In this document: one piece after another, positions 1-64,000 of the stretch
Layout: the number at the start of each line of letters is the position of its first letter
How positions within the stretch are numbered: position 1 is the stretch's first letter
From: Rhodococcus gordoniae
Lineage (GTDB): Bacteria > Actinomycetota > Actinomycetes > Mycobacteriales > Mycobacteriaceae
Assembly: GCF_001646655.1 (NCBI RefSeq)
Contig: NZ_LPZN01000003.1
Location: forward strand, 186,001-250,000
DNA length: 64,000 bases
Direction of reading: 5' to 3'
The notes under the pieces: generated by a model
The model's input: only the letters and a program-made list of their open reading frames with translations
The model's database searches: none
Told to the model about the DNA's origin: nothing
Made by a program: the position numbers and the translations under genes

Positions 1-1003
1 CGAGATCCGCCGTCGATGCCGTTCCCCGGTTGGTGAGCGCCAGCGTGTGCTTCGTCGACAGCCGCGCCGGCGCGTCGGCGGCGGGAAATCCCTTCCCGAA
101 ACCGGCCCGCTCGATCAGCCACCCGGCCGACAACTTGGTTCCGCCGTCCGCCGGGAACTGCGGGACCCGCACGTCCTCGCCCACCTTCGCCGCGATGGCC
201 GCCAGCACGTCCGGCAACCGATCGTCGGGCACGACGGGATTGGTGAAGAACGACCCGGCGCTCCACGTGTCGGGATCGCCCGAGTCGAGCACCATGCCTT
301 TGCTCCGGCGCAACCCGAGGACGTGCTCGCGCACCTGTGCCGTCGGCCTGCGCTCGCCTTCCTCCGCGCCGAGCGCCACCGCGAGCTCGCGGTACGCCAG
401 CGGTGCGCTGGAGCCGTCGTCCCGCACGTCCAGTTCCACCTCGAGGACCACGGCCGTGTCGGTGTGCTTGAGGACGCTGGTCCGGTAGCCGAGACCGAGA
501 GCTTCGGGCCCCACCCACGAATCCCGTCCGGTGCCGCGGTCGAGCAGACGAACGCGGCGCAGGATCGAGCCCACCTCGACGCCGTAGGCCCCGACGTTCT
601 GCACCGGCGTCGCTCCCGCGGAGCCCGGGATGCCCGACAGGCATTCGAGCCCGCCGAGTCCGGCGTCCACGGTGGTCGCGACCACCGCGTCCCATTCGGC
701 TCCCGCATCCACCCGGATGTGATCGTCGCGGAGGTCGACACCGGTGGTCGCGACGCGGACCACGACCCCGTCGAAGCCGTCGTCCCCGATGACGAGGTTG
801 GAGCCGCCCGCGAGGAGCAGGAGCGGGACGCGCTGCTCGTCGAGCAGCCGCACGACCTCGATCAACGACGAGGTGGACGCGCATTCGACGAGATACCGGG
901 CGGGGCCGCCGAGCCGGAGGGTCGTGAAATCCGACAGCGACACCTGCTCGGACACCGTGGCTCCCGTTTCGGCGAGCCGGGCCCTGGTACGTGGATCAAG
1001 CAC
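1..1003 (-). CDS. murB: UDP-N-acetylenolpyruvoylglucosamine reductase (MurB), 3' end outside window
   Basis: FAD enzyme that reduces UDP-GlcNAc-enolpyruvate to UDP-MurNAc with NADPH, a cytoplasmic step of peptidoglycan precursor synthesis. The minus-strand frame from GTG 1003 stays open to base 1 (334 codons, C-terminus missing). Visible MurB motifs are TTLRLGGPA (about residue 27), [14 protein letters not shown] (about 63), [21 protein letters not shown] (about 115-135) and SAGSFFTNP, which holds the catalytic serine. GTG 1003 gives the same N-terminal length before TTLR as M. tuberculosis MurB (Rv0482); GTG 955 is a shorter alternative. Only 23 bp separate 1003 from the divergent gene at 1027, so the two promoters must overlap the coding starts. 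Confidence 0.93.
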
Positions 1004-1026
1004 CAGCAAACGGTAGCGTGCCCCGT

Positions 1027-1536
1027 ATGGGCAGCCCTATCGACCACACTGCGAACTACTCGTCCCCGCCTGCCGCGGTCCACGCGGCGTTCGTCGATCC
1101 GCAGTACTGGCAGACCCGGCTGCGTGAGGTCGGCGGTCCGGGCGCGGCGGTCGAGCGGGCCGACAGCGGCGACGGCACGATCGAACTCGATCTCCATCAG
1201 GCCATCCCTGCCGAGCACCTGCCGAGCATGGTCACGAGCATCCGCCCGGGCGATCTCGTCATCCGGCGACACGAGGCGTGGGGTGCATTCGCCGACGGTC
1301 GCGCCGAGGGCAGGTTCTCGGCGCACGTCGACGGGATGCCGGGTGAGGTCACCGGCGGGATGACGCTGATCGCCGACGGCGCGGGTTCGTCCGTCGTCGT
1401 CGAGGGCACCGTCGAAGTGAAGATCCCGTTCCTCGGCTCCAAGATCGAAGGGATGATCGTCGAGCAGCTGATCGAACTGTTCGACGCGGAGCGCACCTTC
1501 ACCGAGCAGTGGTGCCGCGGCGATCATTCCGCCTGA
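1027..1536 (+). CDS. DUF2505 family protein
   Basis: A 169-residue DUF2505 protein; the family is predicted to have a SRPBCC/START-like lipid-binding fold, and its function is unknown. It opens with [22 protein letters not shown], the usual aromatic-rich beginning of this fold, and ends with the conserved block [18 protein letters not shown] paralogue follows at 1612-2112. Its place beside divergent murB matches Rv0481c/Rv0482 in M. tuberculosis. A TAGCGT hexamer at 1014-1019 lies only 7 bp before the ATG, consistent with a leaderless transcript (inference). No signal peptide or membrane segment is visible. Confidence 0.85.
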
Positions 1537-1611
1537 TCACCCCCCGCCGGGGCGTCCCACGGCGACCCGCGATTTCCGGACGGGCCACCCGGCGCGGTAA
1601 CCTGGCCGGTC

Positions 1612-2112
1612 GTGGCACGGCGTATCGATTACTCTGCCCGCTTCCCCTACCCACCGGAGCGGGTGTACGAGGCGCTCGCCGATCCCGGGCACTGGGAAGC
1701 GCGGATGACCGAGATGCGCAAGTACTCGGAGAACCACGTCCGCGAGTTCACGACCTCCGAATCGGGCATCGCGCTGGTGCTGCACCACGTCCTCCCCCGC
1801 TCCGACCTGCCGGAGATCGCCCGCACGGTGATCAAGAAGGACATGGTCATCACGCGCGAGGAGACCTACGGGCCGTTCACCGACCGCGCGACCGGCACCT
1901 ACCGGGCGTCGATCCCCGGCGGCCCGGGCAGTCTGACGGGCACGATGGAACTCTTCGCCGACGACCACGGCGCCACGCTCCGCACCACCTCCGAGGCCAA
2001 GGTGCACATCCCGTTCGTCGGCGGCAAGCTCGAAGAACTCATCCTCACCAATCTCGTCGACGTGTTCCGCACCGAAGCGGCCATCACCGCCGACTGGCTC
2101 GCGCGACGGTAA
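1612..2112 (+). CDS. DUF2505 family protein (second copy)
   Basis: A 166-residue paralogue of the upstream DUF2505 gene, starting at GTG 1612 (MARRIDYSARFPYPPERVYEAL). It keeps the same C-terminal block (HIPFVGGKLEELILTNLVDVF) and the SRPBCC-like N-terminus. The two copies are clearly diverged, so this is an old duplication. The stop codon lies 4 bp before the next start at 2117, suggesting co-transcription with the methyltransferase. Ligand and function are unknown. Confidence 0.85.
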   Translation: MARRIDYSARFPYPPERVYEALADPGHWEARMTEMRKYSENHVREFTTSESGIALVLHHVLPRSDLPEIARTVIKKDMVITREETYGPFTDRATGTYRASIPGGPGSLTGTMELFADDHGATLRTTSEAKVHIPFVGGKLEELILTNLVDVFRTEAAITADWLARR

Positions 2113-2116
2113 CCGA

Positions 2117-2947
2117 GTGCCGAATCGAGGACCCGTCGGTGTCGTCACGCGCGGCACCACCGGCATCAACCGGCTGCGCCGCAGCGACCGTTGGGCGATG
2201 CACGACCCCCACATCGCGAAGGCGCTGACGCACGCCGTCGACCCTCTGGTGGTCGATCTGGGTTACGGCGCCATGCCGGTGACGACCCTCGAACTGGCTA
2301 CGCGACTGCGGCGGGTACGCGGCGATCTGCGTGTGATCGGCCTCGAGATCGATCCGGAACGGGTGGTTCCGGGCCGCGACGGCGTCGAGTTCGCTCGAGG
2401 CGGTTTCGAACTGGCGGGCCTGCGCCCGACCCTGGTGCGGGCGTTCAACGTGCTCCGGCAGTATCCGGAGGAGGCCGTCGAACCGGCATGGGCGCGTCTG
2501 CGGTCCGGTCTCGCTCCCGGAGGGCTGCTCATCGACGGCACGTGCGACGAGCTGGGCCGGCGTTGCGCGTGGGTGCTGCTCGACGAGTACGGCCCCCGAT
2601 CGCTGACGTTGGCGTGGAGCCCGTTCCATGTGGACAGACCATCCGACCTCGCCGAACGGCTACCCAAGGCACTGATCCACCGGAACGTTCCGGGCGAGCC
2701 GATCCACGCGCTGCTCCGCGCGGCCGACCGAGCGTGGGCGACGAGCGCCCCGCACGCGGCGTTCGGACCGCGGATCCGGTGGCAGGCGACGCTCGAACTG
2801 TTGCGCGATCAGGGCTTCCCCGTGCGCCCTCCCCGTCGCCGTCTCCGCGACTGCGTCCTGACGGTGCCGTGGGACGCGGTCGCACCCACGGACGAACCTG
2901 CCGCATCCGAGCGAACCGGCCGAGGAACTGCGCTCGTCGCGGTCTGA
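2117..2947 (+). CDS. Class I SAM-dependent methyltransferase
   Basis: A 276-residue protein beginning at GTG 2117, 4 bp after the DUF2505 stop. The glycine-rich SAM motif I is VDLGYG (residues 46-51), followed by an acidic residue in VIGLEIDPERV about 25 residues later, as in Rossmann methyltransferases. An aspartate-led GGLLIDGTCDELGRR segment would be motif IV/V. The substrate is not evident. The tail (about 250-276) is polar and low in conserved positions. Its pairing with DUF2505 is positional evidence only. Confidence 0.75.
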   Translation: MPNRGPVGVVTRGTTGINRLRRSDRWAMHDPHIAKALTHAVDPLVVDLGYGAMPVTTLELATRLRRVRGDLRVIGLEIDPERVVPGRDGVEFARGGFELAGLRPTLVRAFNVLRQYPEEAVEPAWARLRSGLAPGGLLIDGTCDELGRRCAWVLLDEYGPRSLTLAWSPFHVDRPSDLAERLPKALIHRNVPGEPIHALLRAADRAWATSAPHAAFGPRIRWQATLELLRDQGFPVRPPRRRLRDCVLTVPWDAVAPTDEPAASERTGRGTALVAV

Positions 2948-2969
2948 GAACCGTCGCGGCCCCGGCCGT

Positions 2970-3587
2970 TCAGCCTGCGGCCAGGAGTGCCAGCTCGATC
3001 CGGTCGGCCACCGCAGCCGGCTGATTCGCCACCGCGGCGTGCAGCTGATCGGAGTCGACCCGCCCGAGCGCGAGGGCGTCGCCGACGAGTTCGTCGAGCA
3101 CTTCCTGGGACACACCGCCCGCGGCCAGATCGACCGCGGTGCGTGCCGGCGTGGTGATCCGGAATGCGCCGGCGATCTCGCAGTCCTCGTCCGCCAACGT
3201 CCGGTGATGGAGCGCGAGCCGGTTGCTCGGCACGGTGCGCTGGTCGGGAGTGGACAGGTGGAGGAAGCGGGGCTGCAGGTGCCCCATGCCGTGCAGGTCG
3301 GCGGCGCTCTGGTGCGAGACGACCGCTTCGCCCTCGTACCAGGTGCACCACTGGGCGAACTCGTCGAACTTGGTCCGCGGGCTGTCGCCGAGGCGATACA
3401 ACTCGGTCTCGACGCGGATCCACAGACCCGCCTCGATGCGTTCCGCGAAGTCGTGCGCTGCTATCCCGTGGCCGACGGCCTGGCGTGCGGTGAAGAACCC
3501 GGCTTGCGTGGCGGCGAGGCGCCGCAGCGAGTCGTCGGCATCGGCCCGCCCGGTTGCGTCGTAACCTGAATCCGTCCACCCTGTCAT
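2970..3587 (-). CDS. AbiEi-like (type IV antitoxin domain) protein, orphan
   Basis: A 205-residue protein with an N-terminal winged-helix-like segment (about 22-66: LRRLAATQAGFFTARQAV then RIEAGLWIRV) typical of AbiEi antitoxin-domain proteins, followed by VSHQSAADLHGMGHLQP and a RTAVDLAAGGV segment found in actinobacterial members. Those families bind DNA. No nucleotidyltransferase toxin (AbiEii) lies next to it, so it is an orphan; many actinobacteria have numerous such solo copies. A related but longer protein is at 46633-47526. Unlike that one, this copy has no flanking inverted repeats that I can see. Confidence 0.65.
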   Translation of the reverse strand: MTGWTDSGYDATGRADADDSLRRLAATQAGFFTARQAVGHGIAAHDFAERIEAGLWIRVETELYRLGDSPRTKFDEFAQWCTWYEGEAVVSHQSAADLHGMGHLQPRFLHLSTPDQRTVPSNRLALHHRTLADEDCEIAGAFRITTPARTAVDLAAGGVSQEVLDELVGDALALGRVDSDQLHAAVANQPAAVADRIELALLAAG

Positions 3588-3691
3588 GGCGCCCAGCGTA
3601 GCCGACGAATGTGGTACACCTCACATATTTTCCTCATCCTGCGGCCGCGTGTTCAGTCGATCCTCAGAGTTCTCCGGAAGAATCGACACTC

Positions 3692-4453
3692 ATGACGCAA
3701 CGGAAGCGCAACCGCACCGTCACGATCGCCGTCGTTCTCGTCGCGGCGCTGGTCGCCGTCCTGGTGGGCGCGGAGGTCTACGTCCGCAACCGCGCGACCA
3801 CCTGTCTCGCCCAATCCTTCGAGAGCGAGCTCGGTACCGGAGTCGACGTTGACCTGAGCTGGAAACCGGTACTGCTGCAACTGCTCGACCGGCGGGTACC
3901 CTCGGTGTCCCTCGACAGCGACGACACCGCCTTCGGCCCCGCCCAGCAGATGCAGGTGCACGCCGAGGTCGAGGATGTCGACCTGCGTGATTCCGCAGAG
4001 GGTGCCGGCACCATCGGCAGCTCGAGCGCCGATGTGTCGTGGCCCGTCTCCGGGATCCTCGCGACCGTGCAGAGCCAGTCGGTGGGAGCGCTCGTCACCG
4101 ACGTCACGGCCGACGAGAACGCGGGCACCCTCACATTCACCGTCGGCGGGCAGGGTCTTGCGGAGTTCACCGCGCGGCCGGTGGTGAACGGCGGCGTGGT
4201 GACGGTCGAGACGACCGACGCGACGATCCTCGGCATCGGGCTCCCGACGGCCCTCGTCGACGGCGTCGTGGAGATCCTCGCCTCGGGTCTGCAGCAGTAC
4301 CCGCTGGGCATGCAGGCCACCGAAGTGGGCGTCACCGACTCGGGCGTCGAACTCCGCCTCGAAGGGGGCCGCTTCGTGCTGCCGGAGAACCCGCAGGGAC
4401 AGCCGGGACAACAGCAAACGCAACAGCAGAGCAGCTGCGGCCTGCTGTCGTGA
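3692..4453 (+). CDS. LmeA-like phospholipid-binding protein (DUF2993)
   Basis: A 253-residue envelope protein. Residues 1-8 are basic (MTQRKRNR) and residues 9-29 form one hydrophobic anchor, so the rest is predicted outside the membrane. The body matches the DUF2993/LmeA pattern (N-terminal CLAQSFESELGTGVDVDLSWKP, then repeated beta-rich segments). LmeA in mycobacteria binds phospholipids and supports lipomannan maturation; here that role is inferred. The tail is glutamine-rich (GQPGQQQTQQQ). ATG 3692 is chosen because the upstream 27 codons do not look like signal sequence. It converges on deoC. Confidence 0.75.
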   Translation: MTQRKRNRTVTIAVVLVAALVAVLVGAEVYVRNRATTCLAQSFESELGTGVDVDLSWKPVLLQLLDRRVPSVSLDSDDTAFGPAQQMQVHAEVEDVDLRDSAEGAGTIGSSSADVSWPVSGILATVQSQSVGALVTDVTADENAGTLTFTVGGQGLAEFTARPVVNGGVVTVETTDATILGIGLPTALVDGVVEILASGLQQYPLGMQATEVGVTDSGVELRLEGGRFVLPENPQGQPGQQQTQQQSSCGLLS

Positions 4454-4465
4454 CCGGCAAGGTCG

Positions 4466-4513
4466 GCCCTGCGGACCGTCCAGCACTGCTCAGCCCTGCA
4501 GACCGTCCAGCAC
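4466..4513. repeat. 27-bp-period tandem duplication over the deoC stop codon
   Basis: Two 21-bp copies of the last deoC codons, 4466-4486 and 4493-4513, differ at one base (GCGGACC versus GCAGACC). The deoC stop lies between them at 4490-4492, so the external copy is a decayed remnant of the coding end. Confidence 0.9.
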
Positions 4514-5155
4514 GGCGCGGCTGCCGGACAACCCGAGGCGTGTGGCCCCGGCCTCGATCATCGCGACCGCGTCCTCCGCGGTGCGGATACCGCCGCTCGC
4601 CTTGATGCCGAGCCGGCCGCCCACCGTCTCCGCCATGAGCGCGACCGCGTGGGTGGTGGCGCCGCCCGCGGGATGGAAGCCGGTGGAGGTCTTCACGAAG
4701 TTCGCGCCGGCTTTCTCCGCCGCGCGGCACACCTCCACGATCGCCTCGTCGGAGAGGACCGCGGACTCGATGATGACCTTGAGGACCGGGCCGAATCCGA
4801 TCGATTCGCGCACCGTGAGGATGTCGGCGAGAACGGCGTTGTAGTCGCCGCTCACGGCAGCACCCACGTCGATCACCATGTCGATCTCGCGCGCACCCTC
4901 GTCCACGGCGAGTCGCGCCTCGGCGCCCTTGATGAGCGAATGGTGCTTGCCCGACGGGAATCCGACGACCGTCGCGACCGTGACCCCCTCGGCCCGCAGG
5001 GGCAGCATCGACGGCGACACGCACACCGCGTACACGCCGAGATCGACAGCTTCGTCGACGAGGGCCCGCACGTCCTGCGAGGACGCTTCGGGCTTGAGGA
5101 GGGTGTGGTCGATCATCGACGCGACCTGCGCGCGGGTCAGCGGGGTTCCGGACAT
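4490..5155 (-). CDS. deoC: Deoxyribose-phosphate aldolase
   Basis: Class I aldolase that splits 2-deoxyribose-5-phosphate into glyceraldehyde-3-phosphate and acetaldehyde in deoxynucleoside catabolism. It has 221 residues, the family norm. Signature segments are DHTLLKPEA near the N-terminus, [14 protein letters not shown], the Schiff-base lysine in VKTSTGF and the second lysine in [13 protein letters not shown] 5155 fits the family start; the frame stays open upstream but without DeoC similarity. It corresponds to Rv0478 in the conserved order. The last 21 coding bases are duplicated just after the stop codon (see repeat 4466-4513). Confidence 0.95.
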
Positions 5156-5287
5156 GAGTGCAGCTTCCCACACGACGGGCCCGACGGTTCGGCACCGCAT
5201 GTCGTTCGGCCGCATGTTCTCCGGCACCGCACCCTGCCTTCGGTAATCCACTCGCGCAGGAGGCCTCCGGCCACCCACAATGATCGC

Positions 5288-5821
5288 GTGCTGATCCGTC
5301 GAGAGCTTCCTGCCGACATCCGTGCGATCGCGGACGTGCACCGCGCCGCCTTCGCTCCGTTCGCCGCGCCGGGCCACGAGCCGGTCGAGCCCGGTCTCGT
5401 CGCGTCGCTGCGCGCGAGCGACGCGTGGCTGCCACCCTTGTCGCTCGTCGCCGAGGACGGCGCGGGCGCGATCGTCGGGCACGTCGTCGCTACCCGTGGA
5501 CACGTCGGCAGCACGCCCGCGTTGGGTCTGGGTCCGCTCGGTGTCCGACCCGACCTGCAGCGTTCCGGTGTGGGCAGCGCACTCGTCCACGCCGTGCTCG
5601 GTGCGGCGGACGCGCTGGACGAGTCGCTCGTGCTCCTGCTCGGACACCCCGGCTACTACCCCCGTTTCGGTTTCGTGCCCGCCGCCGAGCTCGGGATCTC
5701 CCCGGACGTCGAGGAGTGGGCCTCCCACTTCCAGGCCCGGGCGCTCACGGCACACGACCCCGCGCTTCGGGGCACCTTCCGGTATGCCGAACCGTTCTAC
5801 GATCTCGAGGACCAGGGATGA
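5288..5821 (+). CDS. GNAT family N-acetyltransferase
   Basis: A 177-residue acetyl-CoA-dependent acyltransferase starting at GTG 5288. The acetyl-CoA-binding motif A is seen in [20 protein letters not shown] (Q/R-x-x-G-x-G/A), preceded by beta-strand [12 protein letters not shown] and followed by [15 protein letters not shown], a sub-family pattern of YhbS-like acetyltransferases. The substrate is unknown. Its stop overlaps the next start by ATGA, so it is translationally coupled to the methyltransferase at 5818. Confidence 0.88.
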
Positions 5822-6702
5822 ACGACGAACGACGGGTCGAGCCCGAGAATCCGTGGACCGACTCCACCGAGACCGCCCGCACCTTCGACGCGGCGAGTGG
5901 TGATTTCGACGACCTCACCCCGGCGGTGTGGGGTCCGGCCGGACAGGCACTGGTCTTCCAGCTGGGCGTCTCCCCGGGCGAAGCGGTGCTCGACGCGTGC
6001 TGCGGAACGGGATCGTCCGCGCTTCCCGCCGCCGCGGCCGTCGGGCCCGACGGACTCGTCCACGGCGTCGACATCGCCGACGAGATGCTCGAACGCGGCC
6101 GCCTGAGCGCGGAACGCCGCGGCCTGAAGAACATCGAATTCGTCTGCGCGGACGCCTCGAGGTGGGAACCGCCCTCGGACGTACCCGCTCCCGGCTACGA
6201 CGTGCTGGCGGTCTCCTACGGGGTGTTCTTCCTCCCGGACATGGACCGCGCCTTCTGGCGCCTCGTCTCCCTCGTGCGGCAGGGCGGACGCGCCGGTGTG
6301 ACGGTGTGGCGACGCGGGGCGATGGAGGAGTTCTCGTCGATCGTGTTCGACGTCGCGGCCCGCCACTCCCCCGAGCCGCGCGACCGCGGCGCTCTGCGCG
6401 ATCGCATGCCGCTGCACCGGATCGACACTCCGCGGACTCTCGAGGCATGGCTCACCGATGCCGGAACGGATTCCGTGGAGGTCCGCACCCTGTCGAATCT
6501 GCTTCCCGCGACCGACGAGCTGTGCTGGTCGCTCGTGACGGGTACGGGTCTGCGTGCGGCACTGACAGGGCTCGACTCCGAGCAGGTGGCAGCGGTACGG
6601 CACCGGATCGCCGACGAGGTCACGGCACGCGGCCTGCACACGATCGACGCCACCACTCTCGTGGCGACGGCCACGGTGCGGCGTCCTCCGGTCTCGGGCT
6701 GA
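5818..6702 (+). CDS. Class I SAM-dependent methyltransferase
   Basis: A 294-residue methyltransferase. SAM motif I is [14 protein letters not shown] (about residues 58-71), motif II contains [11 protein letters not shown], and FVCADASRW and [16 protein letters not shown] give motifs III-IV, as in UbiE/Methyltransf_11 proteins. It overlaps the GNAT stop by 4 bp. The acceptor cannot be told from sequence. It is followed by an independent gene (purU) after 45 bp. Confidence 0.85.
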
Positions 6703-6747
6703 CGACCGGCGGACGCGCCCTGCGCAGCACCTGAGACAATCGGAGTC

Positions 6748-7635
6748 ATGACGCTCGCCTCCTCCGCCGACGATCGACGTTACGTTCTGACCCTGGGCTG
6801 CCCGGACACCACCGGGATCGTCGCCCGCATCTCGACCTTTCTCGCGGAGGTCGGGGGTTCGATCGTCGAAGCGGCCTACCACGCCGACCAGGACACCGGC
6901 TGGTTCTTCACCCGTCAGGCCGTCCGGGCGTCGTCGATTCCGTTCGGCCTCGACGAACTGCGCGAGAAGTTCGCGGGCGTCGCAGCCGACATCGGTCCGC
7001 AGACCGAATGGACGCTCTCCGACACCGGCAAGCGCAAGCGCATCGTGCTGCTCGTCAGCAAGGAGGCGCATTGCCTGCACGACATCCTCGGGCGGGTCGC
7101 AGCAGGCGAACTCGACGCCGAGGTGTGCGCCGTCATCGGCAACCATCGCGATCTCGAACCGGTCGCGCAGCGGCACGGCATCGAATTCCACTACGTGTCG
7201 TTCCCGAAGGATCCCGCCGAGCGCGGCCCGGCCTTCGAACAGGTGCGCAAGCTCGTCGACGCCTACGACCCGCACGCGGTGGTCCTCGCCCGGTTCATGC
7301 AGGTACTCCCGGAGGCGCTGTGCGAGCACTGGGCCGGACGGGCGATCAACATCCACCACAGCTTCCTGCCCTCGTTCATCGGCGCACGGCCCTACCACCA
7401 GGCATTCACGCGTGGTGTGAAGCTCATCGGCGCGACCTGCCACTACGTCACCGCCGAACTCGACGCCGGACCGATCATCGAGCAGGACGTCATCCGGGTC
7501 AGTCACAGCGACAGCGTCAGCGACATGGTCCGCCAGGGCCGCGACGTCGAGAAGCTGGTGCTCTCGCGCGGCCTGCGCTGGCACCTCGAGGATCGCGTGC
7601 TGGTGCACGACAGCAAGACCGTCGTCTTCCGGTAG
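6748..7635 (+). CDS. purU: Formyltetrahydrofolate deformylase
   Basis: Hydrolyses 10-formyl-THF to formate and THF, balancing one-carbon pools. The 295 residues comprise an N-terminal ACT domain (about 8-90, opening LTLGCPDTTGIVARISTFL) and a formyltransferase-fold catalytic domain (about 95-295). Catalytic-site sequences are visible: INIHHSFLPSFIGARPYHQA with the Asn/His pair, and GATCHYVTAELDAGPII with the Asp. Length and domain order are as usual for PurU. It is preceded by a non-coding gap of 45 bp and converges with the hydrolase at 7663. Confidence 0.95.
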   Translation: MTLASSADDRRYVLTLGCPDTTGIVARISTFLAEVGGSIVEAAYHADQDTGWFFTRQAVRASSIPFGLDELREKFAGVAADIGPQTEWTLSDTGKRKRIVLLVSKEAHCLHDILGRVAAGELDAEVCAVIGNHRDLEPVAQRHGIEFHYVSFPKDPAERGPAFEQVRKLVDAYDPHAVVLARFMQVLPEALCEHWAGRAINIHHSFLPSFIGARPYHQAFTRGVKLIGATCHYVTAELDAGPIIEQDVIRVSHSDSVSDMVRQGRDVEKLVLSRGLRWHLEDRVLVHDSKTVVFR

Positions 7636-7662
7636 AACACCGGCCGGCGCCGGCGAACCGAC

Positions 7663-8700
7663 TCAGCCGACGGGCACTCCGGCTCGTTCGACGAGGTGCG
7701 CGAGCTCCTCGTCGAACCTGTCGATCGCTTCGACCGAGCTCATGTGCCCGATGCCGTCGAGCACCACGAGACGTTCGAGATTGCCCGCGCGCTCGAGTTC
7801 CTCGGCCAGGCGCCGAGCGTGTACGGGCGGGGTGAGACGGTCTGCCGTGCCGACGAGCACCGTCGTCGGCACGGTGAGATTCTGCAGGCCCTCCCGGATG
7901 TCGAGAGCGCTCAGTGCCCTGCCCCAGCCACCCCGCGTGCGCGGCGGGCACCCGAGCACGATCCGTTCGCAGAACGCCACCTCCGCGGCGCTCGCACCGG
8001 GCGAGAGAGCCACGTAGCGCAGTGCCCGGGTCGTCACGGCGGACGACGCCAACGGGACCGTCGCACCCATGAGCCGGCTCGCCACAGGTGCCGGTACCCG
8101 CGGGAAGCGTTGCGGCAGAGGCACGATTGCCGAGTCGGCGACCAGCCGGTCGGTGCCGGTGCTCGCGAGCAGCACACCCGCGACCGTGCGATCGACGTTC
8201 TCCGGGTACTTCTCGGCCCACGCGATGATGCTCATCCCGCCCATGCTGTGGCCGGTGAGAACTGCTTTCGAACCGGGACGCACCACGGCGTCGAGAACCG
8301 CCTGGAGATCGTCGGCGAGTACGTCCGCTCCCAGCGACCGCGCCCCGGCCTCGCTGTCGCCGTGCCCACGCTGGTCGTACACCACGACGCGGTAGTTCTC
8401 CGCGAACGCGTTGATCTGCGGCGTCCAGTAGGCGGCATTGCACGTCCAACCGTGGCAGAACACCAGCACGGGGGCATCCGCGTCGCCGTACGCGAGCACG
8501 TTGAGGCGAGCACCGTCCTCGGTGCGCACGTCGACAACCTCGGGTTCGATCTCCGGCTCCCGCAGCAGGGCGTGCGGCGCGACATCCTCGGCACGCACGA
8601 CCGCCCGGCGACGTCGGCGAACGAGGACGGCGGTGGACGCCGCGGCGGCAAGGACGATCGATCCCGCGACGATCGACGCGGTCGGGGACGGCTTTCTCAC
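7663..8700 (-). CDS. Alpha/beta hydrolase with N-terminal membrane anchor
   Basis: A 345-residue alpha/beta-fold hydrolase. Residues 10-27 (SIVAGSIVLAAAASTAVL) are a single hydrophobic segment followed by an RRRRR stop-transfer, so it is probably anchored with the catalytic domain exposed. Visible elements are the oxyanion loop VFCHGWTCNAAYW, the nucleophile elbow TGHSMGGMSI, the acid region VGTADRLTPP and the catalytic histidine in LDGIGHMSSVE. The substrate is unknown; such enzymes are often annotated as lipases or esterases. Its stop is 28 bp from the convergent purU. Confidence 0.85.
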   Translation of the reverse strand: MRKPSPTASIVAGSIVLAAAASTAVLVRRRRRAVVRAEDVAPHALLREPEIEPEVVDVRTEDGARLNVLAYGDADAPVLVFCHGWTCNAAYWTPQINAFAENYRVVVYDQRGHGDSEAGARSLGADVLADDLQAVLDAVVRPGSKAVLTGHSMGGMSIIAWAEKYPENVDRTVAGVLLASTGTDRLVADSAIVPLPQRFPRVPAPVASRLMGATVPLASSAVTTRALRYVALSPGASAAEVAFCERIVLGCPPRTRGGWGRALSALDIREGLQNLTVPTTVLVGTADRLTPPVHARRLAEELERAGNLERLVVLDGIGHMSSVEAIDRFDEELAHLVERAGVPVG

Positions 8701-8740
8701 GGGTGCAGATCTCCTGTCGGTTCGGTGGAGCGGCGCGGTG

Positions 8741-9664
8741 TCACAGGACGTGCGCGCGACGCAGCAGCAGGGTGGACGGACCGCCGACCAGTCCCACCTC
8801 GTCGAGGAACTCGATGGTGCGGCGGGTGCCCTGACGGAGCCTGTCGTGATAGTGCTTGTTCTCCCGCGCGGCCTTCTTCGCTTCGTCGACGTCGAGTCCG
8901 GCCGCGGCGTACACCTGGTCGTTCACCAGACTGGTGACGACGAAGTAGGCGCTCACCCCGAGGTGGAGCCGGATCCATGCTCGTTCGAGGCGGCCGAGTC
9001 GCGCCGACCGCCTGCGGGTCTCCTCGCGGGCGTAACGGATATGCCGCGACTCCTCCACGACGTGGATGTGACTCACCGTCCGGGTGATCGGCTGCACCCG
9101 TTCGTCGCGCAGGAAGTCGCGCTGCATCATGTCGAGGATCTCCTCGGCGAACAGGGTGCCGCCGTAGGCGAGAGCGCCGCGAGCCACAGCCTTGAACACC
9201 CGGCCCGTCTCGCGGATCCAGCGCCGGGGACGATAGGACGGTATCCCGTACCGCTGCGCCGACCGGGCGAACATGACCGAGTGCCTGCATTCGTCTGCGA
9301 TCTCGGTGAGACCGAACTGCACGTAAGGGGTCGCCGGATCGCGCCGGTAGAGATCGCGGACGAGCATCTGCATGAGGATCATCTCGAACCAGATGCCGGT
9401 ACCGGCGATGCTCGCGGCCTCGTGCTCGGTGAGGGTGATGCGCTGGTCCTCCGACATGCGTTCCCACAGGTCGGTGCCGTACAGGCTGCACCACTCCGGC
9501 GTCATGCCGTACTTGCCGTCCACGAGTGGCGCGTCCCAGTCGATCTCGAGCCCGGGATCGTAGGACAGCCGTGCCGCCGAATCGAGCAGGCGTTGCGCGG
9601 TCTCCTGCCGGGCGTCCGCGGAATGTTCACCCGGCAGGCTGTCGTGCTTTCGCAGGAGCGTCAT
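8741..9664 (-). CDS. AurF-type diiron oxygenase
   Basis: A 307-residue protein of the AurF (p-aminobenzoate N-oxygenase-like) ferritin-fold family. Two metal half-sites are visible: TEHEAASIAGTGIWFE and EIADECRHSVMF in the first half, AEEILDMMQRD and VVEESRHIRYAREE in the second, giving the E, E, ExxH pattern twice. AurF enzymes oxidise arylamines; the true substrate here is unknown. It lies downstream of, and in the same direction as, the hbhA/DUF2516 block but has its own upstream region with a palindrome-like element (9687-9714). Confidence 0.85.
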   Translation of the reverse strand: MTLLRKHDSLPGEHSADARQETAQRLLDSAARLSYDPGLEIDWDAPLVDGKYGMTPEWCSLYGTDLWERMSEDQRITLTEHEAASIAGTGIWFEMILMQMLVRDLYRRDPATPYVQFGLTEIADECRHSVMFARSAQRYGIPSYRPRRWIRETGRVFKAVARGALAYGGTLFAEEILDMMQRDFLRDERVQPITRTVSHIHVVEESRHIRYAREETRRRSARLGRLERAWIRLHLGVSAYFVVTSLVNDQVYAAAGLDVDEAKKAARENKHYHDRLRQGTRRTIEFLDEVGLVGGPSTLLLRRAHVL

Positions 9665-9686
9665 CGCCGACCACCTCGTCTCGGAA

Positions 9687-9714
9687 ATTATCCGTTACCC
9701 GAAGTGTCATTATC
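9687..9714. promoter_or_regulatory. Possible operator before the AurF gene
   Basis: The segment contains CCGTTACCCGAAGTG, 23-40 bp upstream of the AurF start. A near copy, CCGTTACTCGGAGTA, precedes the DUF4873 gene at 13709-13723. The core GTTAC-yCGrAGT-r is imperfectly palindromic, like a TetR-type site. The regulator is not known. Confidence 0.35.
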
Positions 9715-9755
9715 TGGATCACACTTGTCAAGCGAGCCGCACGCGCATGCGCCCT

Positions 9756-9807
9756 ACCACCGAGGACGCCGAACCTCCCCGGTCACCACCGAGGACGCTG
9801 AACCTCC
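9756..9807. repeat. 29-bp-period tandem duplication over the DUF2516 stop codon
   Basis: Two 23-bp copies, 9756-9778 and 9785-9807, differ at one position (GACGCCG versus GACGCTG). The DUF2516 stop codon (9783-9785) sits at the junction, so the outer copy repeats the end of the coding sequence with its own stop. Confidence 0.9.
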
Positions 9808-10073
9808 TCGACACGCGGACGGACGTCCACGAGGTACACGCACACCGCCACCACCGCGATGATGCCGAGCAGACCGACCGCGCCGAAGACGACGAGGACG
9901 AGCAGCGCGGCCACGAGGATGCCGAGCCAGATGGGTTTGCTCAGCTTGTCGACGGCCGGAAACGCCTCGGCGGGCTGACGCACCACGTGGAACAGCGCGA
10001 ATCCCGCCCCGGCAATGGCGATGATCTGCAGCGCGAGGATGATCAGACCGGCAAGAGAATCGACATTCGTCAC
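9783..10073 (-). CDS. DUF2516 family membrane protein
   Basis: A 96-residue protein with two predicted membrane helices, about 8-30 (GLIILALQIIAIAGAGFALF) and 47-73 (IWLGILVAALLVLVVFGAVGLLGII). It corresponds to Rv0476, which follows hbhA in mycobacteria, and the same order is kept here. Function is unknown. A hairpin at 10091-10124 lies between it and hbhA, so it may have its own promoter or depend on read-through. The C-terminus (EVQRPRW) is encoded by the duplicated 3' segment. Confidence 0.85.
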   Translation of the reverse strand: MTNVDSLAGLIILALQIIAIAGAGFALFHVVRQPAEAFPAVDKLSKPIWLGILVAALLVLVVFGAVGLLGIIAVVAVCVYLVDVRPRVEEVQRPRW

Positions 10074-10090
10074 CTCACCAGTCTACGAGA

Positions 10091-10124
10091 ATCGGCCCCC
10101 GCGCGAGTTCGCGCAGGGGCCGAT
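10091..10124 (-). terminator. Hairpin downstream of hbhA
   Basis: Inverted arms ATCGGCCCC (10091-10099) and GGGGCCGAT (10116-10124), with an inner GCGC/GCGC extension, lie just after the hbhA stop. There is no T-run, which is usual for actinobacterial terminators. Confidence 0.6.
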
Positions 10125-10137
10125 CGATCGCCGCAGG

Positions 10138-11052
10138 TCAGGAGCCGCTGGTCTTGCGCGGCGCCGCCTTCTTGGCAGGGGTCTTCTTGGCCGGAGCCTT
10201 CGCCGCGGGCGTCTTGGCGGGGGCCTTGGCCGGGGTCTTGGCCGGAGCCTTCGCCGCGGGCGTCTTGGCGGGAGCCTTGGCCGGGGCCTTCGCGGGGGCC
10301 TTGGCGGGGGTCACCGCGACCGGCTCGACCGGGGTGGCCACCGATTCGACCTTCTCGGCAGCCTTGTCGGCCGCCTCGCGAACCTCGCCGCGCGCCGACT
10401 CGACCCGTCCCGCGGTCTCGGAGCCCGCCTCCTCGGCACGCTCACCGAGTGCGACGACACGCTCGGCGGCCTTGTCGCCGGCGCTCGACACGGCCTCGCT
10501 CACGTCGTCGCTCGCCTCCGAGATGCGGCCGGCCGCACGACCCGCGAGCTTCGCGGCCTGCTCGCCGACCTCGCGGGTCCGGCGGGCCACCGTCCCGAGG
10601 GCTTCCTCCGTGAGATCGGCGGCGTCGCCGAGCACCGCTTCGGCACGACCGATGCCGTCCTCGAGGCCCGGCTGGGTACGCAGGCGCTCGATGGTCTCCT
10701 CGCCGCGCTCGGCGAGAGCGGTGTAGAGGTCGGAGGCCACCTTCAGGTACGCCTCGGCCACCTTGCGCAGTTCGTCGGAGCTGAAACGCTCACGCAGTTC
10801 CGCGATCTCCTCGGGCAGCTCCGCCGGAAGTTCGGCGAGACGCTCGCGGAGGGATTCGACGGTCTCGGTGAGATCGGCGGGCAGGGCCGCGAAGCGGTCG
10901 CGGGCGGTTTCGACCCGGTCGGCGACCTCGTTGCGGTTGGTTTCCGCACGACGACGCGCCTGGGCCACGAGGTCGGCGACGGCCTGGACGACGGCGTCGC
11001 CGGCACCGACCGCGGCGTAGAGGGAGGTTCGGATGCTGGTGGGATCGGTCAT
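10138..11052 (-). CDS. hbhA: Heparin-binding haemagglutinin (HbhA)-like protein
   Basis: A 304-residue surface-associated protein. Residues about 1-230 are a long charged, alanine-rich helical region likely to form coiled coils (for example ETVESLRERLAELPAELPEE). Residues about 240-304 are a Lys/Pro/Ala tail of repeated APAK and TPAAKAPAK units. In M. tuberculosis HbhA (Rv0475) the lysine-rich tail binds heparan sulphate; in an environmental actinobacterium an envelope or lipid-body role is equally possible. Start ATG 11052 overlaps the stop of the HTH gene by ATGA, as Rv0474-Rv0475 are adjacent. The tail contains a 51-bp DNA repeat. Confidence 0.9.
   Translation of the reverse strand: MTDPTSIRTSLYAAVGAGDAVVQAVADLVAQARRRAETNRNEVADRVETARDRFAALPADLTETVESLRERLAELPAELPEEIAELRERFSSDELRKVAEAYLKVASDLYTALAERGEETIERLRTQPGLEDGIGRAEAVLGDAADLTEEALGTVARRTREVGEQAAKLAGRAAGRISEASDDVSEAVSSAGDKAAERVVALGERAEEAGSETAGRVESARGEVREAADKAAEKVESVATPVEPVAVTPAKAPAKAPAKAPAKTPAAKAPAKTPAKAPAKTPAAKAPAKKTPAKKAAPRKTSGS
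10186..10287. repeat. Two 51-bp tandem repeats encoding the HbhA Lys/Pro tail
   Basis: Copies 10186-10236 and 10237-10287 are nearly identical and each encodes 17 residues of the APAK/TPAAK tail. The unit length is a multiple of three, so copy-number change would lengthen or shorten the basic tail without a frameshift. Confidence 0.85.
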
Positions 11053-11534
11053 GGAGATTTCTCCTCGTCGAAGTCTGTCGGATGGTCGGGCCGGGCATCG
11101 CCGGCGTCCTGCCGGTTCTCTCGGCAGAACGAGTCGTAGATGTCGAGCAGGACCTGCTTCTGCCGTTCGGTGAGAACGGTGTCGACGAGCACCGCATCGC
11201 GCACGGCGCTCTCCGCTCGATGCTCGAGGATCCCCGCTCGTACGTAGAGAACCTCTGCCGAGAGCCGCAGCCCCTTGGCGATCTGGGCGAGCACTTCTGC
11301 GGACGGCTTGCGCAGGCCGCGTTCGACCTGGCTCAGGTACGGGTTGCTGACACCGGCCAGTTTCGACAACTGACGGAGTGAGACCTGAGCAGCCTCGCGC
11401 TGGGACCGGATGAACGCACCGATGTCCTGGGCGGCGTTGTTGACCACCCGTGCGGCGATATCCCCCGGCCCGGCACTGTCGTCCGGCGTGTCCGAGCCCT
11501 CGATCGGATCTGGTTCCGTGGACACGAGACCCAC
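11049..11534 (-). CDS. XRE-family HTH regulator (Rv0474-like)
   Basis: A 161-residue regulator with a helix-turn-helix at about 39-95 (IGAFIRSQREAAQVSLRQLSKLAGVSNPYLSQVERGLRKPS region). The DNA-recognition part is VSNPYLSQVERG. The C-terminal part (ILTERQKQVLLDIYDSFCREN) is conserved in Rv0474 homologues. The first about 30 residues are acidic and probably flexible. It overlaps hbhA by 4 bp and so is likely co-transcribed with, and possibly controls, hbhA (inference). Confidence 0.88.
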   Translation of the reverse strand: MGLVSTEPDPIEGSDTPDDSAGPGDIAARVVNNAAQDIGAFIRSQREAAQVSLRQLSKLAGVSNPYLSQVERGLRKPSAEVLAQIAKGLRLSAEVLYVRAGILEHRAESAVRDAVLVDTVLTERQKQVLLDIYDSFCRENRQDAGDARPDHPTDFDEEKSP

Positions 11535-11586
11535 TCTACGGACAGGTGCTAGCTACAGCAAGCACTCTGCTAGCACGTGACGGGTG

Positions 11587-12849
11587 TCACGCGAACAGCA
11601 GTTCGGACACCGTGTAGATCGCGAGTCCGGCGAGCGAGCCGACCACCGTGCCGTTGATGCGGATGAACTGCAGGTCGCGCCCCACCGCGAGCTCGATCTT
11701 GCGGCTGGCTTCCTCCGCGTCCCAGCGCTCGACGGTCTCGCGGATGACGGAGGTGATCTCGTCGGCGTAGTTGGCCGCGACGAAGCGCACCGCGTCGAGC
11801 AGCCAGCCGTCGATCTTGGTTCGCAATTCGGCGTCCTCGCGTACCCGGATACCGAACGCCATGACGTTCTCCGCGATCTTCGTGCGCAGCGTGCTGTTCG
11901 GGTCGTCCACCGAGTCCAGGATCATCCGCTTCGCCGTCCGCCAGGTCGCCGCGGCGAGCCCGGTGATCTCGTCCCGCCCCATGATCTCGGCCTTGACCTT
12001 CTCCGCCTTGGCGATGGTCACGGGATCGCTCTGCAGGTCGCGGGCGTAGTCGGCCAGGAACTTGTTGACCGCGAGGCGCACCTCGTGGTCGGGATTCGAA
12101 CGGATCTTCCACGTGAACTCCACGAGTTCGCGGTGGATCTTCTCCCCGAGCAGCAGGTCGACGAACTTCGGCGACCACGACGGCGAGTCGCGGCTGATCA
12201 CGCGATCGATGGTCTCCTGACTCCCGAGCGCCCACTGGTGCGCTCGTTCGGCGAGCATGTCGACGAGCGGGAGGTGCCGGTTCTCGGCGAGCAGCTCGGT
12301 GAGGACACGCCCGAGCGGCGGTCCCCACTCCGGTTCGGCGATGCGTTTGACGATGGTGTGGTCGATGATCTGCTGGATGTCGTCCTCCCGCAGGATCCCG
12401 ACCACACCCCGCAGGACCGTCGACGTCTCCTTGGCGACCCGGGCGGCGTTGGCGGGTTCGGCGAGCCAGCTACCGACCCGCAGCGGGATCTGCGCCGACT
12501 CGACCTTGGCGGACACCACTTCGGGGGCGAGGAAGTTGCTGCCGACGAACGAGCTCAGGTTGGCACCGAGCTGGTCCTTCTTCCGCTTGATGATCGCCGT
12601 GTGCGGGACGGGAATCCGCAACGGGTGCCGGAACAGGGCGGTCACGGCGAACCAGTCGGCGAGCGCGCCGACCATGCCGGCCTCGGACGCCGCCCGCACG
12701 TAACCCACCCACGCCCCGGCGCCGCGGGTTTCCTGCCACCGGCAGAAGAGATAGATGATCGCGGCAACGACGAGGAACCCGGTCGCGACCGCCTTCATAC
12801 GGCGGAGGTCTCGGCGTTTGATCTCGTCATCGGTCGTCAGGAGCTGCAC
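11587..12849 (-). CDS. DUF445 family membrane protein (Rv0473-like)
   Basis: A 420-residue DUF445 protein. A hydrophobic helix lies near residues 18-35 (AVATGFLVVAAIIYLFC) and another near the extreme C-terminus (VVGSLAGLAIYTVSELL), giving a hairpin-like topology with a large soluble middle. Family motifs include GWVGALADWFAVTALFRHPL-like sequence (AGMVGALADWFAVTALF) and PHTAIIKRKKDQLG. GTG 12849 is used; GTG 12876 in frame would add nine residues. The open frame continues far upstream but that part is antisense to the TetR gene and not coding. Function is unknown. Confidence 0.85.
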   Translation of the reverse strand: MQLLTTDDEIKRRDLRRMKAVATGFLVVAAIIYLFCRWQETRGAGAWVGYVRAASEAGMVGALADWFAVTALFRHPLRIPVPHTAIIKRKKDQLGANLSSFVGSNFLAPEVVSAKVESAQIPLRVGSWLAEPANAARVAKETSTVLRGVVGILREDDIQQIIDHTIVKRIAEPEWGPPLGRVLTELLAENRHLPLVDMLAERAHQWALGSQETIDRVISRDSPSWSPKFVDLLLGEKIHRELVEFTWKIRSNPDHEVRLAVNKFLADYARDLQSDPVTIAKAEKVKAEIMGRDEITGLAAATWRTAKRMILDSVDDPNSTLRTKIAENVMAFGIRVREDAELRTKIDGWLLDAVRFVAANYADEITSVIRETVERWDAEEASRKIELAVGRDLQFIRINGTVVGSLAGLAIYTVSELLFA

Positions 12850-12954
12850 CCGATCGATTGTGCCGAAAGTCGGCACTCGGCGGACGGATCGGCCTCGAGT
12901 TCTGAAGGACGGAAGGCCGGATCGTAGACTGAGCCGACGATCGACACCGAACGG

Positions 12955-13698
12955 ATGTGCCACACAGTGTCCAGCAGACCGCAGACGACTCCGAACCCGA
13001 CCTCGACCGAGGTCGTCCCGCCCGTCAAGCAGGACGGCCGCAAACGGCGCTGGCACGAACACAAGATCGCTCGCCGGGAAGAGCTCGTGGACGGCACCAT
13101 CAACGCGATCCGCTCGCGCGGACACGAGATCGGCATGGACGAGATCGCCGCCGAGATCGGCGTGTCGAAGACGGTGCTCTACCGCTACTTCACCGACAAG
13201 AGCGACCTGACGACCGCCACGATGCTGCGGTACGTCGAGACGGTTCTCGCCCCCCGGATCTACGCGGCGGTGGCCGAGGATCTCGACGAGTACGACCTCA
13301 CCCGGGAGGCGATCACGGCGTACGTCGAGACCGTCGCCGATGATCCCGAGGTCTATCTGTACGTGATGAGCAACAGCGCGTCGGCGGGACGCGACGTGGT
13401 GGCCGATTCCGAGCGGATGATCGCCGAACTCGTCGCGACCGTCCTGGGCGAGCGACTGCGACTGCTCGGGATGGATTCGGGTGGCGCCGTGCCCTGGGCG
13501 TACGGAATCGTCGGCGGCATCCAGCTCGCGACGCACTGGTGGATCTCGAACAAGTCGATGACCACCGAAGACCTCATCGATTACCTGACGATGATGATCT
13601 GGGGCGGCATGACCGGCATCGCCGGTGTCGCCGGATCGCCCATGCGCTTCAAGTCGCAGCCGCATCCGCTCCTGCCGGAGTCGTCGCCCGCTCCCTGA
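12955..13698 (+). CDS. TetR family regulator (Rv0472c-like)
   Basis: A 247-residue TetR regulator, divergent from DUF445 as Rv0472c is from Rv0473. The HTH is at about 45-80: ELVDGTINAIRSRGHEIGMDEIAAEIGVSKTVLYRYF. A C-terminal ligand domain follows (WAYGIVGGIQLATHWWISN). Starts ATG 12955 and GTG 12967 are both possible; no clear ribosome-binding site decides between them. The 105-bp divergent region probably holds its operator. The ligand is unknown. Confidence 0.85.
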   Translation: MCHTVSSRPQTTPNPTSTEVVPPVKQDGRKRRWHEHKIARREELVDGTINAIRSRGHEIGMDEIAAEIGVSKTVLYRYFTDKSDLTTATMLRYVETVLAPRIYAAVAEDLDEYDLTREAITAYVETVADDPEVYLYVMSNSASAGRDVVADSERMIAELVATVLGERLRLLGMDSGGAVPWAYGIVGGIQLATHWWISNKSMTTEDLIDYLTMMIWGGMTGIAGVAGSPMRFKSQPHPLLPESSPAP

Positions 13699-13708
13699 TC
13701 GCCAGCTT

Positions 13709-13723
13709 TACCGTTACTCGGAG
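13709..13723. promoter_or_regulatory. Possible operator before the DUF4873 gene
   Basis: CCGTTACTCGGAGTA, 20-35 bp before the ATG at 13743, contains the inverted repeat TTACTC/GAGTA and matches the element upstream of the AurF gene at 12 of 15 positions. The TetR gene ends only 11 bp upstream. Confidence 0.35.
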
Positions 13724-13742
13724 TAGCACGTATAGTGCGAGC

Positions 13743-14123
13743 ATGAGCGACCACGCGGACGATCTGCACGACCAGGACGATCCCGGTTACCGCGGCCCTG
13801 CCGAGGTTGCCGTGGGAGACCGCACGGTCGGCGTCGATGTCGAGATCTCCGGCCGGTTCGATCCGCTGCTCGGCCGGCACGTGTGGCGGGGCCGGATCCG
13901 TAAGCTCGCCGAGGCTCTCGGCGGAGACCCCTCCCCCGCGCCGGGAACCACCGTGACCATCACGGTCCCGGGCGCGTCGGAGCCTGCGACCGCCCGCATC
14001 TCGGAGATCGATCTGTGGGGCAGCCACATGGTCGACGGCATCTCACGTCCGCCGTACCCGCTGCCGACCGACGCGAACGGCGTCCATTCGAGCGCCGACG
14101 CGAACGGTGTCGATCCCACCTGA
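13743..14123 (+). CDS. DUF4873 domain protein
   Basis: A 126-residue protein matching the DUF4873 pattern: YRGPAEVAVGDRTVGVDVEISGRFDPLLGRHVWRGRI at about 16-52, then a beta-rich stretch. DUF4873 is known as a short C-terminal or stand-alone domain of unknown function in actinobacteria. The C-terminal 17 residues contain a duplicated DANGV unit. No membrane segment is present. It may be co-regulated with the TetR upstream. Confidence 0.75.
   Translation: MSDHADDLHDQDDPGYRGPAEVAVGDRTVGVDVEISGRFDPLLGRHVWRGRIRKLAEALGGDPSPAPGTTVTITVPGASEPATARISEIDLWGSHMVDGISRPPYPLPTDANGVHSSADANGVDPT
14068..14114. repeat. 27-bp-period duplication in the 3' coding end of the DUF4873 gene
   Basis: The segments CCGACGCGAACGG at 14068 and 14095 start two copies of an in-frame 27-bp unit encoding DANGV twice, just before the stop codon at 14121-14123. 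Confidence 0.8.
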
Positions 14124-14151
14124 GGCTCGTCGTGTGTGACACGCTTGGCCG

Positions 14152-15009
14152 ATGACGAAGGACGATGTCTTCCGGCCGGCCTCGATCGTCGAAGCCCTCC
14201 GGGCAGGGCCCGACACGCGCGTCGCCGCCATCGACACGAACGCCACGCCGGGTTTCGACGGCGACAAGGCTCTCGGCGAGCGTCTGCTCACCGAACGCGG
14301 CGCCGTTCTCTCCGGACTCCAGGAGATGCTGTTCGCGGAGGGCCGGACCGGCGGTACCCGCTCGGTGCTGCTGATCCTGCAGGGCATGGATACCGCCGGA
14401 AAGGGCGGGATGGTGCGTCACGTCGTCGGTCACGTCGACCCGCAAGGCGTCGACCACACGGCCTTCGGTGTCCCGACCGCAGAGGAGAAGCGGCACCACT
14501 TCCTGTGGCGGATCTCGAAGGCACTCCCCCGCAACGGTCAGCTCGGCGTCTTCGACCGCTCACACTACGAGGACGTGCTCGTCGCCAGGGTGAGATCGCT
14601 GGTGCCGGAGAGCATCTGGCGCGGACGTTACGACGAGATCAACCGGTTCGAGAGCGAGATCGTCCGCGAGGGCACGACCATCGTGAAGGTGGCGATGTTC
14701 GTCTCGCTGGACGAGCAGAAGAAGCGCCTCGCCGAACGTCTCGAGCGCCGCGACAAGCATTGGAAGTACGACCCGAGCGACGTCTCGGAACGCGCCCTGT
14801 GGCCGCAGTACCAGCAGGCCTATCAGGACATGCTGGATCGGACGAACACCGACGAGGCGCCCTGGTACGTCATTCCGTGCGACCGCAAGTGGTACAGCCG
14901 TCTGGCGGTCACCGAACTGCTCATCGACGCGTTCGAGCGTCTCGACCTCGACTGGCCGGAGCCCACTTTCGACATCGAAACGGAGAAACGCCGACTCGCA
15001 GAGTCGTAG
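14152..15009 (+). CDS. Polyphosphate kinase 2 family protein
   Basis: A single-domain, 285-residue PPK2 that transfers phosphate between polyphosphate and nucleotides. The Walker A region is LQGMDTAGKGG (about 84-94), Walker B is VFDRSHYEDVLVARV, and the lid contains ERRDKHWKY. Single-domain length excludes the two-domain class II form; substrate preference (AMP, ADP or both) cannot be told here. It lies at the left end of the stress-type block. Its 3' end, including the stop codon, is tandemly duplicated. Confidence 0.92.
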   Translation: MTKDDVFRPASIVEALRAGPDTRVAAIDTNATPGFDGDKALGERLLTERGAVLSGLQEMLFAEGRTGGTRSVLLILQGMDTAGKGGMVRHVVGHVDPQGVDHTAFGVPTAEEKRHHFLWRISKALPRNGQLGVFDRSHYEDVLVARVRSLVPESIWRGRYDEINRFESEIVREGTTIVKVAMFVSLDEQKKRLAERLERRDKHWKYDPSDVSERALWPQYQQAYQDMLDRTNTDEAPWYVIPCDRKWYSRLAVTELLIDAFERLDLDWPEPTFDIETEKRRLAES

Positions 15010-15048
15010 GATGACCGACTCGCAGAGTCGTAGGATGACCGACTCGCG
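14991..15048. repeat. 24-bp perfect tandem repeat over the ppk2 stop codon
   Basis: Copies 14991-15014 and 15015-15038 are identical and a third is broken after about 10 bases (15039-15048). The unit carries CCGACTCGCAGAGTCG and the ppk2 stop TAG at 15007-15009. CGACTCGCAGAGTCG is itself an inverted repeat (CGACTC/GAGTCG), so each unit can form a small hairpin. Confidence 0.92.
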
Positions 15049-15117
15049 GATCGTGAGGAGGCTGTGCGAGGTGAGTGACGCGAGCCGGCTCCCACCGACT
15101 CGCGTCGCGTACGGCCC

Positions 15118-15339
15118 TCAGAACAGGTGCGGTGTGTCGTAGTGCCGCTTGTGGTCGCGGCGAACGGTTCCGGTGACCATGCCGAATGCCGCTCCGAGCG
15201 CGACGACCGCAGCGAGCGCCGCGACGATCGCCCAGCCCTCGAATCCGTAACCGGCCGCGACGATCGTCAGGGCGATCATCAGGACCGAGGCCAGCGCGAG
15301 CGCGTAGGCGCTCCACGCCACGAAGAGATTGAGTTTCAC
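15118..15339 (-). CDS. Small two-helix membrane protein with GFEGW motif
   Basis: A 73-residue protein with two predicted membrane helices (about 8-29 and 36-58) joined by a short GYGFEGW turn, then a basic tail (RRDHKRHYDTPHLF). A paralogue with the same GFEGW turn is encoded at 19053-19325. I do not recognise a named family. ATG 15339 gives a compact protein; the purine-rich AGGAGG-like sequence upstream (CAAGGAGGCC) supports it. Confidence 0.65.
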   Translation of the reverse strand: MKLNLFVAWSAYALALASVLMIALTIVAAGYGFEGWAIVAALAAVVALGAAFGMVTGTVRRDHKRHYDTPHLF

Positions 15340-15402
15340 GACCGGCCTCCTTGGACGAGGTGTGTCCCTCTCGGTGCCGACGGTACCTTCAGGTGACGCA
15401 CA

Positions 15403-15966
15403 TCACAACCGATTGGTGGCGTCCTTGCACACTTCGTAGCGCATGACGGCGAATTCCCCACTCTGCCCGATCTCGGTGAGACGCATCTCCACGTACCGCG
15501 GGAGCAGTGGTCGGCCGGATCCGATCGTCACCGGCGCGAACGAGACGACGAGTTCGTCGAGCAGGCCGTGCTCGGCGAACTGTCCGGCGAGGTCGCCGCC
15601 ACCCACCATCCACAGGTCGCGGCCGTTCGCGGCTTCGGCCATCTCGGCGTAGACCTGCCGGACGTCCTTCTGCGTGAACCGGATGTCGCCGGGTTCGTCC
15701 CCCGCCCGGGCCACGGGCAGGTCGTCGCGATGCGTGAACACCCAGCAGGGCAGGTCGTACTCCCACTTGTCCGCACCCGCATGGTCGAGAACCCAGCGGT
15801 AGGTCGACGACCCCATCACGATGGCGCCGATACCGGCGATGAACTTCTCGTACCCGACGGGCCCGCCGTCCCCGGTCTCGCGGGTGAGCAGCCAGTCGAG
15901 CGAATGGTCCTCGGTCGCGAGAAATCCGTCCAGCGTGCTTGCGGTGTAGTAGATCATCCGGGTCAT
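15403..15966 (-). CDS. Dihydrofolate reductase-fold (RibD C-terminal-like) protein
   Basis: A 187-residue reductase of the RibD_C/YyaP type. It starts MTRMIYYTASTLDGFLA, keeps IGAIVMGSSTYRW, the glycine-rich nucleotide-binding LWMVGGGDLAGQF and the LDELVVSFAPVTIGSGRPLLP segment near the C-terminus. Many such proteins are NADPH-dependent reductases of unknown substrate. It overlaps the upstream AraC gene by ATGA and is therefore co-translated with it. Confidence 0.85.
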   Translation of the reverse strand: MTRMIYYTASTLDGFLATEDHSLDWLLTRETGDGGPVGYEKFIAGIGAIVMGSSTYRWVLDHAGADKWEYDLPCWVFTHRDDLPVARAGDEPGDIRFTQKDVRQVYAEMAEAANGRDLWMVGGGDLAGQFAEHGLLDELVVSFAPVTIGSGRPLLPRYVEMRLTEIGQSGEFAVMRYEVCKDATNRL

Positions 15967-16898
15967 GAGCTGTTCCTGTTCCAGTCGAGTGGATCGCCGT
16001 GGTCGACGTCGAGGCCGGCCGCCCGCATCATGTGCCGAGCAAGTTGGCGGCGGTGCGCGGCGAAGGTGAGGACATGGGTGACCACTCCTGCGAGCACGAA
16101 GCTCTCGGGAGGGTCGCACAGGGCGTCGATGAGTACGTCGCCCCAGGCGCCACGGCGATGGATGTCGCGGATCGTCTCCACCCATCGCGGTGCGACATCG
16201 TCGAAACGTGCTGCCAGCGAGCCGATTCCACTGTCCGTTTCCACGGGCTGGTCGGCGCCGACCATCGACGCCAGCCAGACCTCCTTGGCGCGCACGAGGT
16301 TGCCGAGCACCCGCGACACGGACTCCTCGGGGCCGTCCCACTCGAGCACGACGAGGCCGGGGAACCGGATCCGCTCGCGTTCGTCGTCGTCGAGTTCCGC
16401 GGCACGGCCGAGGAGATAGCGGGTGTCCGCGAGATCGTGCTGCACCATCTGTGCCAGGACCTCGCGCTCCGGATGAGCGGGTGCCGCGGGCCGTTGCCCG
16501 TCCTCCTCGACCCAGAGATTGGTGGGCGGGTGGAAGTGGACACCGTTGGGGGCGGGGAGCCAGTGGTCGCTGCCGCCGGTGCCGAGCACCCGGGCGGTCA
16601 CGCTCGGGGGATATCCGTAGGCGCGGGCGAATGCGCGTCCGAACCCTTCGACGCTGTCGTAACCGGCGGCGAACGCCGCATCCGTGACCGACCTGCCGTG
16701 GCGCAACTGCCAGGCGGCGCGTTCGAGCATCACCCGGCGGCGCAACGCCACCGGCGACTCGCCGGTACCGACCGCGAAGGTGCGGCTGAAATGCCACGGC
16801 GAGGCGTAGGCGTGCTGCGCCATCCGTTCGAGGGTTACGTTGTTCTCCTCGAGAACGGCGTCGAGCAGTTCCCGGAGTCGGTCACGGCCGAGGGTCAT
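15963..16898 (-). CDS. AraC-type HTH fused to DinB-like domain
   Basis: A 311-residue protein with an N-terminal AraC DNA-binding domain (about 8-105: two HTHs, one containing ASPWHFSRTFAVGTGESP and one AAFAAGYDSVEGFGRAFARAYGYPP) followed by a DinB-like four-helix domain (about 150-300). The usual AraC order, with DNA binding at the C-terminus, is reversed. It is probably a small-molecule-responsive activator of the overlapping RibD-like gene (inference). Confidence 0.82.
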   Translation of the reverse strand: MTLGRDRLRELLDAVLEENNVTLERMAQHAYASPWHFSRTFAVGTGESPVALRRRVMLERAAWQLRHGRSVTDAAFAAGYDSVEGFGRAFARAYGYPPSVTARVLGTGGSDHWLPAPNGVHFHPPTNLWVEEDGQRPAAPAHPEREVLAQMVQHDLADTRYLLGRAAELDDDERERIRFPGLVVLEWDGPEESVSRVLGNLVRAKEVWLASMVGADQPVETDSGIGSLAARFDDVAPRWVETIRDIHRRGAWGDVLIDALCDPPESFVLAGVVTHVLTFAAHRRQLARHMMRAAGLDVDHGDPLDWNRNSS

Positions 16899-16969
16899 GC
16901 GTTCAGTGTCGCGTGCAGACCCCGGCCGCCGCCCGACCGTTCTTGCTCTCTCCCGACCCTACCTCGACG

Positions 16970-17827
16970 TCAGCCCGGCATGGTCTCGCCGCCGAGTGGG
17001 GCGAGCACTTCACCGCTGTAGTACGAGGACATCGTCTCCGACGCGAAGAATACGTAGGACGGGGCGATCTCGTCGGGCTGCGCGGCGCGCCCGAAGGGTG
17101 CCTGTTGCCCGAACTCGGACACCTTCTCGGCATCCATGGTCGCCGGGATCAACGGGGTCCACACCGGCCCGGGCGCCACGCAGTTCACCCGGATCCGCCT
17201 GTCCTGCAGTGCCTGCGCGAGCGAATAGGTCAACGCGATCACCGCACCCTTGGTGGCCGAGTAGTCGATGAGCGTCTTGTTGCCACGCAGCCCGTTGACC
17301 GAGGCAGTGTTGATGACGGACCCACCCGGCGTCAGATGCGGCAGCGCCGCCTTCGTCACGTGGAAGAAGCTGTCGATGTTCACGGCGAAGGTGTGCCGCC
17401 ACTGTTCCTCGCTCAACTCGGCGAGGTCGTCGACGGGCTGCTGGGTGCCCACGTTGTTGACGAGAATGTCGAGTCCGTCGAGTTGCTCTACCGTCTCGGC
17501 CACCACCGACCGGCAGTGCTGCGCATCGCCGAGGTCGCCGGCGATGACGTGGCACGTGCGGCCCTCGCGTCGCACGAGGTCGGCGGTGTGCTCGGCGTCG
17601 CGGTGTTCTTCGAGGTACGCGATCGCGACGTCGGCGCCCTCCTTCGCGAAAGCGACCGCGACGGCACGTCCTATGCCGGAGTCGCCGCCCGTGACGAGCG
17701 CCTTGCGACCCGACAGCAATCCGCGTCCGACGTAGCCGCGCATCTCGTCGGCGGGACGCTCGGCCATGTCGTCGGTGTCACCGGGGTAATCGATGGTGTG
17801 GGGTTCTCGTTCGCGATCCTCGCTCAT
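16970..17827 (-). CDS. SDR family oxidoreductase (YhdG/GsiB-neighbour type)
   Basis: A 285-residue short-chain dehydrogenase with a polar N-terminal extension. The Rossmann motif is VTGGDSGIGRAVA (about 47-59), the active-site serine is in NTASVNG, and YSATKGA gives the Tyr and Lys. The subfamily with ending SYYSGEVLAPLGGE is often stress-induced. ATG 17827 is the family start. A GGGTAT element lies at 17837-17842 on this strand but only 9 bp upstream, with no good GTTT, so promoter assignment is weak. It diverges from the gene at 17954. Confidence 0.9.
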   Translation of the reverse strand: MSEDREREPHTIDYPGDTDDMAERPADEMRGYVGRGLLSGRKALVTGGDSGIGRAVAVAFAKEGADVAIAYLEEHRDAEHTADLVRREGRTCHVIAGDLGDAQHCRSVVAETVEQLDGLDILVNNVGTQQPVDDLAELSEEQWRHTFAVNIDSFFHVTKAALPHLTPGGSVINTASVNGLRGNKTLIDYSATKGAVIALTYSLAQALQDRRIRVNCVAPGPVWTPLIPATMDAEKVSEFGQQAPFGRAAQPDEIAPSYVFFASETMSSYYSGEVLAPLGGETMPG

Positions 17828-17918
17828 GGCCGCCGGATACCCACAGACCGTTGCGGTATTCACCGCCGGCATCGTTGTCCGGAGACCGGTATGCGCAGCT
17901 CTCGCCGCCCGCCCGGCC

Positions 17919-17944
17919 GTTTTTGCGAGCCTCCGAGCGGGTAA
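17919..17944 (+). promoter_or_regulatory. SigF-like promoter, near-leaderless
   Basis: GTTT (17919-17922), 16-bp spacer, GGGTAA (17939-17944). The expected start of transcription is about 3 bases before the ATG at 17954. Confidence 0.6.
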
Positions 17945-17953
17945 CCCGGACTC

Positions 17954-18973
17954 ATGGCCCACGAGACCCGGATGTGCGATGTGCACGACGCTCCGCTTCC
18001 CACGCCCCGCGGACCCATCTCCGCCGAGATCGTCGAACGTCTCGGCGGTCCGGTGGACGATGCCCCGTGGAATGTGACGACCGACGGCGCGGATGCCTAC
18101 GGCGAGGACGTCCAACTCGCCCTCGCCGTTCTCTACGAGCTCCACTACCGTGGTTTCGCGGGTGTCGATCCCGCGTGGGAATGGGCACCGGCACTCCTCG
18201 GGGTCCGGGCACGCCTCGAGCGCGTCTTCCTCGATCGGTTGCGTGCCGACGTACCGGCCTCGGACGATCCGCAGAGCGTCCTCGAGGATCTGTGCTGCGA
18301 ACCCGACGACTCGTGGGGTGTCTCCCACGAACTCGCCGCGAACGGCACGTGGGAGATGATGCGCGAGTTCTTCGTCCATCGCTCGATCTACCACCTCAAG
18401 GAGGCGGACCCGCACGCTCTCGCGATCCCCCGGTTGTCCGGTCGCGCGAAGGCCGCGCTGGTCGCCGTCGAGTTCGACGAGTACGGCGGCGGCCGTGCCG
18501 AGCGCATGCATTCGCGGCTGTTCGCCGACCTGTTGCTCGCTGCCGGCCTGAAGGACGACTATCTGGGATATCTCGACGTCGTCCCTGCCGTCACCCTCGC
18601 AACGGTGAACTTCATGTCGTTGTGCGGTCTGCACCGCGCGTACACACCGATGCTGGTCGGCATGTTCGCCGCCGCCGAGATCACCACCGCCCCGAGCGCC
18701 CGGCGCATGGTCGAGGCCCTCGAACGCCTGGATGCGGACGACGCCTGCATCCTGTTCTACTCCGAACACATCGAGGCCGACGCCGTCCACGAGCTCGTCC
18801 TGCGGCACGACGTGGTCGGTTACCTGCTCGAACAGGACCCGGCTCGGGCGCAGGACATCTCGTTCGGCGCGCAGGCCATCGAGTTCCTGGAGGGACGGCT
18901 CGGGAGCCATCTGCTGGGCAGCTGGGCCGCCGGCCGCAGTTCGCTCCTCACGTCGGCCGCGGCGCCGGCCTGA
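17954..18973 (+). CDS. Iron-containing redox enzyme family (haem-oxygenase-like fold)
   Basis: A 339-residue all-helical protein of the haem-oxygenase-like diiron class. Candidate metal ligands are in ELAANGTWEMMREFFVHRSIYHLKEADPH, VAVEFDEYGGGRAERMHSRLF and YSEHIEADAVHELVL, spaced as in the family. Actinobacterial members are often linked to CDGSH iron-sulphur proteins; one is encoded nearby at 21693-21959. The reaction is unknown. It is preceded by a GTTT-N16-GGGTAA promoter and followed by a strong bidirectional hairpin. Confidence 0.82.
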   Translation: MAHETRMCDVHDAPLPTPRGPISAEIVERLGGPVDDAPWNVTTDGADAYGEDVQLALAVLYELHYRGFAGVDPAWEWAPALLGVRARLERVFLDRLRADVPASDDPQSVLEDLCCEPDDSWGVSHELAANGTWEMMREFFVHRSIYHLKEADPHALAIPRLSGRAKAALVAVEFDEYGGGRAERMHSRLFADLLLAAGLKDDYLGYLDVVPAVTLATVNFMSLCGLHRAYTPMLVGMFAAAEITTAPSARRMVEALERLDADDACILFYSEHIEADAVHELVLRHDVVGYLLEQDPARAQDISFGAQAIEFLEGRLGSHLLGSWAAGRSSLLTSAAAPA

Positions 18974-18990
18974 TTGCCGGGTACGACGCA

Positions 18991-19033
18991 GCGAGGTGGA
19001 GCCTCGGGACGGTGCGTCCCGAGGCTCCACCTC
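18991..19033. terminator. Bidirectional terminator hairpin
   Basis: Perfect 19-bp stem (18991-19009 with 19015-19033; left arm begins CGAGGTGGAGCC), 5-base loop GGTGC, between two convergent genes. Confidence 0.85.
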
Positions 19034-19052
19034 GTTCGTGCCGGCATCCGGC

Positions 19053-19325
19053 TCAGTCGATGAGACCGGGTTCGTGTGTGGGGGTACCACCGGAGCCGCG
19101 GAGGCGGCGTCGACGGAGATTGACAGCGGACATCACGACACCGACGACGATGAGCACGGCCGCGGCGACGGCACCGACGAGCACCCATCCTTCGAAGCCG
19201 TCGCCCGCCGCGTAGAGGACGAGAGCGACGACGGCGATCCCCACGAGGATGCAGGCGTATCCGACCCAACCCGAAGCTCGGGACGCAGTGGTGGGAGCGT
19301 GAGCTCGATTCGATGGTTTCGTCAT
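19053..19325 (-). CDS. Small two-helix membrane protein with GFEGW motif
   Basis: A 90-residue protein with two predicted membrane helices (about 22-41 and 49-68) around GDGFEGWVLVGA, and a basic tail (NLRRRRLRG). It is a paralogue of the 73-residue protein at 15118-15339. The start ATG 19325 follows a GTTT-N16-CGGTAT promoter-like sequence. Function is unknown; membership in the nearby stress block suggests an envelope-stress role (inference). Confidence 0.65.
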   Translation of the reverse strand: MTKPSNRAHAPTTASRASGWVGYACILVGIAVVALVLYAAGDGFEGWVLVGAVAAAVLIVVGVVMSAVNLRRRRLRGSGGTPTHEPGLID

Positions 19326-19333
19326 GCTCGTGG

Positions 19334-19359
19334 ATACCGCATCCGGCCGTCCGTGAAAC
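19334..19359 (-). promoter_or_regulatory. SigF-like promoter, near-leaderless
   Basis: On the minus strand GTTT (19359-19356), 16-bp spacer, CGGTAT (19339-19334), ending 8 bp before the ATG at 19325. Confidence 0.5.
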
Positions 19360-19405
19360 CCAGGGGTGACAAGAACGGGAACGGATGATTCTGCGCCGGA
19401 GAGTG

Positions 19406-20506
19406 TTACGACGGAATCCGCCGGCCGATCGGTCCGCGCTCGACGAGTGCGGCAAGGCGTTCCCGCGCGCTGCGCGGGGAGAGGACAGGACTGTCCGTGC
19501 CCGTCGCGCTGCGCATTCCGCGTACCGTCTCGGCCCACACATCAGGACCGTCGTGTTTCGGCGACCACCCGAGTTCGTCCCGGGCCCTGGTGCAGTCGAG
19601 CAGGGGGCAGGAGTACGCGAGATCGATCCAGCCGCCCTGCACCGGTTGCAACCGGAGGCGCCAGGTCGCTTCGGCGAGCACCGACAGCCCCCATCGCGGC
19701 ACCGGAACCGTCGGGCAGTCGAACGGAGCGGCGAAATCCCGCGCTCCCACCGGAGTCGGCGCCGCCAGATTGAACGGACCGGGTACCCGACGTTCGAGGG
19801 CTGCGACCAGCGCATCGGCGACATCGTCGGAGTGCACGGCCGGAATGGTGAGACCGTGGTCGATCGGAATCACCGGCAGGTGGTTCGTGATGCCGGCGGG
19901 CACGAACTCGGGCAGCACGTAACGTTCGAGGCCCGAGCCGGAGACCAGTTGCCCGATGAATCCCGGTCGGAAACGCGTGAGGACGGGAACGTTCGTACCC
20001 GTCTCGTAGTCGTCGAGGAACTTCTCCGCCGCGACCTTGTCGACGCTGTACACGCAGGTGGGTACCCCGTCGCGACCCCACGACTCGTCCACTTCCCGGC
20101 CGTACGCACCGCCGGAGTAGACGGCGGCCGAGGACATGTGGACCACGTGCCGTACCCCCGCCTCGGCAGCGGCCGTCAGCACGGCGCGGGTGCCGTCCAC
20201 GGCGACCCGGCGGAGGTAGTCGCGACGATGCGAGGGCTGGAATCCCCACGCGAGGTGGACGACGGCGTCGGCGCCCGCGAAGATCGGCGCCAGCACCCGT
20301 GCGGCGTCGGGATCGGCGAGGTCGACGGCACACCACGTCGCTGCCGCATACGGATCGCGCGCCGGAGGAATCCGGCGCGCGATCGCGACGATATCGAGTT
20401 GTGCGGGATGAGCGGCCAGCCGGCGCAGAAGCGCCGTGCCGACGTTCCCGCTCGCTCCGGTGACGACGATGCGTCGTGGCAGGCCGGTCCGTGAGGTCGA
20501 GGCCAT
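19406..20506 (-). CDS. NAD-dependent epimerase/dehydratase (extended SDR)
   Basis: A 366-residue extended SDR. It has the GxxGxxG cofactor motif in VVTGASGNVGTALLRRLA (about 12-29), VVHLAWGFQP, the serine in HMSSAAVYSG and the YSVDK pair of catalytic Tyr and Lys. UDP-sugar epimerase relatives are common, but the C-terminal substrate part does not reveal the substrate. ATG 20506 is the start with best family fit; 40 bp separate it from the dps stop, so it may be co-transcribed with dps. Confidence 0.85.
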   Translation of the reverse strand: MASTSRTGLPRRIVVTGASGNVGTALLRRLAAHPAQLDIVAIARRIPPARDPYAAATWCAVDLADPDAARVLAPIFAGADAVVHLAWGFQPSHRRDYLRRVAVDGTRAVLTAAAEAGVRHVVHMSSAAVYSGGAYGREVDESWGRDGVPTCVYSVDKVAAEKFLDDYETGTNVPVLTRFRPGFIGQLVSGSGLERYVLPEFVPAGITNHLPVIPIDHGLTIPAVHSDDVADALVAALERRVPGPFNLAAPTPVGARDFAAPFDCPTVPVPRWGLSVLAEATWRLRLQPVQGGWIDLAYSCPLLDCTRARDELGWSPKHDGPDVWAETVRGMRSATGTDSPVLSPRSARERLAALVERGPIGRRIPS

Positions 20507-20546
20507 CGGGATCGTCGGTGCCGTCCGTGTCGTCCGTGTGTTCCGG

Positions 20547-21092
20547 TCAGCGGGCCGAGTCCGCTGCGTCCTTCTCCGTCTGCGCATCCGCGTTCGGAAG
20601 AGCACCGGAGGCGTTCTCCAGGTGTGCGCGGACGAACCACTGGAACTTCTCGAGCTGGCCGGTCTGGCCGATCAGGACGTCCTCGGTGATCGGATCGAGC
20701 TTGCCGACCTCGTCGATGGCCTTGCGGTTGTCGGTGATCAGTCCGTCGTAGACGAGATCGAGGGCGGCGAGGTGCGCCTGCGCGGTGTCGCGGCCGACCG
20801 AGTAGTCGTCCCACGTGCGGTTCTTCTCGATGGCACCGGGCGTGCCCTTGGGGGAACCACCGAGCGCGGCGATCCGCTCGGCGACTTCGTCCGCGTATCC
20901 ACGTACGAGCTCGACCTGCGGGTCGATCATCTCGTGGACGCCGATGAAGTTCGGGCCGACGACGTTCCAGTGGATGTGCTTCAGCGTGAGGTGCAGGTCG
21001 TTGTAGGCACTCAGGCGCTCCTGGAGAATCTGCGCGGTGCGCGAACCGTCGGCATCGCTCAGGCCGGGAACCGTGTAGCTCGACTTCGACAT
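20547..21092 (-). CDS. dps: Dps-family DNA-binding ferritin
   Basis: A 181-residue mini-ferritin that oxidises and stores iron with hydrogen peroxide and shields DNA. The ferroxidase-site segment HIHWNVVGPNFIGVHEMID with its His, His, Asp pattern is at about 39-57, and DDYSVGRDTAQAHL is also typical. The polar tail (about 160-181, NADAQTEKDAADSAR) is longer than in the shortest Dps proteins. A good GGAGGTAG ribosome site lies just before ATG 21092, and a GTTT-N17-GGGTAT promoter further upstream. Confidence 0.93.
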   Translation of the reverse strand: MSKSSYTVPGLSDADGSRTAQILQERLSAYNDLHLTLKHIHWNVVGPNFIGVHEMIDPQVELVRGYADEVAERIAALGGSPKGTPGAIEKNRTWDDYSVGRDTAQAHLAALDLVYDGLITDNRKAIDEVGKLDPITEDVLIGQTGQLEKFQWFVRAHLENASGALPNADAQTEKDAADSAR

Positions 21093-21129
21093 ATCTACCT
21101 CCAGAATGCTCGGGTGTGTCGGCAGACGG

Positions 21130-21156
21130 ATACCCGGGACACGGGGAGATCCAAAC
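21130..21156 (-). promoter_or_regulatory. SigF-like promoter of dps
   Basis: GTTT (21156-21153), 17-bp spacer, GGGTAT (21135-21130), about 38 bp before the dps start, leaving room for the GGAGGT ribosome site. Confidence 0.65.
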
Positions 21157-21225
21157 CTCCGGGCGTACTCGATGACCTTCGACCGGTGCGGAAGGACTTT
21201 CGTCCGAATTTCTCCTGTCACAAAC

Positions 21226-21251
21226 GTTTGGAAACGGACCAACCCGGTTAT
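21226..21251 (+). promoter_or_regulatory. SigF-like promoter (one mismatch)
   Basis: GTTT (21226-21229), 16-bp spacer, GGTTAT (21246-21251), upstream of the small membrane gene at 21309. Confidence 0.45.
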
Positions 21252-21308
21252 TCGATCGCCGGGCTCCGAGGCTTCCAGGTCTCGGACATGACATCTGAGG
21301 TGGCGACA

Positions 21309-21464
21309 ATGATCATTCTGGGTCTGATTCTGTTGGTGGTGGGGTTCTTCACGGGTATCTCCATCCTCACCACACTCGGAGTGATACTCCTGGTGATCGG
21401 CGTGATCCTTGCGATCCTGGGCGCGACGGGCCGGGCCATCGGCGGACGCGCACACTGGTACTGA
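21309..21464 (+). CDS. DUF6131-like small membrane protein
   Basis: A 51-residue protein that is almost entirely hydrophobic, with two tight helices (about 2-19 and 22-41) and an ATGRAIGGRAHWY tail. This pattern, with the ending GR-x-x-GGR, is that of DUF6131 proteins. ATG 21309 is preferred over ATG 21288 because GAGGTGG sits 6-7 bases upstream. It carries a GTTT-N16-GGTTAT promoter-like element. Function is unknown. Confidence 0.7.
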   Translation: MIILGLILLVVGFFTGISILTTLGVILLVIGVILAILGATGRAIGGRAHWY

Positions 21465-21518
21465 CCCCTTCGACAGTCCGTGCCGGGAGGAGACGTCCGG
21501 CACGAGACAGGACTCAGG

Positions 21519-21546
21519 ATCCCGGGTGCTTCCGAGCACCCGGGAT
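21519..21546. terminator. Hairpin after the DUF6131 gene
   Basis: Perfect 11-bp stem, ATCCCGGGTGC (21519-21529) and its complement (21536-21546), 6-base loop, in the convergent 3' gap. Confidence 0.7.
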
Positions 21547-21625
21547 TCGTCGTTTCCGGCCTGTTCACCGCCGGGGGTTCACCCGCAGGTCGCCTCGACC
21601 GGCCGACCGGCTCCCCGGACACGGC

Positions 21626-21660
21626 ATCCGGGCCGGCCCCGTACAGGGACCGGCCCGGAT
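21626..21660. terminator. Hairpin downstream of the CDGSH gene
   Basis: Perfect 11-bp stem, ATCCGGGCCGG (21626-21636) and its complement (21650-21660), 13-base loop. Confidence 0.65.
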
Positions 21661-21692
21661 TCGCGGTGGCGTCTCGGTTTCGCGGTGTCGTC

Positions 21693-21959
21693 TCAGTGAT
21701 GTTCGGTATCGGTGCGCGCAGCTGCCGTCTTCGGTTTCCGGAGGGCGCGATGACTGGTGTCGCACAGGGGGTACAGGGCGCTGCGGTGACAGCGGCATAC
21801 GGCCACCACGAAGCGGTCCGACACCGTCTCGGCGCCGTCGTCGGCGACGATCCGGACCGGACCCTCCACGAGGGTCGGACCACCCCTCACCTGCCGCACC
21901 ACCCGTGCTTCACATTCACCGTCCGCAGTGAGCTGTGTGATCTTCGGTGTACCACTCAC
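21693..21959 (-). CDS. CDGSH-type iron-sulphur protein
   Basis: An 88-residue protein with a single CDGSH motif, CRCHRSALYPLCDTSH (C-x-C-x2-S-x3-P-x-C-D-x2-H), which holds a redox-active 2Fe-2S cluster by three Cys and one His. GTG 21959 is chosen: it lies 4 bp after the stop of the HemK2 gene, so the two are co-transcribed. The iron-containing redox enzyme 3 kb away is a typical family companion. Partner and reaction are unknown. Confidence 0.85.
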   Translation of the reverse strand: MSGTPKITQLTADGECEARVVRQVRGGPTLVEGPVRIVADDGAETVSDRFVVAVCRCHRSALYPLCDTSHRALRKPKTAAARTDTEHH

Positions 21960-21963
21960 GTTC

Positions 21964-22650
21964 TCAACCCCTCGTGCGGGGACGGTCGGCACGCACGACC
22001 ACCACTTCTTCGGTCAGAGCCCCGGGTTCCGCCAGTTGTGTCGAATACAGATATCCCGCGCGGTTGCGCAGAACCGGCCCGAAGGGGATCCGGTTGCGGG
22101 CCACGACGGACGCCTCGAGATCCGCATCCCGCAGACGGGACAGCGTCGCATCCACACCGGTGAACTCCGAGTGCACGATCAACGCGAATCCGCCGGGAGC
22201 GAGCAGCGAGGGGAGACTGTCGCACAACGGATCGAGAACGCAGCGTCCGTCGGCGCCGGCATCCCAGCGGGCGTCACGGTTCTGTCCCTCACAGGGAACG
22301 TACGGCGGGTTCGACAGCACGACATCGAACGGACCGTGGAGCAACGCGTCGTCCAGGCTTCCCTGCCGGGCACGGATCGGCAGCCGGCGCGACCACGCGT
22401 TGAGGCGTGCGCTGAGCACCGCGCGTGGGTCGATATCGAAGGCCGTCACCGAGGAAGCGCCGAGCATGGCAGCATTCACCGCCAGAAATCCTGTCCCGGT
22501 ACAGAAATCGAGTACGTTCGCACCTTCGGCACCGCCTGCGTCCGCAAGCGCGCCGGCCAGCAGATACGAATCCTCCTGAGGGCGGTACACCCCTGGAAGA
22601 CGCCATACCCGCGGCGAATCCGATCCGTCCAGCGCCAGGGAAGCTGTCAC
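21964..22650 (-). CDS. HemK2/MTQ2-type protein methyltransferase
   Basis: A 228-residue methyltransferase. SAM motif I is VLDFCTGTGFLAVNAA (about 46-61), followed by TAFDIDPRAV, and the catalytic NPPY tetrapeptide (VVLSNPPYVPCEG, about 110) marks N5-glutamine or related N-methylation. PrmC/HemK homologues modify release factors; this short HemK2/MTQ2 form, linked to CDGSH, probably has another target. It is first gene of a two-gene unit under a perfect GTTT-N16-GGGTAT promoter. Confidence 0.85.
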   Translation of the reverse strand: MTASLALDGSDSPRVWRLPGVYRPQEDSYLLAGALADAGGAEGANVLDFCTGTGFLAVNAAMLGASSVTAFDIDPRAVLSARLNAWSRRLPIRARQGSLDDALLHGPFDVVLSNPPYVPCEGQNRDARWDAGADGRCVLDPLCDSLPSLLAPGGFALIVHSEFTGVDATLSRLRDADLEASVVARNRIPFGPVLRNRAGYLYSTQLAEPGALTEEVVVVRADRPRTRG

Positions 22651-22732
22651 GTCACACCACCTCGGTATCTCGAGCTCGACGGCATCTCCACCACACCGGG
22701 CCGAAAACCCGGATCCGTCCGTTCGCGGGCGG

Positions 22733-22758
22733 ATACCCGTGTGACTTCCGTGTGAAAC
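22733..22758 (-). promoter_or_regulatory. SigF-like promoter of the HemK2-CDGSH unit
   Basis: GTTT (22758-22755), 16-bp spacer, GGGTAT (22738-22733), about 80 bp before the ATG at 22650. It matches the mycobacterial SigF consensus exactly. Confidence 0.7.
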
Positions 22759-22788
22759 ACGCCACCGACGCGCGAGTGGTGTCCGGTG

Positions 22789-24381
22789 TCACGAGAACAG
22801 CATCCGGCGAGCAGCATTTCGGACACGACGCGTCACCGGAGCAGTGCGTTTCCCGTCCGCGAGCGCGGCATGCGCGGCGTTCCAGCCACCCATCCCGTGG
22901 ACTCCGCCGCCGGGATGCGCGGCCGCACCGGCGAGATACACACCGTCGACCGGAGTTCGCGGTCCGCCGAATCCGGGAGTGGGCCGAAGGAACAACTGCT
23001 GGTAGACCTGCGCGGTTCCACCGTTGACGGCACCGCCGACGAGATTCGCGTCGGCTGCTTCGAGGTCCCCGGGCCGCTGGACGTGTCGCCCGACCACACG
23101 TGCTCCGAATCCCGGTGCGTAGGCCTCGAGTTGCGCGTCGACACGCTCGGCGAGGCGGTCGGCTGACGCGTCGTCCGTGACGCCGCGCGGCAGATGTGTG
23201 TAGGCCCAGCAGCTTTCGGTGCCCTCCGGCGACCGCGTGGCATCGGTCGTGGTCATCTGCCCGAACAACAGGAAAGGCGATTCGGGGACAACGCCGGTGG
23301 ACAGATCGGCCGACCACCTGATCATCGCGTTCGTGTCGGCGCCGACGTGCACGGTGCCGGCTCCGCTCAGCGAGGGCGAACGCCACGGCACACGGCCGTC
23401 GAGGGCATAGTTCACCTTCACCACCGGGGTGTCCCATTCGAACTTCCGGAGGTCGTCGAGCACGCGCGAACCGACGGCGGCGGCCGGGAGGAGACGCGTG
23501 TACAGGGCCGGAGCCGAGACGTCGGCAAGGACGGCACGTCGCACCTTCACCCGGTCGCCGCCCGCGGTGCGCACGGCGGACACCTTCCCGCCCTGCACCT
23601 CGATGCCCACCACAGGCGAAGTGCACCGCACCTCCGCACCTGCCGAGGTGCCGCGCCGGACCAATGCGTCGGTGAGCGCCCCCGCGCCACCGACCGGCGC
23701 GGGGAAGCCGACGTCCTGCGCGAGCATCGTGAGCATGTACCCCATGACGCCGCTTCCGGGCGCTTCGGGCGGGGTGTCGGCGTGCATCGCATTGCCCAGG
23801 AGCAACAGCCGCGCCGCCGAGCCACCGAACAGTTCGGCGGACATCCGGGTGACGGGCAACGCGAGCATGCGTGCGTAGCGCAGCAGGTCCCCCGTCTTCA
23901 TGGTCCGCATCAGGTCGACGGAGCCCCGGACGGGTGGAAAAGGCCCGAGGAGCAGTTCGAGCAGTGGGCCGCGCACCTGCTTCCACTGTTCGAACAGGGC
24001 CAGCCACGCCGCACCGTCACCGACGCAGCGACGTTCGAGGTCCGCTGCCGTGTCCGCCGGATCCGGCGAGACGACGATCGCGTCCTCGTCGTGAGGGCCG
24101 AGCGGATGACCGAATGCCTTGGGCGATCGCGCCCACCGGAGGCCGTGCGACTCCAGATCGAGGGCCCGGAAGGCAGGTGAGGTCACACCGAGGGGATAGA
24201 ACGCACTGAACAGATCGGCGCGGAATCCGGGATGGAGCTCGGCGCTGCGCACCGCTCCGCCGGGTTCGGGTTGCTCTTCGAGCACGAGGACGTCCCATCC
24301 CGCATCGGCGAGCACAGCGGCGGCCGTCAGGCCGTTCTGCCCGGCACCGATGACGACCGCATCCACCGTCGTGTCGCTCAT
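22789..24381 (-). CDS. FAD-dependent oxidoreductase, phytoene-desaturase-like
   Basis: A 530-residue flavoprotein of the COG1233 type. The FAD-binding Rossmann motif is VVIGAGQNGLTAAAVLADAG (about 9-28), followed by PGGAVRSAE, and the C-terminal FAD motif is GVYLAGAAAHPGGGVHGMGG. The substrate is unknown: relatives act on carotenoids or other lipids, and no carotenoid gene is nearby. ATG 24381 overlaps the upstream SRPBCC stop by ATGA, suggesting a lipid-binding partner. Confidence 0.85.
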   Translation of the reverse strand: MSDTTVDAVVIGAGQNGLTAAAVLADAGWDVLVLEEQPEPGGAVRSAELHPGFRADLFSAFYPLGVTSPAFRALDLESHGLRWARSPKAFGHPLGPHDEDAIVVSPDPADTAADLERRCVGDGAAWLALFEQWKQVRGPLLELLLGPFPPVRGSVDLMRTMKTGDLLRYARMLALPVTRMSAELFGGSAARLLLLGNAMHADTPPEAPGSGVMGYMLTMLAQDVGFPAPVGGAGALTDALVRRGTSAGAEVRCTSPVVGIEVQGGKVSAVRTAGGDRVKVRRAVLADVSAPALYTRLLPAAAVGSRVLDDLRKFEWDTPVVKVNYALDGRVPWRSPSLSGAGTVHVGADTNAMIRWSADLSTGVVPESPFLLFGQMTTTDATRSPEGTESCWAYTHLPRGVTDDASADRLAERVDAQLEAYAPGFGARVVGRHVQRPGDLEAADANLVGGAVNGGTAQVYQQLFLRPTPGFGGPRTPVDGVYLAGAAAHPGGGVHGMGGWNAAHAALADGKRTAPVTRRVRNAARRMLFS

Positions 24382-24821
24382 TCGGTGGCGCCTTCGGCGA
24401 GCAGCACCAGTCGCCGCAGGCATTCCTGGTTCCGTGGCAACACCAGTTCCTCCTGCACACGATCGGGGACGTGTGCGTACGGTCCTTCGACGACGTGTTC
24501 GGCCATCGAGATGCGGGTGCCGCCGTCCCGAGTGGGTTCGAGGGAGATCGCGATCTCGGCCTTACCGAACAGCCAGGCGCGTGCCCGCAGCACGAGTTCC
24601 CGCTCGGGCACCATCGCGCAGACCTCGGTGTAGTCGTCGAGCAGGAACGGCCACAGGCCCACCGAATGGTGGATCCGGGTTTCCGGTCGGGGCCAGGCAG
24701 GGTCGACTGCTCGGATGCGGGACGCACCCACCACCCATCCCGCGTACCGCCAGCCGTCCGCGAGGATCTCCCAGACCTTCGACGGTGTCACCGGTGCCTC
24801 GATCGTCGCGATCCTGGCCAT
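24378..24821 (-). CDS. SRPBCC family protein
   Basis: A 147-residue protein with the [11 protein letters not shown] fold pattern: MARIATIEAPVTPSKVWEILADGWRYAGW, then alternating strands and a C-terminal helix. These proteins bind hydrophobic ligands. It is translationally coupled (ATGA) to the FAD oxidoreductase, so it may deliver or receive its substrate (inference). It is transcribed from a GTGT-N16-GGGTAT element divergent from the PfkB promoter. Confidence 0.8.
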   Translation of the reverse strand: MARIATIEAPVTPSKVWEILADGWRYAGWVVGASRIRAVDPAWPRPETRIHHSVGLWPFLLDDYTEVCAMVPERELVLRARAWLFGKAEIAISLEPTRDGGTRISMAEHVVEGPYAHVPDRVQEELVLPRNQECLRRLVLLAEGATE

Positions 24822-24867
24822 GCCCGCTCCTCATGTTTCTGGACGACAAATCGCTTGCGGCAGACGC

Positions 24868-24893
24868 ATACCCCGCTACCGCAGGTGTCACAC
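24868..24893 (-). promoter_or_regulatory. SigF-like promoter of the SRPBCC-FAD unit
   Basis: GTGT (24893-24890), 16-bp spacer, GGGTAT (24873-24868). Its -35 lies 8 bp from that of the divergent promoter at 24902. Confidence 0.5.
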
Positions 24894-24901
24894 GAGATCG
24901 G

Positions 24902-24927
24902 GTGTCATCGCTGCTCGGAGGGGGTAT
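24902..24927 (+). promoter_or_regulatory. SigF-like promoter of the PfkB-SurE unit, near-leaderless
   Basis: GTGT (24902-24905), 16-bp spacer, GGGTAT (24922-24927), ending 10 bp before the ATG at 24938. Confidence 0.5.
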
Positions 24928-24937
24928 ACGGACCGGC

Positions 24938-25894
24938 ATGGAACCCGAGAACACGTCCGTGAACCCGTACGCCTTCGTCTTCGCCCCCTCTCCCCTGCTC
25001 ACGGTCACGCTCGAGAAGGCGCCGGACGGAAGCACCGAACTGCACGTCCACCCGGGCGGCCAGGGCTTCTGGATCGGGCGCATGGCCGCGACTCTGGGAA
25101 TGGACGTGCATCTGTGCGGGCCCTTCGGTGGTGAATCGGGGTCGATCCTCGTGGACATGATCAACCGGGAGGGGCTGACGGTGCATCCGGTGCAGACCGC
25201 ATCGGCCAACGGTTCCTACATCCACGACCGTCGGGAAGGCGAACGCAAGGAGATCGTGGAGATCGCCCCGCCGGCGCTCACCCGGCACGAGACCGACGAC
25301 CTGTTCAGCGCGTCTCTGGCATCGGCAATGTGTGCGAAGGTCGCGATGCTGGGTGGGCCGCACTGCGACGAAGCCGTGCCCACGGAGGTGTACGAACGGC
25401 TGTGTGCCGACCTGGGAGCGCTGGGCATACCGGTCGTGGCCGACCTGTCCGGCCCCACCCTCGGTGCTGCCCTCGAAGGCGGGGTGACCGTGCTGAAGGT
25501 GAGCCACGAGGATCTCATCGAGGACGGTCGTGCCGAGTCCGACGACCTCGACGATCTCATCGAGGCCATGCACCGTCTCCACGACGACGGTGCCGCCTCG
25601 GTGGTGGTCTCCCGGGCCGGCGACCCGGCGATCGCATTCGACGACGGGAACCTCTGGGAGGTGGAGGCCCCCTCGGTGCAGACGGTGGATCATCACGGCG
25701 CCGGCGATTCGATGACCGCAGGTATCGCGTCGGCCTATGCCGCGGGCGCGACGTTCGAGGACGCGTTGCGTCTCGGCGCCGCTGCGGGCGCGGTCAACGT
25801 CACGCGTCGCGGTCTGGCCACGGGGCATCGTTCCGCGGTCGAGAAGATGGCCGAGAAAGTACAGGTCCGGAAGTTGAAGGGGAAGCGTTCATGA
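24938..25894 (+). CDS. PfkB-family sugar kinase (1-phosphofructokinase-like)
   Basis: A 318-residue PfkB kinase. The sugar-binding N-terminal signature is HPGGQGFWIGRMAATLG (about 41-57; most relatives have GGKG or GGNG, here GGQG) and the catalytic DHHGAGDSMTAGIASAYAAG with the base aspartate is at about 252-271. Similarity is closest to the FruK/LacC branch, but the phosphoryl acceptor is not known. It overlaps surE by ATGA, an unusual pairing of a kinase and a nucleotidase. Confidence 0.85.
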   Translation: MEPENTSVNPYAFVFAPSPLLTVTLEKAPDGSTELHVHPGGQGFWIGRMAATLGMDVHLCGPFGGESGSILVDMINREGLTVHPVQTASANGSYIHDRREGERKEIVEIAPPALTRHETDDLFSASLASAMCAKVAMLGGPHCDEAVPTEVYERLCADLGALGIPVVADLSGPTLGAALEGGVTVLKVSHEDLIEDGRAESDDLDDLIEAMHRLHDDGAASVVVSRAGDPAIAFDDGNLWEVEAPSVQTVDHHGAGDSMTAGIASAYAAGATFEDALRLGAAAGAVNVTRRGLATGHRSAVEKMAEKVQVRKLKGKRS

Positions 25895-26682
25895 GAGCAC
25901 TGATCGTCAACGACGACGGCATCGACAGCCCCGGTCTCGCACTGCTCGCCCGCATCGCCGTCGAAGCGGGATTCGACGTGCAGGTGGCGGCGCCCCATGT
26001 CGAGCGCAGCGGTGCGAGTGCATCGTTGACCGCTCTCCAGGACGAAGGAAAACTCCTGTTGAGCCACCGCCCCCTCGACGGTCTTCCCGACGTGGAATCC
26101 TATGCGGTGGAAGCTTCTCCGGCTCTGATCACCTTCCTCGCCTCGTACGGCGCGTTCGGGACCGCGCCGGACATCGTGTTGTCCGGGATCAACCTGGGCC
26201 CCAACACCGGTCACGCCATCCTGCACTCGGGCACCGTGGGCGCGGCCCTCACCGCGGCGAGCCACGGAGCCCGGGCGGTCGCACTGTCCCTCAACGGCAC
26301 CGCTCCGTCCCAGTGGGAGACGGCCGAACTGGTGGCACGTCGGGCTCTGGAATGGGCGATCGAGAACACCCGTCCTGGTGCGGTGCTGAACGTCAACATC
26401 CCGGACATCCCGGTCGGCGAACTCCGCGGACTGCGCAGTGCTCCGCTCGCCGAGTTCGGTGCCGTCCAGGCGGAGATCGGGGAGGTCGAGAACGACGGCG
26501 ACATCTCACGTGCCGTGCCCGTCACCTTCCGGGCGGTCGAACTCGACGAATCCCACGACAGCGACGCCGTTCTCGTGTGTCGGGGGTGGGCGACCGCCAC
26601 CGTGCTGACGATGCCCTTCGAGGTGGCGGACGCCGACCTCGGCGCTCTGGAGTTCGCCCACTCGGACAGTTCGCAGCAATAG
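25891..26682 (+). CDS. surE: SurE-type 5'/3'-nucleotidase
   Basis: A 263-residue metal-dependent phosphatase acting on nucleoside monophosphates and sometimes short polyphosphate. All active-site segments are present: VNDDGIDSPG (two metal aspartates), ERSGAS (serine) and VLSGINLGPNTG (asparagine). SurE is associated with stationary-phase survival in Escherichia coli. It starts inside the pfkB stop (ATGA) and ends before a strong terminator hairpin. Confidence 0.92.
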   Translation: MRALIVNDDGIDSPGLALLARIAVEAGFDVQVAAPHVERSGASASLTALQDEGKLLLSHRPLDGLPDVESYAVEASPALITFLASYGAFGTAPDIVLSGINLGPNTGHAILHSGTVGAALTAASHGARAVALSLNGTAPSQWETAELVARRALEWAIENTRPGAVLNVNIPDIPVGELRGLRSAPLAEFGAVQAEIGEVENDGDISRAVPVTFRAVELDESHDSDAVLVCRGWATATVLTMPFEVADADLGALEFAHSDSSQQ

Positions 26683-26684
26683 GT

Positions 26685-26725
26685 CCGGATCGCTCGGTCA
26701 CGGAGGCCGTGACCGAGCGATCCGG
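26685..26725. terminator. Strong hairpin after surE
   Basis: Perfect 19-bp stem (26685-26703 with 26707-26725; arm begins CCGGATCGCTCGG) and a 3-base loop, between two convergent genes. Confidence 0.85.
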
Positions 26726-26738
26726 CCCGCGAAAGATG

Positions 26739-27725
26739 TCAGGCCACTGCGGAATTCGACACGAAACCGGAGATCGGCGTCACCACGGGCTTCTCCGCAC
26801 GACCGGCCGATTCCGTCACCGACCGCACGAAGTCACCGGCCTCGGCGATCGCACGCCGGCTCTCGGGAAGACTGTCGGCGAAGATCGGGAACGCGTGCAC
26901 CTGGTGTCGCCACACGTGCAGGTCGCAGTTCACCCCGGCCTCCCGTACGGCCCGCGCCATGGATTCGGCGTCGCTGCGCAGCAATTCGTCGTGGCCGGCG
27001 TGGATCATCACCGGCGGAAGCACACTGAGGTCGTTGTCCAGCGGGCATATCAGCGGTCCGGGTTCCCCGTCGACGGTCAGCCGGGTGTGGGTGCCCTCGA
27101 TGTACCGTACGAGCGACTGCACGGCCGATCCCGGGAACATCGGGCAGGCCGACCGCATGTCGTGTTCGGCGCGCCGATCCGAGTCGAGATCGACGAGCGG
27201 GGAGAGTGCGACGATCCCCGCCGGGCGGGGTAGATCGGACTCCGCGATCGCCAGGGCGGTCATGAATGCCAGATACCCACCGGCGGAATCGCCTGCGATG
27301 ACGATGTCCTCCCCCCGGTAACCCTTCTCGCGCAACCACTCGTAACCGCGTACGGCATCGTCCACCGCATGGGCGATGGGAGCATTCGGCAGCATCCGGT
27401 AGTCGACGCTGAGAACCGCGCCGTCCGCGCGATCCGACAGGCTCACGGCGAGTGAGCGGTGGGTGTTCAGGCCGCACATGAGAAACGCGCCACCGTGCAG
27501 GTACAGCACCGCGCGCTTGGTCGACCGTCCCTCCGCTCGGATCCACTCGGCACTACACGAGCCCAGGTCGACGTTCACGTACTGCGCTCCGGAGGGCTTG
27601 GGGAGCAAGGACGCAGCGCCGTCGACGACCGACAGGGGCCACGCGAGGTCCGGCCGGGCCATCCATGCCCCCACGACCGGCTTCGCGAGTGCACGTACCG
27701 CGCCCCGCACGACCCGCGAGCGCAC
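26739..27725 (-). CDS. Alpha/beta hydrolase, HSL-type esterase
   Basis: A 328-residue esterase of the hormone-sensitive lipase family. The oxyanion HGGAF motif is in YLHGGAFLMCG, the nucleophile elbow is GDSAGGYLAF, and the acid and base lie in IHAGHDELLRSD and WRHQVHAFPIF. The long start at 27794 is unlikely; GTG 27725 with AGGAGG-like sequence (GGAGGTAGC) just upstream and a GGGTAT element at 27751-27756 fits better. The SD spacing is short. The substrate is unknown. Confidence 0.82.
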   Translation of the reverse strand: MRSRVVRGAVRALAKPVVGAWMARPDLAWPLSVVDGAASLLPKPSGAQYVNVDLGSCSAEWIRAEGRSTKRAVLYLHGGAFLMCGLNTHRSLAVSLSDRADGAVLSVDYRMLPNAPIAHAVDDAVRGYEWLREKGYRGEDIVIAGDSAGGYLAFMTALAIAESDLPRPAGIVALSPLVDLDSDRRAEHDMRSACPMFPGSAVQSLVRYIEGTHTRLTVDGEPGPLICPLDNDLSVLPPVMIHAGHDELLRSDAESMARAVREAGVNCDLHVWRHQVHAFPIFADSLPESRRAIAEAGDFVRSVTESAGRAEKPVVTPISGFVSNSAVA

Positions 27726-27750
27726 GCTACCTCCAAGATGGGTGCGGCTG

Positions 27751-27756
27751 ATACCC
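27751..27756 (-). promoter_or_regulatory. GGGTAT -10-like element before the esterase
   Basis: GGGTAT on the minus strand 26-31 bp before GTG 27725, but the -35 position reads GACG, so the match to the GTTT-type promoters is only half. Confidence 0.3.
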
Positions 27757-27948
27757 CCACACTCACCGGCATCGTCGATCTCCGAAGACAGCACTGGAAC
27801 CTCCTGTGGATCACCCCACGAAACTCGTCGATTTCTTTCGCCTTACTCAGCGTGGTACTGCGGTTTACCCACAGTTGTCCGGGATCGAAACACCCGACCG
27901 GGGCGACGAACCGGGAACCCGGTGGGCGACCGTACTCGGGTGAGGCCC

Positions 27949-27974
27949 GTTTACCTGCCCGGGCCGGGAGGTAA
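27949..27974 (+). promoter_or_regulatory. SigF-like promoter, near-leaderless
   Basis: GTTT (27949-27952), 16-bp spacer, AGGTAA (27969-27974), ending 9 bp before ATG 27984. GGGAGG here could instead act as a ribosome site. Confidence 0.4.
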
Positions 27975-27983
27975 CCAGCGCGT

Positions 27984-29510
27984 ATGCCTACCGAGACCAC
28001 GGTGTCCCTGTGGCGGGATCGCGCCCCGCAGACCGCGACGTACGACGACTGGACGACCCGCCGTGAGCGCTACGACGTCGTTGTCGTCGGCGCCGGGATC
28101 ACGGGTACCGTGACAGCTCTGCTTCTCGCGGAGCGCGGACTGCGCGTCGCGGTCGTCGAGGCCCGCGACATCGGGGCCGTGACCACCGGAAACACCACCG
28201 GTAAGGTGAGCGTCCTGCAAGGAACGCGCCTGTCGCAGATCGGCCGCAGGCATTCCGGCGCGATACGCCAGGGTTATGTGGACGGCACTCTCGCGGCGCA
28301 ACGGTGGGTCGTCGACTTCTGCACGCAGCACGGACTCGACTTCGACCGCGCGGACGCCTACACCTACGCGCAGGACCCGTCGAACGCGAGCATGATCGAC
28401 GCGGAGCACCACCACTGCCGCGCCGCCGGACTGCCGGCAGAACGGGTCGGCGAGATCCCCCTCCCCTTCGATGTGGCCGCCGCGGTCATGATCCCCGATC
28501 AGGTCCAGGTCGACCCCATGCCCATCCTGTTCACGGCGGTCGACCGGGCACGCACGACCGGCGCGGAGGTGTTCGTCGGGCGTCGCGTGAAGACCGTGGA
28601 CACCGAGAACGCGGGATGCATCGTCCGGACCGACGACGGCGATGTCCGCGCCGATCGCGTGGTACTCGCGACCGGCATCCCCATCCTGGACCGCGGCGCG
28701 TTCTTCGCCCGCATGGAACCCGACCGCTCGTACTCCATCGCGGTCGAGGTGCCCGGCGGTCCTCCGGAGGGAATGTTCCTGTCCGCCGACAGTCCCACCA
28801 GATCGCTCCGCACCGCCTCCGCGGCGGGCACGTCCGCGTCGGCGGATCGCCTGCTGCTCGTCGGCGGGAACGGGCACGTGGTGGGCCGGCACGATTCGGC
28901 CCGCACCGCCTACGACGACCTGCTGCGATGGAGCCAGCGGACGTTCCCCGGAGCCCGCGAGCTGTACCGCTGGTCGGCGCAGGACTACACGAACATGGAC
29001 AGCCTGCCCGAGGTCGGGCCGATCCTGCCCGGCGCCGACAGGATCTGGGTGGCGACCGGCTTCGGCAAGTGGGGAATGACCGGCGGCGTCGCGGCGGCCC
29101 ACATCATCGCGTCCCGGTTCTCGGAGTCGCCGGATCCCGAGGTCGAGGCGTGGGCTCCTGCCATGGCGGCCTGGCGCACCGAACTGGTGACCGGAGCTCC
29201 CACGGCCGCACGCCTCAACGCCACCGTCGCGCTGCACATGGCGAAGGGCTGGTGGCAGGCCGTGACGTCCTCGGAATCGGAACCCGAGGAAGGACAGGGG
29301 CGGGTGGTGCGCAGCTGCGGACGGCCCGTCGGAATCTCCACGGTCGACGGTCGGACCCACCGCGTGAGCGCGGTCTGCCCGCACCTCGGCGGCATCCTGC
29401 GGTGGAACGACGCAGAGTCGTCATGGGACTGCCCGCTCCACGGCTCCCGGTTCGCCGCCGACGGCGGCCGGTTGGAGGGTCCGGCGACCGGCGACCTCTC
29501 CCCCAGGTGA
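27984..29510 (+). CDS. FAD-dependent oxidoreductase with C-terminal Rieske domain
   Basis: A 508-residue fusion. The N-terminal DadA-like flavin domain starts with VVVGAGITGTVTALLLAERG (about 33-52) and contains GFGKWGMTGGVAAA for flavin binding. The last about 80 residues form a Rieske 2Fe-2S domain: CPHLGG and CPLHGSRF, the C-x-H and C-x2-H pairs, 18 residues apart. Such fusions are found in stress regulons of actinobacteria; the substrate is unknown. It is expected to pass electrons from the flavin to the cluster or the reverse (inference). Confidence 0.88.
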   Translation: MPTETTVSLWRDRAPQTATYDDWTTRRERYDVVVVGAGITGTVTALLLAERGLRVAVVEARDIGAVTTGNTTGKVSVLQGTRLSQIGRRHSGAIRQGYVDGTLAAQRWVVDFCTQHGLDFDRADAYTYAQDPSNASMIDAEHHHCRAAGLPAERVGEIPLPFDVAAAVMIPDQVQVDPMPILFTAVDRARTTGAEVFVGRRVKTVDTENAGCIVRTDDGDVRADRVVLATGIPILDRGAFFARMEPDRSYSIAVEVPGGPPEGMFLSADSPTRSLRTASAAGTSASADRLLLVGGNGHVVGRHDSARTAYDDLLRWSQRTFPGARELYRWSAQDYTNMDSLPEVGPILPGADRIWVATGFGKWGMTGGVAAAHIIASRFSESPDPEVEAWAPAMAAWRTELVTGAPTAARLNATVALHMAKGWWQAVTSSESEPEEGQGRVVRSCGRPVGISTVDGRTHRVSAVCPHLGGILRWNDAESSWDCPLHGSRFAADGGRLEGPATGDLSPR

Positions 29511-29542
29511 AGCCGAGGGTGAAAACGGAGGTGAACGCCCGC

Positions 29543-29568
29543 GTTTGGCTCCCCGACCGGCCGGGTAT
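29543..29568 (+). promoter_or_regulatory. SigF-like promoter of the PfpI/DJ-1 gene
   Basis: GTTT (29543-29546), 16-bp spacer, GGGTAT (29563-29568), 30 bp before the ATG at 29599; AGAAAGGA gives a ribosome site. Exact consensus match. Confidence 0.72.
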
Positions 29569-29598
29569 CCGACCGCACCGAGAAAGGACCACACGACC

Positions 29599-30165
29599 AT
29601 GAATTCCGCCGATGGGGCACGACTGTCCGGACTGACCGTCGCAATTCTCGCGACGAACGGAGTCGAGGAGGTCGAGCTCGTCGAGCCACGCCAGGCACTC
29701 GAGAGCGAGGGCGCCACCGTCCGGCTCGTCTCTATCGAGCAGGGCGAGATCCAGTCCATGGAGAAGGACGTCCACGCCGCGGGGAAGTACACCGTCGATC
29801 GCCTCGTCTCCGAGGTGTCGCCCGGCGACTTCGACGGTCTGGTCCTTCCCGGGGGCACCACGAATCCCGACCACCTGCGGCAGGACGACAGTGCCGTCTC
29901 CTTCGTGCGGGAATTCGTCCTGTCCGGGCGTCCCGTCGGCGTGATCTGTCACGGACCGTGGACGCTCGTCGAGGCCGACGTGGTGCGCGACCGCACGCTC
30001 ACGTCGTATCCGAGCGTGCGGACCGACATCCGCAACGCCGGCGGAAACGTCGTCGATCAGGAGGTGGTCGTCGATCGCAACCTCGTGTCGAGCCGCAATC
30101 CGGGCGACCTGCCGGCCTTCTGCAAGGCTCTGATCGATCTCTTCGCCGCGCGCCGCGCAGGCTGA
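29599..30165 (+). CDS. DJ-1/PfpI family protein
   Basis: A 188-residue DJ-1/PfpI-fold protein. The nucleophile elbow cysteine is in [14 protein letters not shown] (about 114-127) and the fold-typical [17 protein letters not shown] is at the N-terminus. Members are deglycases, chaperones or proteases; the specific activity is not predicted. ATG 29599 is preceded by an AGAAAGGA ribosome site and a perfect GTTT-N16-GGGTAT promoter, so it is a strong stress-regulon candidate. Confidence 0.9.
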
Positions 30166-30184
30166 ATCCCCTTCCGTTCCCGGG

Positions 30185-30205
30185 CTGCGACCACGGAGGT
30201 CGCAG
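30185..30205 (+). terminator. Short hairpin between the DJ-1/PfpI gene and small gene
   Basis: CTGCGACC (30185-30192) and its complement (30198-30205) with a 5-base loop. It may be a weak terminator or a leader hairpin for the next gene. Confidence 0.45.
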
Positions 30206-30239
30206 TCATTCCCCTCTGCCTTCCGAAAGGACCTCGACG

Positions 30240-30386
30240 ATGCTCGAGCAGAACCCCGTTTCCGGCGTTACCATCTCTTCCTCCGCGACCCTCCCCCAGG
30301 GCGTGCGGTTCAGTACCGCAGAGATCAAGAAGCGTATCGACGAGATGTTCGACAACTCGGCGGCGCCCGTGGCGAGCGAGAACTGA
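30240..30386 (+). CDS. Small hypothetical protein (48 aa)
   Basis: A 48-residue soluble protein, MLEQNPVSG then [23 protein letters not shown], ending in an amphipathic helix. It is preceded by GAAAGG 10 bases before ATG 30240. I recognise no family. Its place between the DJ-1/PfpI gene and otsA, inside the stress block, suggests stress expression. Confidence 0.5.
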
Positions 30387-30523
30387 CATCTCGGAAACCT
30401 GCTGTCGGAAGGCTCGCATCCGCTGTCGCGGTTTGCGGTACCCGACCCGCCTTGATAGCAAGAAGTGGTCGATTTCGAAATGTGGGGTTGGTTCGCCGTG
30501 AGGCATTGCACGAAGGCGGGATT

Positions 30524-31966
30524 ATGAACGAGCCGCACTCCGACGATTTCGTCGTGGTCGCCAATCGCTTGCCGGTCGATCTGGAGACGCCTGCCGATGG
30601 CAGCCCACCGGTGTGGCGGCGCAGCCCCGGTGGTCTGGTGACCGCGATGGAGACGGTCCTCCGTTCCAGCGGTGGCGCGTGGGTCGGATGGCCCGGCACC
30701 CCCGACGTAGCCCTCGAGCCCTTCGAGGAGGACGGGCTCTCCCTGTATCCGGTCGAGCTGTCCGCCCAGGAAGTGGAAGAGTACTACGAGGGCTTCTCGA
30801 ACGACACCCTGTGGCCTCTCTACCACGATGCACTCATCCCCCCGACTTTCGATCGCCGCTGGTGGCGCACGTATCGCGACGTCAACAAGCGGTTCGCCGA
30901 GGCCGCGGCCCGCGCTGCGGCCCCCGGGGCGACGGTGTGGGTGCACGACTACCAGCTCCAGCTCGTCCCCAGGATGCTGCGCGACCTCCGGCCCGACCTC
31001 ACCATCGGGTTCTTCCTCCACATCCCCTTCCCTCCCACCGAACTCTTCCTGCAGTTGCCGTGGCGCACGGCGATCGTCGACGGTTTGCTCGGCGCCGATC
31101 TGGTCGGCTTCCACCTTCCCGGTGGAGCACAGAACTTCGTCTATCTCGCGAACCGGCTCTTCGGGCTCCCGGCACCGCGCGGAACCTCGTCCGGCGGGAC
31201 GATCGATCTCGGCGACCGGAAGGTTCGTGTCGGCGCCTACCCGATCTCCATCGATTCTGCTCACCTCCGGGATCGCTCGCGCGAGAAGGCCATCCGCGAT
31301 CGTGCTGCGGAGATCCGCAGGGATCTGGGCGATCCGGAGGTCATGCTGCTCGGCGTCGACCGTCTCGACTACACCAAGGGGATCGACGTCCGCCTCGAAG
31401 CACTGCACGAACTCTTCGCCGAAGGCACCCTCGATCCAGAGAAGGTCGTGATGGTGCAGTTGGCCACTCCGAGTCGTGAACGGTTGACGGCGTACGCGCA
31501 ACTCCGCGACCAGGTGGAGCGCGAAGTGGGCCGGATCAACGGCGAGTTCGCACGTCTCGGATCACCGGTGGTCCACTATCTCCACTCCTCGGTCGACCGC
31601 GACGAGTTGCTCGCGATGTACACCGGCGCCGACGTCATGCTCGTCACTCCTCTGCGCGACGGCATGAACCTCGTCGCGAAAGAGTTCATCGCCTGCCACG
31701 GCGACGGTAGCGGCTCGTTGGTCCTCAGCGAATTCGCCGGAGCCGCAGCGGAACTGCGTCGCGCCCTCCTCGTCAATCCGCACGACCTCGAAGGGGTCAA
31801 GCGCGCGATCGTGGAGGCGATCGAGGAGGATCCCGCCGAACGCATGCGGCGCATGAAGACCATGCACGCCCACGTGATGGAGCACGACGTCGCCCGATGG
31901 TCGCGCACTTTCCTCGAGGATCTCCAGGCCGCCTCGGGTGCCCGCGTCGGCGTCTCCGGCAGTTGA
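30524..31966 (+). CDS. otsA: Alpha,alpha-trehalose-phosphate synthase (GT20)
   Basis: Joins UDP- or ADP-glucose with glucose-6-phosphate to trehalose-6-phosphate, precursor of the compatible solute and of mycolate carriers. It has 480 residues. GT20 motifs are [39 protein letters not shown] and [19 protein letters not shown] 30524 follows AAGGCGGGA. No trehalose-6-phosphate phosphatase (otsB) is in the window. It ends at a hairpin. Confidence 0.95.
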
Positions 31967-31970
31967 TCGC

Positions 31971-32002
31971 GGTCCCTCTCCGGTGCGTACCGGAGAGGGA
32001 CC
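31971..32002. terminator. Hairpin after otsA
   Basis: Perfect 13-bp stem GGTCCCTCTCCGG (31971-31983) with 31990-32002, 6-base loop, between convergent genes. Confidence 0.8.
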
Positions 32003-32037
32003 CATACCCGGCTCCCGGGCCCGAAGGGTCGCAGGAC

Positions 32038-32235
32038 CTACCGACTCGGCTGCGGCACCTCGCACTCGACCTCGGGGTTGACGCCCGCATAGTTGAGCGG
32101 CCCCGCCACGACCGTGACGGCCACCGTCGCAAGACTGCTGCAGTTCTGGTCCGAGTCGCCGAAGTAGCCGCGCTGACCGGCCGCCACCGCGCCGATGATC
32201 AACCAGACCAGGACCACGAGACTCAACAATCGCAC
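32038..32235 (-). CDS. Small membrane/exported protein
   Basis: A 65-residue protein with an N-terminal hydrophobic helix (LLSLVVLVWLIIGAVAA, about 3-19) followed by a polar domain with two cysteines (QNCSSL and EVECEV) that could form a disulphide outside the membrane. It may be a signal peptide or an anchor. No named family is recognised. A perfect GTTT-N16-GGGTAT promoter lies 50-75 bp upstream. Confidence 0.62.
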   Translation of the reverse strand: MRLLSLVVLVWLIIGAVAAGQRGYFGDSDQNCSSLATVAVTVVAGPLNYAGVNPEVECEVPQPSR

Positions 32236-32284
32236 GATCTCACCTCGATCCGTACCACACGCCGGACCGTCCGGCCGGGTAGCA

Positions 32285-32310
32285 ATACCCGCGACGGAAA
32301 CCGAACAAAC
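32285..32310 (-). promoter_or_regulatory. SigF-like promoter of the 65-residue protein
   Basis: GTTT (32310-32307), 16-bp spacer, GGGTAT (32290-32285). Exact consensus match. Confidence 0.65.
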
Positions 32311-32431
32311 GCACCGAGAACCACGATCCGGTCATACCGGACGTGCCGACGGGATTTCGGAAGGTTCCGGCGTGAATCCCGGACCGAGAGATCGCGTGAT
32401 CGCTTCATGTCCGATTGAGCGGTGCGGTCCG

Positions 32432-32437
32432 GGGTAC
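32432..32437 (+). promoter_or_regulatory. GGGTAC -10-like element
   Basis: GGGTAC 80 bp before the ATG at 32517, without a clear GTTT 16 bp upstream. GGGTAC is an accepted SigF -10 variant, so this is a weak promoter call. Confidence 0.3.
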
Positions 32438-32516
32438 TCGAAGGTGCGAGTCGCACCCGGCGCTGCGGCGGCCCGGTGCGCGCACGTGTGCCTTTCGACG
32501 CGAGGAGAGCCGAACG

Positions 32517-32873
32517 ATGACCCAGGATGTGGAGAAACGCTGGAACGACCCCCGCACGGCCCGTAAGGCGACGGGTTACGCGGTCGGCGTGATCGCAGTG
32601 GCACTCGCGCTCATGGGAGTCGCCATCCTCTGGGGTACGAATTCCGGGCAGGACTGCACGGACGCGGCCTTCGCGGTCTGCACCGATCCCGCCCGCCGGA
32701 TCCTGGTCTTCGGCCCCACCCTCGTCCTGCTGCTCGGCGGACTCGGCGCACTGCTGACGGCCTACCGCACCTGGAAGCGTGGAGGGCGCTGGCCGATCTG
32801 GCAGGGCGCGGGATGGGCGCTTCTGGTCCTGATGGTCGCCTACGCCACCATCTCCGTCCGCGCCGTCATCTGA
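32517..32873 (+). CDS. Three-helix membrane protein
   Basis: A 118-residue membrane protein with three predicted helices (about 20-42, 62-84 and 96-116). Between the first two is a short outer loop with two cysteines (DCTDAAFAVCTD). GAGGAGAG precedes ATG 32517 by 7 bases. No named domain is recognised. Confidence 0.65.
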   Translation: MTQDVEKRWNDPRTARKATGYAVGVIAVALALMGVAILWGTNSGQDCTDAAFAVCTDPARRILVFGPTLVLLLGGLGALLTAYRTWKRGGRWPIWQGAGWALLVLMVAYATISVRAVI

Positions 32874-32972
32874 GTCCGCCCCGCCCCCTCCGAGCACCGG
32901 AGACCACGACTCCCACTGGAACGAACTCGCTGGACAACAGCATATTTCGGTCCACCCCTCCCACCGTGACGG

Positions 32973-32998
32973 GTTTATCCCCCTTCCCGCACGGGAAT
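32973..32998 (+). promoter_or_regulatory. SigF-like promoter, leaderless
   Basis: GTTT (32973-32976), 16-bp spacer, GGGAAT (32993-32998, one mismatch). Transcription would start at or beside the tandem GTG codons at 33005 and 33008. Confidence 0.45.
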
Positions 32999-33007
32999 AC
33001 CGCTGTG

Positions 33008-34258
33008 GTGAAGATCGCGATGGTTGCGGGACAAGTGAATCCCCTGCTCGGTCATGGTGCGCCCGCGAGCGCGCCGCCCGGAGGACTGCATGTCCATCTC
33101 GACGGGCTGTCCTCTGCCCTCTCCGCGGCCGGCCACGAGGTCGTGGTGTACACGCGCCGCGAGGACAGCACCGGTCCCGACCGGATCTCGGCCCCCGGCG
33201 GATACGAGGTGGTGCAGATACCGGCAGGGCCGCTGTCCCCGTTGCATCCTGACGAAACAGCGTCCGCCATGGGTGAATTCGGAACCTTCCTGGATCGGGA
33301 ATGGCGCGTGCGGCCGCCGGACATCACGCACGCCCACTACTGGCTGTCGGGTCTGGCCACCCAGCTCGCCACCCGGTCACTGGGTATTCCCACGGTCCAG
33401 ACGTTCCACTCGCTGGGCACGGTCGAACAACGGATCCGCGAGAAGACTCCGACGGATACACATTCACGGGATCGAATCCGCTTGGAGCGACTCATCGCCC
33501 GAGGCGCGACACGCATGATCGCGACAAGCTCGGACGAAGTCTTCGAACTGGCACGCATGGGGCTTCCGCGCACGCGCACCACGGTGGTCCCGAGCGGAGT
33601 GGACACCGCCCACTACTGCACCGCCGCCGCTCCCGACACCGCCCGGACCCGCCGACATCGGCTCGTCGCCGCAGGCCCTCTCGAACCGGGTTCCGGATTC
33701 GACACCGTCATCGAAGCTCTGGCCGGTGTTCCCGATACCGAACTGATCATCGCCGCAGATCCCGCTCCCGCCCACGTGTCCCGCCGATCCGACGAGCAGG
33801 AGAAGTCCCGTCTCACGAAGCTCGCGCGTGCGCGCGGAGTGCACGGACGCGTTCGGATCCGGCGCGACGTCGGCCGGGACGAGATGCCCGCACTGCTCCG
33901 CTCCGCCGATGCCGTGGTGTCCACCCCCTGGCACGACCCGTCCGGGATGCTCGCGCTGCAGGCGATGGCATGTGGTCGTCCGGTGATCGCGTCGGCCTCC
34001 GGAGGAATGCTCGATACGGTTCTCGACGACGCCACGGGCATCCTTGTGCCCACCCGCTCCCCCGAGGCCGTCGCTGCGGCCGCGCGCCGACTCCTCACCG
34101 ATGCCACGACGCGCGCAACCTTCGGGATCGCCGGACGCGACCGCGTACTGGCCCGATACACCTGGGATCGTGTGGCCGAGGACACCCTTCGAGCCTACGA
34201 GCGGTGCGTACCTGTCCGGCGCACTGCACACCGGACCGCACGGACCGGTGTGCAGTAA
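33008..34258 (+). CDS. GT4-family glycosyltransferase
   Basis: A 416-residue retaining glycosyltransferase with a GT-B fold, like MshA and other GT4 enzymes. Visible are VHLDGLSSALSAAGHEVVVYTRR near the N-terminus, ATRMIATSSDEVFELARMGL, VVPSGVDTAHY, and the nucleotide-sugar site WHDPSGMLALQAMACGRPVIASASGGMLDTV (the E-x7-E equivalent is partly replaced: D/S at the first position). The acceptor is not known. GTG 33008 or 33005 is the start; no ribosome site is visible, consistent with a leaderless mRNA. It ends in a terminator that overlaps the stop. Confidence 0.85.
   Translation: MKIAMVAGQVNPLLGHGAPASAPPGGLHVHLDGLSSALSAAGHEVVVYTRREDSTGPDRISAPGGYEVVQIPAGPLSPLHPDETASAMGEFGTFLDREWRVRPPDITHAHYWLSGLATQLATRSLGIPTVQTFHSLGTVEQRIREKTPTDTHSRDRIRLERLIARGATRMIATSSDEVFELARMGLPRTRTTVVPSGVDTAHYCTAAAPDTARTRRHRLVAAGPLEPGSGFDTVIEALAGVPDTELIIAADPAPAHVSRRSDEQEKSRLTKLARARGVHGRVRIRRDVGRDEMPALLRSADAVVSTPWHDPSGMLALQAMACGRPVIASASGGMLDTVLDDATGILVPTRSPEAVAAAARRLLTDATTRATFGIAGRDRVLARYTWDRVAEDTLRAYERCVPVRRTAHRTARTGVQ
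34223..34256. terminator. Hairpin overlapping the GT4 stop codon
   Basis: 12-bp stem ACTGCACACCGG (34223-34234) with 34245-34256, 10-base loop; the stop TAA ends at 34258. Confidence 0.7.
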
Positions 34259-34282
34259 CGTCCGGTAGGGACGCCGGAACGA

Positions 34283-34789
34283 TCAGCGACGGTGGTCCTG
34301 ATCGTTCCGGTGGGCGCCCGCACGGCCGGCGTCGTCGATCCGGCCCTCACCTGTGGGCACAGCGTTCGGGACCTGGCCCGACGAACCGGCCGTGCGCGGC
34401 GTCGATTCCGCGCGGTGGTCGGCGGACCCGGCACGCTCTGTCGAACGGGGATCCAGCTCTTCCGCCCGGCGACGACGTTCGTCGAGTTCGGCCCGGGCGG
34501 CGTCAGCCGTGTGCCGCTCCTCTTCGGACCGGGCACGCAACCGCTCCGCTTCGGCCGCCTTCGCTTCGGCTTCCGCCGCGGCGCGACGAGCTTCCGCTTC
34601 GGTACGTTCGGCCGACGCGGCTCGCTGCTCGACTCCCGGCCTGTTCTCCTCGACGCTGCGACGCAGCCGCTCGGCTTCGGCGCGCCGACGCTCGGCCCGC
34701 CGGTTGCGGAGCGTCCACACCAGCACCGCCAGCAGCACCAACGCGACGACCACCGCTATCACCAGCAGAATCCAGTCGTTCGTGCTCAT
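34283..34789 (-). CDS. Membrane-anchored coiled-coil protein
   Basis: A 168-residue protein with one N-terminal membrane helix (about 6-27: WILLVIAVVVALVLLAVLVWT) followed by an about 90-residue Glu/Arg/Ala-rich segment predicted to form a coiled coil and an unstructured tail. No enzymatic motif is visible. ATG 34789 follows GAGGAGGTCGAG. Homologues of this shape, in many actinobacteria, are unassigned. A GTTT-N16-GGGAAC element lies upstream. Confidence 0.65.
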   Translation of the reverse strand: MSTNDWILLVIAVVVALVLLAVLVWTLRNRRAERRRAEAERLRRSVEENRPGVEQRAASAERTEAEARRAAAEAEAKAAEAERLRARSEEERHTADAARAELDERRRRAEELDPRSTERAGSADHRAESTPRTAGSSGQVPNAVPTGEGRIDDAGRAGAHRNDQDHRR

Positions 34790-34815
34790 CTCGACCTCCT
34801 CGGGTTCATCAGCGG

Positions 34816-34841
34816 GTTCCCCGGGGTCGAAGCGACGAAAC
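34816..34841 (-). promoter_or_regulatory. SigF-like promoter (one mismatch)
   Basis: GTTT (34841-34838), 16-bp spacer, GGGAAC (34821-34816), before the ATG at 34789. Confidence 0.42.
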
Positions 34842-34977
34842 GGGCAGGTCGAGCCGAACGGCACAGGATGGACCGGCCTCGAACGGAACCGTTGCCGCCC
34901 GGGTGTCCCGAACGGCAACGGTATGGAGGGGCGTGGCGGATTATGGGCCACGCCGTGTGGTCGGCTCTCCCGATCTC

Positions 34978-35421
34978 TTACGTCACAGGAGCGACCGCAG
35001 CGAGCGCTGCTTCGCGTGTCCTACAGGCCTTGGCCGCGAGGTCCGCGTCGGCGATCCGGAGAAGCCGTTCCACGGGCCGCCCGCTCAGGAGAACCCAGCG
35101 GACGTTCAGAGCACGAGCGCGTTCGTCGAGATCGTCGAAGACCGACAGCCCGGCCGCACCGAAGAACTCGACGGCCGCGAGGTCCACGACCATACGGACC
35201 GCCTCTTCGAGCTGTCGATGCGTGAATGCGTGAAGAGCGTGTGCATTACGGATGTCGATCTCGCCTCGCACACCGACCCAGACCAGATCCGGTTCGACCC
35301 GCTGAGCACTGAACTCCGCCCCGACTACCCGCTCTGCAGGAATATCGGACCTGATCGGCCGAGCCGACCATCCGGATGTGACGGAATCTACTTGTGCGGC
35401 AATTCGCTGAGGAACTGTCAT
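34978..35421 (-). CDS. STAS-domain anti-anti-sigma-like protein without the phospho-serine
   Basis: A 147-residue STAS protein, the class that binds anti-sigma kinases and frees sigma. The fold is clear: VWVGVRGEIDIRNAHAL then VDLAAVEFFGAAGLSVFDDL. At the place of the usual D-S-(S/T)-G, whose serine the kinase phosphorylates, it reads G-A-A-G, so the normal switch is missing. ATG 35421 follows GGGAAG; 35436 is possible but would lack a good ribosome site. It is divergent from the kinase and sigma genes. Confidence 0.82.
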   Translation of the reverse strand: MTVPQRIAAQVDSVTSGWSARPIRSDIPAERVVGAEFSAQRVEPDLVWVGVRGEIDIRNAHALHAFTHRQLEEAVRMVVDLAAVEFFGAAGLSVFDDLDERARALNVRWVLLSGRPVERLLRIADADLAAKACRTREAALAAVAPVT

Positions 35422-35733
35422 AGCACTTCCCAACATCGAAAATTTCAGGAAGCGCGACCGACGAGACAGGCACAGCCTGTGATCGATCGGAACCCTCCCG
35501 TTACGGGTGGCGCTTCCGGGTTCTCGGCTGTGTGCTCAACCTTCTTTCCCGACAGTAGTCCACCAACCGTCGGCGCTCAACAGGTCGATCGTGCATTTCG
35601 GGCGGATCGCCGGCACCTGCGCAGGTCACGGCAGATGGATTGAATTCGCGGTATCTGGGTAATCTCTCCGACGACGACCAGACAGACAGACACGACCCGC
35701 TCACCCCATCCCCGTACTGGAGACACAAGGCTC
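35422..35733. other. 312-bp divergent region between STAS and anti-sigma genes
   Basis: I see no gene here. It should hold promoters for both directions. A GGGTAA (35657-35662) and GGTATC near 35650 on the plus strand lie about 75 bp before the anti-sigma start but lack a GTTT 16 bp away. AGACACAAGG precedes ATG 35734 as ribosome-site region. Confidence 0.4.
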
Positions 35734-36153
35734 ATGGCAAAATCCGCGTCGATCGAATCGGCACGCGACCACACTCCCCCGGTAGTCGAATTGCGAGTGG
35801 AAGCCCACCCCGATCAGCTCGCGGTCCTCCGCGCGGTAGCCGCCGCGATCGCGCTGCAGCACGACTTCGACCTCGATACCGTGGCGGACGTGAAGCTCGC
35901 CGTCGACGAAGCGGCCACGCGGCTGATCATGGGCGCGCCCGAGGACGCGATCCTGGCGTGCTCCTTCCGGGCGGCCCTCCCGCTACTGCACATCAGCCTG
36001 TCGGCACCGACGGAGGACGCCTCCGCTATCGGACAGCCGCGCTCCTTCGGATGGCACGTGCTCAATTCGTTGACCGAGTCCATCTCGGTGACCAGCAACG
36101 ATTCGCGCGCCACGATCGACATGTCCATCGCCGAAGGCAGCGCCGATCGGTGA
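35734..36153 (+). CDS. rsbW: Anti-sigma factor, UsfX/RsbW type
   Basis: A 139-residue GHKL-fold anti-sigma factor. It shares with M. tuberculosis UsfX (Rv3287c) the N-box-like ADVKLAVDEAATRLI and SFGWHVLNSLTESI segments. The glycine-rich ATP-binding loops are short, as in UsfX. It should bind the SigF-type sigma factor whose GTG start overlaps this stop (GTGA at 36150-36153), the classic anti-sigma/sigma arrangement. Confidence 0.88.
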   Translation: MAKSASIESARDHTPPVVELRVEAHPDQLAVLRAVAAAIALQHDFDLDTVADVKLAVDEAATRLIMGAPEDAILACSFRAALPLLHISLSAPTEDASAIGQPRSFGWHVLNSLTESISVTSNDSRATIDMSIAEGSADR

Positions 36154-36932
36154 CGCGCAACACGGGTAGGTCGAGCGACGAATACGCCGACGTCACCGAA
36201 ACTCTCAGAACACTCCTTGCGCTCGACGAGGACGACCCCGGTCGTATCCGCATTCGCGACGAAGTGGTCGCCCGGTGCCTTCCGCTCGCCGAGCACATCG
36301 CCCGTCGTTTCGACGGCCGCGGTGAGGCGTTCGAAGACCTCTTGCAGGTCGCGCGTCTGGGCCTGGTCAACGCGGTCGACCGCTTCGACCCCGAACGAGG
36401 TTCGGATTTCGTCTCTTTCGCGGTACCCACGATCATGGGCGAGGTGCGTCGGCACTTTCGTGATGCCGGCTGGGCCGTTCGTGTGCCCAGGCGGATGAAG
36501 GAACTGCACCTGTCCCTGAGCAAGGCCACATCCGAGCTCTCCCAGCAGCTCGGCCGGGCGCCCACCGCCTCCGAACTCGCCGAGGAACTCGGCATCGAGC
36601 AGGAGGAGGTGCTGCAGGGTCTCGTCGCCGGCAACGCCTATCAGACGGTGTCGGTCGACCGGTCGTCCCCGTCCGGCGACGACGGGCTCACCCTCGCCGA
36701 CACGCTGGGCGACTACGACGCCGCACTCGACGAGGTCGAGAACCACGAAGCGCTGAGACCACTGCTCGAGGCCCTTCCTGCAAGGGAGCGCACGGTCGTC
36801 CTGCTCCGCTTCTTCGGCAACATGACGCAGACGCAGATCGCCGAGCGAGTGGGTGTCTCGCAGATGCACGTGTCGCGTCTGCTCACGAAGACCCTCGCGC
36901 AGCTGCGCGAGCAACTCGGCGACAACTTCTGA
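36150..36932 (+). CDS. sigF: SigF/SigB-type RNA polymerase sigma factor
   Basis: A 260-residue group 3 sigma-70 factor of the SigB/SigF branch. Region 2 (DLLQVARLGLVNAVDRFDPERGSDFVSFAVPTIMGEVRRHFRD, about 66-110) and region 4 (LPARERTVVLLRFFGNMTQTQIAERVGVSQMHVSRLL) are complete. Mycobacterial SigF recognises GTTT-N15/17-GGGTAT. GTG 36150 gives the family length. It is translated from inside the anti-sigma stop and terminates at a strong hairpin. Many genes upstream in this window carry such promoters. Confidence 0.9.
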   Translation: MTRNTGRSSDEYADVTETLRTLLALDEDDPGRIRIRDEVVARCLPLAEHIARRFDGRGEAFEDLLQVARLGLVNAVDRFDPERGSDFVSFAVPTIMGEVRRHFRDAGWAVRVPRRMKELHLSLSKATSELSQQLGRAPTASELAEELGIEQEEVLQGLVAGNAYQTVSVDRSSPSGDDGLTLADTLGDYDAALDEVENHEALRPLLEALPARERTVVLLRFFGNMTQTQIAERVGVSQMHVSRLLTKTLAQLREQLGDNF

Positions 36933-36935
36933 CGG

Positions 36936-36971
36936 GGTCGACGTCCCGGGTCTGCACCCGGGACGTCGACC
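36936..36971. terminator. Terminator hairpin after the sigma factor gene
   Basis: Perfect 15-bp stem GGTCGACGTCCCGGG (36936-36950) with 36957-36971, 6-base loop, between convergent genes. Confidence 0.85.
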
Positions 36972-36989
36972 GTCGCCCGAACGTGATGC

Positions 36990-38048
36990 TCAGAATGTCG
37001 AGGCGTCGATCACGAAGCGATAGCGCACGTCGCTGGCCACGACGCGGTCGTACGCCTCGTCGATCCGGTCCGCCGAGATCAGTTCGATCTCCGCACCGAT
37101 GCCGTGTTCGGCGCAGAAGTCGAGCATCGCCTGCGTATCGGGAATGCCGCCGACATTCGATCCGGCCATCGCGCGATCGTTCATCGCCAGGGAGAATGCC
37201 CGCACCGACAGCGGCTTCTCCGGCAGCCCCAGGCCGACGAGGGTGCCGTGCAGCCGCAGCAACGACAGGTAGCGGTCGAGGTCGAGGTCGACCGAGACAG
37301 TGTTGAGGATCAGGTCGAACTTCCCGCGGAGCTCCGAGAACGTCTCCGGGACCTCGGTGGATCGATAGTCGACCGCACCGAATCGCAGGCCGTCCTCCCT
37401 CTTCGACAACGAATGGCCGAGCACGGTCACCTCCGCGCCCATCGCCGCCGCGATCTTCACACCGACGTGTCCGAGGCCGCCCATCCCGATGATCGCGACC
37501 CTGCTCCCCGGACCCGCATTCCACCGCTTCAGCGGCGAGTACAGGGTGATCCCCGCGCACAGCAACGGTGCTGCGGCAGCCGGATCGAGCCCGTCCGGGA
37601 TCCGCAGGACGAAATGTTCGGTGACGACGATGTGCGTCGAGTAGCCGCCCTGGGTGACGGTGCCGTCGCGGTCGACGGAGTTGTAGGTCCCCATGACACG
37701 AGCGGTGCAGTGCTGTTCGAAACCCGTTCGGCAGGGGTCGCATTCGCCGCACGAATCGACGAAGCAGCCCACGCCCACCCGGTCGCCGACGGCGTGGCGA
37801 GTGACCTCGGGACCGACCGCGGCCACGGTGCCGACGATCTCGTGCCCCGGCACGATCGGGTACTTGGTTCCGCCCCACTCGTTCCGCGCGGTATGGATGT
37901 CCGAATGGCAGATGCCGGCGAACTCGATGGCGATGAGCACGTCGAGCGGGCCGAGGGCACGCCGTTCGACGGTGGTCTTCGACAGAGGCGAATCGGGCGC
38001 GGTGGCGGCGTAGGCGGCGACGGTGGTCGTACCGGTTGTGGACGTCAT
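36990..38048 (-). CDS. NAD(P)-dependent zinc alcohol dehydrogenase (AdhC/YahK type)
   Basis: A 352-residue cinnamyl-alcohol-dehydrogenase-like enzyme. Catalytic zinc ligands sit in [10 protein letters not shown] and PGHEIVG, the structural zinc site in [15 protein letters not shown] (four Cys), and the cofactor site is [15 protein letters not shown]. It is likely an NADP-dependent aldehyde reductase with broad specificity. ATG 38048 is used. It is downstream of metE and separated from it by a large palindrome, so it probably has its own promoter. Confidence 0.92.
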
Positions 38049-38076
38049 CCTTCCACAACTACTCCGCCTCACGACG

Positions 38077-38110
38077 ACATGCACCCGCGGGAATTCCCGC
38101 GGGTGCATGT
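38077..38110. terminator. 34-bp perfect palindrome between metE and the adh gene
   Basis: Arms ACATGCACCCGCGGG (38077-38091) and their exact complement (38096-38110) with an AATT centre. It lies beyond the metE stop in the direction of transcription, so it is most simply a metE terminator, but full dyad symmetry also fits an operator site. Confidence 0.6.
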
Positions 38111-38131
38111 CCTCGACAGGGTTCCGCTCTC

Positions 38132-38182
38132 CGGCTTGTTGCGCCGCCCGGCGACCTAGTCGGCCTGCTGCGCCGCCCGGCG
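38132..38182. repeat. 29-bp-period tandem duplication over the metE stop codon
   Basis: CGGCTTGTTGCGCCGCCCGG at 38132 and CGGCCTGCTGCGCCGCCCGG at 38161 differ at two bases; the metE stop (38156-38158) lies between. The outside copy repeats the last metE codons. Confidence 0.88.
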
Positions 38183-40447
38183 GCGCAGTCGACGAGCTGC
38201 CGCGACGAGATTGCGCAGCGACGGTTCGAGCTGCCAGTGGTGACGGGTCTTGAGGCCGCCGTCCGGGTTGGCCCACAACCGGTCCAGTTCCACCGATTCG
38301 GCCGCTTCGGTGAGCAACTCGTCCAGTTCGTCGATGTCCGGGATCCGCGCCGACCGCGACTCGTAGACGCCGGGGCCGACACCGTGGGACAGCGCGCGGT
38401 CCTTGATCGCCTCGAGCACCCAGCGGATCGAGCGCGTCGCCACGATCGCCGTGACGTCGGCATCGAGCCGTTCGATCGCGTCGACCACCGACGCCTGACC
38501 CGAGTAGGTCAGGTGCGTATGGATCTGCGTCTCCGGCTTCGCACCACCGGTCGCGAGACGGAAGGCATCGACCGCCCAGTCGAGGTATTCGGCGCGCCCG
38601 TCCTGCCGCAGCGGCAGCAGTTCACGAATGGCCGGTTCGTCGACCTGGATGATCGCGATACCCGCCCGCTCGAGATCGGCGATCTCGTCACGGATGGCCA
38701 GCGCGAGCTGGTCGGCCGTCTCGTGGAGCGGCTGATCCTGACGCACGTACGAGCGCGCCAGCATAGTCACCGGGCCGGTGAGCATGCCCTTGACCGGCTT
38801 GTCGGTCAGCGACTGCGCGAACGCGATCCACTCGACCGTCATCGACTTCGGGCGCACGATGTCGCCGTAGAGGATCGGCGGACGCGTGCACCGTGAACCG
38901 TAGGCCTGCACCCAGCCGAAGCGCGTGGTGGCGAAGCCCTCCATCAACTCCGCGAAGTACTGCACCATGTCGTTGCGTTCGTGCTCGCCGTGGACGAGGA
39001 CGTCGAGACCGATGTTCTCCTGCAGACGGATGGTGGACTCGATCTCTTCCTGGATCCGCTTGACGTACTCGTCGTACGACATGCGACCACGACCGAGTTC
39101 TGCTCGCGCCCTGCGGATCTCCGCGGTCTGCGGAAACGACCCGAGGGTCGTCGCCGGCACCGGCGGAAGATTCAGGCGCTCGCTCTGCGCGACCTGCCGC
39201 TCCTCGTACGGCGCGCGCACCCGATGGGCGGGTGTGACCGCATTGAGGCGCGCACGCACGGTGTGCTTCTGCTTGAAGTGCACCGACACGGGCGGCTTGC
39301 GCCAACGCTCCTCTGCTCCGGTCGTGAGCGCCTTGGCGAGGGAGACCACCTCCCCCACCTTCTGCTTCGCGAAAGCGAGACGATCGGCGACGTCGCCGGG
39401 GATGTCGTACTCGACGAGCACGTCGTAGGGCACGTGCAGCAGCGAGCACGAGGTCGACACGACGAGATCCGGTGCGACGGCGGCGATCGACTTCAGGTAC
39501 TCGAGCGTGCGGTGGCGGTCGGCCTTCCACACGTTGCGGCCGTCGACGACCCCGGCGTAGATGCGCTTGCGCTTCAACCCGGGAACGGCGGCCAGTTCGG
39601 CCGCGCCGATGCGTCCGTTGACCAGGTCCAGGCCGATCGCCTCGACCTTCGACGCGGCCAGGATCGGCAGCGCCTCACCGAGATGCCCGTACGGGCCGGT
39701 GACGAGCAGACGCGGCCGCAGCGGAGCGTGCGAGAGCACGTCGTAGGCCCGCGCGAGGGCTGCGAGCTCCTCTTCGCTGCGGTCCTCGGTGAACGACGGC
39801 TCGTCGAGCTGCACGCAGGTCGCGCCGGCCCGCGCGAGCTGTTCGAAGAGCTTCTCGTACTCGGGGAGCAGCGCATCGAGCAGGTCGAGGGTGCGGAAAC
39901 CGTCCTTCGTCGAGGTCGGCGCGACCTTCGACAGCAACAGCAGCGAGACCGGCCCGAGCACCACCGGCCGCAGTTCGACGCCCTCGGCCTTCGCGCGCTC
40001 GAACTCGTCGAGCACGGCCGCCGAGTTCAACCCGAAGACGGTGTTCTCGTCGAGTTCGGGCTGGCGGTAGTGGTAGTTGCTGCCGAACCAGCGCACCAGC
40101 TCGAGCGGCGGGAAGTCCTCGCGTCCGCGGCAGAGTGTGAAGTACAGATCGAGCGGGTCGAGCTCGTCGACCAGCGGACGGAACCGCTCGGGCAGCGCTC
40201 CGAACAACAGGGCGTTGTCGAGGACGTGGTCGTAGTAGGAGAACGTGTTGCCGGGTACCTGGGTCAGACCCGTGGCTGCGAGCTCGCGCCAGGTGTTCTC
40301 CTGGAGCTCGCGAGCGACCGCGACGAGTTCGTCCCGCGTGCCCTCACCGTGCCAGTAGGCCTCGAGGGCGAACTTGAGCTCGCGGCGGGGCCCGATGCGC
40401 GGGTACCCGAGGATGCTGGATCCGTATCCGTCGGCAGGAGTTGCCAT
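38156..40447 (-). CDS. metE: MetE-family (cobalamin-independent methionine synthase) homologue lacking zinc ligands
   Basis: A 763-residue, two-barrel MetE-family protein. The family transfers methyl from 5-methyl-THF-triglutamate to homocysteine bound by zinc. Substrate-site motifs are kept: [22 protein letters not shown] and [12 protein letters not shown]. But the zinc site is not: THMCYS is here THLTYS, the glutamate of ITIETSRS is valine (TAIVATRS), and PDCGLKTR is PDGGLKTR. Only one of four ligands remains. It is unlikely to be a normal methionine synthase. ATG 40447 is the start; the stop is followed by a repeat of the last codons. Confidence 0.8.
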
Positions 40448-40470
40448 GTCGGCGTCGACCTTTCCCTCAT

Positions 40471-40534
40471 GCACACCGCGCCCGTGCACCGGTGACCAGT
40501 GCGGACACTGTCTCCGGGCACGGGCGCCGTGTGC
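40471..40534. terminator. Long hairpin between fadB2 and metE
   Basis: Arms GCACACCGCGCCCGTGC (40471-40487) and 40518-40534 pair with one mismatch around a 30-base loop, downstream of fadB2 and just upstream of metE. It can terminate fadB2 or fold in the metE leader. Confidence 0.6.
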
Positions 40535-40549
40535 GGTGGTGCTACCTGG

Positions 40550-41446
40550 CTAGCCGGCCTTCTTGACCGTGCGGCCGTTGTCGGCGTACTCGTAGAAGCC
40601 GGCGCCCGACTTCTTGCCGACGAGTCCCGCCTCGACCATGCGCTGCAGCAGCGGTGGTGCCGAGTACAGGGGCTCCTTGAACTCCTCGTACATGGAGTCG
40701 GCGATCGACTTGACGGTGTCCAGACCGACGAGGTCGGTCAAGGCGAGCGGACCCATCGGGTGGGCGCAGCCCAGGACCATCGTCTTGTCGATGTCCTCCT
40801 TGGTGGCGAAGCCGGACTCGACCATCCGGATCGCCGAGAGCAGGTACGGCACCAGCAGTGCGTTGGCGATGAAACCTGCGCGATCGGAGGACCGCACGAC
40901 CTGCTTGCCCAGTACGTCGGCGGCGAAGGCCTCGGCGCGCTTGGAGACGGTGGGGCCGGTCTTCAGGGTGGTGACGAGCTCGACGAGCGGGAGCACCGGC
41001 ACGGGATTGAAGAAGTGCATGCCGATGACACGCTCGGGGGCGCGGGTGGCGATACCGAGCTTCATGATCGGGATCGACGAGGTGTTCGAGGCGAGCACCG
41101 CGTTGGGATCGGTGACGATCTTGTCGAGCTCGGCGAAGATCTCGCTCTTGACCTTCTCGTCCTCGACGACGGCCTCCACGACGAGCTGCCGATCGGCGAA
41201 GTCACCGAGATCGGAGGTGAAGCGCAGACGCCATGCGGCCTGCTCACGCTCCCGTTCGGTGATCTTGCCGCTGCTGACACCCCGGTCGAGCGACCGGAGG
41301 ATGCGGGCGCGTCCTGCAGCCGCGAGTTCGCGGGTCTGCTCGAACACCAGTACGTCGACATGAGCGCGTGCGCACACCTCGGCGATACCTGCGCCCATGA
41401 TGCCGGCGCCGATCACGCCGACGCGCTGAATCTTTTCGCTGGTCAC
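40550..41446 (-). CDS. fadB2: 3-hydroxybutyryl-CoA dehydrogenase
   Basis: Oxidises 3-hydroxybutyryl-CoA with NAD or NADP in fatty-acid and butyrate metabolism. The 298 residues have the GAGIMGAGIAEV Rossmann motif (about 13-24), ASNTSSIPI with the active-site serine, and the catalytic histidine in IGMHFFNPVPVLPLVE. A C-terminal helical domain follows. GTG 41446 after GAAGGAGCT is the start. It corresponds to Rv0468, next to icl1 in M. tuberculosis, as here next to aceA. Confidence 0.94.
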   Translation of the reverse strand: MTSEKIQRVGVIGAGIMGAGIAEVCARAHVDVLVFEQTRELAAAGRARILRSLDRGVSSGKITEREREQAAWRLRFTSDLGDFADRQLVVEAVVEDEKVKSEIFAELDKIVTDPNAVLASNTSSIPIMKLGIATRAPERVIGMHFFNPVPVLPLVELVTTLKTGPTVSKRAEAFAADVLGKQVVRSSDRAGFIANALLVPYLLSAIRMVESGFATKEDIDKTMVLGCAHPMGPLALTDLVGLDTVKSIADSMYEEFKEPLYSAPPLLQRMVEAGLVGKKSGAGFYEYADNGRTVKKAG

Positions 41447-41553
41447 GTCAGCTCCTTCTCGTTGTGGGGGTCGTGGCCGAGGGTCGTCGGTGCACGGGGA
41501 AACGCATCGAGGGTGTGCCCATCGGAGCGTCGAACCGCTCCTGATGCGCACAC

Positions 41554-41597
41554 ACCCCGCGGCGAGACATGGGGACCTGTGGATCCCGCCGCGGGGT
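41554..41597. terminator. Hairpin between aceA and fadB2
   Basis: 11-bp arms ACCCCGCGGCG (41554-41564) and 41587-41597, beyond the aceA stop. Confidence 0.6.
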
Positions 41598-41623
41598 GGT
41601 GGCCTCTTGGGTGGCGCTTGTTC

Positions 41624-42913
41624 CTAGTGGAACTGGCCTTCCTCGGTGGAGCCCTTCAGGGCAGCCGTGGAGGTGTTGGGATCGACGGTGGTGGCGATGC
41701 TGTCGAAGTAGCCGGCACCGACCTCACGCTGGTGCTTGATGGCGGTGAAGCCGCGCTCCTTGGCCGCCTTGAACTCGCGCTCCTGCAGGTCGACGAAGGC
41801 CGTCATGCCCTCGCGGGCGTAGCCGTGGGCCAGGTCGAACATGCCGTAGTTGAGCGAGTGGAAGCCGGCGAGGGTGATGAACTGGAACTTGAAGCCCATC
41901 GCGCCGAGCTCCTTCTGGAACTTCGCGATGGTCGCGTCGTCCAGGTGAGCCTTCCAGTTGAAGGACGGCGAGCAGTTGTAGGCGAGCAGCTGATCCGGGA
42001 ACTCGCTGCGAACGGCCTCGGCGAACTTCTTCGCGACCTCGAGGTCCGGCACGCCGGTCTCCATCCAGATGAGATCGGAGTACGGAGCGTAGGCCTTCGC
42101 ACGGGCGATGCAGGGCTCGATGCCGTTCTTGACGCCGAAGAAGCCCTCGGCGGTGCGGGTGCCGTCGAGGAACTCGCGGTCGCGCTCGTCCACATCGGAG
42201 GTGATGAGGGTCGCGGCCTCGGCGTCGGTACGGGCGATGACGACCGTGGGGACGTCGGCGACGTCGGCCGCGAGGCGAGCCGAGGTCAGGGTGCGGATGT
42301 GCTGCTGCGTGGGGATGAGCACCTTGCCACCGAGGTGACCGCACTTCTTCTCCGACGCGAGCTGGTCCTCCCAGTGCGAACCGGCGACGCCGGCCGCGAT
42401 CATGGCCTTCTGCAGCTCGTAGACGTTGAGGGCGCCACCGAAGCCGGCCTCACCGTCGGCGACGATCGGGGCGAGCCAGTTCTCGACGGAGGTGTCGCCC
42501 TCGACCTTGGCGATCTCGTCGGCGCGCAGCAGCGCGTTGTTGATGCGGCGAACGACCTGCGGAACCGAGTTCGCCGGGTACAGCGACTGGTCCGGGTAGG
42601 TGTGGCCCGAGAGGTTGGCATCGCCGGCGACCTGCCAGCCGGACAGGTAGATGGCCTTCAGGCCGGCGCGGACCTGCTGGACGGCCTGGTTACCCGTGAG
42701 GGCACCGAGCGAGTTGATGTAGTCCTCGTTGTTGACGAGATCCCACAGGATCTCGGAACCGCGGCGGGCGAGGGTGGCTTCCTCGACGACGGTGCCCTGC
42801 AGCTTGGCGACCTGCTCGGCGGTGTAGTTGCGGGTGACCCCCTTCCAGCGCGGATTGGTGTCCCAATCCTTCTGGATCTCTTCTGCAGTCCTCGGGGTGC
42901 CGGTGGTCGACAT
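41624..42913 (-). CDS. aceA: Isocitrate lyase
   Basis: First enzyme of the glyoxylate bypass, cleaving isocitrate to succinate and glyoxylate; essential for growth on acetate and fatty acids. The 429 residues match the actinobacterial Icl1 length. The catalytic [10 protein letters not shown] motif (about 195) and the [12 protein letters not shown] and [14 protein letters not shown] segments are intact. ATG 42913 ([20 protein letters not shown]) is used; upstream frame is not protein-like. It is likely under RamB; TTGCAAAT-type sequences lie in the upstream region. Confidence 0.97.
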
Positions 42914-43280
42914 CAAATCTCCACTCTCTAGATCTGCCCCGCTCGGGATGAAGCAGTACGCTTGTACGACTTCACATCCTTTGCGTGCCGTTCGGATGTA
43001 CAAGAACGACAATGACACACTCCAAAAACCCCGTCTACCTGTTGCTAGTGCCAATCTCGGCTATTTTCGAAGCAGGCATTGCAAATGTTGCTAATCGATG
43101 GCCGGTCCAACTACCCGAATCGGGCACAGGTTTATTACCCGCGAGTAGTAACTACCTCGGGTTTTGCCGCCCCCTCCCGGACGCCGACGGCGGCACGCAG
43201 CGCTCCGCCGAATCACCCACCGGCGGACAGATCGGACAGTCGCCTGTGACCGCCTTCACAAGAGGTGATCTGCCATCGCG
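42914..43280. other. 367-bp divergent region between aceA and the flavohaemoglobin
   Basis: I see no gene. It holds an AT-richer stretch (about 42990-43130) and TTGCAAATGTTGC (43079-43091), which resembles the TTGCAAA core of RamB boxes of corynebacteria. GTACAAG / CTTGTAC inverted halves (42966-42972 as CTTGTAC; 42998-43004 as GTACAAG) may be another operator. Confidence 0.5.
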
Positions 43281-44591
43281 ATGCCCATTGACCCCTCGAA
43301 TCCCACCCGTAACATGTCTCCGGCCGGATCGGGGCCGGCGCGTCGCACTGCTCGGCCTGTCCGGCCCCGGTCGAACAGCCCCCGAACACGAGGAGTCGAC
43401 ATTCTCTCGAGTACGTCGCGGTCGATCATCGAAGCGACCCTGCCGGTGGTCGGAGCCGAGATCGGCGCGATCTCACGTGTCTTCTACAACCGGCTCTTCC
43501 GGGCCGTCCCCTCCCTGCGGGACATCTTCAACCGCACCAACCAGGCCGACGGCGCCCAGCAACGGGCCCTCGCCGACTCGGTGGCCGCCTTCGCATCGCT
43601 GCTCGTCAGCCATGCGCCGACCGACATCGACCCGATCATGGAGCGGATCGCGGCCAAGCACGCCTCCCTCGGCGTGCGGGCCGTGCACTACGAGATCGTG
43701 CGAACCCACCTCTTCGCCGCGATAGCCGAGGTGCTCGGCGCGGCCGTCACACCGCAGGTCGCCGTGGCCTGGCACGAGGTGTACACGTTGATGGCGAATT
43801 CCCTGGTGGAGCAGGAGACCAAGCTGTACCGGCAGGCCGGTGTCGCGCCCGGCGACATCTGGCGGCGGGTGGTCGTCACCGAGCACGAATACGACGGTGC
43901 GCACGCGGCCACCCTCCATCTCCGCTCCGTCGACGGTGGGCGATTGCCGGCATTCCTTCCCGGGCAGTACATCTCGGTGCGGGTCACGCTCTCCGACGGG
44001 ACCGAGCAGATCCGCCAGTACACGGTGTTCCCGGGCAGGACGAGCGGTGAGTGGGCGGTGACCGTCAAGCGCGTACCGGGCGGACTCGTCTCCCCGGTGC
44101 TGTGCGACGGCCTGCGGTCCGGCGACCGCCTCCTCGTGTCGCCGCCGTTCGGCAGCGTGGTGGTCGACCCGGGCAGCGAACCGCTGCTGCTCGTCTCGGC
44201 GGGCGTGGGCGTGACCATGACCATCGCCGCGCTCCGCGACCTCCAGTCCCGCCAGGACGGCCGGAGCGTCGACGTCGTCCACCTCGACCGCACGCCCTAC
44301 GAGCAACCGCATCGGACCGAGATCCGGACCCTGGTCGACTCGCTGCCGAACGCCCGACTCCACGTGCGCTACACCGAATACGACGAGATCCGTAGCGGCG
44401 GGCGAACCCCTCTGTCCGGCTTGGCGATTCCGGGCGACGCCCGCACCTACGTGTGCGGGCCGATCCCGTTCATGCGCGCTATCCGCACCGACCTCGTCGC
44501 CTCCGGTGTGGCTCCGGCGTCGATCCGGTTCGAGGCGTTCGCGCCCGGTTCGTGGTTCGGCCTCGAAGCGCCACCGGCGCCCGTCGATTAA
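43281..44591 (+). CDS. Flavohaemoglobin-type nitric oxide dioxygenase
   Basis: A 436-residue protein: a globin domain (about 45-180), an FAD-binding beta-barrel (190-290) and an NAD-binding domain (295-430). Globin residues are all kept: B10 tyrosine in SRVFYNRLF, E7 glutamine in FNRTNQADG, and F8 proximal histidine in AAKHASLGVR. RQYTVFPG binds FAD and SAGVGVTMT the dinucleotide. The about 40-residue polar N-terminal extension is unusual; ATG 43314 is an alternative start. It should oxidise NO to nitrate. It sits between aceA and ramB. Confidence 0.88.
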   Translation: MPIDPSNPTRNMSPAGSGPARRTARPVRPRSNSPRTRGVDILSSTSRSIIEATLPVVGAEIGAISRVFYNRLFRAVPSLRDIFNRTNQADGAQQRALADSVAAFASLLVSHAPTDIDPIMERIAAKHASLGVRAVHYEIVRTHLFAAIAEVLGAAVTPQVAVAWHEVYTLMANSLVEQETKLYRQAGVAPGDIWRRVVVTEHEYDGAHAATLHLRSVDGGRLPAFLPGQYISVRVTLSDGTEQIRQYTVFPGRTSGEWAVTVKRVPGGLVSPVLCDGLRSGDRLLVSPPFGSVVVDPGSEPLLLVSAGVGVTMTIAALRDLQSRQDGRSVDVVHLDRTPYEQPHRTEIRTLVDSLPNARLHVRYTEYDEIRSGGRTPLSGLAIPGDARTYVCGPIPFMRAIRTDLVASGVAPASIRFEAFAPGSWFGLEAPPAPVD

Positions 44592-44593
44592 CA

Positions 44594-44627
44594 TGCTGCA
44601 AACGTCACCTTGCGAAGGTTGCAAGGC
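44594..44627. promoter_or_regulatory. Possible RamB auto-regulatory region
   Basis: Two TTGC/GCAA-type elements lie 18-50 bp before ramB: CATGCTGCAAACG and CCTTGCGAAGGTTGCAAGG, the second an inverted repeat (CCTTGC/GCAAGG). RamB controls its own gene in Corynebacterium glutamicum; here this is inferred. Confidence 0.45.
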
Positions 44628-44644
44628 AGTTCTACCCTGGGCGA

Positions 44645-46057
44645 ATGGCCAAGACCTATGTAGGCGCCCGGCTGCGGCAGCTACGCACCGAGCGAGGACT
44701 CAGCCAAGCGGCACTCGCCAAGACCCTCGAGATCTCCGCTAGCTATCTCAATCAGATCGAGCACGACGTCCGGCCCCTGACCGTGCCCGTCCTGCTCCGC
44801 ATCAGCGAGGTCTTCGGGGTGGACGCCACCTTCTTCTCCTCGCAGGACGATACGCGCCTGATCGCCGAGATGCGGGAGGTCGCGCTCGACCGGGAGATGG
44901 GCATCGAGGCCGACGCCCAGGAGATCGCCGAGATGGTCGCCGCCCACCCCACCCTCGCGCGGGCGATGGTCAACCTGCACCGGCGCTTCCGCAACACCAC
45001 CGCACAGCTCGCCGTCGCCACCGAGGAGCGGTACAGCGACGGAAGCGGCAGCGGCGCGATCACCATGCCGCACGAAGAGGTACGCGACTACTTCTACCAG
45101 CGACAGAACTACCTGCACGATCTCGACACCGCCGCCGAGGAACTGGCCAATCGCATCCGTTTCCACCGCGGCGACGTCGGCGGCGAGATCGCCCGACGCC
45201 TGACCACGGCCCACGACGTGCAGATCGTCAAGCGCATCGACCTCGGCGAGAACATCCTGCACCGCTACGACCCCGAGACCCGCGTCCTCGAGGTCGCGCC
45301 GCAACTGTCCGGTGGCCAGCAGGTGTTCAAGCTGGCCATCGAACTCGCATATCTGGAGTGCGGAGAGCTCATCGACCGTCTCGTCGCGGAGGGCTCGTTC
45401 ACCAGCGATCCCTCGCGAGCACTGGCCCGGCTGGGGCTCGCCAACTACTGGGCGGCCGCGTTGATCCTGCCGTACACGCAGTTCCACGAGATCGCCGAGG
45501 ACTTCCGGTACGACGTCGAACGCCTGTCGGCCTTCTACGGCGTCAGCTACGAGACGGTCGCGCACCGGCTCTCGACCCTGCAACGCCCGAAACTGCGGGG
45601 CGTCCCGTTCTCGTTCGTCCGCGTCGACCGCGCCGGGAACATGTCGAAGCGGCAGTCCGCCACCGGTTTCCACTTCTCCACGAGCGGCGGCACGTGCCCG
45701 CTGTGGAACGTCTACGAGACCTTCGCCTATCCCGGCAAGATCATGACGCAGATCGCGCAGATGCCCGACGGTCGTCGCTATCTGTGGGTCGCGCGCACCG
45801 TCGAACGTCGCGCCGCGCGGTACGGTCAGCCGTCGAAGACGTTCGCGATCGGGCTCGGGTGCGAACTGCGGCACGCGCATCGTCTCGTCTACGCCGACGG
45901 TCTCGACCTCGACGACTCCAATCCCGGTACGCCGATCGGCTCGGGTTGCCGCGTGTGCGAGCGGATGAACTGCCCGCAGCGCGCGTTCCCACCCCTCGGC
46001 AAGGAGATCGACATCAACGAGCACCGCTCGTCGGTCTCGCCGTATCTGGTGCGTTGA
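44645..46057 (+). CDS. ramB: RamB-type acetate-metabolism regulator
   Basis: A 470-residue XRE/IrrE-short regulator, homologue of Rv0465c and C. glutamicum RamB, which represses aceA, aceB and related genes. N-terminal HTH: LRQLRTERGLSQAALAKTLEISASYLNQIE (about 9-38). The middle IrrE-type region and the C-terminal cysteine motif CRVCERMNCPQRAFPP are intact. ATG 44645 fits. It is 53 bp after the flavohaemoglobin stop with its own likely promoter. Confidence 0.93.
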   Translation: MAKTYVGARLRQLRTERGLSQAALAKTLEISASYLNQIEHDVRPLTVPVLLRISEVFGVDATFFSSQDDTRLIAEMREVALDREMGIEADAQEIAEMVAAHPTLARAMVNLHRRFRNTTAQLAVATEERYSDGSGSGAITMPHEEVRDYFYQRQNYLHDLDTAAEELANRIRFHRGDVGGEIARRLTTAHDVQIVKRIDLGENILHRYDPETRVLEVAPQLSGGQQVFKLAIELAYLECGELIDRLVAEGSFTSDPSRALARLGLANYWAAALILPYTQFHEIAEDFRYDVERLSAFYGVSYETVAHRLSTLQRPKLRGVPFSFVRVDRAGNMSKRQSATGFHFSTSGGTCPLWNVYETFAYPGKIMTQIAQMPDGRRYLWVARTVERRAARYGQPSKTFAIGLGCELRHAHRLVYADGLDLDDSNPGTPIGSGCRVCERMNCPQRAFPPLGKEIDINEHRSSVSPYLVR

Positions 46058-46076
46058 GCGTCGGTAGGCTCGTCGC

Positions 46077-46478
46077 ATGGCACGCACCCCCGACGCGATA
46101 GGCGCGAAGGCACTCGAGTTCCTGTCCGAGTACCACCTCGCGACGCTCACGACCCTCCGCAAGGACGGCTCGCCGCACGTCGTCGCCGTCGGGTTCACGT
46201 GGGACGAAGAGGCCGGCCTCGCCCGCGTCATCACTTTCGAAGGTTCGCAGAAGACGCTCAACGTCGAGCGCGGCGGTTACGCCGTCGTCAGCCAGGTCGA
46301 CGGCGGACGCTGGCTCACCCTCGAGGGACCGGCCCGCGTGACGCGCGAGCCCGCCGACGTCCGCGAAGGCGAGCGTCGCTACGCCGCCCGCTACCGCGAG
46401 CCCCGCGCCAATCCCCGCCGCGTCGTCATCGAAATCGCGGTCGAGCGCGTGATGGGCTCGGTTCTCGAACCCTCCTGA
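46077..46478 (+). CDS. PPOX-class F420/FMN-dependent enzyme
   Basis: A 133-residue split-barrel protein (pyridoxamine-5'-phosphate-oxidase-like fold), similar to Rv1155. The opening [28 protein letters not shown] is the usual flavin- or F420-binding beginning, and [16 protein letters not shown] follows. It may reduce quinones or coumarins with F420 (family knowledge). It is 19 bp after ramB and probably co-transcribed. Confidence 0.88.
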
Positions 46479-46483
46479 CCCGT

Positions 46484-46548
46484 CCGCTACGGAATTCGCC
46501 ATTCGCTACGGAAATAGCTGCAGCAGATGACGAAAGATGTAGCGAACG
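46484..46548. repeat. Left arm of a ~64-bp imperfect inverted repeat
   Basis: Begins CCGCTACGGAATTCGCCATT and runs to GATGTAGCGAACG. Its reverse complement matches 47525-47587 at roughly three quarters of positions. Pieces such as CGCTACGG and GATGTAGCGA are identical. It stops 85 bp before the enclosed gene. Confidence 0.8.
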
Positions 46549-46632
46549 CGTTGTCCACAGGGCGACGACTCATCCACAGATCGATCGGAATCCGCGTCGT
46601 CCGCGGCTTTTCGGCGGCGGACGTGGGGCAGG

Positions 46633-47526
46633 GTGGTCGCCATGCAGCCCCTCCTGCGCGCCGACGCCCTGACGACCGGCCTCAGCGACACCGAAATCCG
46701 CCGAGCCCTGCGCAACGGTGAACTCGAACGACTCGAACCCGGCGTGTACATCGCCGACGCCTCCCTCGACGACCTCGACCGCTACCGCATGCGCGTCCGG
46801 TCCGTCGGTGCGCGCCTGTCCGCCGACACCGTGACCAGCCACGAGTCCGCCGCCGTCCTGCACGGACTCGCCCTGTGGAAGCCGGACCTCACGCGGGTGC
46901 ACGTCACCCGCGACAGGTCGGGTGGTGGACGCAGGACCGCAAGTCGCCACCTGCACGTCGCGCCACTCCCCGCCGACGACCGCTCCGAGGTGGACGGAGT
47001 TCCCTGCACGTCGATGGCCCGGACGGTCGTCGACCTCGCCTGCACGCTCGACTTCGACGAATCGGTGATCGCCGGTGACTCCGCCGCAGCCCGTCAGCCG
47101 GGGTTCGCGGAAGCTCTCGCCCGTTGCCTGGCCGAGTCGGGCCCTCGTACGGGCATCGCCGCGGCACGGCGGGTGGCAGCATTCGTCGACGGTCGCAGTG
47201 AAAGCCCTGGCGAGTCGCTCAGCCGGGTGCGCATGCAGGAGGTCGGCATGCCGTCGCCGATCCTGCAGCAGGAGATCAGAACTCCCAGTGGACTCTTCGT
47301 CGGGCGAGCCGACTTCTACTGGGAGGACGAAGGCGTCGTCGGTGAGTTCGACGGCATGGGCAAGTACGACGACAGCGGGATCGAAGCCGTCCGACGGGAG
47401 AAGCGACGTGAGGACGCGCTGCGCGATCTCGGCTTCGAGGTGGTGCGGTGGACGTGGCCGGAGCTGTTCCGATTCGACGTGGTCCGCGCCCGTTTCGATC
47501 GGGCCGTCGCCCGTGCCCGGAGGTAA
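46633..47526 (+). CDS. AbiEi/DUF559-like protein inside inverted repeats
   Basis: A 297-residue protein. N-terminal wHTH-like part (about 12-50) and TSHESAAVLHGLALW resemble AbiEi antitoxin-domain proteins; the C-terminal part (about 210-297) resembles a DUF559/Vsr-like endonuclease fold: GLFVGRADFYWEDEGVVGEFDG (D, E) and RREKRREDALRDLGFEVVRWTWPEL. A solo gene with no toxin partner. GTG 46633 or ATG 46642 is possible. It is framed by inverted repeats, the right arm starting within its stop codon, as if the gene and arms formed one unit. Confidence 0.7.
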   Translation: MVAMQPLLRADALTTGLSDTEIRRALRNGELERLEPGVYIADASLDDLDRYRMRVRSVGARLSADTVTSHESAAVLHGLALWKPDLTRVHVTRDRSGGGRRTASRHLHVAPLPADDRSEVDGVPCTSMARTVVDLACTLDFDESVIAGDSAAARQPGFAEALARCLAESGPRTGIAAARRVAAFVDGRSESPGESLSRVRMQEVGMPSPILQQEIRTPSGLFVGRADFYWEDEGVVGEFDGMGKYDDSGIEAVRREKRREDALRDLGFEVVRWTWPELFRFDVVRARFDRAVARARR

Positions 47527-47587
47527 TCGCTACATCTTCAGCTGTCCGCTACAGCAATTGCCGTAGCGGATGGCAAAGGCCGTAGCC
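47525..47587. repeat. Right arm of the ~64-bp inverted repeat
   Basis: Starts inside the stop codon of the enclosed gene (AATCGCTACATC) and ends CCGTAGCC. Reverse complement aligns with 46484-46548 with one or two small gaps; inner and outer CGCTAC/GTAGCG units also make each arm partly self-complementary. Confidence 0.8.
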
Positions 47588-47605
47588 GATGCTTGTGCGC
47601 GCTGT

Positions 47606-47621
47606 GTAACACGCGCGAAAT
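47606..47621 (+). promoter_or_regulatory. GlnR-like box upstream of urtA
   Basis: GTAAC-N6-GAAAT, close to the actinobacterial GlnR half-site (gTnAC-N6-GaAAC), 140 bp before urtA. Confidence 0.45.
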
Positions 47622-47688
47622 CTGCGTCATGAGACCGTGACCGGAAGATATTCCCGCGCAACAACTCCCTTCTACTGTGTGGCCTCAC

Positions 47689-47706
47689 GGATACAGCGCT
47701 GTATAC
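47689..47706. promoter_or_regulatory. GTATACAGC palindrome (GntR-type operator) before urtA
   Basis: The 18-bp sequence GGATACAGC/GCTGTATAC is a palindrome with one mismatch. The same half-site GTATACAGC occurs twice at the atzF start. A FadR-type GntR regulator is encoded inside the cluster. Confidence 0.6.
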
Positions 47707-47759
47707 GCCGCCCGGATACACCGGGCCCCCTCCCGCCACCTTCGAAGGAAGGGCTCTAC

Positions 47760-49034
47760 ATGTCTGTTGTCAGGTCCAGGCTCGCCACCCGCGCCATCGC
47801 GGCCCCCGCCGCACTCGTCGCAGTCGGACTCGTTCTGTCCGCCTGCGGAAGCCGCGCGGGCGACGAGGGCAGCACCACCGCCGCCGGTGCTGCGTCGTGC
47901 GTCGACACCTCGGGCGACACCGTCAAGGTGGGCTCGCTCAACTCGCTGTCGGGCACGATGGCCATCTCCGAGGTCACCGTCCGCGACTCGATCACGCTGG
48001 CCGTCGAGGAGATCAATGCCGACGGCGGTGTGCTCGGCAAGCAGATCGAGATCGTCTCCGAGGACGGCGCGTCCGAGCCGACGGTGTTCGCGGAGAAGGC
48101 CGAGAAGCTCATCGGATCCGACTGCGTCGCAGCGGTGTTCGGAGGCTGGACGTCGTCGAGCCGCAAGGCGATGCTGCCGGTCTTCGAGGACCGCAACGCG
48201 CTGCTGTACTACCCCGTCCAGTACGAGGGTCTCGAGTCGTCGTCGAACATCTTCTACACCGGCGCAACCACCAACCAGCAGATCGTGCCCGCCCTGGACT
48301 ACCTGAAGGAGCAGGGCGTGAAGTCGCTCTACCTCGTCGGTAGCGACTACGTCTTCCCGCAGACCGCCAACCGCATCATCAAGGCGTACGCCGAGGCCAA
48401 CGGCATCGAGATCAAGGGTGAGGACTACACCCCGCTCGGCTCCACCGACTTCTCCACCATCGTCAACAAGGTGCGCACCGCCGATGCCGACGCGGTGTTC
48501 AACACCCTCAACGGCGATTCCAACGTCGCGTTCTTCCGCGAGTACACCAACGCCGGCCTGAACGCGAAGGACATGCCGGTCGTCTCGGTGTCCATCGCCG
48601 AGGAGGAGGTGGGGGGCATCGGTGCGCAGAACATCGAGGGCCAGCTCACCGCATGGAACTACTACCAGACCGTCGACTCGCCCGAGAACACGTCCTTCGT
48701 CGAGGCGTACAAGGCGAAGTACGGCGAGAACAAGCCGACCTCCGATCCCATGGAAGCCGCTTACACCTCGGTCCACCTGTGGAAGAACACCGTCGAGAAG
48801 GCCGGATCGTTCGAGGTCGACGACGTCGTCGAAGCTGCCGACGGCGTGACCTTCGAGGCCCCCGAGGGCACCGTGACCATCGACGGCGACAACCACCACA
48901 TCACCAAGACCGCCCGCATCGGTGAGATCCGCGGCGACGGGCTGATCTACACCGTGTGGGAGTCCGACGGTGCCATCGAGCCCGACCCGTACCTCGAGTC
49001 CTACGACTGGGCTTCGGGCCTGTCCGGTAACTGA
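47760..49034 (+). CDS. urtA: Urea/amide ABC transporter substrate-binding lipoprotein
   Basis: A 424-residue periplasmic-binding-type lipoprotein. The signal peptide ends in the lipobox LSAC (Cys at about residue 27). The body has UrtA/FmdD hallmarks: [28 protein letters not shown], and [14 protein letters not shown]. The likely ligand is urea or a short-chain amide. ATG 47760 follows GAAGGAAGGG. It is the first gene of a five-gene transporter operon. Confidence 0.9.
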
Positions 49035-49060
49035 CAGCACGAGCCGACGAGGGAGACGAC

Positions 49061-49945
49061 ATGGATGTCCTTGTAGGACAGTTCTTCACAGGATTGAGTA
49101 TCGGATCGATCCTGTTGCTGGCAGCGCTGGGGCTGTCGCTGACGTTCGGCCAGATGGGCGTGATCAACATGGCCCACGGCGAATTCATCATGGCCGGCAG
49201 CTACACGGCGTTCGTCGTGCAGCAGGTGATTTCCTCGGCCGGGGTGTCCTTGTTCGTCTCCCTGCTCGTCGGCTTCCTGGTGGGCGGTGTGATGGGGGTG
49301 CTGCTCGAGGTCACCCTCATCCGCCGCATGTACCACCGCCCGCTCGACACCCTGCTCGTGACCTTCGGTGTGGGCCTGCTGCTCCAGCAGGCCGCCCGCG
49401 ACATCTTCGGCGCCCCCGCCGTCAACGTCGTCGCACCGTCCTGGCTCTCCGGCGGGGTCGAGATCCTCGGAGCGGTGGTCCCCAAGACCCGCCTCTTCAT
49501 CCTGGCCCTGGCCGTGATCTGTGTGATCGCGCTGATCGCGTCGATGAAGTACACCCCGATAGGACGACGGATCCGCGCCGTGGTGCAGAATCGCGATCTC
49601 GCCGAGACCGTGGGCATCTCGTCCCGCCGCACCGACATCACCACCTTCTTTCTCGGCTCCGGCCTGGCCGGTCTCGCCGGTGTCGCCCTGACCCTGATCG
49701 GCTCCACCAGCCCGACCGTCGGGCAGTCGTACCTGATCGACGCCTTCCTCGTGGTCGTCATCGGTGGTCTCGGCCGGATCGAGGGCGCGGTGCTCGCGGC
49801 CGTCGCACTGGGCCTGCTCACTTCGTTCATCGAGTACTCCACGACCGCCTCGATCGCGAAGGTGATCGTGTTCGTACTCATCGTGATCTTCCTGCAGGTC
49901 CGCCCGCAGGGCCTGTTCGCCGTCAAGACGAGGAGCCTGGTCTGA
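49061..49945 (+). CDS. urtB: Urea-type ABC transporter permease UrtB
   Basis: A 294-residue branched-chain-type permease (LivH family) with about eight hydrophobic segments. GLSLTFGQMGVINMAHGEFIMAG is typical of UrtB/LivH N-termini, and the EAA-like cytoplasmic loop NRDLAETVGIS is present. ATG 49061 is 26 bp after urtA, and its stop overlaps the urtC start. Confidence 0.92.
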   Translation: MDVLVGQFFTGLSIGSILLLAALGLSLTFGQMGVINMAHGEFIMAGSYTAFVVQQVISSAGVSLFVSLLVGFLVGGVMGVLLEVTLIRRMYHRPLDTLLVTFGVGLLLQQAARDIFGAPAVNVVAPSWLSGGVEILGAVVPKTRLFILALAVICVIALIASMKYTPIGRRIRAVVQNRDLAETVGISSRRTDITTFFLGSGLAGLAGVALTLIGSTSPTVGQSYLIDAFLVVVIGGLGRIEGAVLAAVALGLLTSFIEYSTTASIAKVIVFVLIVIFLQVRPQGLFAVKTRSLV

Positions 49946-51114
49946 TGTCCGTGACCCTGTCGGCCCGCACCTTCACACAAGCCGGACCCGCCCGTATCAT
50001 CACCCGCCCCGGACCCACCCGTACCGCAGCGGGATTCGCGCTCGCCGCACTGATCCTGTTCGGTCTTGCCCCGGCGGTGCTCTCCGATTTCCGGCTCGGC
50101 CTGCTCGGCAAGTTCCTGTGCTTCGCGATCGTCGCCGTCGGGATCGGCCTGGCCTGGGGTCGCGGCGGCATGCTCACCCTCGGCCAGGGTGTGTTCTTCG
50201 GCCTCGGCGCCTACATCATGGCGATGCACCTGAAGATCGCCGACGCGCAGCTCCGCGGCGATTCGGTTCCGGACTTCATGCAGATCGCCGGCATCCGCGA
50301 ACTACCCGCCTACTGGGTGCCGTTCACCTCGCCCGCCGTGACGCTGCTGGCGATCCTGATCGTGCCGGCCCTGATCGCCGCGCTGCTCGGCTTCGGGGTG
50401 TTCGCCCGCCGCGTCAAGGGTGCCTACTTCGCGATCCTCTCCCAGGCTCTGGCCGCCGCCTTCGCGATCCTGCTCGTCGGTCAGCAGTCCACCGGAGGGT
50501 CCAACGGGCTCAACCGTTTCCGTACCTTCTTCGGCTACGACCTGTCCGATCCGGTGAACAAGCGGATGCTGTTCTTCATCGTCGCGGCGATCCTGCTGCT
50601 CGTCGTCGCCGCGACCCGCCAGCTCATGCAGTCCCGTTACGGCGAACTGCTCGTCGCGGTGCGCGACCAGGAAGAGCGCGTCCGTTTCCTGGGCTACGAC
50701 CCGGCCCTGATCAAGGTCGTCGCCTACACCGTCGCCGCCTTCTTCGCCGGCGTCGCCGGGGCGATGTTCGTGCCCATCGTCGGCATCATCTCCCCCGCCG
50801 ACGTCGGCATCGTCCCGTCGATCGCGTTCCTCATCGGCGTGGCCATCGGCGGACGCAACACCCTGCTCGGCCCGGTCCTCGGTGCCATCGGCGTCGCCTG
50901 GGCACAGACCGCCCTGTCGGAGAGCTTCCCCTCCGCCTGGACTTACGCCCAGGGCCTGCTGTTCATCGTCGTCGTCGGCTTCTTCCCCGCCGGCCTGGCC
51001 GGAGTGATCACCCTGCTGCGCCGGCGCCGCAGCCCCACCCCTCCGGATCCGACATCCGAACCCGAACCCGATTCCGATCCCGCCGACCTTCCCGCGATGG
51101 AGCGCGCCCGATGA
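49945..51114 (+). CDS. urtC: Urea-type ABC transporter permease UrtC
   Basis: A 389-residue LivM-family permease with roughly ten membrane segments. AWGRGGMLTLGQGVFFGLGAY and the loop VRDQEERVRFLGYD are typical. The last about 30 residues are an acidic, proline-rich cytoplasmic tail (PTPPDPTSEPEPDSDPADLP). It overlaps the urtB stop (TGATG) and the urtD start (ATGA). Confidence 0.92.
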   Translation: MSVTLSARTFTQAGPARIITRPGPTRTAAGFALAALILFGLAPAVLSDFRLGLLGKFLCFAIVAVGIGLAWGRGGMLTLGQGVFFGLGAYIMAMHLKIADAQLRGDSVPDFMQIAGIRELPAYWVPFTSPAVTLLAILIVPALIAALLGFGVFARRVKGAYFAILSQALAAAFAILLVGQQSTGGSNGLNRFRTFFGYDLSDPVNKRMLFFIVAAILLLVVAATRQLMQSRYGELLVAVRDQEERVRFLGYDPALIKVVAYTVAAFFAGVAGAMFVPIVGIISPADVGIVPSIAFLIGVAIGGRNTLLGPVLGAIGVAWAQTALSESFPSAWTYAQGLLFIVVVGFFPAGLAGVITLLRRRRSPTPPDPTSEPEPDSDPADLPAMERAR

Positions 51115-51893
51115 GCACACCCGTCTACGGCGGCAACGCCGGTATGAGCAGCGACTACCTCGAGATCCGCGACCTGCGTGTCACCTTCGACGGCTTCACC
51201 GCCGTCGACGGCGTCGACCTGACCCTCCTCCAAGGCGACCTGCGGTTCCTCATCGGCCCCAACGGTGCCGGCAAGACGACCCTGGTCGACGCCGTCACCG
51301 GCCTGGTGCCCGCGACCGGCTCGATCACCAAGTCCGGCGTCGAACTGCTCGGCAAGAAGACCCACAGGGTCGCGCGCCTCGGTGTCGGCCGCACCTTTCA
51401 GACCGCCTCGGTCTTCGAGGAACTGTCGGTCCTGCAGAACCTCGACATCGCTGCCGGCGCGGGCCGCTCCCCGTGGCAGCTGCTGCGTCGCCGCAGCGGC
51501 GTGCTGCCCGAGATCGAGGAAGCCCTCGAGACGATCGGCCTGACCGCCCACCGCGACACCCCCGCCGGGATCCTCGCCCACGGGCAGAAGCAGTGGCTCG
51601 AGATCGGCATGCTGCTCGTCCAGAACGCCGACGTCCTGCTCCTCGACGAACCCGTCGCCGGCATGAGCCACGACGAACGTGAGGAGACCGGGCAACTGCT
51701 GCGGCGCATCGGTGCGCAGCGCACCGTGGTCGTCGTCGAGCACGACATGGACTTCATGCGCGCCTTCGCCACCTCCGTCACCGTCCTCGCCCGCGGCAAG
51801 GTCATCGCCGACGGCACCGTCGACCAGGTCCAGAACGACCCGCAGGTCCAGCAGGTCTATCTCGGGACCGCCACCGCACCTCAGGAGGCATGA
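51111..51893 (+). CDS. urtD: Urea-type ABC transporter ATP-binding protein UrtD
   Basis: A 260-residue LivG-type ATPase. Walker A GPNGAGKTT, Q-loop in GRTFQTASVF, Walker B DVLLLDEPVAG and H-loop VVVEHDMDF are clear. The ABC signature is AHGQKQWLEIG, the variant typical of UrtD rather than LSGGQ. It is coupled to urtC and urtE by 4-bp overlaps. Confidence 0.93.
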   Translation: MSTPVYGGNAGMSSDYLEIRDLRVTFDGFTAVDGVDLTLLQGDLRFLIGPNGAGKTTLVDAVTGLVPATGSITKSGVELLGKKTHRVARLGVGRTFQTASVFEELSVLQNLDIAAGAGRSPWQLLRRRSGVLPEIEEALETIGLTAHRDTPAGILAHGQKQWLEIGMLLVQNADVLLLDEPVAGMSHDEREETGQLLRRIGAQRTVVVVEHDMDFMRAFATSVTVLARGKVIADGTVDQVQNDPQVQQVYLGTATAPQEA

Positions 51894-52585
51894 TGCTCGA
51901 ACTCGTCGACGTCCACGCCGGTTACGGTCGCACCGAGATCCTGCACGGACTCTCCCTCACCGTCCCGTCCGCCAAGTCCGTTGCGGTCATGGGCCACAAC
52001 GGCGCCGGCAAGACCACCCTGCTGCGCGCCGCCGTCGGCCTGCTGCCCGTCACCCGCGGAAAGATCCTCTTCGACGGTGAGGACGTCACCTCGCTGCGAC
52101 CGTCCGCCCGGGTCGCCCGGGGTCTGGCCTACGTCCCGCAAGGGCAGCAGTCCTTCGGCCAGCTCACCTGCCGTGAGAACCTGCAGGTCGTCGCGGACAC
52201 CAGGCGCAACGGCCGCGCGCTCGTCGCCGACATGCTCGACCTGTTCCCCGCCCTCGTCCCGCTGCTCGACCGCCGGGCCGGGTTGCTCTCCGGCGGCCAG
52301 CGCCAGCAACTCGCCATCGCCCGCGCCCTGATCACCGAACCGCGCATGCTCGTCCTCGACGAGCCCACCGAGGGCATCCAGCCCTCGGTGGTCGCCGAGA
52401 TCGAGAACACCATCGTCGAACTCGGCCGTAGCGGCGGCCTCGGGGTGCTGCTCGTCGAACAGCACATCGGTTTCGCTCTCGACAACGCCCTGCACTACTA
52501 CGTCCTCGAATCCGGGCGTATCACCTCCACCGGGGAAGGTGGTGTCGACGCCGCTGCCACCGTCCGCGCGGCCATGGCGATCTGA
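51890..52585 (+). CDS. urtE: Urea-type ABC transporter ATP-binding protein UrtE
   Basis: A 231-residue LivF-type ATPase. Walker A is GHNGAGKTT, the signature LSGGQRQQLAIARAL, Walker B MLVLDEPTEGIQP and the H-loop LLVEQHIGFAL. It follows urtD with overlap and ends exactly at the start of the GntR gene (TGATG), so the regulator is in the same operon. Confidence 0.93.
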   Translation: MMLELVDVHAGYGRTEILHGLSLTVPSAKSVAVMGHNGAGKTTLLRAAVGLLPVTRGKILFDGEDVTSLRPSARVARGLAYVPQGQQSFGQLTCRENLQVVADTRRNGRALVADMLDLFPALVPLLDRRAGLLSGGQRQQLAIARALITEPRMLVLDEPTEGIQPSVVAEIENTIVELGRSGGLGVLLVEQHIGFALDNALHYYVLESGRITSTGEGGVDAAATVRAAMAI

Positions 52586-53271
52586 TGGCCGCCGACACCC
52601 GCCGCGAACGCGTCTACACGGCGCTGCGTGCCCGTCTGATGTCCGGCACACTCTCCCCCGACGAACGGCTCAGCGAGGAACGGCTCGCGGAGCAGTACGG
52701 GGTGTCGCGAACTCCGGTGCGCGAGGCCCTCGCCCGGCTGGTGTCCGACGGGCTCGTCGAGCGTCGTGACCAGGGGCTGTATCCCTACCGTCCGCGTTTC
52801 GACGACCTCGCCGACCTGTACGAGCTGCGCACCACCCTGGAGCTGCGCGGGATCCGCCGGGTGCTCGAGGACGAGTCGGTACGGCACGACCCCGACGTCC
52901 TCGGCCCCGAACTCGACCACTGGTACGAGATTCGCAGCCGTCCGCCCGAACCGGACGCCGGTTTCGTCACGCTGGACGAACGCTTCCACATGACGTTGCT
53001 CGCCGCCTCCGGCAATCGCGCCCTGTGCGACGCCCTGGCCTCGGTGAACGCCAAGGTGCGTCCGGTGCGGATGTTCGACTACCTGACACCCGATCGCATC
53101 GCCGCCACCGTCGACGAGCACATTGCGGTCGCCGAACTCGTTCTCGCCGACAAGCTCGACGACGCCCACCACCTGCTGCTCGCCCACATCGACACCTCGC
53201 GATCGGTGGTCGTGCGACGCGCCGAGGAGGCACGCACCTTCGCGCGGATGGCCCGCGCCGTCCGCGACTGA
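52585..53271 (+). CDS. GntR family regulator, FadR/FCD type
   Basis: A 228-residue GntR regulator: wHTH at about 5-72 (YTALRARLMSGTLSPDERLSEERLAEQYGVSRTPVREALARL), then a helical FCD domain with metal-site pattern (D..., H in ERFHMTL, H in EHIAVAEL, H in LLAHIDT). FadR-type members often bind TGTATACA-like palindromes, matching GTATACAGC sites near urtA and atzF. It starts inside the urtE stop, so it probably autoregulates the operon (inference). Confidence 0.9.
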   Translation: MAADTRRERVYTALRARLMSGTLSPDERLSEERLAEQYGVSRTPVREALARLVSDGLVERRDQGLYPYRPRFDDLADLYELRTTLELRGIRRVLEDESVRHDPDVLGPELDHWYEIRSRPPEPDAGFVTLDERFHMTLLAASGNRALCDALASVNAKVRPVRMFDYLTPDRIAATVDEHIAVAELVLADKLDDAHHLLLAHIDTSRSVVVRRAEEARTFARMARAVRD

Positions 53272-53337
53272 CCCGCATCCGTGGAGCCCCGGTCGTTCCG
53301 CGTGACCGGACGAGCTCGTTCGGGCACACTGGCGCTC

Positions 53338-53868
53338 ATGACACCCCGCATCCAGCCCGGACGTTTCAAGGAACTCGGCCCGCTCAACTGGGTGACATGG
53401 AAGGCCCTGTCCGCTGCCGGGGGTACCTCGGACGCCCACCTGTTCAGCACGCTCGGCCGCACCGGGCGACTGTTCCGCGGATGGTTGCACTATGCGGGCA
53501 TGCTCATGCCGTTCGGCCGCCTCGGCCGCTTCGAGTCGGAGATGGTCATCCTGCGGGTAGCGCATCTACGCGAGTGCGGTTACGAATTCGACCACCACAC
53601 CCGTCTGGGCCGCCGCGCGGGGATCACCGACGAGGTGCGCGACCGTATCGTCGCCGGACCCGGCGCTCCGGGCTGGCAGCCGAGGCACCGTACGCTTCTC
53701 ACCGCCGTCGACGAGCTCGTGACCACGAAGCACCTGTCCGACGAGACCTGGTCGTCGCTCGCGCAGTACTACGACGACCGCAGGCTCATCGAATTCTGCC
53801 TGCTCGTCACGCAATACGATGCTCTCGCCACGACCATCGGTGTCCTGCAGATCGAACGCGACTTCTGA
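53338..53868 (+). CDS. Carboxymuconolactone decarboxylase-fold (AhpD-like) protein
   Basis: A 176-residue protein with the CMD/AhpD helical fold: ESEMVILRVAHLRECGYEFDHHTRLGRRAGI. Only one cysteine of the usual CxxC pair is present (LRECGYEF reads C-x-x-F), so AhpD-type disulphide chemistry is doubtful; the EFDHH histidines are kept. It lies between the GntR gene and atzF; the role is unknown. Confidence 0.82.
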   Translation: MTPRIQPGRFKELGPLNWVTWKALSAAGGTSDAHLFSTLGRTGRLFRGWLHYAGMLMPFGRLGRFESEMVILRVAHLRECGYEFDHHTRLGRRAGITDEVRDRIVAGPGAPGWQPRHRTLLTAVDELVTTKHLSDETWSSLAQYYDDRRLIEFCLLVTQYDALATTIGVLQIERDF

Positions 53869-53906
53869 TCCGTCCGCATGCCGGCATCCGGCCGGAGAGG
53901 ACATCC

Positions 53907-53932
53907 CTAACAAGGCTGTTACACAACGTCAC
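53907..53932 (+). promoter_or_regulatory. GlnR-like elements upstream of atzF
   Basis: CTAAC-N6-GTTAC-N5-GTCAC, a repeated (g)TnAC pattern reminiscent of GlnR sites but with one 5-base spacer. Confidence 0.35.
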
Positions 53933-53957
53933 AGCGGCGTCATTGCCGGTCCATAGC

Positions 53958-53990
53958 GTATACAGCCATGTCCACGAAGATGTATACAGC
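53958..53990 (+). promoter_or_regulatory. Two direct GTATACAGC sites at the atzF start
   Basis: GTATACAGC at 53958-53966 and 53982-53990; the first covers the bases before ATG 53968, the second overlaps the first codons. The same half-site forms the palindrome upstream of urtA. Confidence 0.6.
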
Positions 53991-55713
53991 TGCGGCGCCC
54001 GTCTCCCCGGCGAGGGTGTCCGCCACCGATCGCGTTCTCGCCGCGCTGCGCCGCATCGGCGAGGTGGAGCGCCCCGAAGTGTGGATCACGCTGCGCGGCG
54101 CCGACGATCTCCTCGCCGAGGCCGCCGCCGTGGACGCCCGCGTCGCCGCCGGTGAGTCACTGCCGCTCGCCGGTCTGGTCGTCGCGGTCAAGGACAACGT
54201 GGACGTCGCCGGAATCCCCACCACTGCTGCATGTCCCGAGTTCGCGTACGTCCCCGAGGAGACCGCCTCGGGTGTCGAGCGCCTGATCGCCGCCGGCGCC
54301 GTCGTCCTGGGCAAGACCAACCTCGACCAGTTCGCCACCGGTCTCGTCGGGACCCGCAGCCCGTACGGGACGGTGCGGTGCGCCTGGGATCCCGAGAAGG
54401 TCTCGGGCGGTTCGAGTTCGGGTTCGGCGGTCGCCGTCGCGCTCGGCATCGCCGACATCGGGCTGGGCACCGACACCGCCGGGTCGGGACGCGTCCCGGC
54501 CGCGCTGAACGGAATCGTCGGTGTCAAGGCCACCCTCGGCGTGATCCCGGCGCACGGCGTGGTGCCGGCGTGCGTCGACTACGACTGCCTCACGGTCTTC
54601 GCGCCGTCGCTCGACCTCGCGGCGACCGCGGTCCGGGTGATGGCCGGACCCGAATCCCGAGATACGCGCAGCAGGGCATGGCCCGCGGACGTGCGACTCG
54701 CCGCATCGAACGCTCTGCGTGTCGCGGTGCCGCGCGCCGAGGATCTCGAGGCCCTGTGCGACGACTACCGCGACGCCTTCGCCCGCACGGTGGCGACGAC
54801 GCGCGAGGCCGGCGCCGAAATCGTCGAGGTGGACATCTCTCCGCTGCTCGACGCGGCGCTGCTGCTGTACGACGGTGCCGTGGTGGCCCAGCGCTACGCC
54901 GCTGTCGGCGAGTTCCTGTCGAGGGCGCCGGAGGGCGCCGATCCCACCGTCGCCGCGATCGTCGCCGACGCGAAGAAGCCCGCCGCGTACGAACTCGTCG
55001 AAGACCTCGACACCCTCACCCACGTCAAGGCGTTCGCAGCTGAACTGCTCACCGGGTTCGACGGGTTGCTGCTCCCGACGACGACGGAACACCCGACGAT
55101 CGCTGCAGTGGAGGCCGATCCGGTCGCCGTCAATCGACGGATGGGCACCTACACCAACTTCTGCAACCTACTGGACATGGCGGCGGTGGCCGTTCCGGGC
55201 GCACCCACGGCGGGCGGCGATCCGTTCGGGGTCATGGTCGTGGTCCCGGCCTTCGCCGATCAGGTGGCAGTGGACGTCGCAGCCGCGCTGAACGATGTGG
55301 ATGCGCCGCGCGTCGTCGAGTCCGGTGTGGAACTCGCGGTCTTCGGAGCGCACCTTCGCGGTCAGCCACTGCACTTCCAGCTCGAGAAGCTCGGGGCGCG
55401 GTTCGTCGAGGAAGTGCACACCTCCGACGCGTACCGTCTCGCCGCGCTGAACACGACACCACCCAAGCCGGGACTGGTGCGGCACGCACCGGGCGAGGGC
55501 GCCGCGATCACCGGCGAACTGTTCCGTCTGTCGGAGGCCGGTCTGGGACGCTTCCTCGCCGCGCTCCCCGCCCCGATGACGCTGACGAGTGTCGAACTGG
55601 CGGACGGGCGGTGGGTCGTCGGTTTCGGATGCACGCAGGACGCCGCGAAGGACGCGGTGGACATCACCGGGTTCGGTGGCTGGAAGGCCTACCGGGCGTC
55701 ACGATCTCGGTGA
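53968..55713 (+). CDS. atzF: Allophanate hydrolase
   Basis: Hydrolyses allophanate to ammonia and CO2. The 581 residues have an amidase-signature domain (about 1-440; catalytic Lys in VAVKDNVDVAG and the Ser-cisSer pair in VSGGSSSGSAVAVA and GTDTAGSGRVPAAL) and the C-terminal allophanate-hydrolase domain (about 465-580, LAVFGAHLRGQPLHFQL). ATG 53968 or 53980 is the start. No urea carboxylase follows; the next gene is convergent and only 4 bp away. Confidence 0.93.
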   Translation: MSTKMYTAAAPVSPARVSATDRVLAALRRIGEVERPEVWITLRGADDLLAEAAAVDARVAAGESLPLAGLVVAVKDNVDVAGIPTTAACPEFAYVPEETASGVERLIAAGAVVLGKTNLDQFATGLVGTRSPYGTVRCAWDPEKVSGGSSSGSAVAVALGIADIGLGTDTAGSGRVPAALNGIVGVKATLGVIPAHGVVPACVDYDCLTVFAPSLDLAATAVRVMAGPESRDTRSRAWPADVRLAASNALRVAVPRAEDLEALCDDYRDAFARTVATTREAGAEIVEVDISPLLDAALLLYDGAVVAQRYAAVGEFLSRAPEGADPTVAAIVADAKKPAAYELVEDLDTLTHVKAFAAELLTGFDGLLLPTTTEHPTIAAVEADPVAVNRRMGTYTNFCNLLDMAAVAVPGAPTAGGDPFGVMVVVPAFADQVAVDVAAALNDVDAPRVVESGVELAVFGAHLRGQPLHFQLEKLGARFVEEVHTSDAYRLAALNTTPPKPGLVRHAPGEGAAITGELFRLSEAGLGRFLAALPAPMTLTSVELADGRWVVGFGCTQDAAKDAVDITGFGGWKAYRASRSR

Positions 55714-55717
55714 GCGG

Positions 55718-57154
55718 TCAGCGGGGCGGCGGGTCGACCTTCACGCCGCCACCGTCGTGTTCGGGTCCGGCATCGGGATGATCGGCGGGCAGGCGGTCGC
55801 GGAACCGCGCGGCCTCGCTGGGGGCGGGCCCACCCTGGGGATCCTGCGAGCGTCGGTACGGTCCGGGCTTGGGCCGGGGCTTGCCGCCCGGGAAGGCGAG
55901 CCGGGCGATGGTGCGGTGCACCATGAACCACTGCTTGCCCAGTCTGCCCGAGTTGTAGGGCAGTTCGTAGCGTTCGCAGATGTCCTTGACCTTCGGCGCG
56001 ACCTCCGCGTAGCGGGTGCTCGGCATGTCGGGGAACAGATGGTGCTCCACCTGGTAACCGAGATTGCCGCTCATGACGTGGAACAGCGGGGTGCCTTCGA
56101 TGTTCGCGGCGCCGACGAGCTGCCGCACGTACCACCCTCCGCGCGACTCGTTCTCGACCTCCTTCTTCGAGAAGGTGTAGGTCTGGTCGGGGAAGTGTCC
56201 GCAGAAGATGATCGCGTGCGCCCACACGTTGCGGATGATGTTGGCCGTGACGTCGGCGAGCACGGTCGCGAGGAAGGTCTTCTCGACACCGGGCAGATAC
56301 CGGTCGGCGAGATCGGCTGCGGTACGGAACTTTCCGGACCGGTCCTTACCGATCGGCCCCGTGCTCGTCGAGCGCAGTCGCCGGCCCAGACGTGAGGTCT
56401 TCGGCTGGGGCAACCGGCCCTGCAGCGCGACCTGCGCGAGACCGAACAGCGCGGCGCTCACCAGCGGCCAGCCGACGTAGTCCTTGACGAACTGGGCGCG
56501 GGCCTTACCGGCGATGCCCTTCAGTTCCTCGAGCACCTGCCCGGCCGACTTCTCTCCGGCCCACAGCGCCTCGAGGTCGAGGTCGTGCAGCGCGACACCC
56601 CACTCGAACAGCACGGTGAGCAGCGCGTTGTAGACGGGCTGCGCGAGGTAGACGGGGTGCCACTTCTGGTGCGGGTCGATCCGCATGATCTCGTAGCCGA
56701 GGTCTTTGTCGAGACCGCGAATGTTGGTGAACGTGTGGTGGATGTAGTTGTGCGAGTGCTTCCACGCTTCCGCGGTGGAGGCGGTGTCCCAGTCCCACAC
56801 CGACGAGTGGATGTCCGGATCGTTCATCCAGTCCCACTGGCCGTGCATGACGTTGTGGCCGATCTCCATGTTCTCGAGGATCTTCGCCAGGCCGAGGCAG
56901 GCCGTCCCGGCCACCCATGCGGGCTTCGACGACGACGCGAACAGCAGCACCCGCCCCGCCACGACCAGTTGACGCTGCGCCGCGATGACGTTCTTGATGT
57001 ACTGCCGGTCCTTGTCGCCGAGGCTCGAGTACACCTCGTCGTGGATGGCATCGAATTCCTTCGCGATCTGCTCGAGATCGTCGTCGCTCAGATGCGCGAG
57101 CGGACTCTGCAGTTCCTGCGACCCGGTATCGGCCCTGTCGATGCTTCTCGTCAC
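55718..57154 (-). CDS. Membrane acyl desaturase (DesA3/Rv3229c-like)
   Basis: A 478-residue fatty-acyl desaturase that introduces a double bond using electrons from the reductase encoded upstream. Three histidine boxes are present: HNVMHGQ, HSHNYIHH and QVEHHLFP. Hydrophobic segments lie between. The C-terminal about 50 residues are proline-rich and polar, longer than usual. It is 28 bp after the reductase stop, as Rv3229c follows Rv3230c. Confidence 0.93.
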   Translation of the reverse strand: MTRSIDRADTGSQELQSPLAHLSDDDLEQIAKEFDAIHDEVYSSLGDKDRQYIKNVIAAQRQLVVAGRVLLFASSSKPAWVAGTACLGLAKILENMEIGHNVMHGQWDWMNDPDIHSSVWDWDTASTAEAWKHSHNYIHHTFTNIRGLDKDLGYEIMRIDPHQKWHPVYLAQPVYNALLTVLFEWGVALHDLDLEALWAGEKSAGQVLEELKGIAGKARAQFVKDYVGWPLVSAALFGLAQVALQGRLPQPKTSRLGRRLRSTSTGPIGKDRSGKFRTAADLADRYLPGVEKTFLATVLADVTANIIRNVWAHAIIFCGHFPDQTYTFSKKEVENESRGGWYVRQLVGAANIEGTPLFHVMSGNLGYQVEHHLFPDMPSTRYAEVAPKVKDICERYELPYNSGRLGKQWFMVHRTIARLAFPGGKPRPKPGPYRRSQDPQGGPAPSEAARFRDRLPADHPDAGPEHDGGGVKVDPPPR

Positions 57155-57182
57155 GACGCCCCCTGCCTCGAAGCCGGTTGCT

Positions 57183-58280
57183 TCACAGTTCGATTTCGAT
57201 GTCGCCCTCCGCGGTGTGGATGCAGGTACGCACCGCCGCCCCGGTGGGCTCGCTCACCTCGTCGGTTCGCAGGTCCCGGAGTTGTCCGGATCTCAGTGTT
57301 CCGACACACGTGTGGCAGATGCCGATCCGACAGCCGTACGGCAACTTCAGGCCGGCGTTCTCCCCTGCGACCAGGATGGGTGTTCCGCCGTCGCATTCCA
57401 CCTCCTTCTCGCTGTCGAGGAAGTGGATGGTGCCGCCTTCGCCGCTTCCGGCATTCCCGCCGATGATCGGCTGGAAACGTTCGAGGTGGAATCTTTCGGG
57501 ATCGCCGTGTTCGTCCCAGTGTTCTTCGAGGGCGTCGAGCAGGTCGCGCGGACCCGAACAGAAGGCGTCGCGCTCGCGCCAATCGGGGCAGAGTTCGTCG
57601 AGGTCGCCGGGAGTGATGCGGCCGCGTTCACCGCTGAGCCACACTTCGAGGCGCAGGCCGGGATGACGGTCGTCGAGCTCGTGCAGGGTCGACGAGAAGA
57701 TCACCTCGTCGGGGGTGCGGGCGGAATGCACGACCACGACGTCGTCGACGCGGTCGCGGTGGTCGAGGCTGCGCAGCATGCTCATGATCGGCGTGATCCC
57801 GCTGCCCGCGCTGATGAACAGCATCTTCCGAGGCAGCGGATCGGGCAGTGTGAACACGCCCTCCACCTCGCCGAGCCGGACGATGTCGCCCGGTTCGAGC
57901 TTGCGGACCAAATACGGCGAGACCACACCGTTCTCGACGAGCTTGGGCGTGACGCTGATGAGTCCGTCGTCCGGATCCGGGTCGGAGGTGAGCGAATACG
58001 CCCGCCAGTGGTAGACGCCGTCGATGATCACGCCGAGCCGCACGTACTGGCCGGGCTCGTGTCCCCGCCACTCGTAGGCCGGGCGGATGAGCACCGACGC
58101 GGCGTCGCCACCCTCGGGGACGACCCGCTCGACACGGCCGCGCAGTTCGCGGGTCGTCCAGAGCGGGTTGATCATCTCGAGATAGTCGTCGGGACGGAGG
58201 GGCGTGAACAGGTGCCGCACCGTGCGCAGCAACCATCTCCGAACCGGGTGCACGTGTGGGCGAGCGCCGCGTTCCGCCAT
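57183..58280 (-). CDS. Ferredoxin reductase with 2Fe-2S domain (Rv3230c-like)
   Basis: A 365-residue electron-transfer protein: FAD-binding barrel (about 45-150; RAYSLTSDPD), NAD domain (150-270; FISAGSGITPIMSML) and a C-terminal plant-type 2Fe-2S ferredoxin domain (about 280-365; cysteines in PYGCRIGICHTCVG and RTCIHT). Rv3230c supplies electrons to DesA3. It is upstream of the desaturase in the same operon. Confidence 0.93.
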   Translation of the reverse strand: MAERGARPHVHPVRRWLLRTVRHLFTPLRPDDYLEMINPLWTTRELRGRVERVVPEGGDAASVLIRPAYEWRGHEPGQYVRLGVIIDGVYHWRAYSLTSDPDPDDGLISVTPKLVENGVVSPYLVRKLEPGDIVRLGEVEGVFTLPDPLPRKMLFISAGSGITPIMSMLRSLDHRDRVDDVVVVHSARTPDEVIFSSTLHELDDRHPGLRLEVWLSGERGRITPGDLDELCPDWRERDAFCSGPRDLLDALEEHWDEHGDPERFHLERFQPIIGGNAGSGEGGTIHFLDSEKEVECDGGTPILVAGENAGLKLPYGCRIGICHTCVGTLRSGQLRDLRTDEVSEPTGAAVRTCIHTAEGDIEIEL

Positions 58281-58349
58281 GGCGACACACTACGCGTGCA
58301 TACACGCCGCACGTGCGGATTCGCTTCCGTGTGGAAGCGGGAACAATCG

Positions 58350-58682
58350 TCAGCGCAGGATCGTCAACTGCACTACCGAATCGGCGTTCGCGACGAGGCG
58401 GTGCACGATACCCGCGTCGACGTGGACCGCGGTGCCCGGCAGCAGCGACACGGTCTCGTCGGCGGTGCTGAACGCGATGTCCCCGGTGACGGCCTGCACG
58501 AGGATCGGGGCGCCGGCCTTGTGGTCGTCCATCGTCTGCCCGGCGGTGAAGGACAGACGTACCACGGTGGCACCGGTGACCGCCGCGAGCTTCTCGATGC
58601 GCGGCCCGCTCCCCTCTCCCGCGTTGAGCTCCGCGAGCCCCTCGATACGGGTGAGCCTGCCCTCGACCTGCTGTGCACTCAT
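58350..58682 (-). CDS. Cupin-domain protein
   Basis: A 110-residue single-cupin protein. MDDHKAGAPILVQAVTGDIAF matches cupin motif 1 (its HKA corresponds to the first metal histidine) and VHVDAGIVHRLVA motif 2. It starts with ATG 58682, which overlaps the upstream methyltransferase stop by one base. It may be a metal-bound enzyme or a sensor; the ligand is unknown. Confidence 0.82.
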   Translation of the reverse strand: MSAQQVEGRLTRIEGLAELNAGEGSGPRIEKLAAVTGATVVRLSFTAGQTMDDHKAGAPILVQAVTGDIAFSTADETVSLLPGTAVHVDAGIVHRLVANADSVVQLTILR

Positions 58683-59494
58683 CACGCTTCCTTCTTCGTG
58701 GCGACGATCTCGATCGCGACCAGATGCTTCTTGTACTTCGTGAACGTCGACCGCATCCGGAGCACCCGGCTGCGGGCGTCGGAGTCGCGAAGGACGTTGC
58801 CGACGAACTTCAGGGTCCCGGGCAGGCCCTCGTCGGCGAGGATGCGCTTGGGTTCGAGCAGCGCCATGGGGGCGAAGCCAATCTTCTCGACCTCGAATCC
58901 GTTCTCCTCGAACAGGGTCCGCCATTCCGCCGCGGTGAGCGGGCGGGCGTTGACCTTGATCGAGCGCGCGAGCGACTTGCGGATCTCGGTCTTGACCTCG
59001 TCGTCGACCGCGTCGGGTTCGATCGCGAGTTCGTGGATGGCGTACCGCCCGCCCGCCCGGAGCACCCGCCGTGCCTCCTGCACGATCTCCGCCTTGTGCC
59101 TGTCGGTCTGCATGGTGAGCATCGCCTCGCCGACCACGACGTCGGCGACCTCGTCGTCGAGTCCGGTCTTCGACGCCTCGCCGCTGACCACCCTGCCGCC
59201 ACCGGCGATGGCCTTGCGCGTCAGTTCGGCTGCCGTCTCGTCGGATTCGACGCCGGTGTAACTGCCGGGCGAGTACGCGAGGATCTCCTGCGCGGTCCGG
59301 CCGAGGCCGGGCGCGAACTCGACGACGTCCGCGCCGCGCAACCGCGCGTCGGCGAGCATGCGCGCCGTCAGTTCCTTGCCGCCGGGCCGCAGCACACGCT
59401 TGCCCAGGCGGGCGAGCAGCCAGTGTCCCGGCAGGTGGGCGGTGTCCCTACCCGCAAGGGGCAGAGCATCTTCCGATGCGCGCTCATTCGTCAT
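58682..59494 (-). CDS. Class I SAM-dependent methyltransferase
   Basis: A 270-residue methyltransferase. SAM motif I is VVEFAPGLGRTAQEIL (about 57-72), motif II YTGVESDETAAEL, and VADVVVGEAMLTMQ and LRAGGRYAIHEL are later motifs. ATG 59494 gives an N-terminus typical of the family; an in-frame start at 59638 inside the operator palindrome is unlikely. It is coupled with the cupin and divergent from an HTH regulator. Confidence 0.85.
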   Translation of the reverse strand: MTNERASEDALPLAGRDTAHLPGHWLLARLGKRVLRPGGKELTARMLADARLRGADVVEFAPGLGRTAQEILAYSPGSYTGVESDETAAELTRKAIAGGGRVVSGEASKTGLDDEVADVVVGEAMLTMQTDRHKAEIVQEARRVLRAGGRYAIHELAIEPDAVDDEVKTEIRKSLARSIKVNARPLTAAEWRTLFEENGFEVEKIGFAPMALLEPKRILADEGLPGTLKFVGNVLRDSDARSRVLRMRSTFTKYKKHLVAIEIVATKKEA

Positions 59495-59623
59495 GTTCTG
59501 CACTCTTTCTCGCGAGGCCAAGAGTAGCCACAGTTCCGAGACTCTCCGGACCGGTCGTAACGTGGACGGTGATCCGGTCGTCGCCTCCATGACGCCGACT
59601 ATAGAGGATTTTCTTCCTTTTAA

Positions 59624-59642
59624 TAAGGTGACCCTCACCTAA
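59624..59642. promoter_or_regulatory. IdeR/DtxR-like palindrome
   Basis: TAAGGTGACCCTCACCTAA is a near-perfect inverted repeat (TAAGGTGA/TCACCTAA) similar to the iron box TTAGGTTAGGCTAACCTAA. It lies 32 bp before the HTH regulator and 130 bp before the methyltransferase. It may instead be that regulator's own operator. Confidence 0.5.
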
Positions 59643-59673
59643 GGGGCACCCCGGGCGCGACGGGAGAGCGGAC

Positions 59674-60351
59674 TTGGCACGGCGGGTGAAGCAACACGAG
59701 CGGATTCTCGGACTGTTGCGGGAATCCTCGGGCCCGGTCGACGCCCATCACCTCGCCGCCACGCTCGACCTGCACGTCACGACCGTCCGCTTCCATCTCG
59801 CAGGCCTCGAGGAGGAAGGTCTCGTCCGCACCCGGCAACTTCCGGCCGAGCGGGTCGGGCGCCCGCGCCTCGGCTACGTCGCGGTGAAGGAACCGTCCTA
59901 CACCGATCTCGTCGCGCTGCTCGCCGCGCGGATCGGGGGCACCCCCACCGAGCGCGAGGACAAGGCGTTCGAGGTGGGCTCGGACTGGGCGGGCATGCTC
60001 GCCCTCGCACCCGCGCCGACCGTCGACGCCGCCACGCTCGTCATCGACGCCCTGCAGCAGTTGGGTTTCGAGACGCAGAGCGCGACGAACGCCTTCGGCA
60101 CCCACAGTCTCACGCTGTGCACGTGCCCGCTCGCGGAGATCGCCCGCACGAATCCCGAAGTGGTGCGCGGCATCCAACGCGGATTGATCCAGCGCGTCCT
60201 CGACGACCACGCCGACCTGCTGCGCAGCCGCTACGCCGTCGACGTCCGGCCCGACCCGCAGGACGGCAACTGTCTCGTGCAGCTCGTGCTGCGTCCGGAG
60301 AAGGGCGGAACGACGTCAGCCCGCGACGACGGTCGAGTCGTCACGGGCTGA
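59674..60351 (+). CDS. HTH regulator of SufR/ArsR-like type
   Basis: A 225-residue regulator with an N-terminal wHTH (about 5-55: QHERILGLLRESSGPVDAHHLAATLDLHVTTVRFHLAGLEEEGLV). The C-terminal domain has a CTCP motif followed by NPEVVRGIQRGLIQRVLDD and a later NCLV, reminiscent of SufR-like iron-sulphur regulators. GTG/TTG-type start: TTG 59674 (MARRVKQ). It is divergent from the methyltransferase/cupin unit and probably controls it through the intervening palindrome. Confidence 0.75.
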   Translation: MARRVKQHERILGLLRESSGPVDAHHLAATLDLHVTTVRFHLAGLEEEGLVRTRQLPAERVGRPRLGYVAVKEPSYTDLVALLAARIGGTPTEREDKAFEVGSDWAGMLALAPAPTVDAATLVIDALQQLGFETQSATNAFGTHSLTLCTCPLAEIARTNPEVVRGIQRGLIQRVLDDHADLLRSRYAVDVRPDPQDGNCLVQLVLRPEKGGTTSARDDGRVVTG

Positions 60352-60425
60352 GCCGGTACATCCGAGCGGGGATCCGCCCACACGGAAGAAGGGTGAACGC
60401 GGAGCCTCGGGTCGGCCCCGCATCC

Positions 60426-61829
60426 TCAGAAATTGATCATGTGTCCTGCGAGACCGTGGATGGCCTCCTGCAGCGCCTCGCTGAGCGTCGGGTGCGTGTG
60501 GACGTTGCGCGCGAGCTCGTTGACCGTGAGGTCCCACTTCTGGGCCAGGGTCAGCTCGGGCAGCAGCTCCGAGACGTCGGGGCCGATGAGGTGGCCGCCG
60601 ATGAGCTCACCGTGGGTCTTGTCGGCGATGAGCTTGACGAAGCCGGTGGGATCGCCCAGACCGTGTGCCTTGCCGTTGGCGGTGAACGGGAAGGTCGCGA
60701 CCTTCACGTCGTACCCCTCGGCCTTCGCCTGCTCCTCGGTGAGACCGAAGGAGGCGACCTGCGGCTGGCAGAAGGTCGCGCGCGGCATCATGCGGTAGTC
60801 GCCGAGCTCGAGTGTCTCGGCGCCGCCGATGGTCTCGGCCGCGACCACGGCCTGTGCCTCCGCGACGTGGGCGAGCTGAAGCTTCGCGGTGACGTCGCCG
60901 ATAGCGTAGATGCCCTCGACATTGGTGCGCATGCGCTCGTCGATCGCGATGGCACCGCGGTCGGTGAGCTCGACGCCGGTGTTCTCGAGGCCGTAGCCCT
61001 CGACGCGCGGCGCGAAGCCGACCGACTGCAGCACCTTGTCGACCGTGACGGTCTCGACGTTGCCGGACTTGTTGTCCTTGATCTCGACGGTCACCTTCGA
61101 GCCGTCGTCCGAGATCTTCTGCACGGCGGCACCGGTCTTGATGGTGATGCCGAGCTTCTTGTACGCCTTGGCGATCTCCTTGGAGACGTCGGCGTCCTCG
61201 TTGGGCAGTGCGCGGTCGAGGAACTCGACGATGGTGACGTCGACCCCGTAGTTCTTCAGGACGTAGCCGAACTCCATGCCGATGGCGCCGGCACCGACGA
61301 TGACGATGGACTCGGGGAGGTCGCGGGTGAGGATCTGCTCCTCGTAGGTGACGACGTTGTCGCTGAGCTCGGTGCCCGGGAGCAGCTTGGTGACCGAGCC
61401 GGTGGCGATGATGACGTTGTCGAAGGTCACCTGTTCGGTGCCACCCTTGGTGAGGGCCACCTCGATGGTCTTGGCGTCGACGAACGAGCCCTTACCGTCG
61501 TATTCGGTGATCTTGTTCTTCTTCATGAGGAAGTGCACGCCCTTGGTGCGGCCGTCCGCGACCTTGCGGCTGCGGTCGTAGGCGGCACCGAAGTCGAAGG
61601 ACACGTCACCGGAGATGCCGAAGGTCTTGGCCTCTTTGTTGAAGAGATGCACCAACTCGGCATTGCGGAGAAGCGCCTTGGAGGGGATACAGCCCACGTT
61701 CAGGCAGACACCACCCCAGTACTTCTGCTCGATGATGGCGGTGCTCAGTCCCAGCTGTGCCGCGCGGATAGCAGCGACGTACCCACCGGGACCGGCTCCG
61801 AGGACAACGACGTCATAGTGTGAGGTCAC
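60426..61829 (-). CDS. lpdA: Dihydrolipoyl dehydrogenase
   Basis: E3 flavoprotein of pyruvate and 2-oxoglutarate dehydrogenase complexes that re-oxidises dihydrolipoamide with NAD. The 467 residues are the family norm. FAD motif [17 protein letters not shown] (about 11), redox disulphide [18 protein letters not shown] motif [18 protein letters not shown] motif [15 protein letters not shown], and active-site histidine in [13 protein letters not shown] are all intact. GTG 61829 is the start. It corresponds to Rv0462 (lpdC). Confidence 0.97.
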
Positions 61830-62033
61830 GGATATACAGGGTAGTCCCGCCCGATTCCGGTGTCTGCCGATGGTCCGGTTACCCGCGGGTAGCCACCGTC
61901 CCGATCCGCTCTCCACCGATCGGATGACGGCGCGTGTCGTCCGGTTCGGGCATGATGTCGTCGTGCGTGTTCCCCGTCGAGATCAACCCGCGCGGCGCGA
62001 GGCCGCTCGGGTGTTCGACACGGGAGAACACAC

Positions 62034-62324
62034 ATGGAATACAACGCGATGATCGAAATCGACGCCGACCTCGATCGCTTGACCGACGACGAGACCGTCG
62101 ACCTCATCGAACCGATCGTCCCGCATCACGGGGCGGTGGGGCGCAGCGACAACGGCCGCGCCCAGCTCGTCATCACCGTCGACGCCGTCGACGCGATCCA
62201 CGCCCTGCGGTTCGTGCGCGACCTGATGCATGCCTCGTACCCGTCCTACCGCGTGAACGCGGTGGACGTGTTGCCCACCGGCGCGTTCGACGCGATCTAC
62301 GGATTCGGCGACTGTTTCGCCTGA
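62034..62324 (+). CDS. Hypothetical protein (96 aa)
   Basis: A 96-residue acidic soluble protein (MEYNAMIEIDADLDRLTDDETVDL...). The alternation of strands and helices (LVITVDAVDAIHALRFVRDLM) resembles a ferredoxin-like fold, but I recognise no family. GGGAGAA precedes ATG 62034 by about 8 bases. It ends before a strong terminator. Function is unknown. Confidence 0.65.
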   Translation: MEYNAMIEIDADLDRLTDDETVDLIEPIVPHHGAVGRSDNGRAQLVITVDAVDAIHALRFVRDLMHASYPSYRVNAVDVLPTGAFDAIYGFGDCFA

Positions 62325-62336
62325 TGTGAGAGCCCG

Positions 62337-62365
62337 GTGAGGGTCCGCGCCGCGCGGACCCTCAC
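62337..62365. terminator. Bidirectional terminator hairpin
   Basis: Perfect 13-bp stem GTGAGGGTCCGCG (62337-62349) with 62353-62365 and a 3-base loop, between two convergent genes. Confidence 0.85.
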
Positions 62366-63207
62366 TTCCGGCGCCCGAACCTCCGCATGGCGAGCAGGTA
62401 CCGGGGGATCGACCGGAGCGGAACCCGCACCGGCCAGTCGTCGGGGCGGAAGTACGCCTCGGTGCCGCCGTCGACCACCACGACGCTTCCCGTCAGGAAG
62501 TCCGCCGCCGGCGACAGCATGAACTCGACCCACTGCGCGATCTCCTCGGGCTTCCCGAAGCCGCCGAGCGGAACGGGGAAGCTCTCGACCGCCTTCCCGA
62601 GCGGGCTGTCGAGCTGCGCGTCGAGCAGCGGGGTGGAGATCGCTCCCGGTGCGAGGACGTTGAGGCGGATACCCGCTCCTGCCCACTCGGGGGTTACCGC
62701 AGCCCGGCGCGCCCATCGGGTCACGGCGATCTTCGACGCCGCGTAGGTGAACGGCGGACCCGTCTGCGGGATGCGCGTGGCGCGGGCGACGCCCTTGTCC
62801 ATGTCGCCGGCGAGGAACGCCTTCACCGCCGAGTTCGGCACGCCGGGCGTCGTCGTCGTCGAGTTGGACCCGAACACCACAACCTTGCTGTTGCCGGAGG
62901 CGACCAGCGCCGGCCGCCAGCCGACGAGCAGGTCGATCACGCCCCGCACGTTGACCTGCGCGATGATCTTCTCCTTGCCCGGGGCGGGACCCAACCCGGC
63001 GGCGAGTACGGCGCCGTCGAGACGGCCGCCCGCCAGCTCGAGCGTCGTGCGGACCGCATCGGAGCGGCCCTGGGGCGTGGACAGATCCGCCGTGACCTCG
63101 GTGTCCTTCAGGTCGATGCCGATCACCGTGTGCCCGGCAGCCCGTAACCGTTCCGCACTCGCCCTGCCCATTCCCGACGCGGCACCCGTCACCGCATATA
63201 CCGCCAT
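62362..63207 (-). CDS. SDR family oxidoreductase
   Basis: A 281-residue short-chain dehydrogenase. VTGAASGMGRASAERL (about 5-20) binds NAD(P), VVVFGSNSTTTT holds the active-site serine region and FTYAASKIAVTRWARR gives Tyr and Lys. The form, with a truncated N-terminal nucleotide half (VIGIDLKDTEVTADLST), is typical of 3-alpha-hydroxysteroid dehydrogenase-like SDRs. ATG 63207 is preferred; ATG 63219 adds four residues. Substrate is unknown. Confidence 0.88.
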   Translation of the reverse strand: MAVYAVTGAASGMGRASAERLRAAGHTVIGIDLKDTEVTADLSTPQGRSDAVRTTLELAGGRLDGAVLAAGLGPAPGKEKIIAQVNVRGVIDLLVGWRPALVASGNSKVVVFGSNSTTTTPGVPNSAVKAFLAGDMDKGVARATRIPQTGPPFTYAASKIAVTRWARRAAVTPEWAGAGIRLNVLAPGAISTPLLDAQLDSPLGKAVESFPVPLGGFGKPEEIAQWVEFMLSPAADFLTGSVVVVDGGTEAYFRPDDWPVRVPLRSIPRYLLAMRRFGRRK

Positions 63208-63237
63208 GTACCCCTCCATCGTTCGATTCGGGGCACG

Positions 63238-64000
63238 CTACAGCGCGGCGACCGCCTCGCGCAGCAAGGCGACGTACCGAGCGAGACCGGCCGCATCGAC
63301 CACCTCCGGGGAGGTCGTCACCGACAGGGTCACCGCCTCGCCGATCCCGTGCACGCCGTGTGTGAGGGCCTGCACCGGCGACAAGCCGGGGAAGCCGGAG
63401 GTGAACCGCACCCGGCCGCCACCGAGTTCCAGGTCGGCCCGGCCGCGATCGACACTCGAGACGACGGTGTTGCCGGTGACGGTGGGCGGGACGACGGACA
63501 GGTCGAGGCGGTCGGTGCCGAAGCGCAGCAGCGGTGCCGGGACGTGATCGTCGGTGCGGGCGCGTACCGCCATTGCGGGGTGGCGCGCGCGGATCCGCTG
63601 CGACGCCAGGTCGGCGGCGATCGCCACGGCACGCTCGTGCGGGTCGCGGATGGTGCAGTGCAGGTCGACTCCGACGTTGCGGTAACTGTTGCGGGAGGTC
63701 GCGGTGGGCACCGCGACCGGCACTTCCGCGGACAGTTCGTCGACACCGAGGAAGTCCGACAGGGCGGCACCGATCACGGTGAGCGCACCGACGGTGACGG
63801 TGCCGACGCGGCGCAGGTCTGCGGTGTCGACCACGACTGTGCGCACCGCCCGGCGCGGTCCGGGCGCGGTGTTCACGGCCACCAGCGGCCTCCCCGGGGC
63901 GGGTTGCGGGACCGACGGTTCGGCGAGTTGCCGTTGTGCTTCGACCGCCCGTCGCCCGTCGGCGATCACCTGCGGGATCGACAGAGGCAACCGCAGGAGG
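63238..64000 (-). CDS. WS/DGAT-like acyltransferase, C-terminal part
   Basis: A reading frame open at the right edge (about 253 codons visible). It resembles the C-terminal half of wax ester synthase/diacylglycerol acyltransferases: VTVGALTVIGAALSDFLG, VAVPTATSRNSYRNVGVDL, GNTVVSSVDRG (where SNVPGP is usual) and HGIGEAVTLSVTTSPEVVD. The catalytic HHxxxDG would lie outside the window. Similarity is moderate and a related condensation-type fold remains possible. Confidence 0.55.
   Translation of the reverse strand, partial: LLRLPLSIPQVIADGRRAVEAQRQLAEPSVPQPAPGRPLVAVNTAPGPRRAVRTVVVDTADLRRVGTVTVGALTVIGAALSDFLGVDELSAEVPVAVPTATSRNSYRNVGVDLHCTIRDPHERAVAIAADLASQRIRARHPAMAVRARTDDHVPAPLLRFGTDRLDLSVVPPTVTGNTVVSSVDRGRADLELGGGRVRFTSGFPGLSPVQALTHGVHGIGEAVTLSVTTSPEVVDAAGLARYVALLREAVAAL

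Follow-up and report, generated by a model that had tools for sequence, protein, structure and literature searches.

A probable SigF regulon island ending in rsbW-sigF in Rhodococcus

In this soil bacterium of the genus Rhodococcus, the 64-kb stretch of DNA analysed (hereafter the window) contains a 20-kilobase block of 23 genes, counting rsbW and sigF, with sigF at one end, which raises the question of whether the sigma factor lies beside the genes that it controls. A sequence-only reading had seen here about two dozen genes, several with typical stress functions, next to a SigF-type sigma gene and its adjoining anti-sigma gene, and both the count and the pair are borne out, the latter by the match of SigF to NF005514 (Table 1). 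Each of the stress proteins then named, Dps (Ferritin family), DJ-1, OtsA, the CDGSH protein, the Rieske flavoprotein and SurE, is supported by a Pfam match, while Rfam (gathering threshold) and tRNA scans of the window found nothing. The sigF gene overlaps rsbW by 4 nt, and the RsbW sequence matches the RsbW of PDB 8ih8 (E 2.3e-15). On the strength of the SigF-type gene, the adjoining anti-sigma gene and conserved SigF-type promoters, the earlier proposal that the block is the factor's own probable regulon appears well founded, and we consider the block very probably a SigF general-stress regulon island running from an SDR gene through rsbW-sigF, its SigF dependence being predicted from sequence.

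The block carries 15 promoter-like sites whose motif is identical to the SigF consensus in the literature (PMC7390352; PMC4694148). All 12 motif positions listed earlier were recovered; their coordinates stand for the plus-strand sites, whereas the minus-strand sites begin 3 bp further on, at 19359, 21156, 22758, 24893, 32310 and 34841. Four are, as claimed, exact for GTTT and GGGTAT apart from spacer length (21156-, with N17, 22758-, 29543+ and 32310-), a further two match exactly with GTGT in place of GTTT (24893- and 24902+), and the weakest among those listed, 27949+ (AGGTAA) and 34841- (GGGAAC), have two changes each. Three sites were added, of which 27891- is strong and 17863- and 35638+ are weak; taken singly, the weak sites 17863-, 35638+ and 34841- could be chance matches. 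Thirteen sites lie within two changes of GTTT/GTGT-GGGTAT. In a block that is 86% coding, every one of the 15 has its end 6-82 nt ahead of a same-strand start codon; for the SDR, UsfY-like, PfkB and GT4 genes the start was picked within a longer ORF in knowledge of the sites. Motif matches inside coding DNA (for example 57478- and 19974-) were taken as chance and set aside.

Table 1. Genes and putative SigF-type promoters of the block (window coordinates; sites are named in the text by their first position in reading direction and strand)
Feature	Position	Strand	Basis or sequence
SDR oxidoreductase, left island border	16970..17827	-	PF13561 195 bits; start chosen in longer ORF; ATG 9 nt past -10 of 17863-
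Weak promoter, SDR	17837..17863	-	GTGA-N17-GGGTAT
Promoter, haem-oxygenase-like gene	17919..17944	+	GTTT-N16-GGGTAA
Haem-oxygenase-like iron redox enzyme	17954..18973	+	PF14518 185 bits; ATG 9 nt past -10
Small membrane protein, weakly UsfY-like	19053..19325	-	NF041247 E 1.3e-4, 22.7 bits, under cut-off 100; start chosen in longer ORF
Promoter, UsfY-like gene	19334..19359	-	GTTT-N16-CGGTAT
NAD-dependent epimerase, downstream of dps	19406..20605	-	PF01370 85 bits; start uncertain, about 20503
Dps	20547..21092	-	PF00210 83.5 bits in enclosing ORF
Promoter, dps	21130..21156	-	GTTT-N17-GGGTAT
Promoter, upstream of DUF6131 gene	21226..21251	+	GTTT-N16-GGTTAT
DUF6131 small membrane protein	21288..21464	+	PF19626 31 bits
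CDGSH iron-sulfur protein	21693..21959	-	PF09360 57 bits
HemK2/MTQ2-like methyltransferase	21964..22650	-	TIGR00537 106 bits, cut-off 87
Promoter, upstream of methyltransferase gene	22733..22758	-	GTTT-N16-GGGTAT
FAD oxidoreductase, CrtI/CrtO type	22789..24381	-	below NCBIfam cut-offs
SRPBCC (polyketide cyclase-like) protein	24378..24821	-	PF10604 27.8 bits, cut-off 27.4
Promoter, divergent pair, upstream of SRPBCC gene	24868..24893	-	GTGT-N16-GGGTAT
Promoter, divergent pair, upstream of PfkB gene	24902..24927	+	GTGT-N16-GGGTAT
PfkB-family sugar kinase	24938..25894	+	PF00294 125 bits; ATG 10 nt past -10; start chosen in longer ORF
SurE	25891..26682	+	PF01975 143 bits in enclosing ORF
Alpha/beta hydrolase	26739..27794	-	PF07859 154 bits
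Promoter, alpha/beta hydrolase (added)	27865..27891	-	GTTT-N17-GGGTAA
Promoter, upstream of Rieske FAD oxidoreductase	27949..27974	+	GTTT-N16-AGGTAA
FAD oxidoreductase with Rieske domain	27984..29510	+	PF01266, PF00355; ATG 9 nt past -10
Promoter, upstream of DJ-1	29543..29568	+	GTTT-N16-GGGTAT
DJ-1/PfpI protein	29599..30165	+	PF01965 174 bits in enclosing ORF
OtsA, trehalose-6-phosphate synthase	30524..31966	+	PF00982 483 bits in enclosing ORF
Small protein without assigned family	32038..32235	-	third codon positions take 68% of the substitutions
Promoter, upstream of small protein 32038..32235	32285..32310	-	GTTT-N16-GGGTAT
Membrane protein without assigned family	32517..32873	+	present in 16/16 Rhodococcus stretches
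Promoter, upstream of GT4 gene	32973..32998	+	GTTT-N16-GGGAAT
GT4 glycosyltransferase	33005..34258	+	PF13579, PF00534 in enclosing ORF; start chosen in longer ORF; GTG 6 nt past -10
Membrane protein, probably with coiled coil (by eye)	34283..34789	-	no Pfam family above cut-off
Promoter, upstream of membrane protein 34283..34789	34816..34841	-	GTTT-N16-GGGAAC
STAS-domain anti-sigma antagonist	34978..35421	-	PF01740 39 bits
Weak promoter, rsbW-sigF	35638..35662	+	GATT-N15-GGGTAA
Anti-sigma factor RsbW/UsfX	35734..36153	+	PF13581 36.7 bits, cut-off 27.4
Sigma factor SigF	36150..36932	+	NF005514 431 bits (cut-off 372), TIGR02980 310 bits (cut-off 234)

The block is enriched in the motif against both the genome and shuffled sequence, as shown by pattern searches controlled with the reversed pattern. 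For exact GTTT-N15-17-GGGTA the block has 6 matches and the flanking 44 kb (17 kb left, 27 kb right) none; 60 second-order Markov shuffles gave a mean of 0.12 and a maximum of 2. With one mismatch allowed there are 19 matches in the block versus 3 on the left and 2 on the right (shuffle mean 2.8, maximum 7). Genome-wide, GTTT-N16-GGGTAT with at most one mismatch has 70 matches versus 6 for the reversed pattern, and 9 of the 70 fall in the block, which is 0.4% of the genome (0.29 expected). Because the other 61 sit elsewhere, the regulon would extend beyond the block, some of these near matches being surely due to chance. Over the reversed control the motif shows a 3.75-fold excess in nine Rhodococcus genomes, but also a 1.4-fold one in 18 family members without a SigF match at E 1e-60, which may carry divergent SigF genes.

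The sites are also conserved. In a strict, ungapped alignment of six close relatives 21 of 760 motif cells were changed (2.8%; 12 of them stem from two misaligned cells) compared with 12-31% in ten shifted controls, the cells not being independent because the six relatives share ancestry. An earlier gapped footprint (1.2% changed) was dropped as its alignment masked changes at the DJ-1 site (29543+), which reads GGGTAG or GGGTAA in five of the six. In more distant Rhodococcus (11 stretches, ten genomes), with rsbW and sigF excluded from both tallies, a site lies within 200 bp of 56 of 77 orthologues of window genes that have one versus 3 of 52 orthologues of genes that do not, and two of these three exceptions are the epimerase, relocated and with its own site there. 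All seven SDR orthologues carry a site (GTGT-N15-GGGTAT in five, GTGT-N15-GGGTAA in L090 and GTTT-N16-CGGTAC in L095x), site 21226+ is retained in 8/8 orthologues of the DUF6131 gene, and for 34841- all three orthologues have GTTT-N16-GGGTAT. Outside the close clade no site was found for orthologues of the genes behind 27891- (0/0), 27949+ (0/4), 32310- (0/4) and 32973+ (0/2). Upstream of rsbW-sigF, where a site would point to possible SigF autoregulation, the window has a weak but conserved one, L096-L098 have GATT-N16-GGGTAT, and 4 of 10 relative stretches score at least 13.5. Scores of the window sites are partly circular, as the scoring matrix derives from those very sites; counts made with the literature pattern or in the relatives' genomes suffer less from this.

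Similar islands occur across the genus. The 14-20 kb upstream of sigF hold 5-16 sites in 15 of 16 Rhodococcus relatives (shuffled means 0.4-1.2 in the six tested) and only 2 in L099. Both borders, SDR and rsbW-sigF, are seen in nine of the 16; three stretches end before the SDR gene (L085, L086, L088), L094 and L099 show no SDR border, L095 has its SDR gene on a different contig, and in L091 the SDR gene had no orthologue match. Beyond the SDR border there are no sites in 5.5-19 kb (five genomes) and one in 22 kb (L091). In many Rhodococcus the island spans SDR to rsbW-sigF; between these borders genes have changed order, come in or dropped out, for the most part each having a SigF site to itself. 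For L097 and L098, where the 20 kb upstream share almost no cargo, gene turnover was rejected in favour of reshuffling and expansion because most genes are found further out, within 40 kb.

In the proposed mechanism RsbW would keep SigF inactive until stress, the presumed inducing signal, lets an antagonist (the island STAS protein and/or others encoded elsewhere) release it. The STAS protein has Ala at the position of RsfB Ser63, and no SigF-type site was found upstream of its gene. SigF-RNA polymerase would then transcribe about 13-15 units, some as putative operons, from GTTT/GTGT-N16(17)-GGGTAT-like promoters, yielding Dps, the CDGSH protein, the haem-oxygenase-like enzyme, DJ-1, SurE, the Rieske flavoprotein, small membrane proteins and others. 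Six messages, that of the SDR gene among them, are probably leaderless because their promoters lie so near the start codon. For OtsA no SigF-type site of its own was found, and its gene may be transcribed by read-through from DJ-1. The Bacillus subtilis SigB regulon is alike in its partner switching and GTTT/GGGTAT-type promoters, but is dispersed, with rsb genes surrounding sigB. The M. tuberculosis usfX-sigF genes, also an anti-sigma and sigma pair, are cotranscribed from a SigF-dependent promoter (PMC7693655).

The block had further been called unusual on the ground that mycobacterial SigF regulons are scattered, which fails because such a cluster, MSMEG_1766-1804 of M. smegmatis, for the most part SigF-dependent and with sigF at its end, has already been published. 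There 28 of 39 locus numbers are down in a sigF mutant, 27 of them in both growth phases and MSMEG_1803 in stationary phase only (PMC4694148), and the cluster has been explicitly described (PMC5445863; PMC11303327) and called highly similar to an M. tuberculosis stress-gene cluster (PMC5445863). Like the present block it is contiguous, has SigF-type promoters of the same consensus, several 8-11 nt from the start codon (PMC4694148), and ends in rsbW-sigF; it holds a dehydrogenase/reductase-kind oxidoreductase, a methylase, UsfY proteins and an RsbW homologue (PMC4694148; PMC5445863; PMC11303327). Compared by descriptions, its table rows name no Dps, OtsA or DJ-1, many rows being hypothetical proteins, and MSMEG_6467, outside the cluster, is listed as the starvation-induced DNA protecting protein (PMC4694148). 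A search of mainly open-access literature found no Rhodococcus sigF island in titles or abstract openings. The island is real and well supported, and is a further example of the block type known from M. smegmatis.

Could the motif count simply reflect composition, the matches arising in AT-richer intergenic stretches? Degenerate variants (at most two mismatches in the -10) do match 57 times in the whole window, coding DNA included, and one of the seven exact N16 matches in the genome (C79) has near-identical copies elsewhere, several in each genome, which we read as the pattern of an rRNA gene; shuffles, flanking DNA, the reversed pattern and conservation nevertheless contradict chance, which is refuted for the block as a whole and which we can hardly credit. 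It is also improbable, if less so, that the promoters are real but serve chiefly a different sigma factor of SigB or ECF type, or more than one factor, the sigF neighbourhood not being its regulon. The assignment of sites to SigF is made from their sequence, SigB homologues are reported to cross-recognize promoters in Streptomyces coelicolor (PMC8346170), and the genome holds two other untyped sigma genes. However, it contains a single close SigF gene, identity falling to 37% and 32% in the two matches that follow, and sites of the published SigF consensus cluster beside sigF in nearly all of the Rhodococcus relatives.

A serious possibility, though short of an even chance, is that the cluster is an old association held by inertia, with proximity to sigF lacking function; this is compatible with a regulon island. 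SDR-sigF linkage extends to another genus (L100-L104), and the haem-oxygenase-like, CDGSH, methyltransferase and DJ-1 genes are linked with sigF in L118, yet inner order and content vary strongly while the sites persist, as do the borders in many genomes, a pattern that inertia by itself predicts poorly. Bolder, and rather unlikely, is the proposal that the surroundings of sigF act as a self-regulated capture zone, where genes enter between SDR and rsbW-sigF, each with or gaining a SigF promoter; nearness to, or inheritance with, the source of a scarce sigma factor would then be under selection. The relocated epimerase with its own site (L092, L093) is a possible instance; another is offered by proteins of the L097 island that, by eye, have look-alikes elsewhere in the window's genome (L128, L130), themselves behind a SigF-type site.

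Read as a SigF regulon island, the block delimits about 20 genes as candidate SigF targets in Rhodococcus and supplies predicted promoters for them; dps, DJ-1, surE, the CDGSH gene and several genes for unnamed small proteins are among them. The related islands form a natural series for tracing how promoters are retained and genes shuffled. The kind of block is known from M. smegmatis, but here its limits, its conserved signals and its rearranged contents can be compared among related species, and the question of why part of a regulon stays next to the gene of its sigma factor in some cases becomes testable.

All 12 promoter-like sites listed by the sequence-only reading are present in the window, and a scoring matrix built from 13 sites (these 12 and the minus-strand addition 27891-) gives 15 matches of at least 13.5 bits in the block at 16970-36932, namely the 13 source sites and two intragenic matches (19974-, 21332+). 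Over 20 shuffles of the sequence, matches average 0.65 and never exceed 2, and the flanks hold 0 (left 17 kb) and 1 (right 27 kb). The published consensus GTTT-N15-17-GGGTA, a count that does not depend on the window-derived matrix, occurs exactly 6 times in the block and 0 times in the remaining 44 kb. Across the 4.82 Mb genome, in which the window spans bases 186001-250000 of contig 51, GTTT-N16-GGGTAT with at most one mismatch has 70 matches compared with 6 for the reversed pattern, and the block contains 9 of the 70 (0.29 expected; P 2e-11). Seven of the genomic matches are exact, three of them in the block; one exact match outside it reappears near-identically several times per genome elsewhere, which we read as the pattern that would be expected of an rRNA gene. 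Among 20 further genome matches inspected with their neighbours, some lie ahead of plausible genes, coding for a second SDR (L131), a glycosyltransferase (L130) and small proteins (L125-L128), while others have no plausible gene behind them (e.g. loci L122, L123 and L136), thus the predicted SigF regulon extends past the block and some of the 70 matches are chance. Judged by eye, the products behind the SigF-type sites at contig 51:341163 (L130, glycosyltransferase) and contig 37:80996 (L128, small membrane protein) resemble site-preceded island proteins of the relative L097, and such proteins would belong to regulon genes found both inside and outside the island.

The block contains 23 genes, called from six-frame ORFs, codon scores, third-position substitutions relative to relatives and family searches. 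Pfam confirmed the functions that the sequence-only reading had named, and additional products include haem-oxygenase-like, PfkB-type kinase, HemK2-like methyltransferase and CrtI/CrtO-like flavoprotein enzymes together with an SRPBCC protein, an alpha/beta hydrolase, a GT4 glycosyltransferase and several small membrane proteins. The window's SigF shares 98% identity with its counterpart in Rhodococcus sp. CH91, 93% with the one in R. sp. 105337 and 92% with the one in R. coprophilus; no close second sigF copy is present in the window's genome, where the next-best matches are 37% and 32% identical.

Regulatory genes at the right end of the block
Feature	Position	Strand	Remark
STAS protein	34978-35421	-	Ala at RsfB Ser63 position
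rsbW	35734-36153		product matches solved anti-SigF RsbW proteins
sigF	36150-36932		overlaps rsbW by 4 nt

Counted on the alignment with solved RsfB, the position of the phosphorylatable Ser63 also carries Ala in the STAS proteins of relatives L084-L091, and either Ser or Thr in those of L092-L099; the Thr32 position in the window is Asn. In M. smegmatis, according to PMC7693655, RsfB S63A strongly raises and T32A abolishes expression of a SigF-dependent gene; taken with the Ala residue, these effects suggest that the island's putative antagonist may be blind to phosphorylation.

The sites are conserved among close relatives. In a strict footprint of 10 motif bases at 13 sites in the close relatives L084-L089, with no gaps and a spacer change of one permitted, 21 of 760 motif cells are changed, 12 of these coming from two misaligned site-relative pairs, and 2 of 78 pairs are unalignable; a control mask shifted by 8-20 bases gives 12-31% changed cells. 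An earlier gapped footprint (9/770 motif cells vs 22.6% in the spacer) was discarded as too favourable, as shown at one site. By gapped count, the weak sites 17863- (SDR) and 35638+ (rsbW-sigF) are changed in 6/60 and 2/56 cells. Although the block is 86% coding, every one of the 15 sites (the 13 and this weak pair) ends 6-82 nt upstream of a same-strand start codon, the start having been picked by us in several genes (SDR, UsfY-like, PfkB, GT4, epimerase). Six end only 6-10 nt before it, so that the predicted messages would be leaderless or nearly so. In M. smegmatis, too, several SigF genes have a site at a distance of 8-11 nt from their start codon (PMC4694148).

In 16 Rhodococcus relatives (L084-L099), between 2 and 16 sites occur over the 14-20 kb upstream of sigF, and 15 of the 16 have at least five. 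On the downstream side, one site in total is found in loci L001-L010 and L015 (two of these flanks are short), and loci of other genera have more, among them R. maanshanensis (L030) with 7. This locus has 4 sites upstream as well, and its island may reach across to the downstream side. Both borders, SDR on the left and rsbW-sigF on the right, were seen in 9 of the 16 relatives (L084, L087, L089, L090, L092, L093, L096-L098). Elsewhere three stretches are too short to reach SDR, L091 gave no orthologue match for it, L095 has it on a different contig, and none is seen in L094 and L099. In the stretches that reach more than 5 kb past the SDR (L090, L093, L096-L098), no site occurs over 5.5-19 kb, and L091 has one site in 22 kb. 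The L090, L091 and L093 islands measure about 18-22 kb, those of L096-L098 about 30-34 kb. The inner order varies; L096-L098 have the methyltransferase gene after the UsfY-like gene and dps next to DJ-1.

Where the window gene has its own site, 56/77 orthologues have one within 200 bp, and where it has none, 3/52 do; the epimerase gene, lacking its own site in the window, is relocated in L092 and L093 and has one there. In a search of 14 genomes, the dps, methyltransferase and DJ-1 genes each turned up in 13, with none of the three in the genome of L099 (G038), and dps and sigF lie on separate contigs in genomes G023, G028 and G033. The -35 elements of the divergent SDR/haem-oxygenase-like promoters are 6-17 bp apart in L090-L093 and L096-L098 vs 56 bp in the window. 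One methyltransferase match (L153, G034 contig 1:191889-192572) includes a stop codon, possibly an end effect of the match. R. wratislaviensis (G062) has a second rsbW-sigF pair (L189, contig 25:84500-104499) surrounded by dps, OtsA, CDGSH and haem-oxygenase-like homologues, with dps adjoining the second sigF.

Outside Rhodococcus, L118 has the haem-oxygenase-like, CDGSH, methyltransferase and DJ-1 genes near sigF, with sites, and L100-L104 have the SDR near sigF, also with sites, while L105-L117 and L119 retain few island genes and 0-8 sites. The motif outnumbers its reverse 544 to 145 across nine further Rhodococcus genomes and 1438 to 533 in 22 genomes with a SigF locus, a set partly overlapping the nine, compared with 840 to 593 among 18 family members in which SigF has no match at E 1e-60. 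Another three genomes, which carry SigF but belong to other genera and are counted with neither the nine nor the 18, give 43 to 19, 99 to 41 and 92 to 61. The excess supports the link between motif and SigF and falls short of proof, since some of the 18 genomes may carry a divergent SigF gene.

In the available text of two Rhodococcus studies, regulation of dps1, sigF1 and sigF3 is cited for R. jostii RHA1 under desiccation (PMC8317367), and SigF and Dps protein changes are reported for R. erythropolis under light (PMC9416670); neither text describes the island. The sequence-only reading had set the block against scattered SigF regulons in mycobacteria. This contrast is wrong: in M. smegmatis the cluster MSMEG_1766-1804, which has sigF at its end, depends on SigF, 28 of its 39 locus numbers being listed as down in a sigF mutant (PMC4694148). 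Other reports name a stress response gene cluster MSMEG_1750-1804 (PMC5445863) and list 33 genes up within msmeg_1766-1806 in another mutant (PMC11303327). A sigF-linked regulon cluster is therefore already known in M. smegmatis, and the Rhodococcus block is a probable further example of this type.
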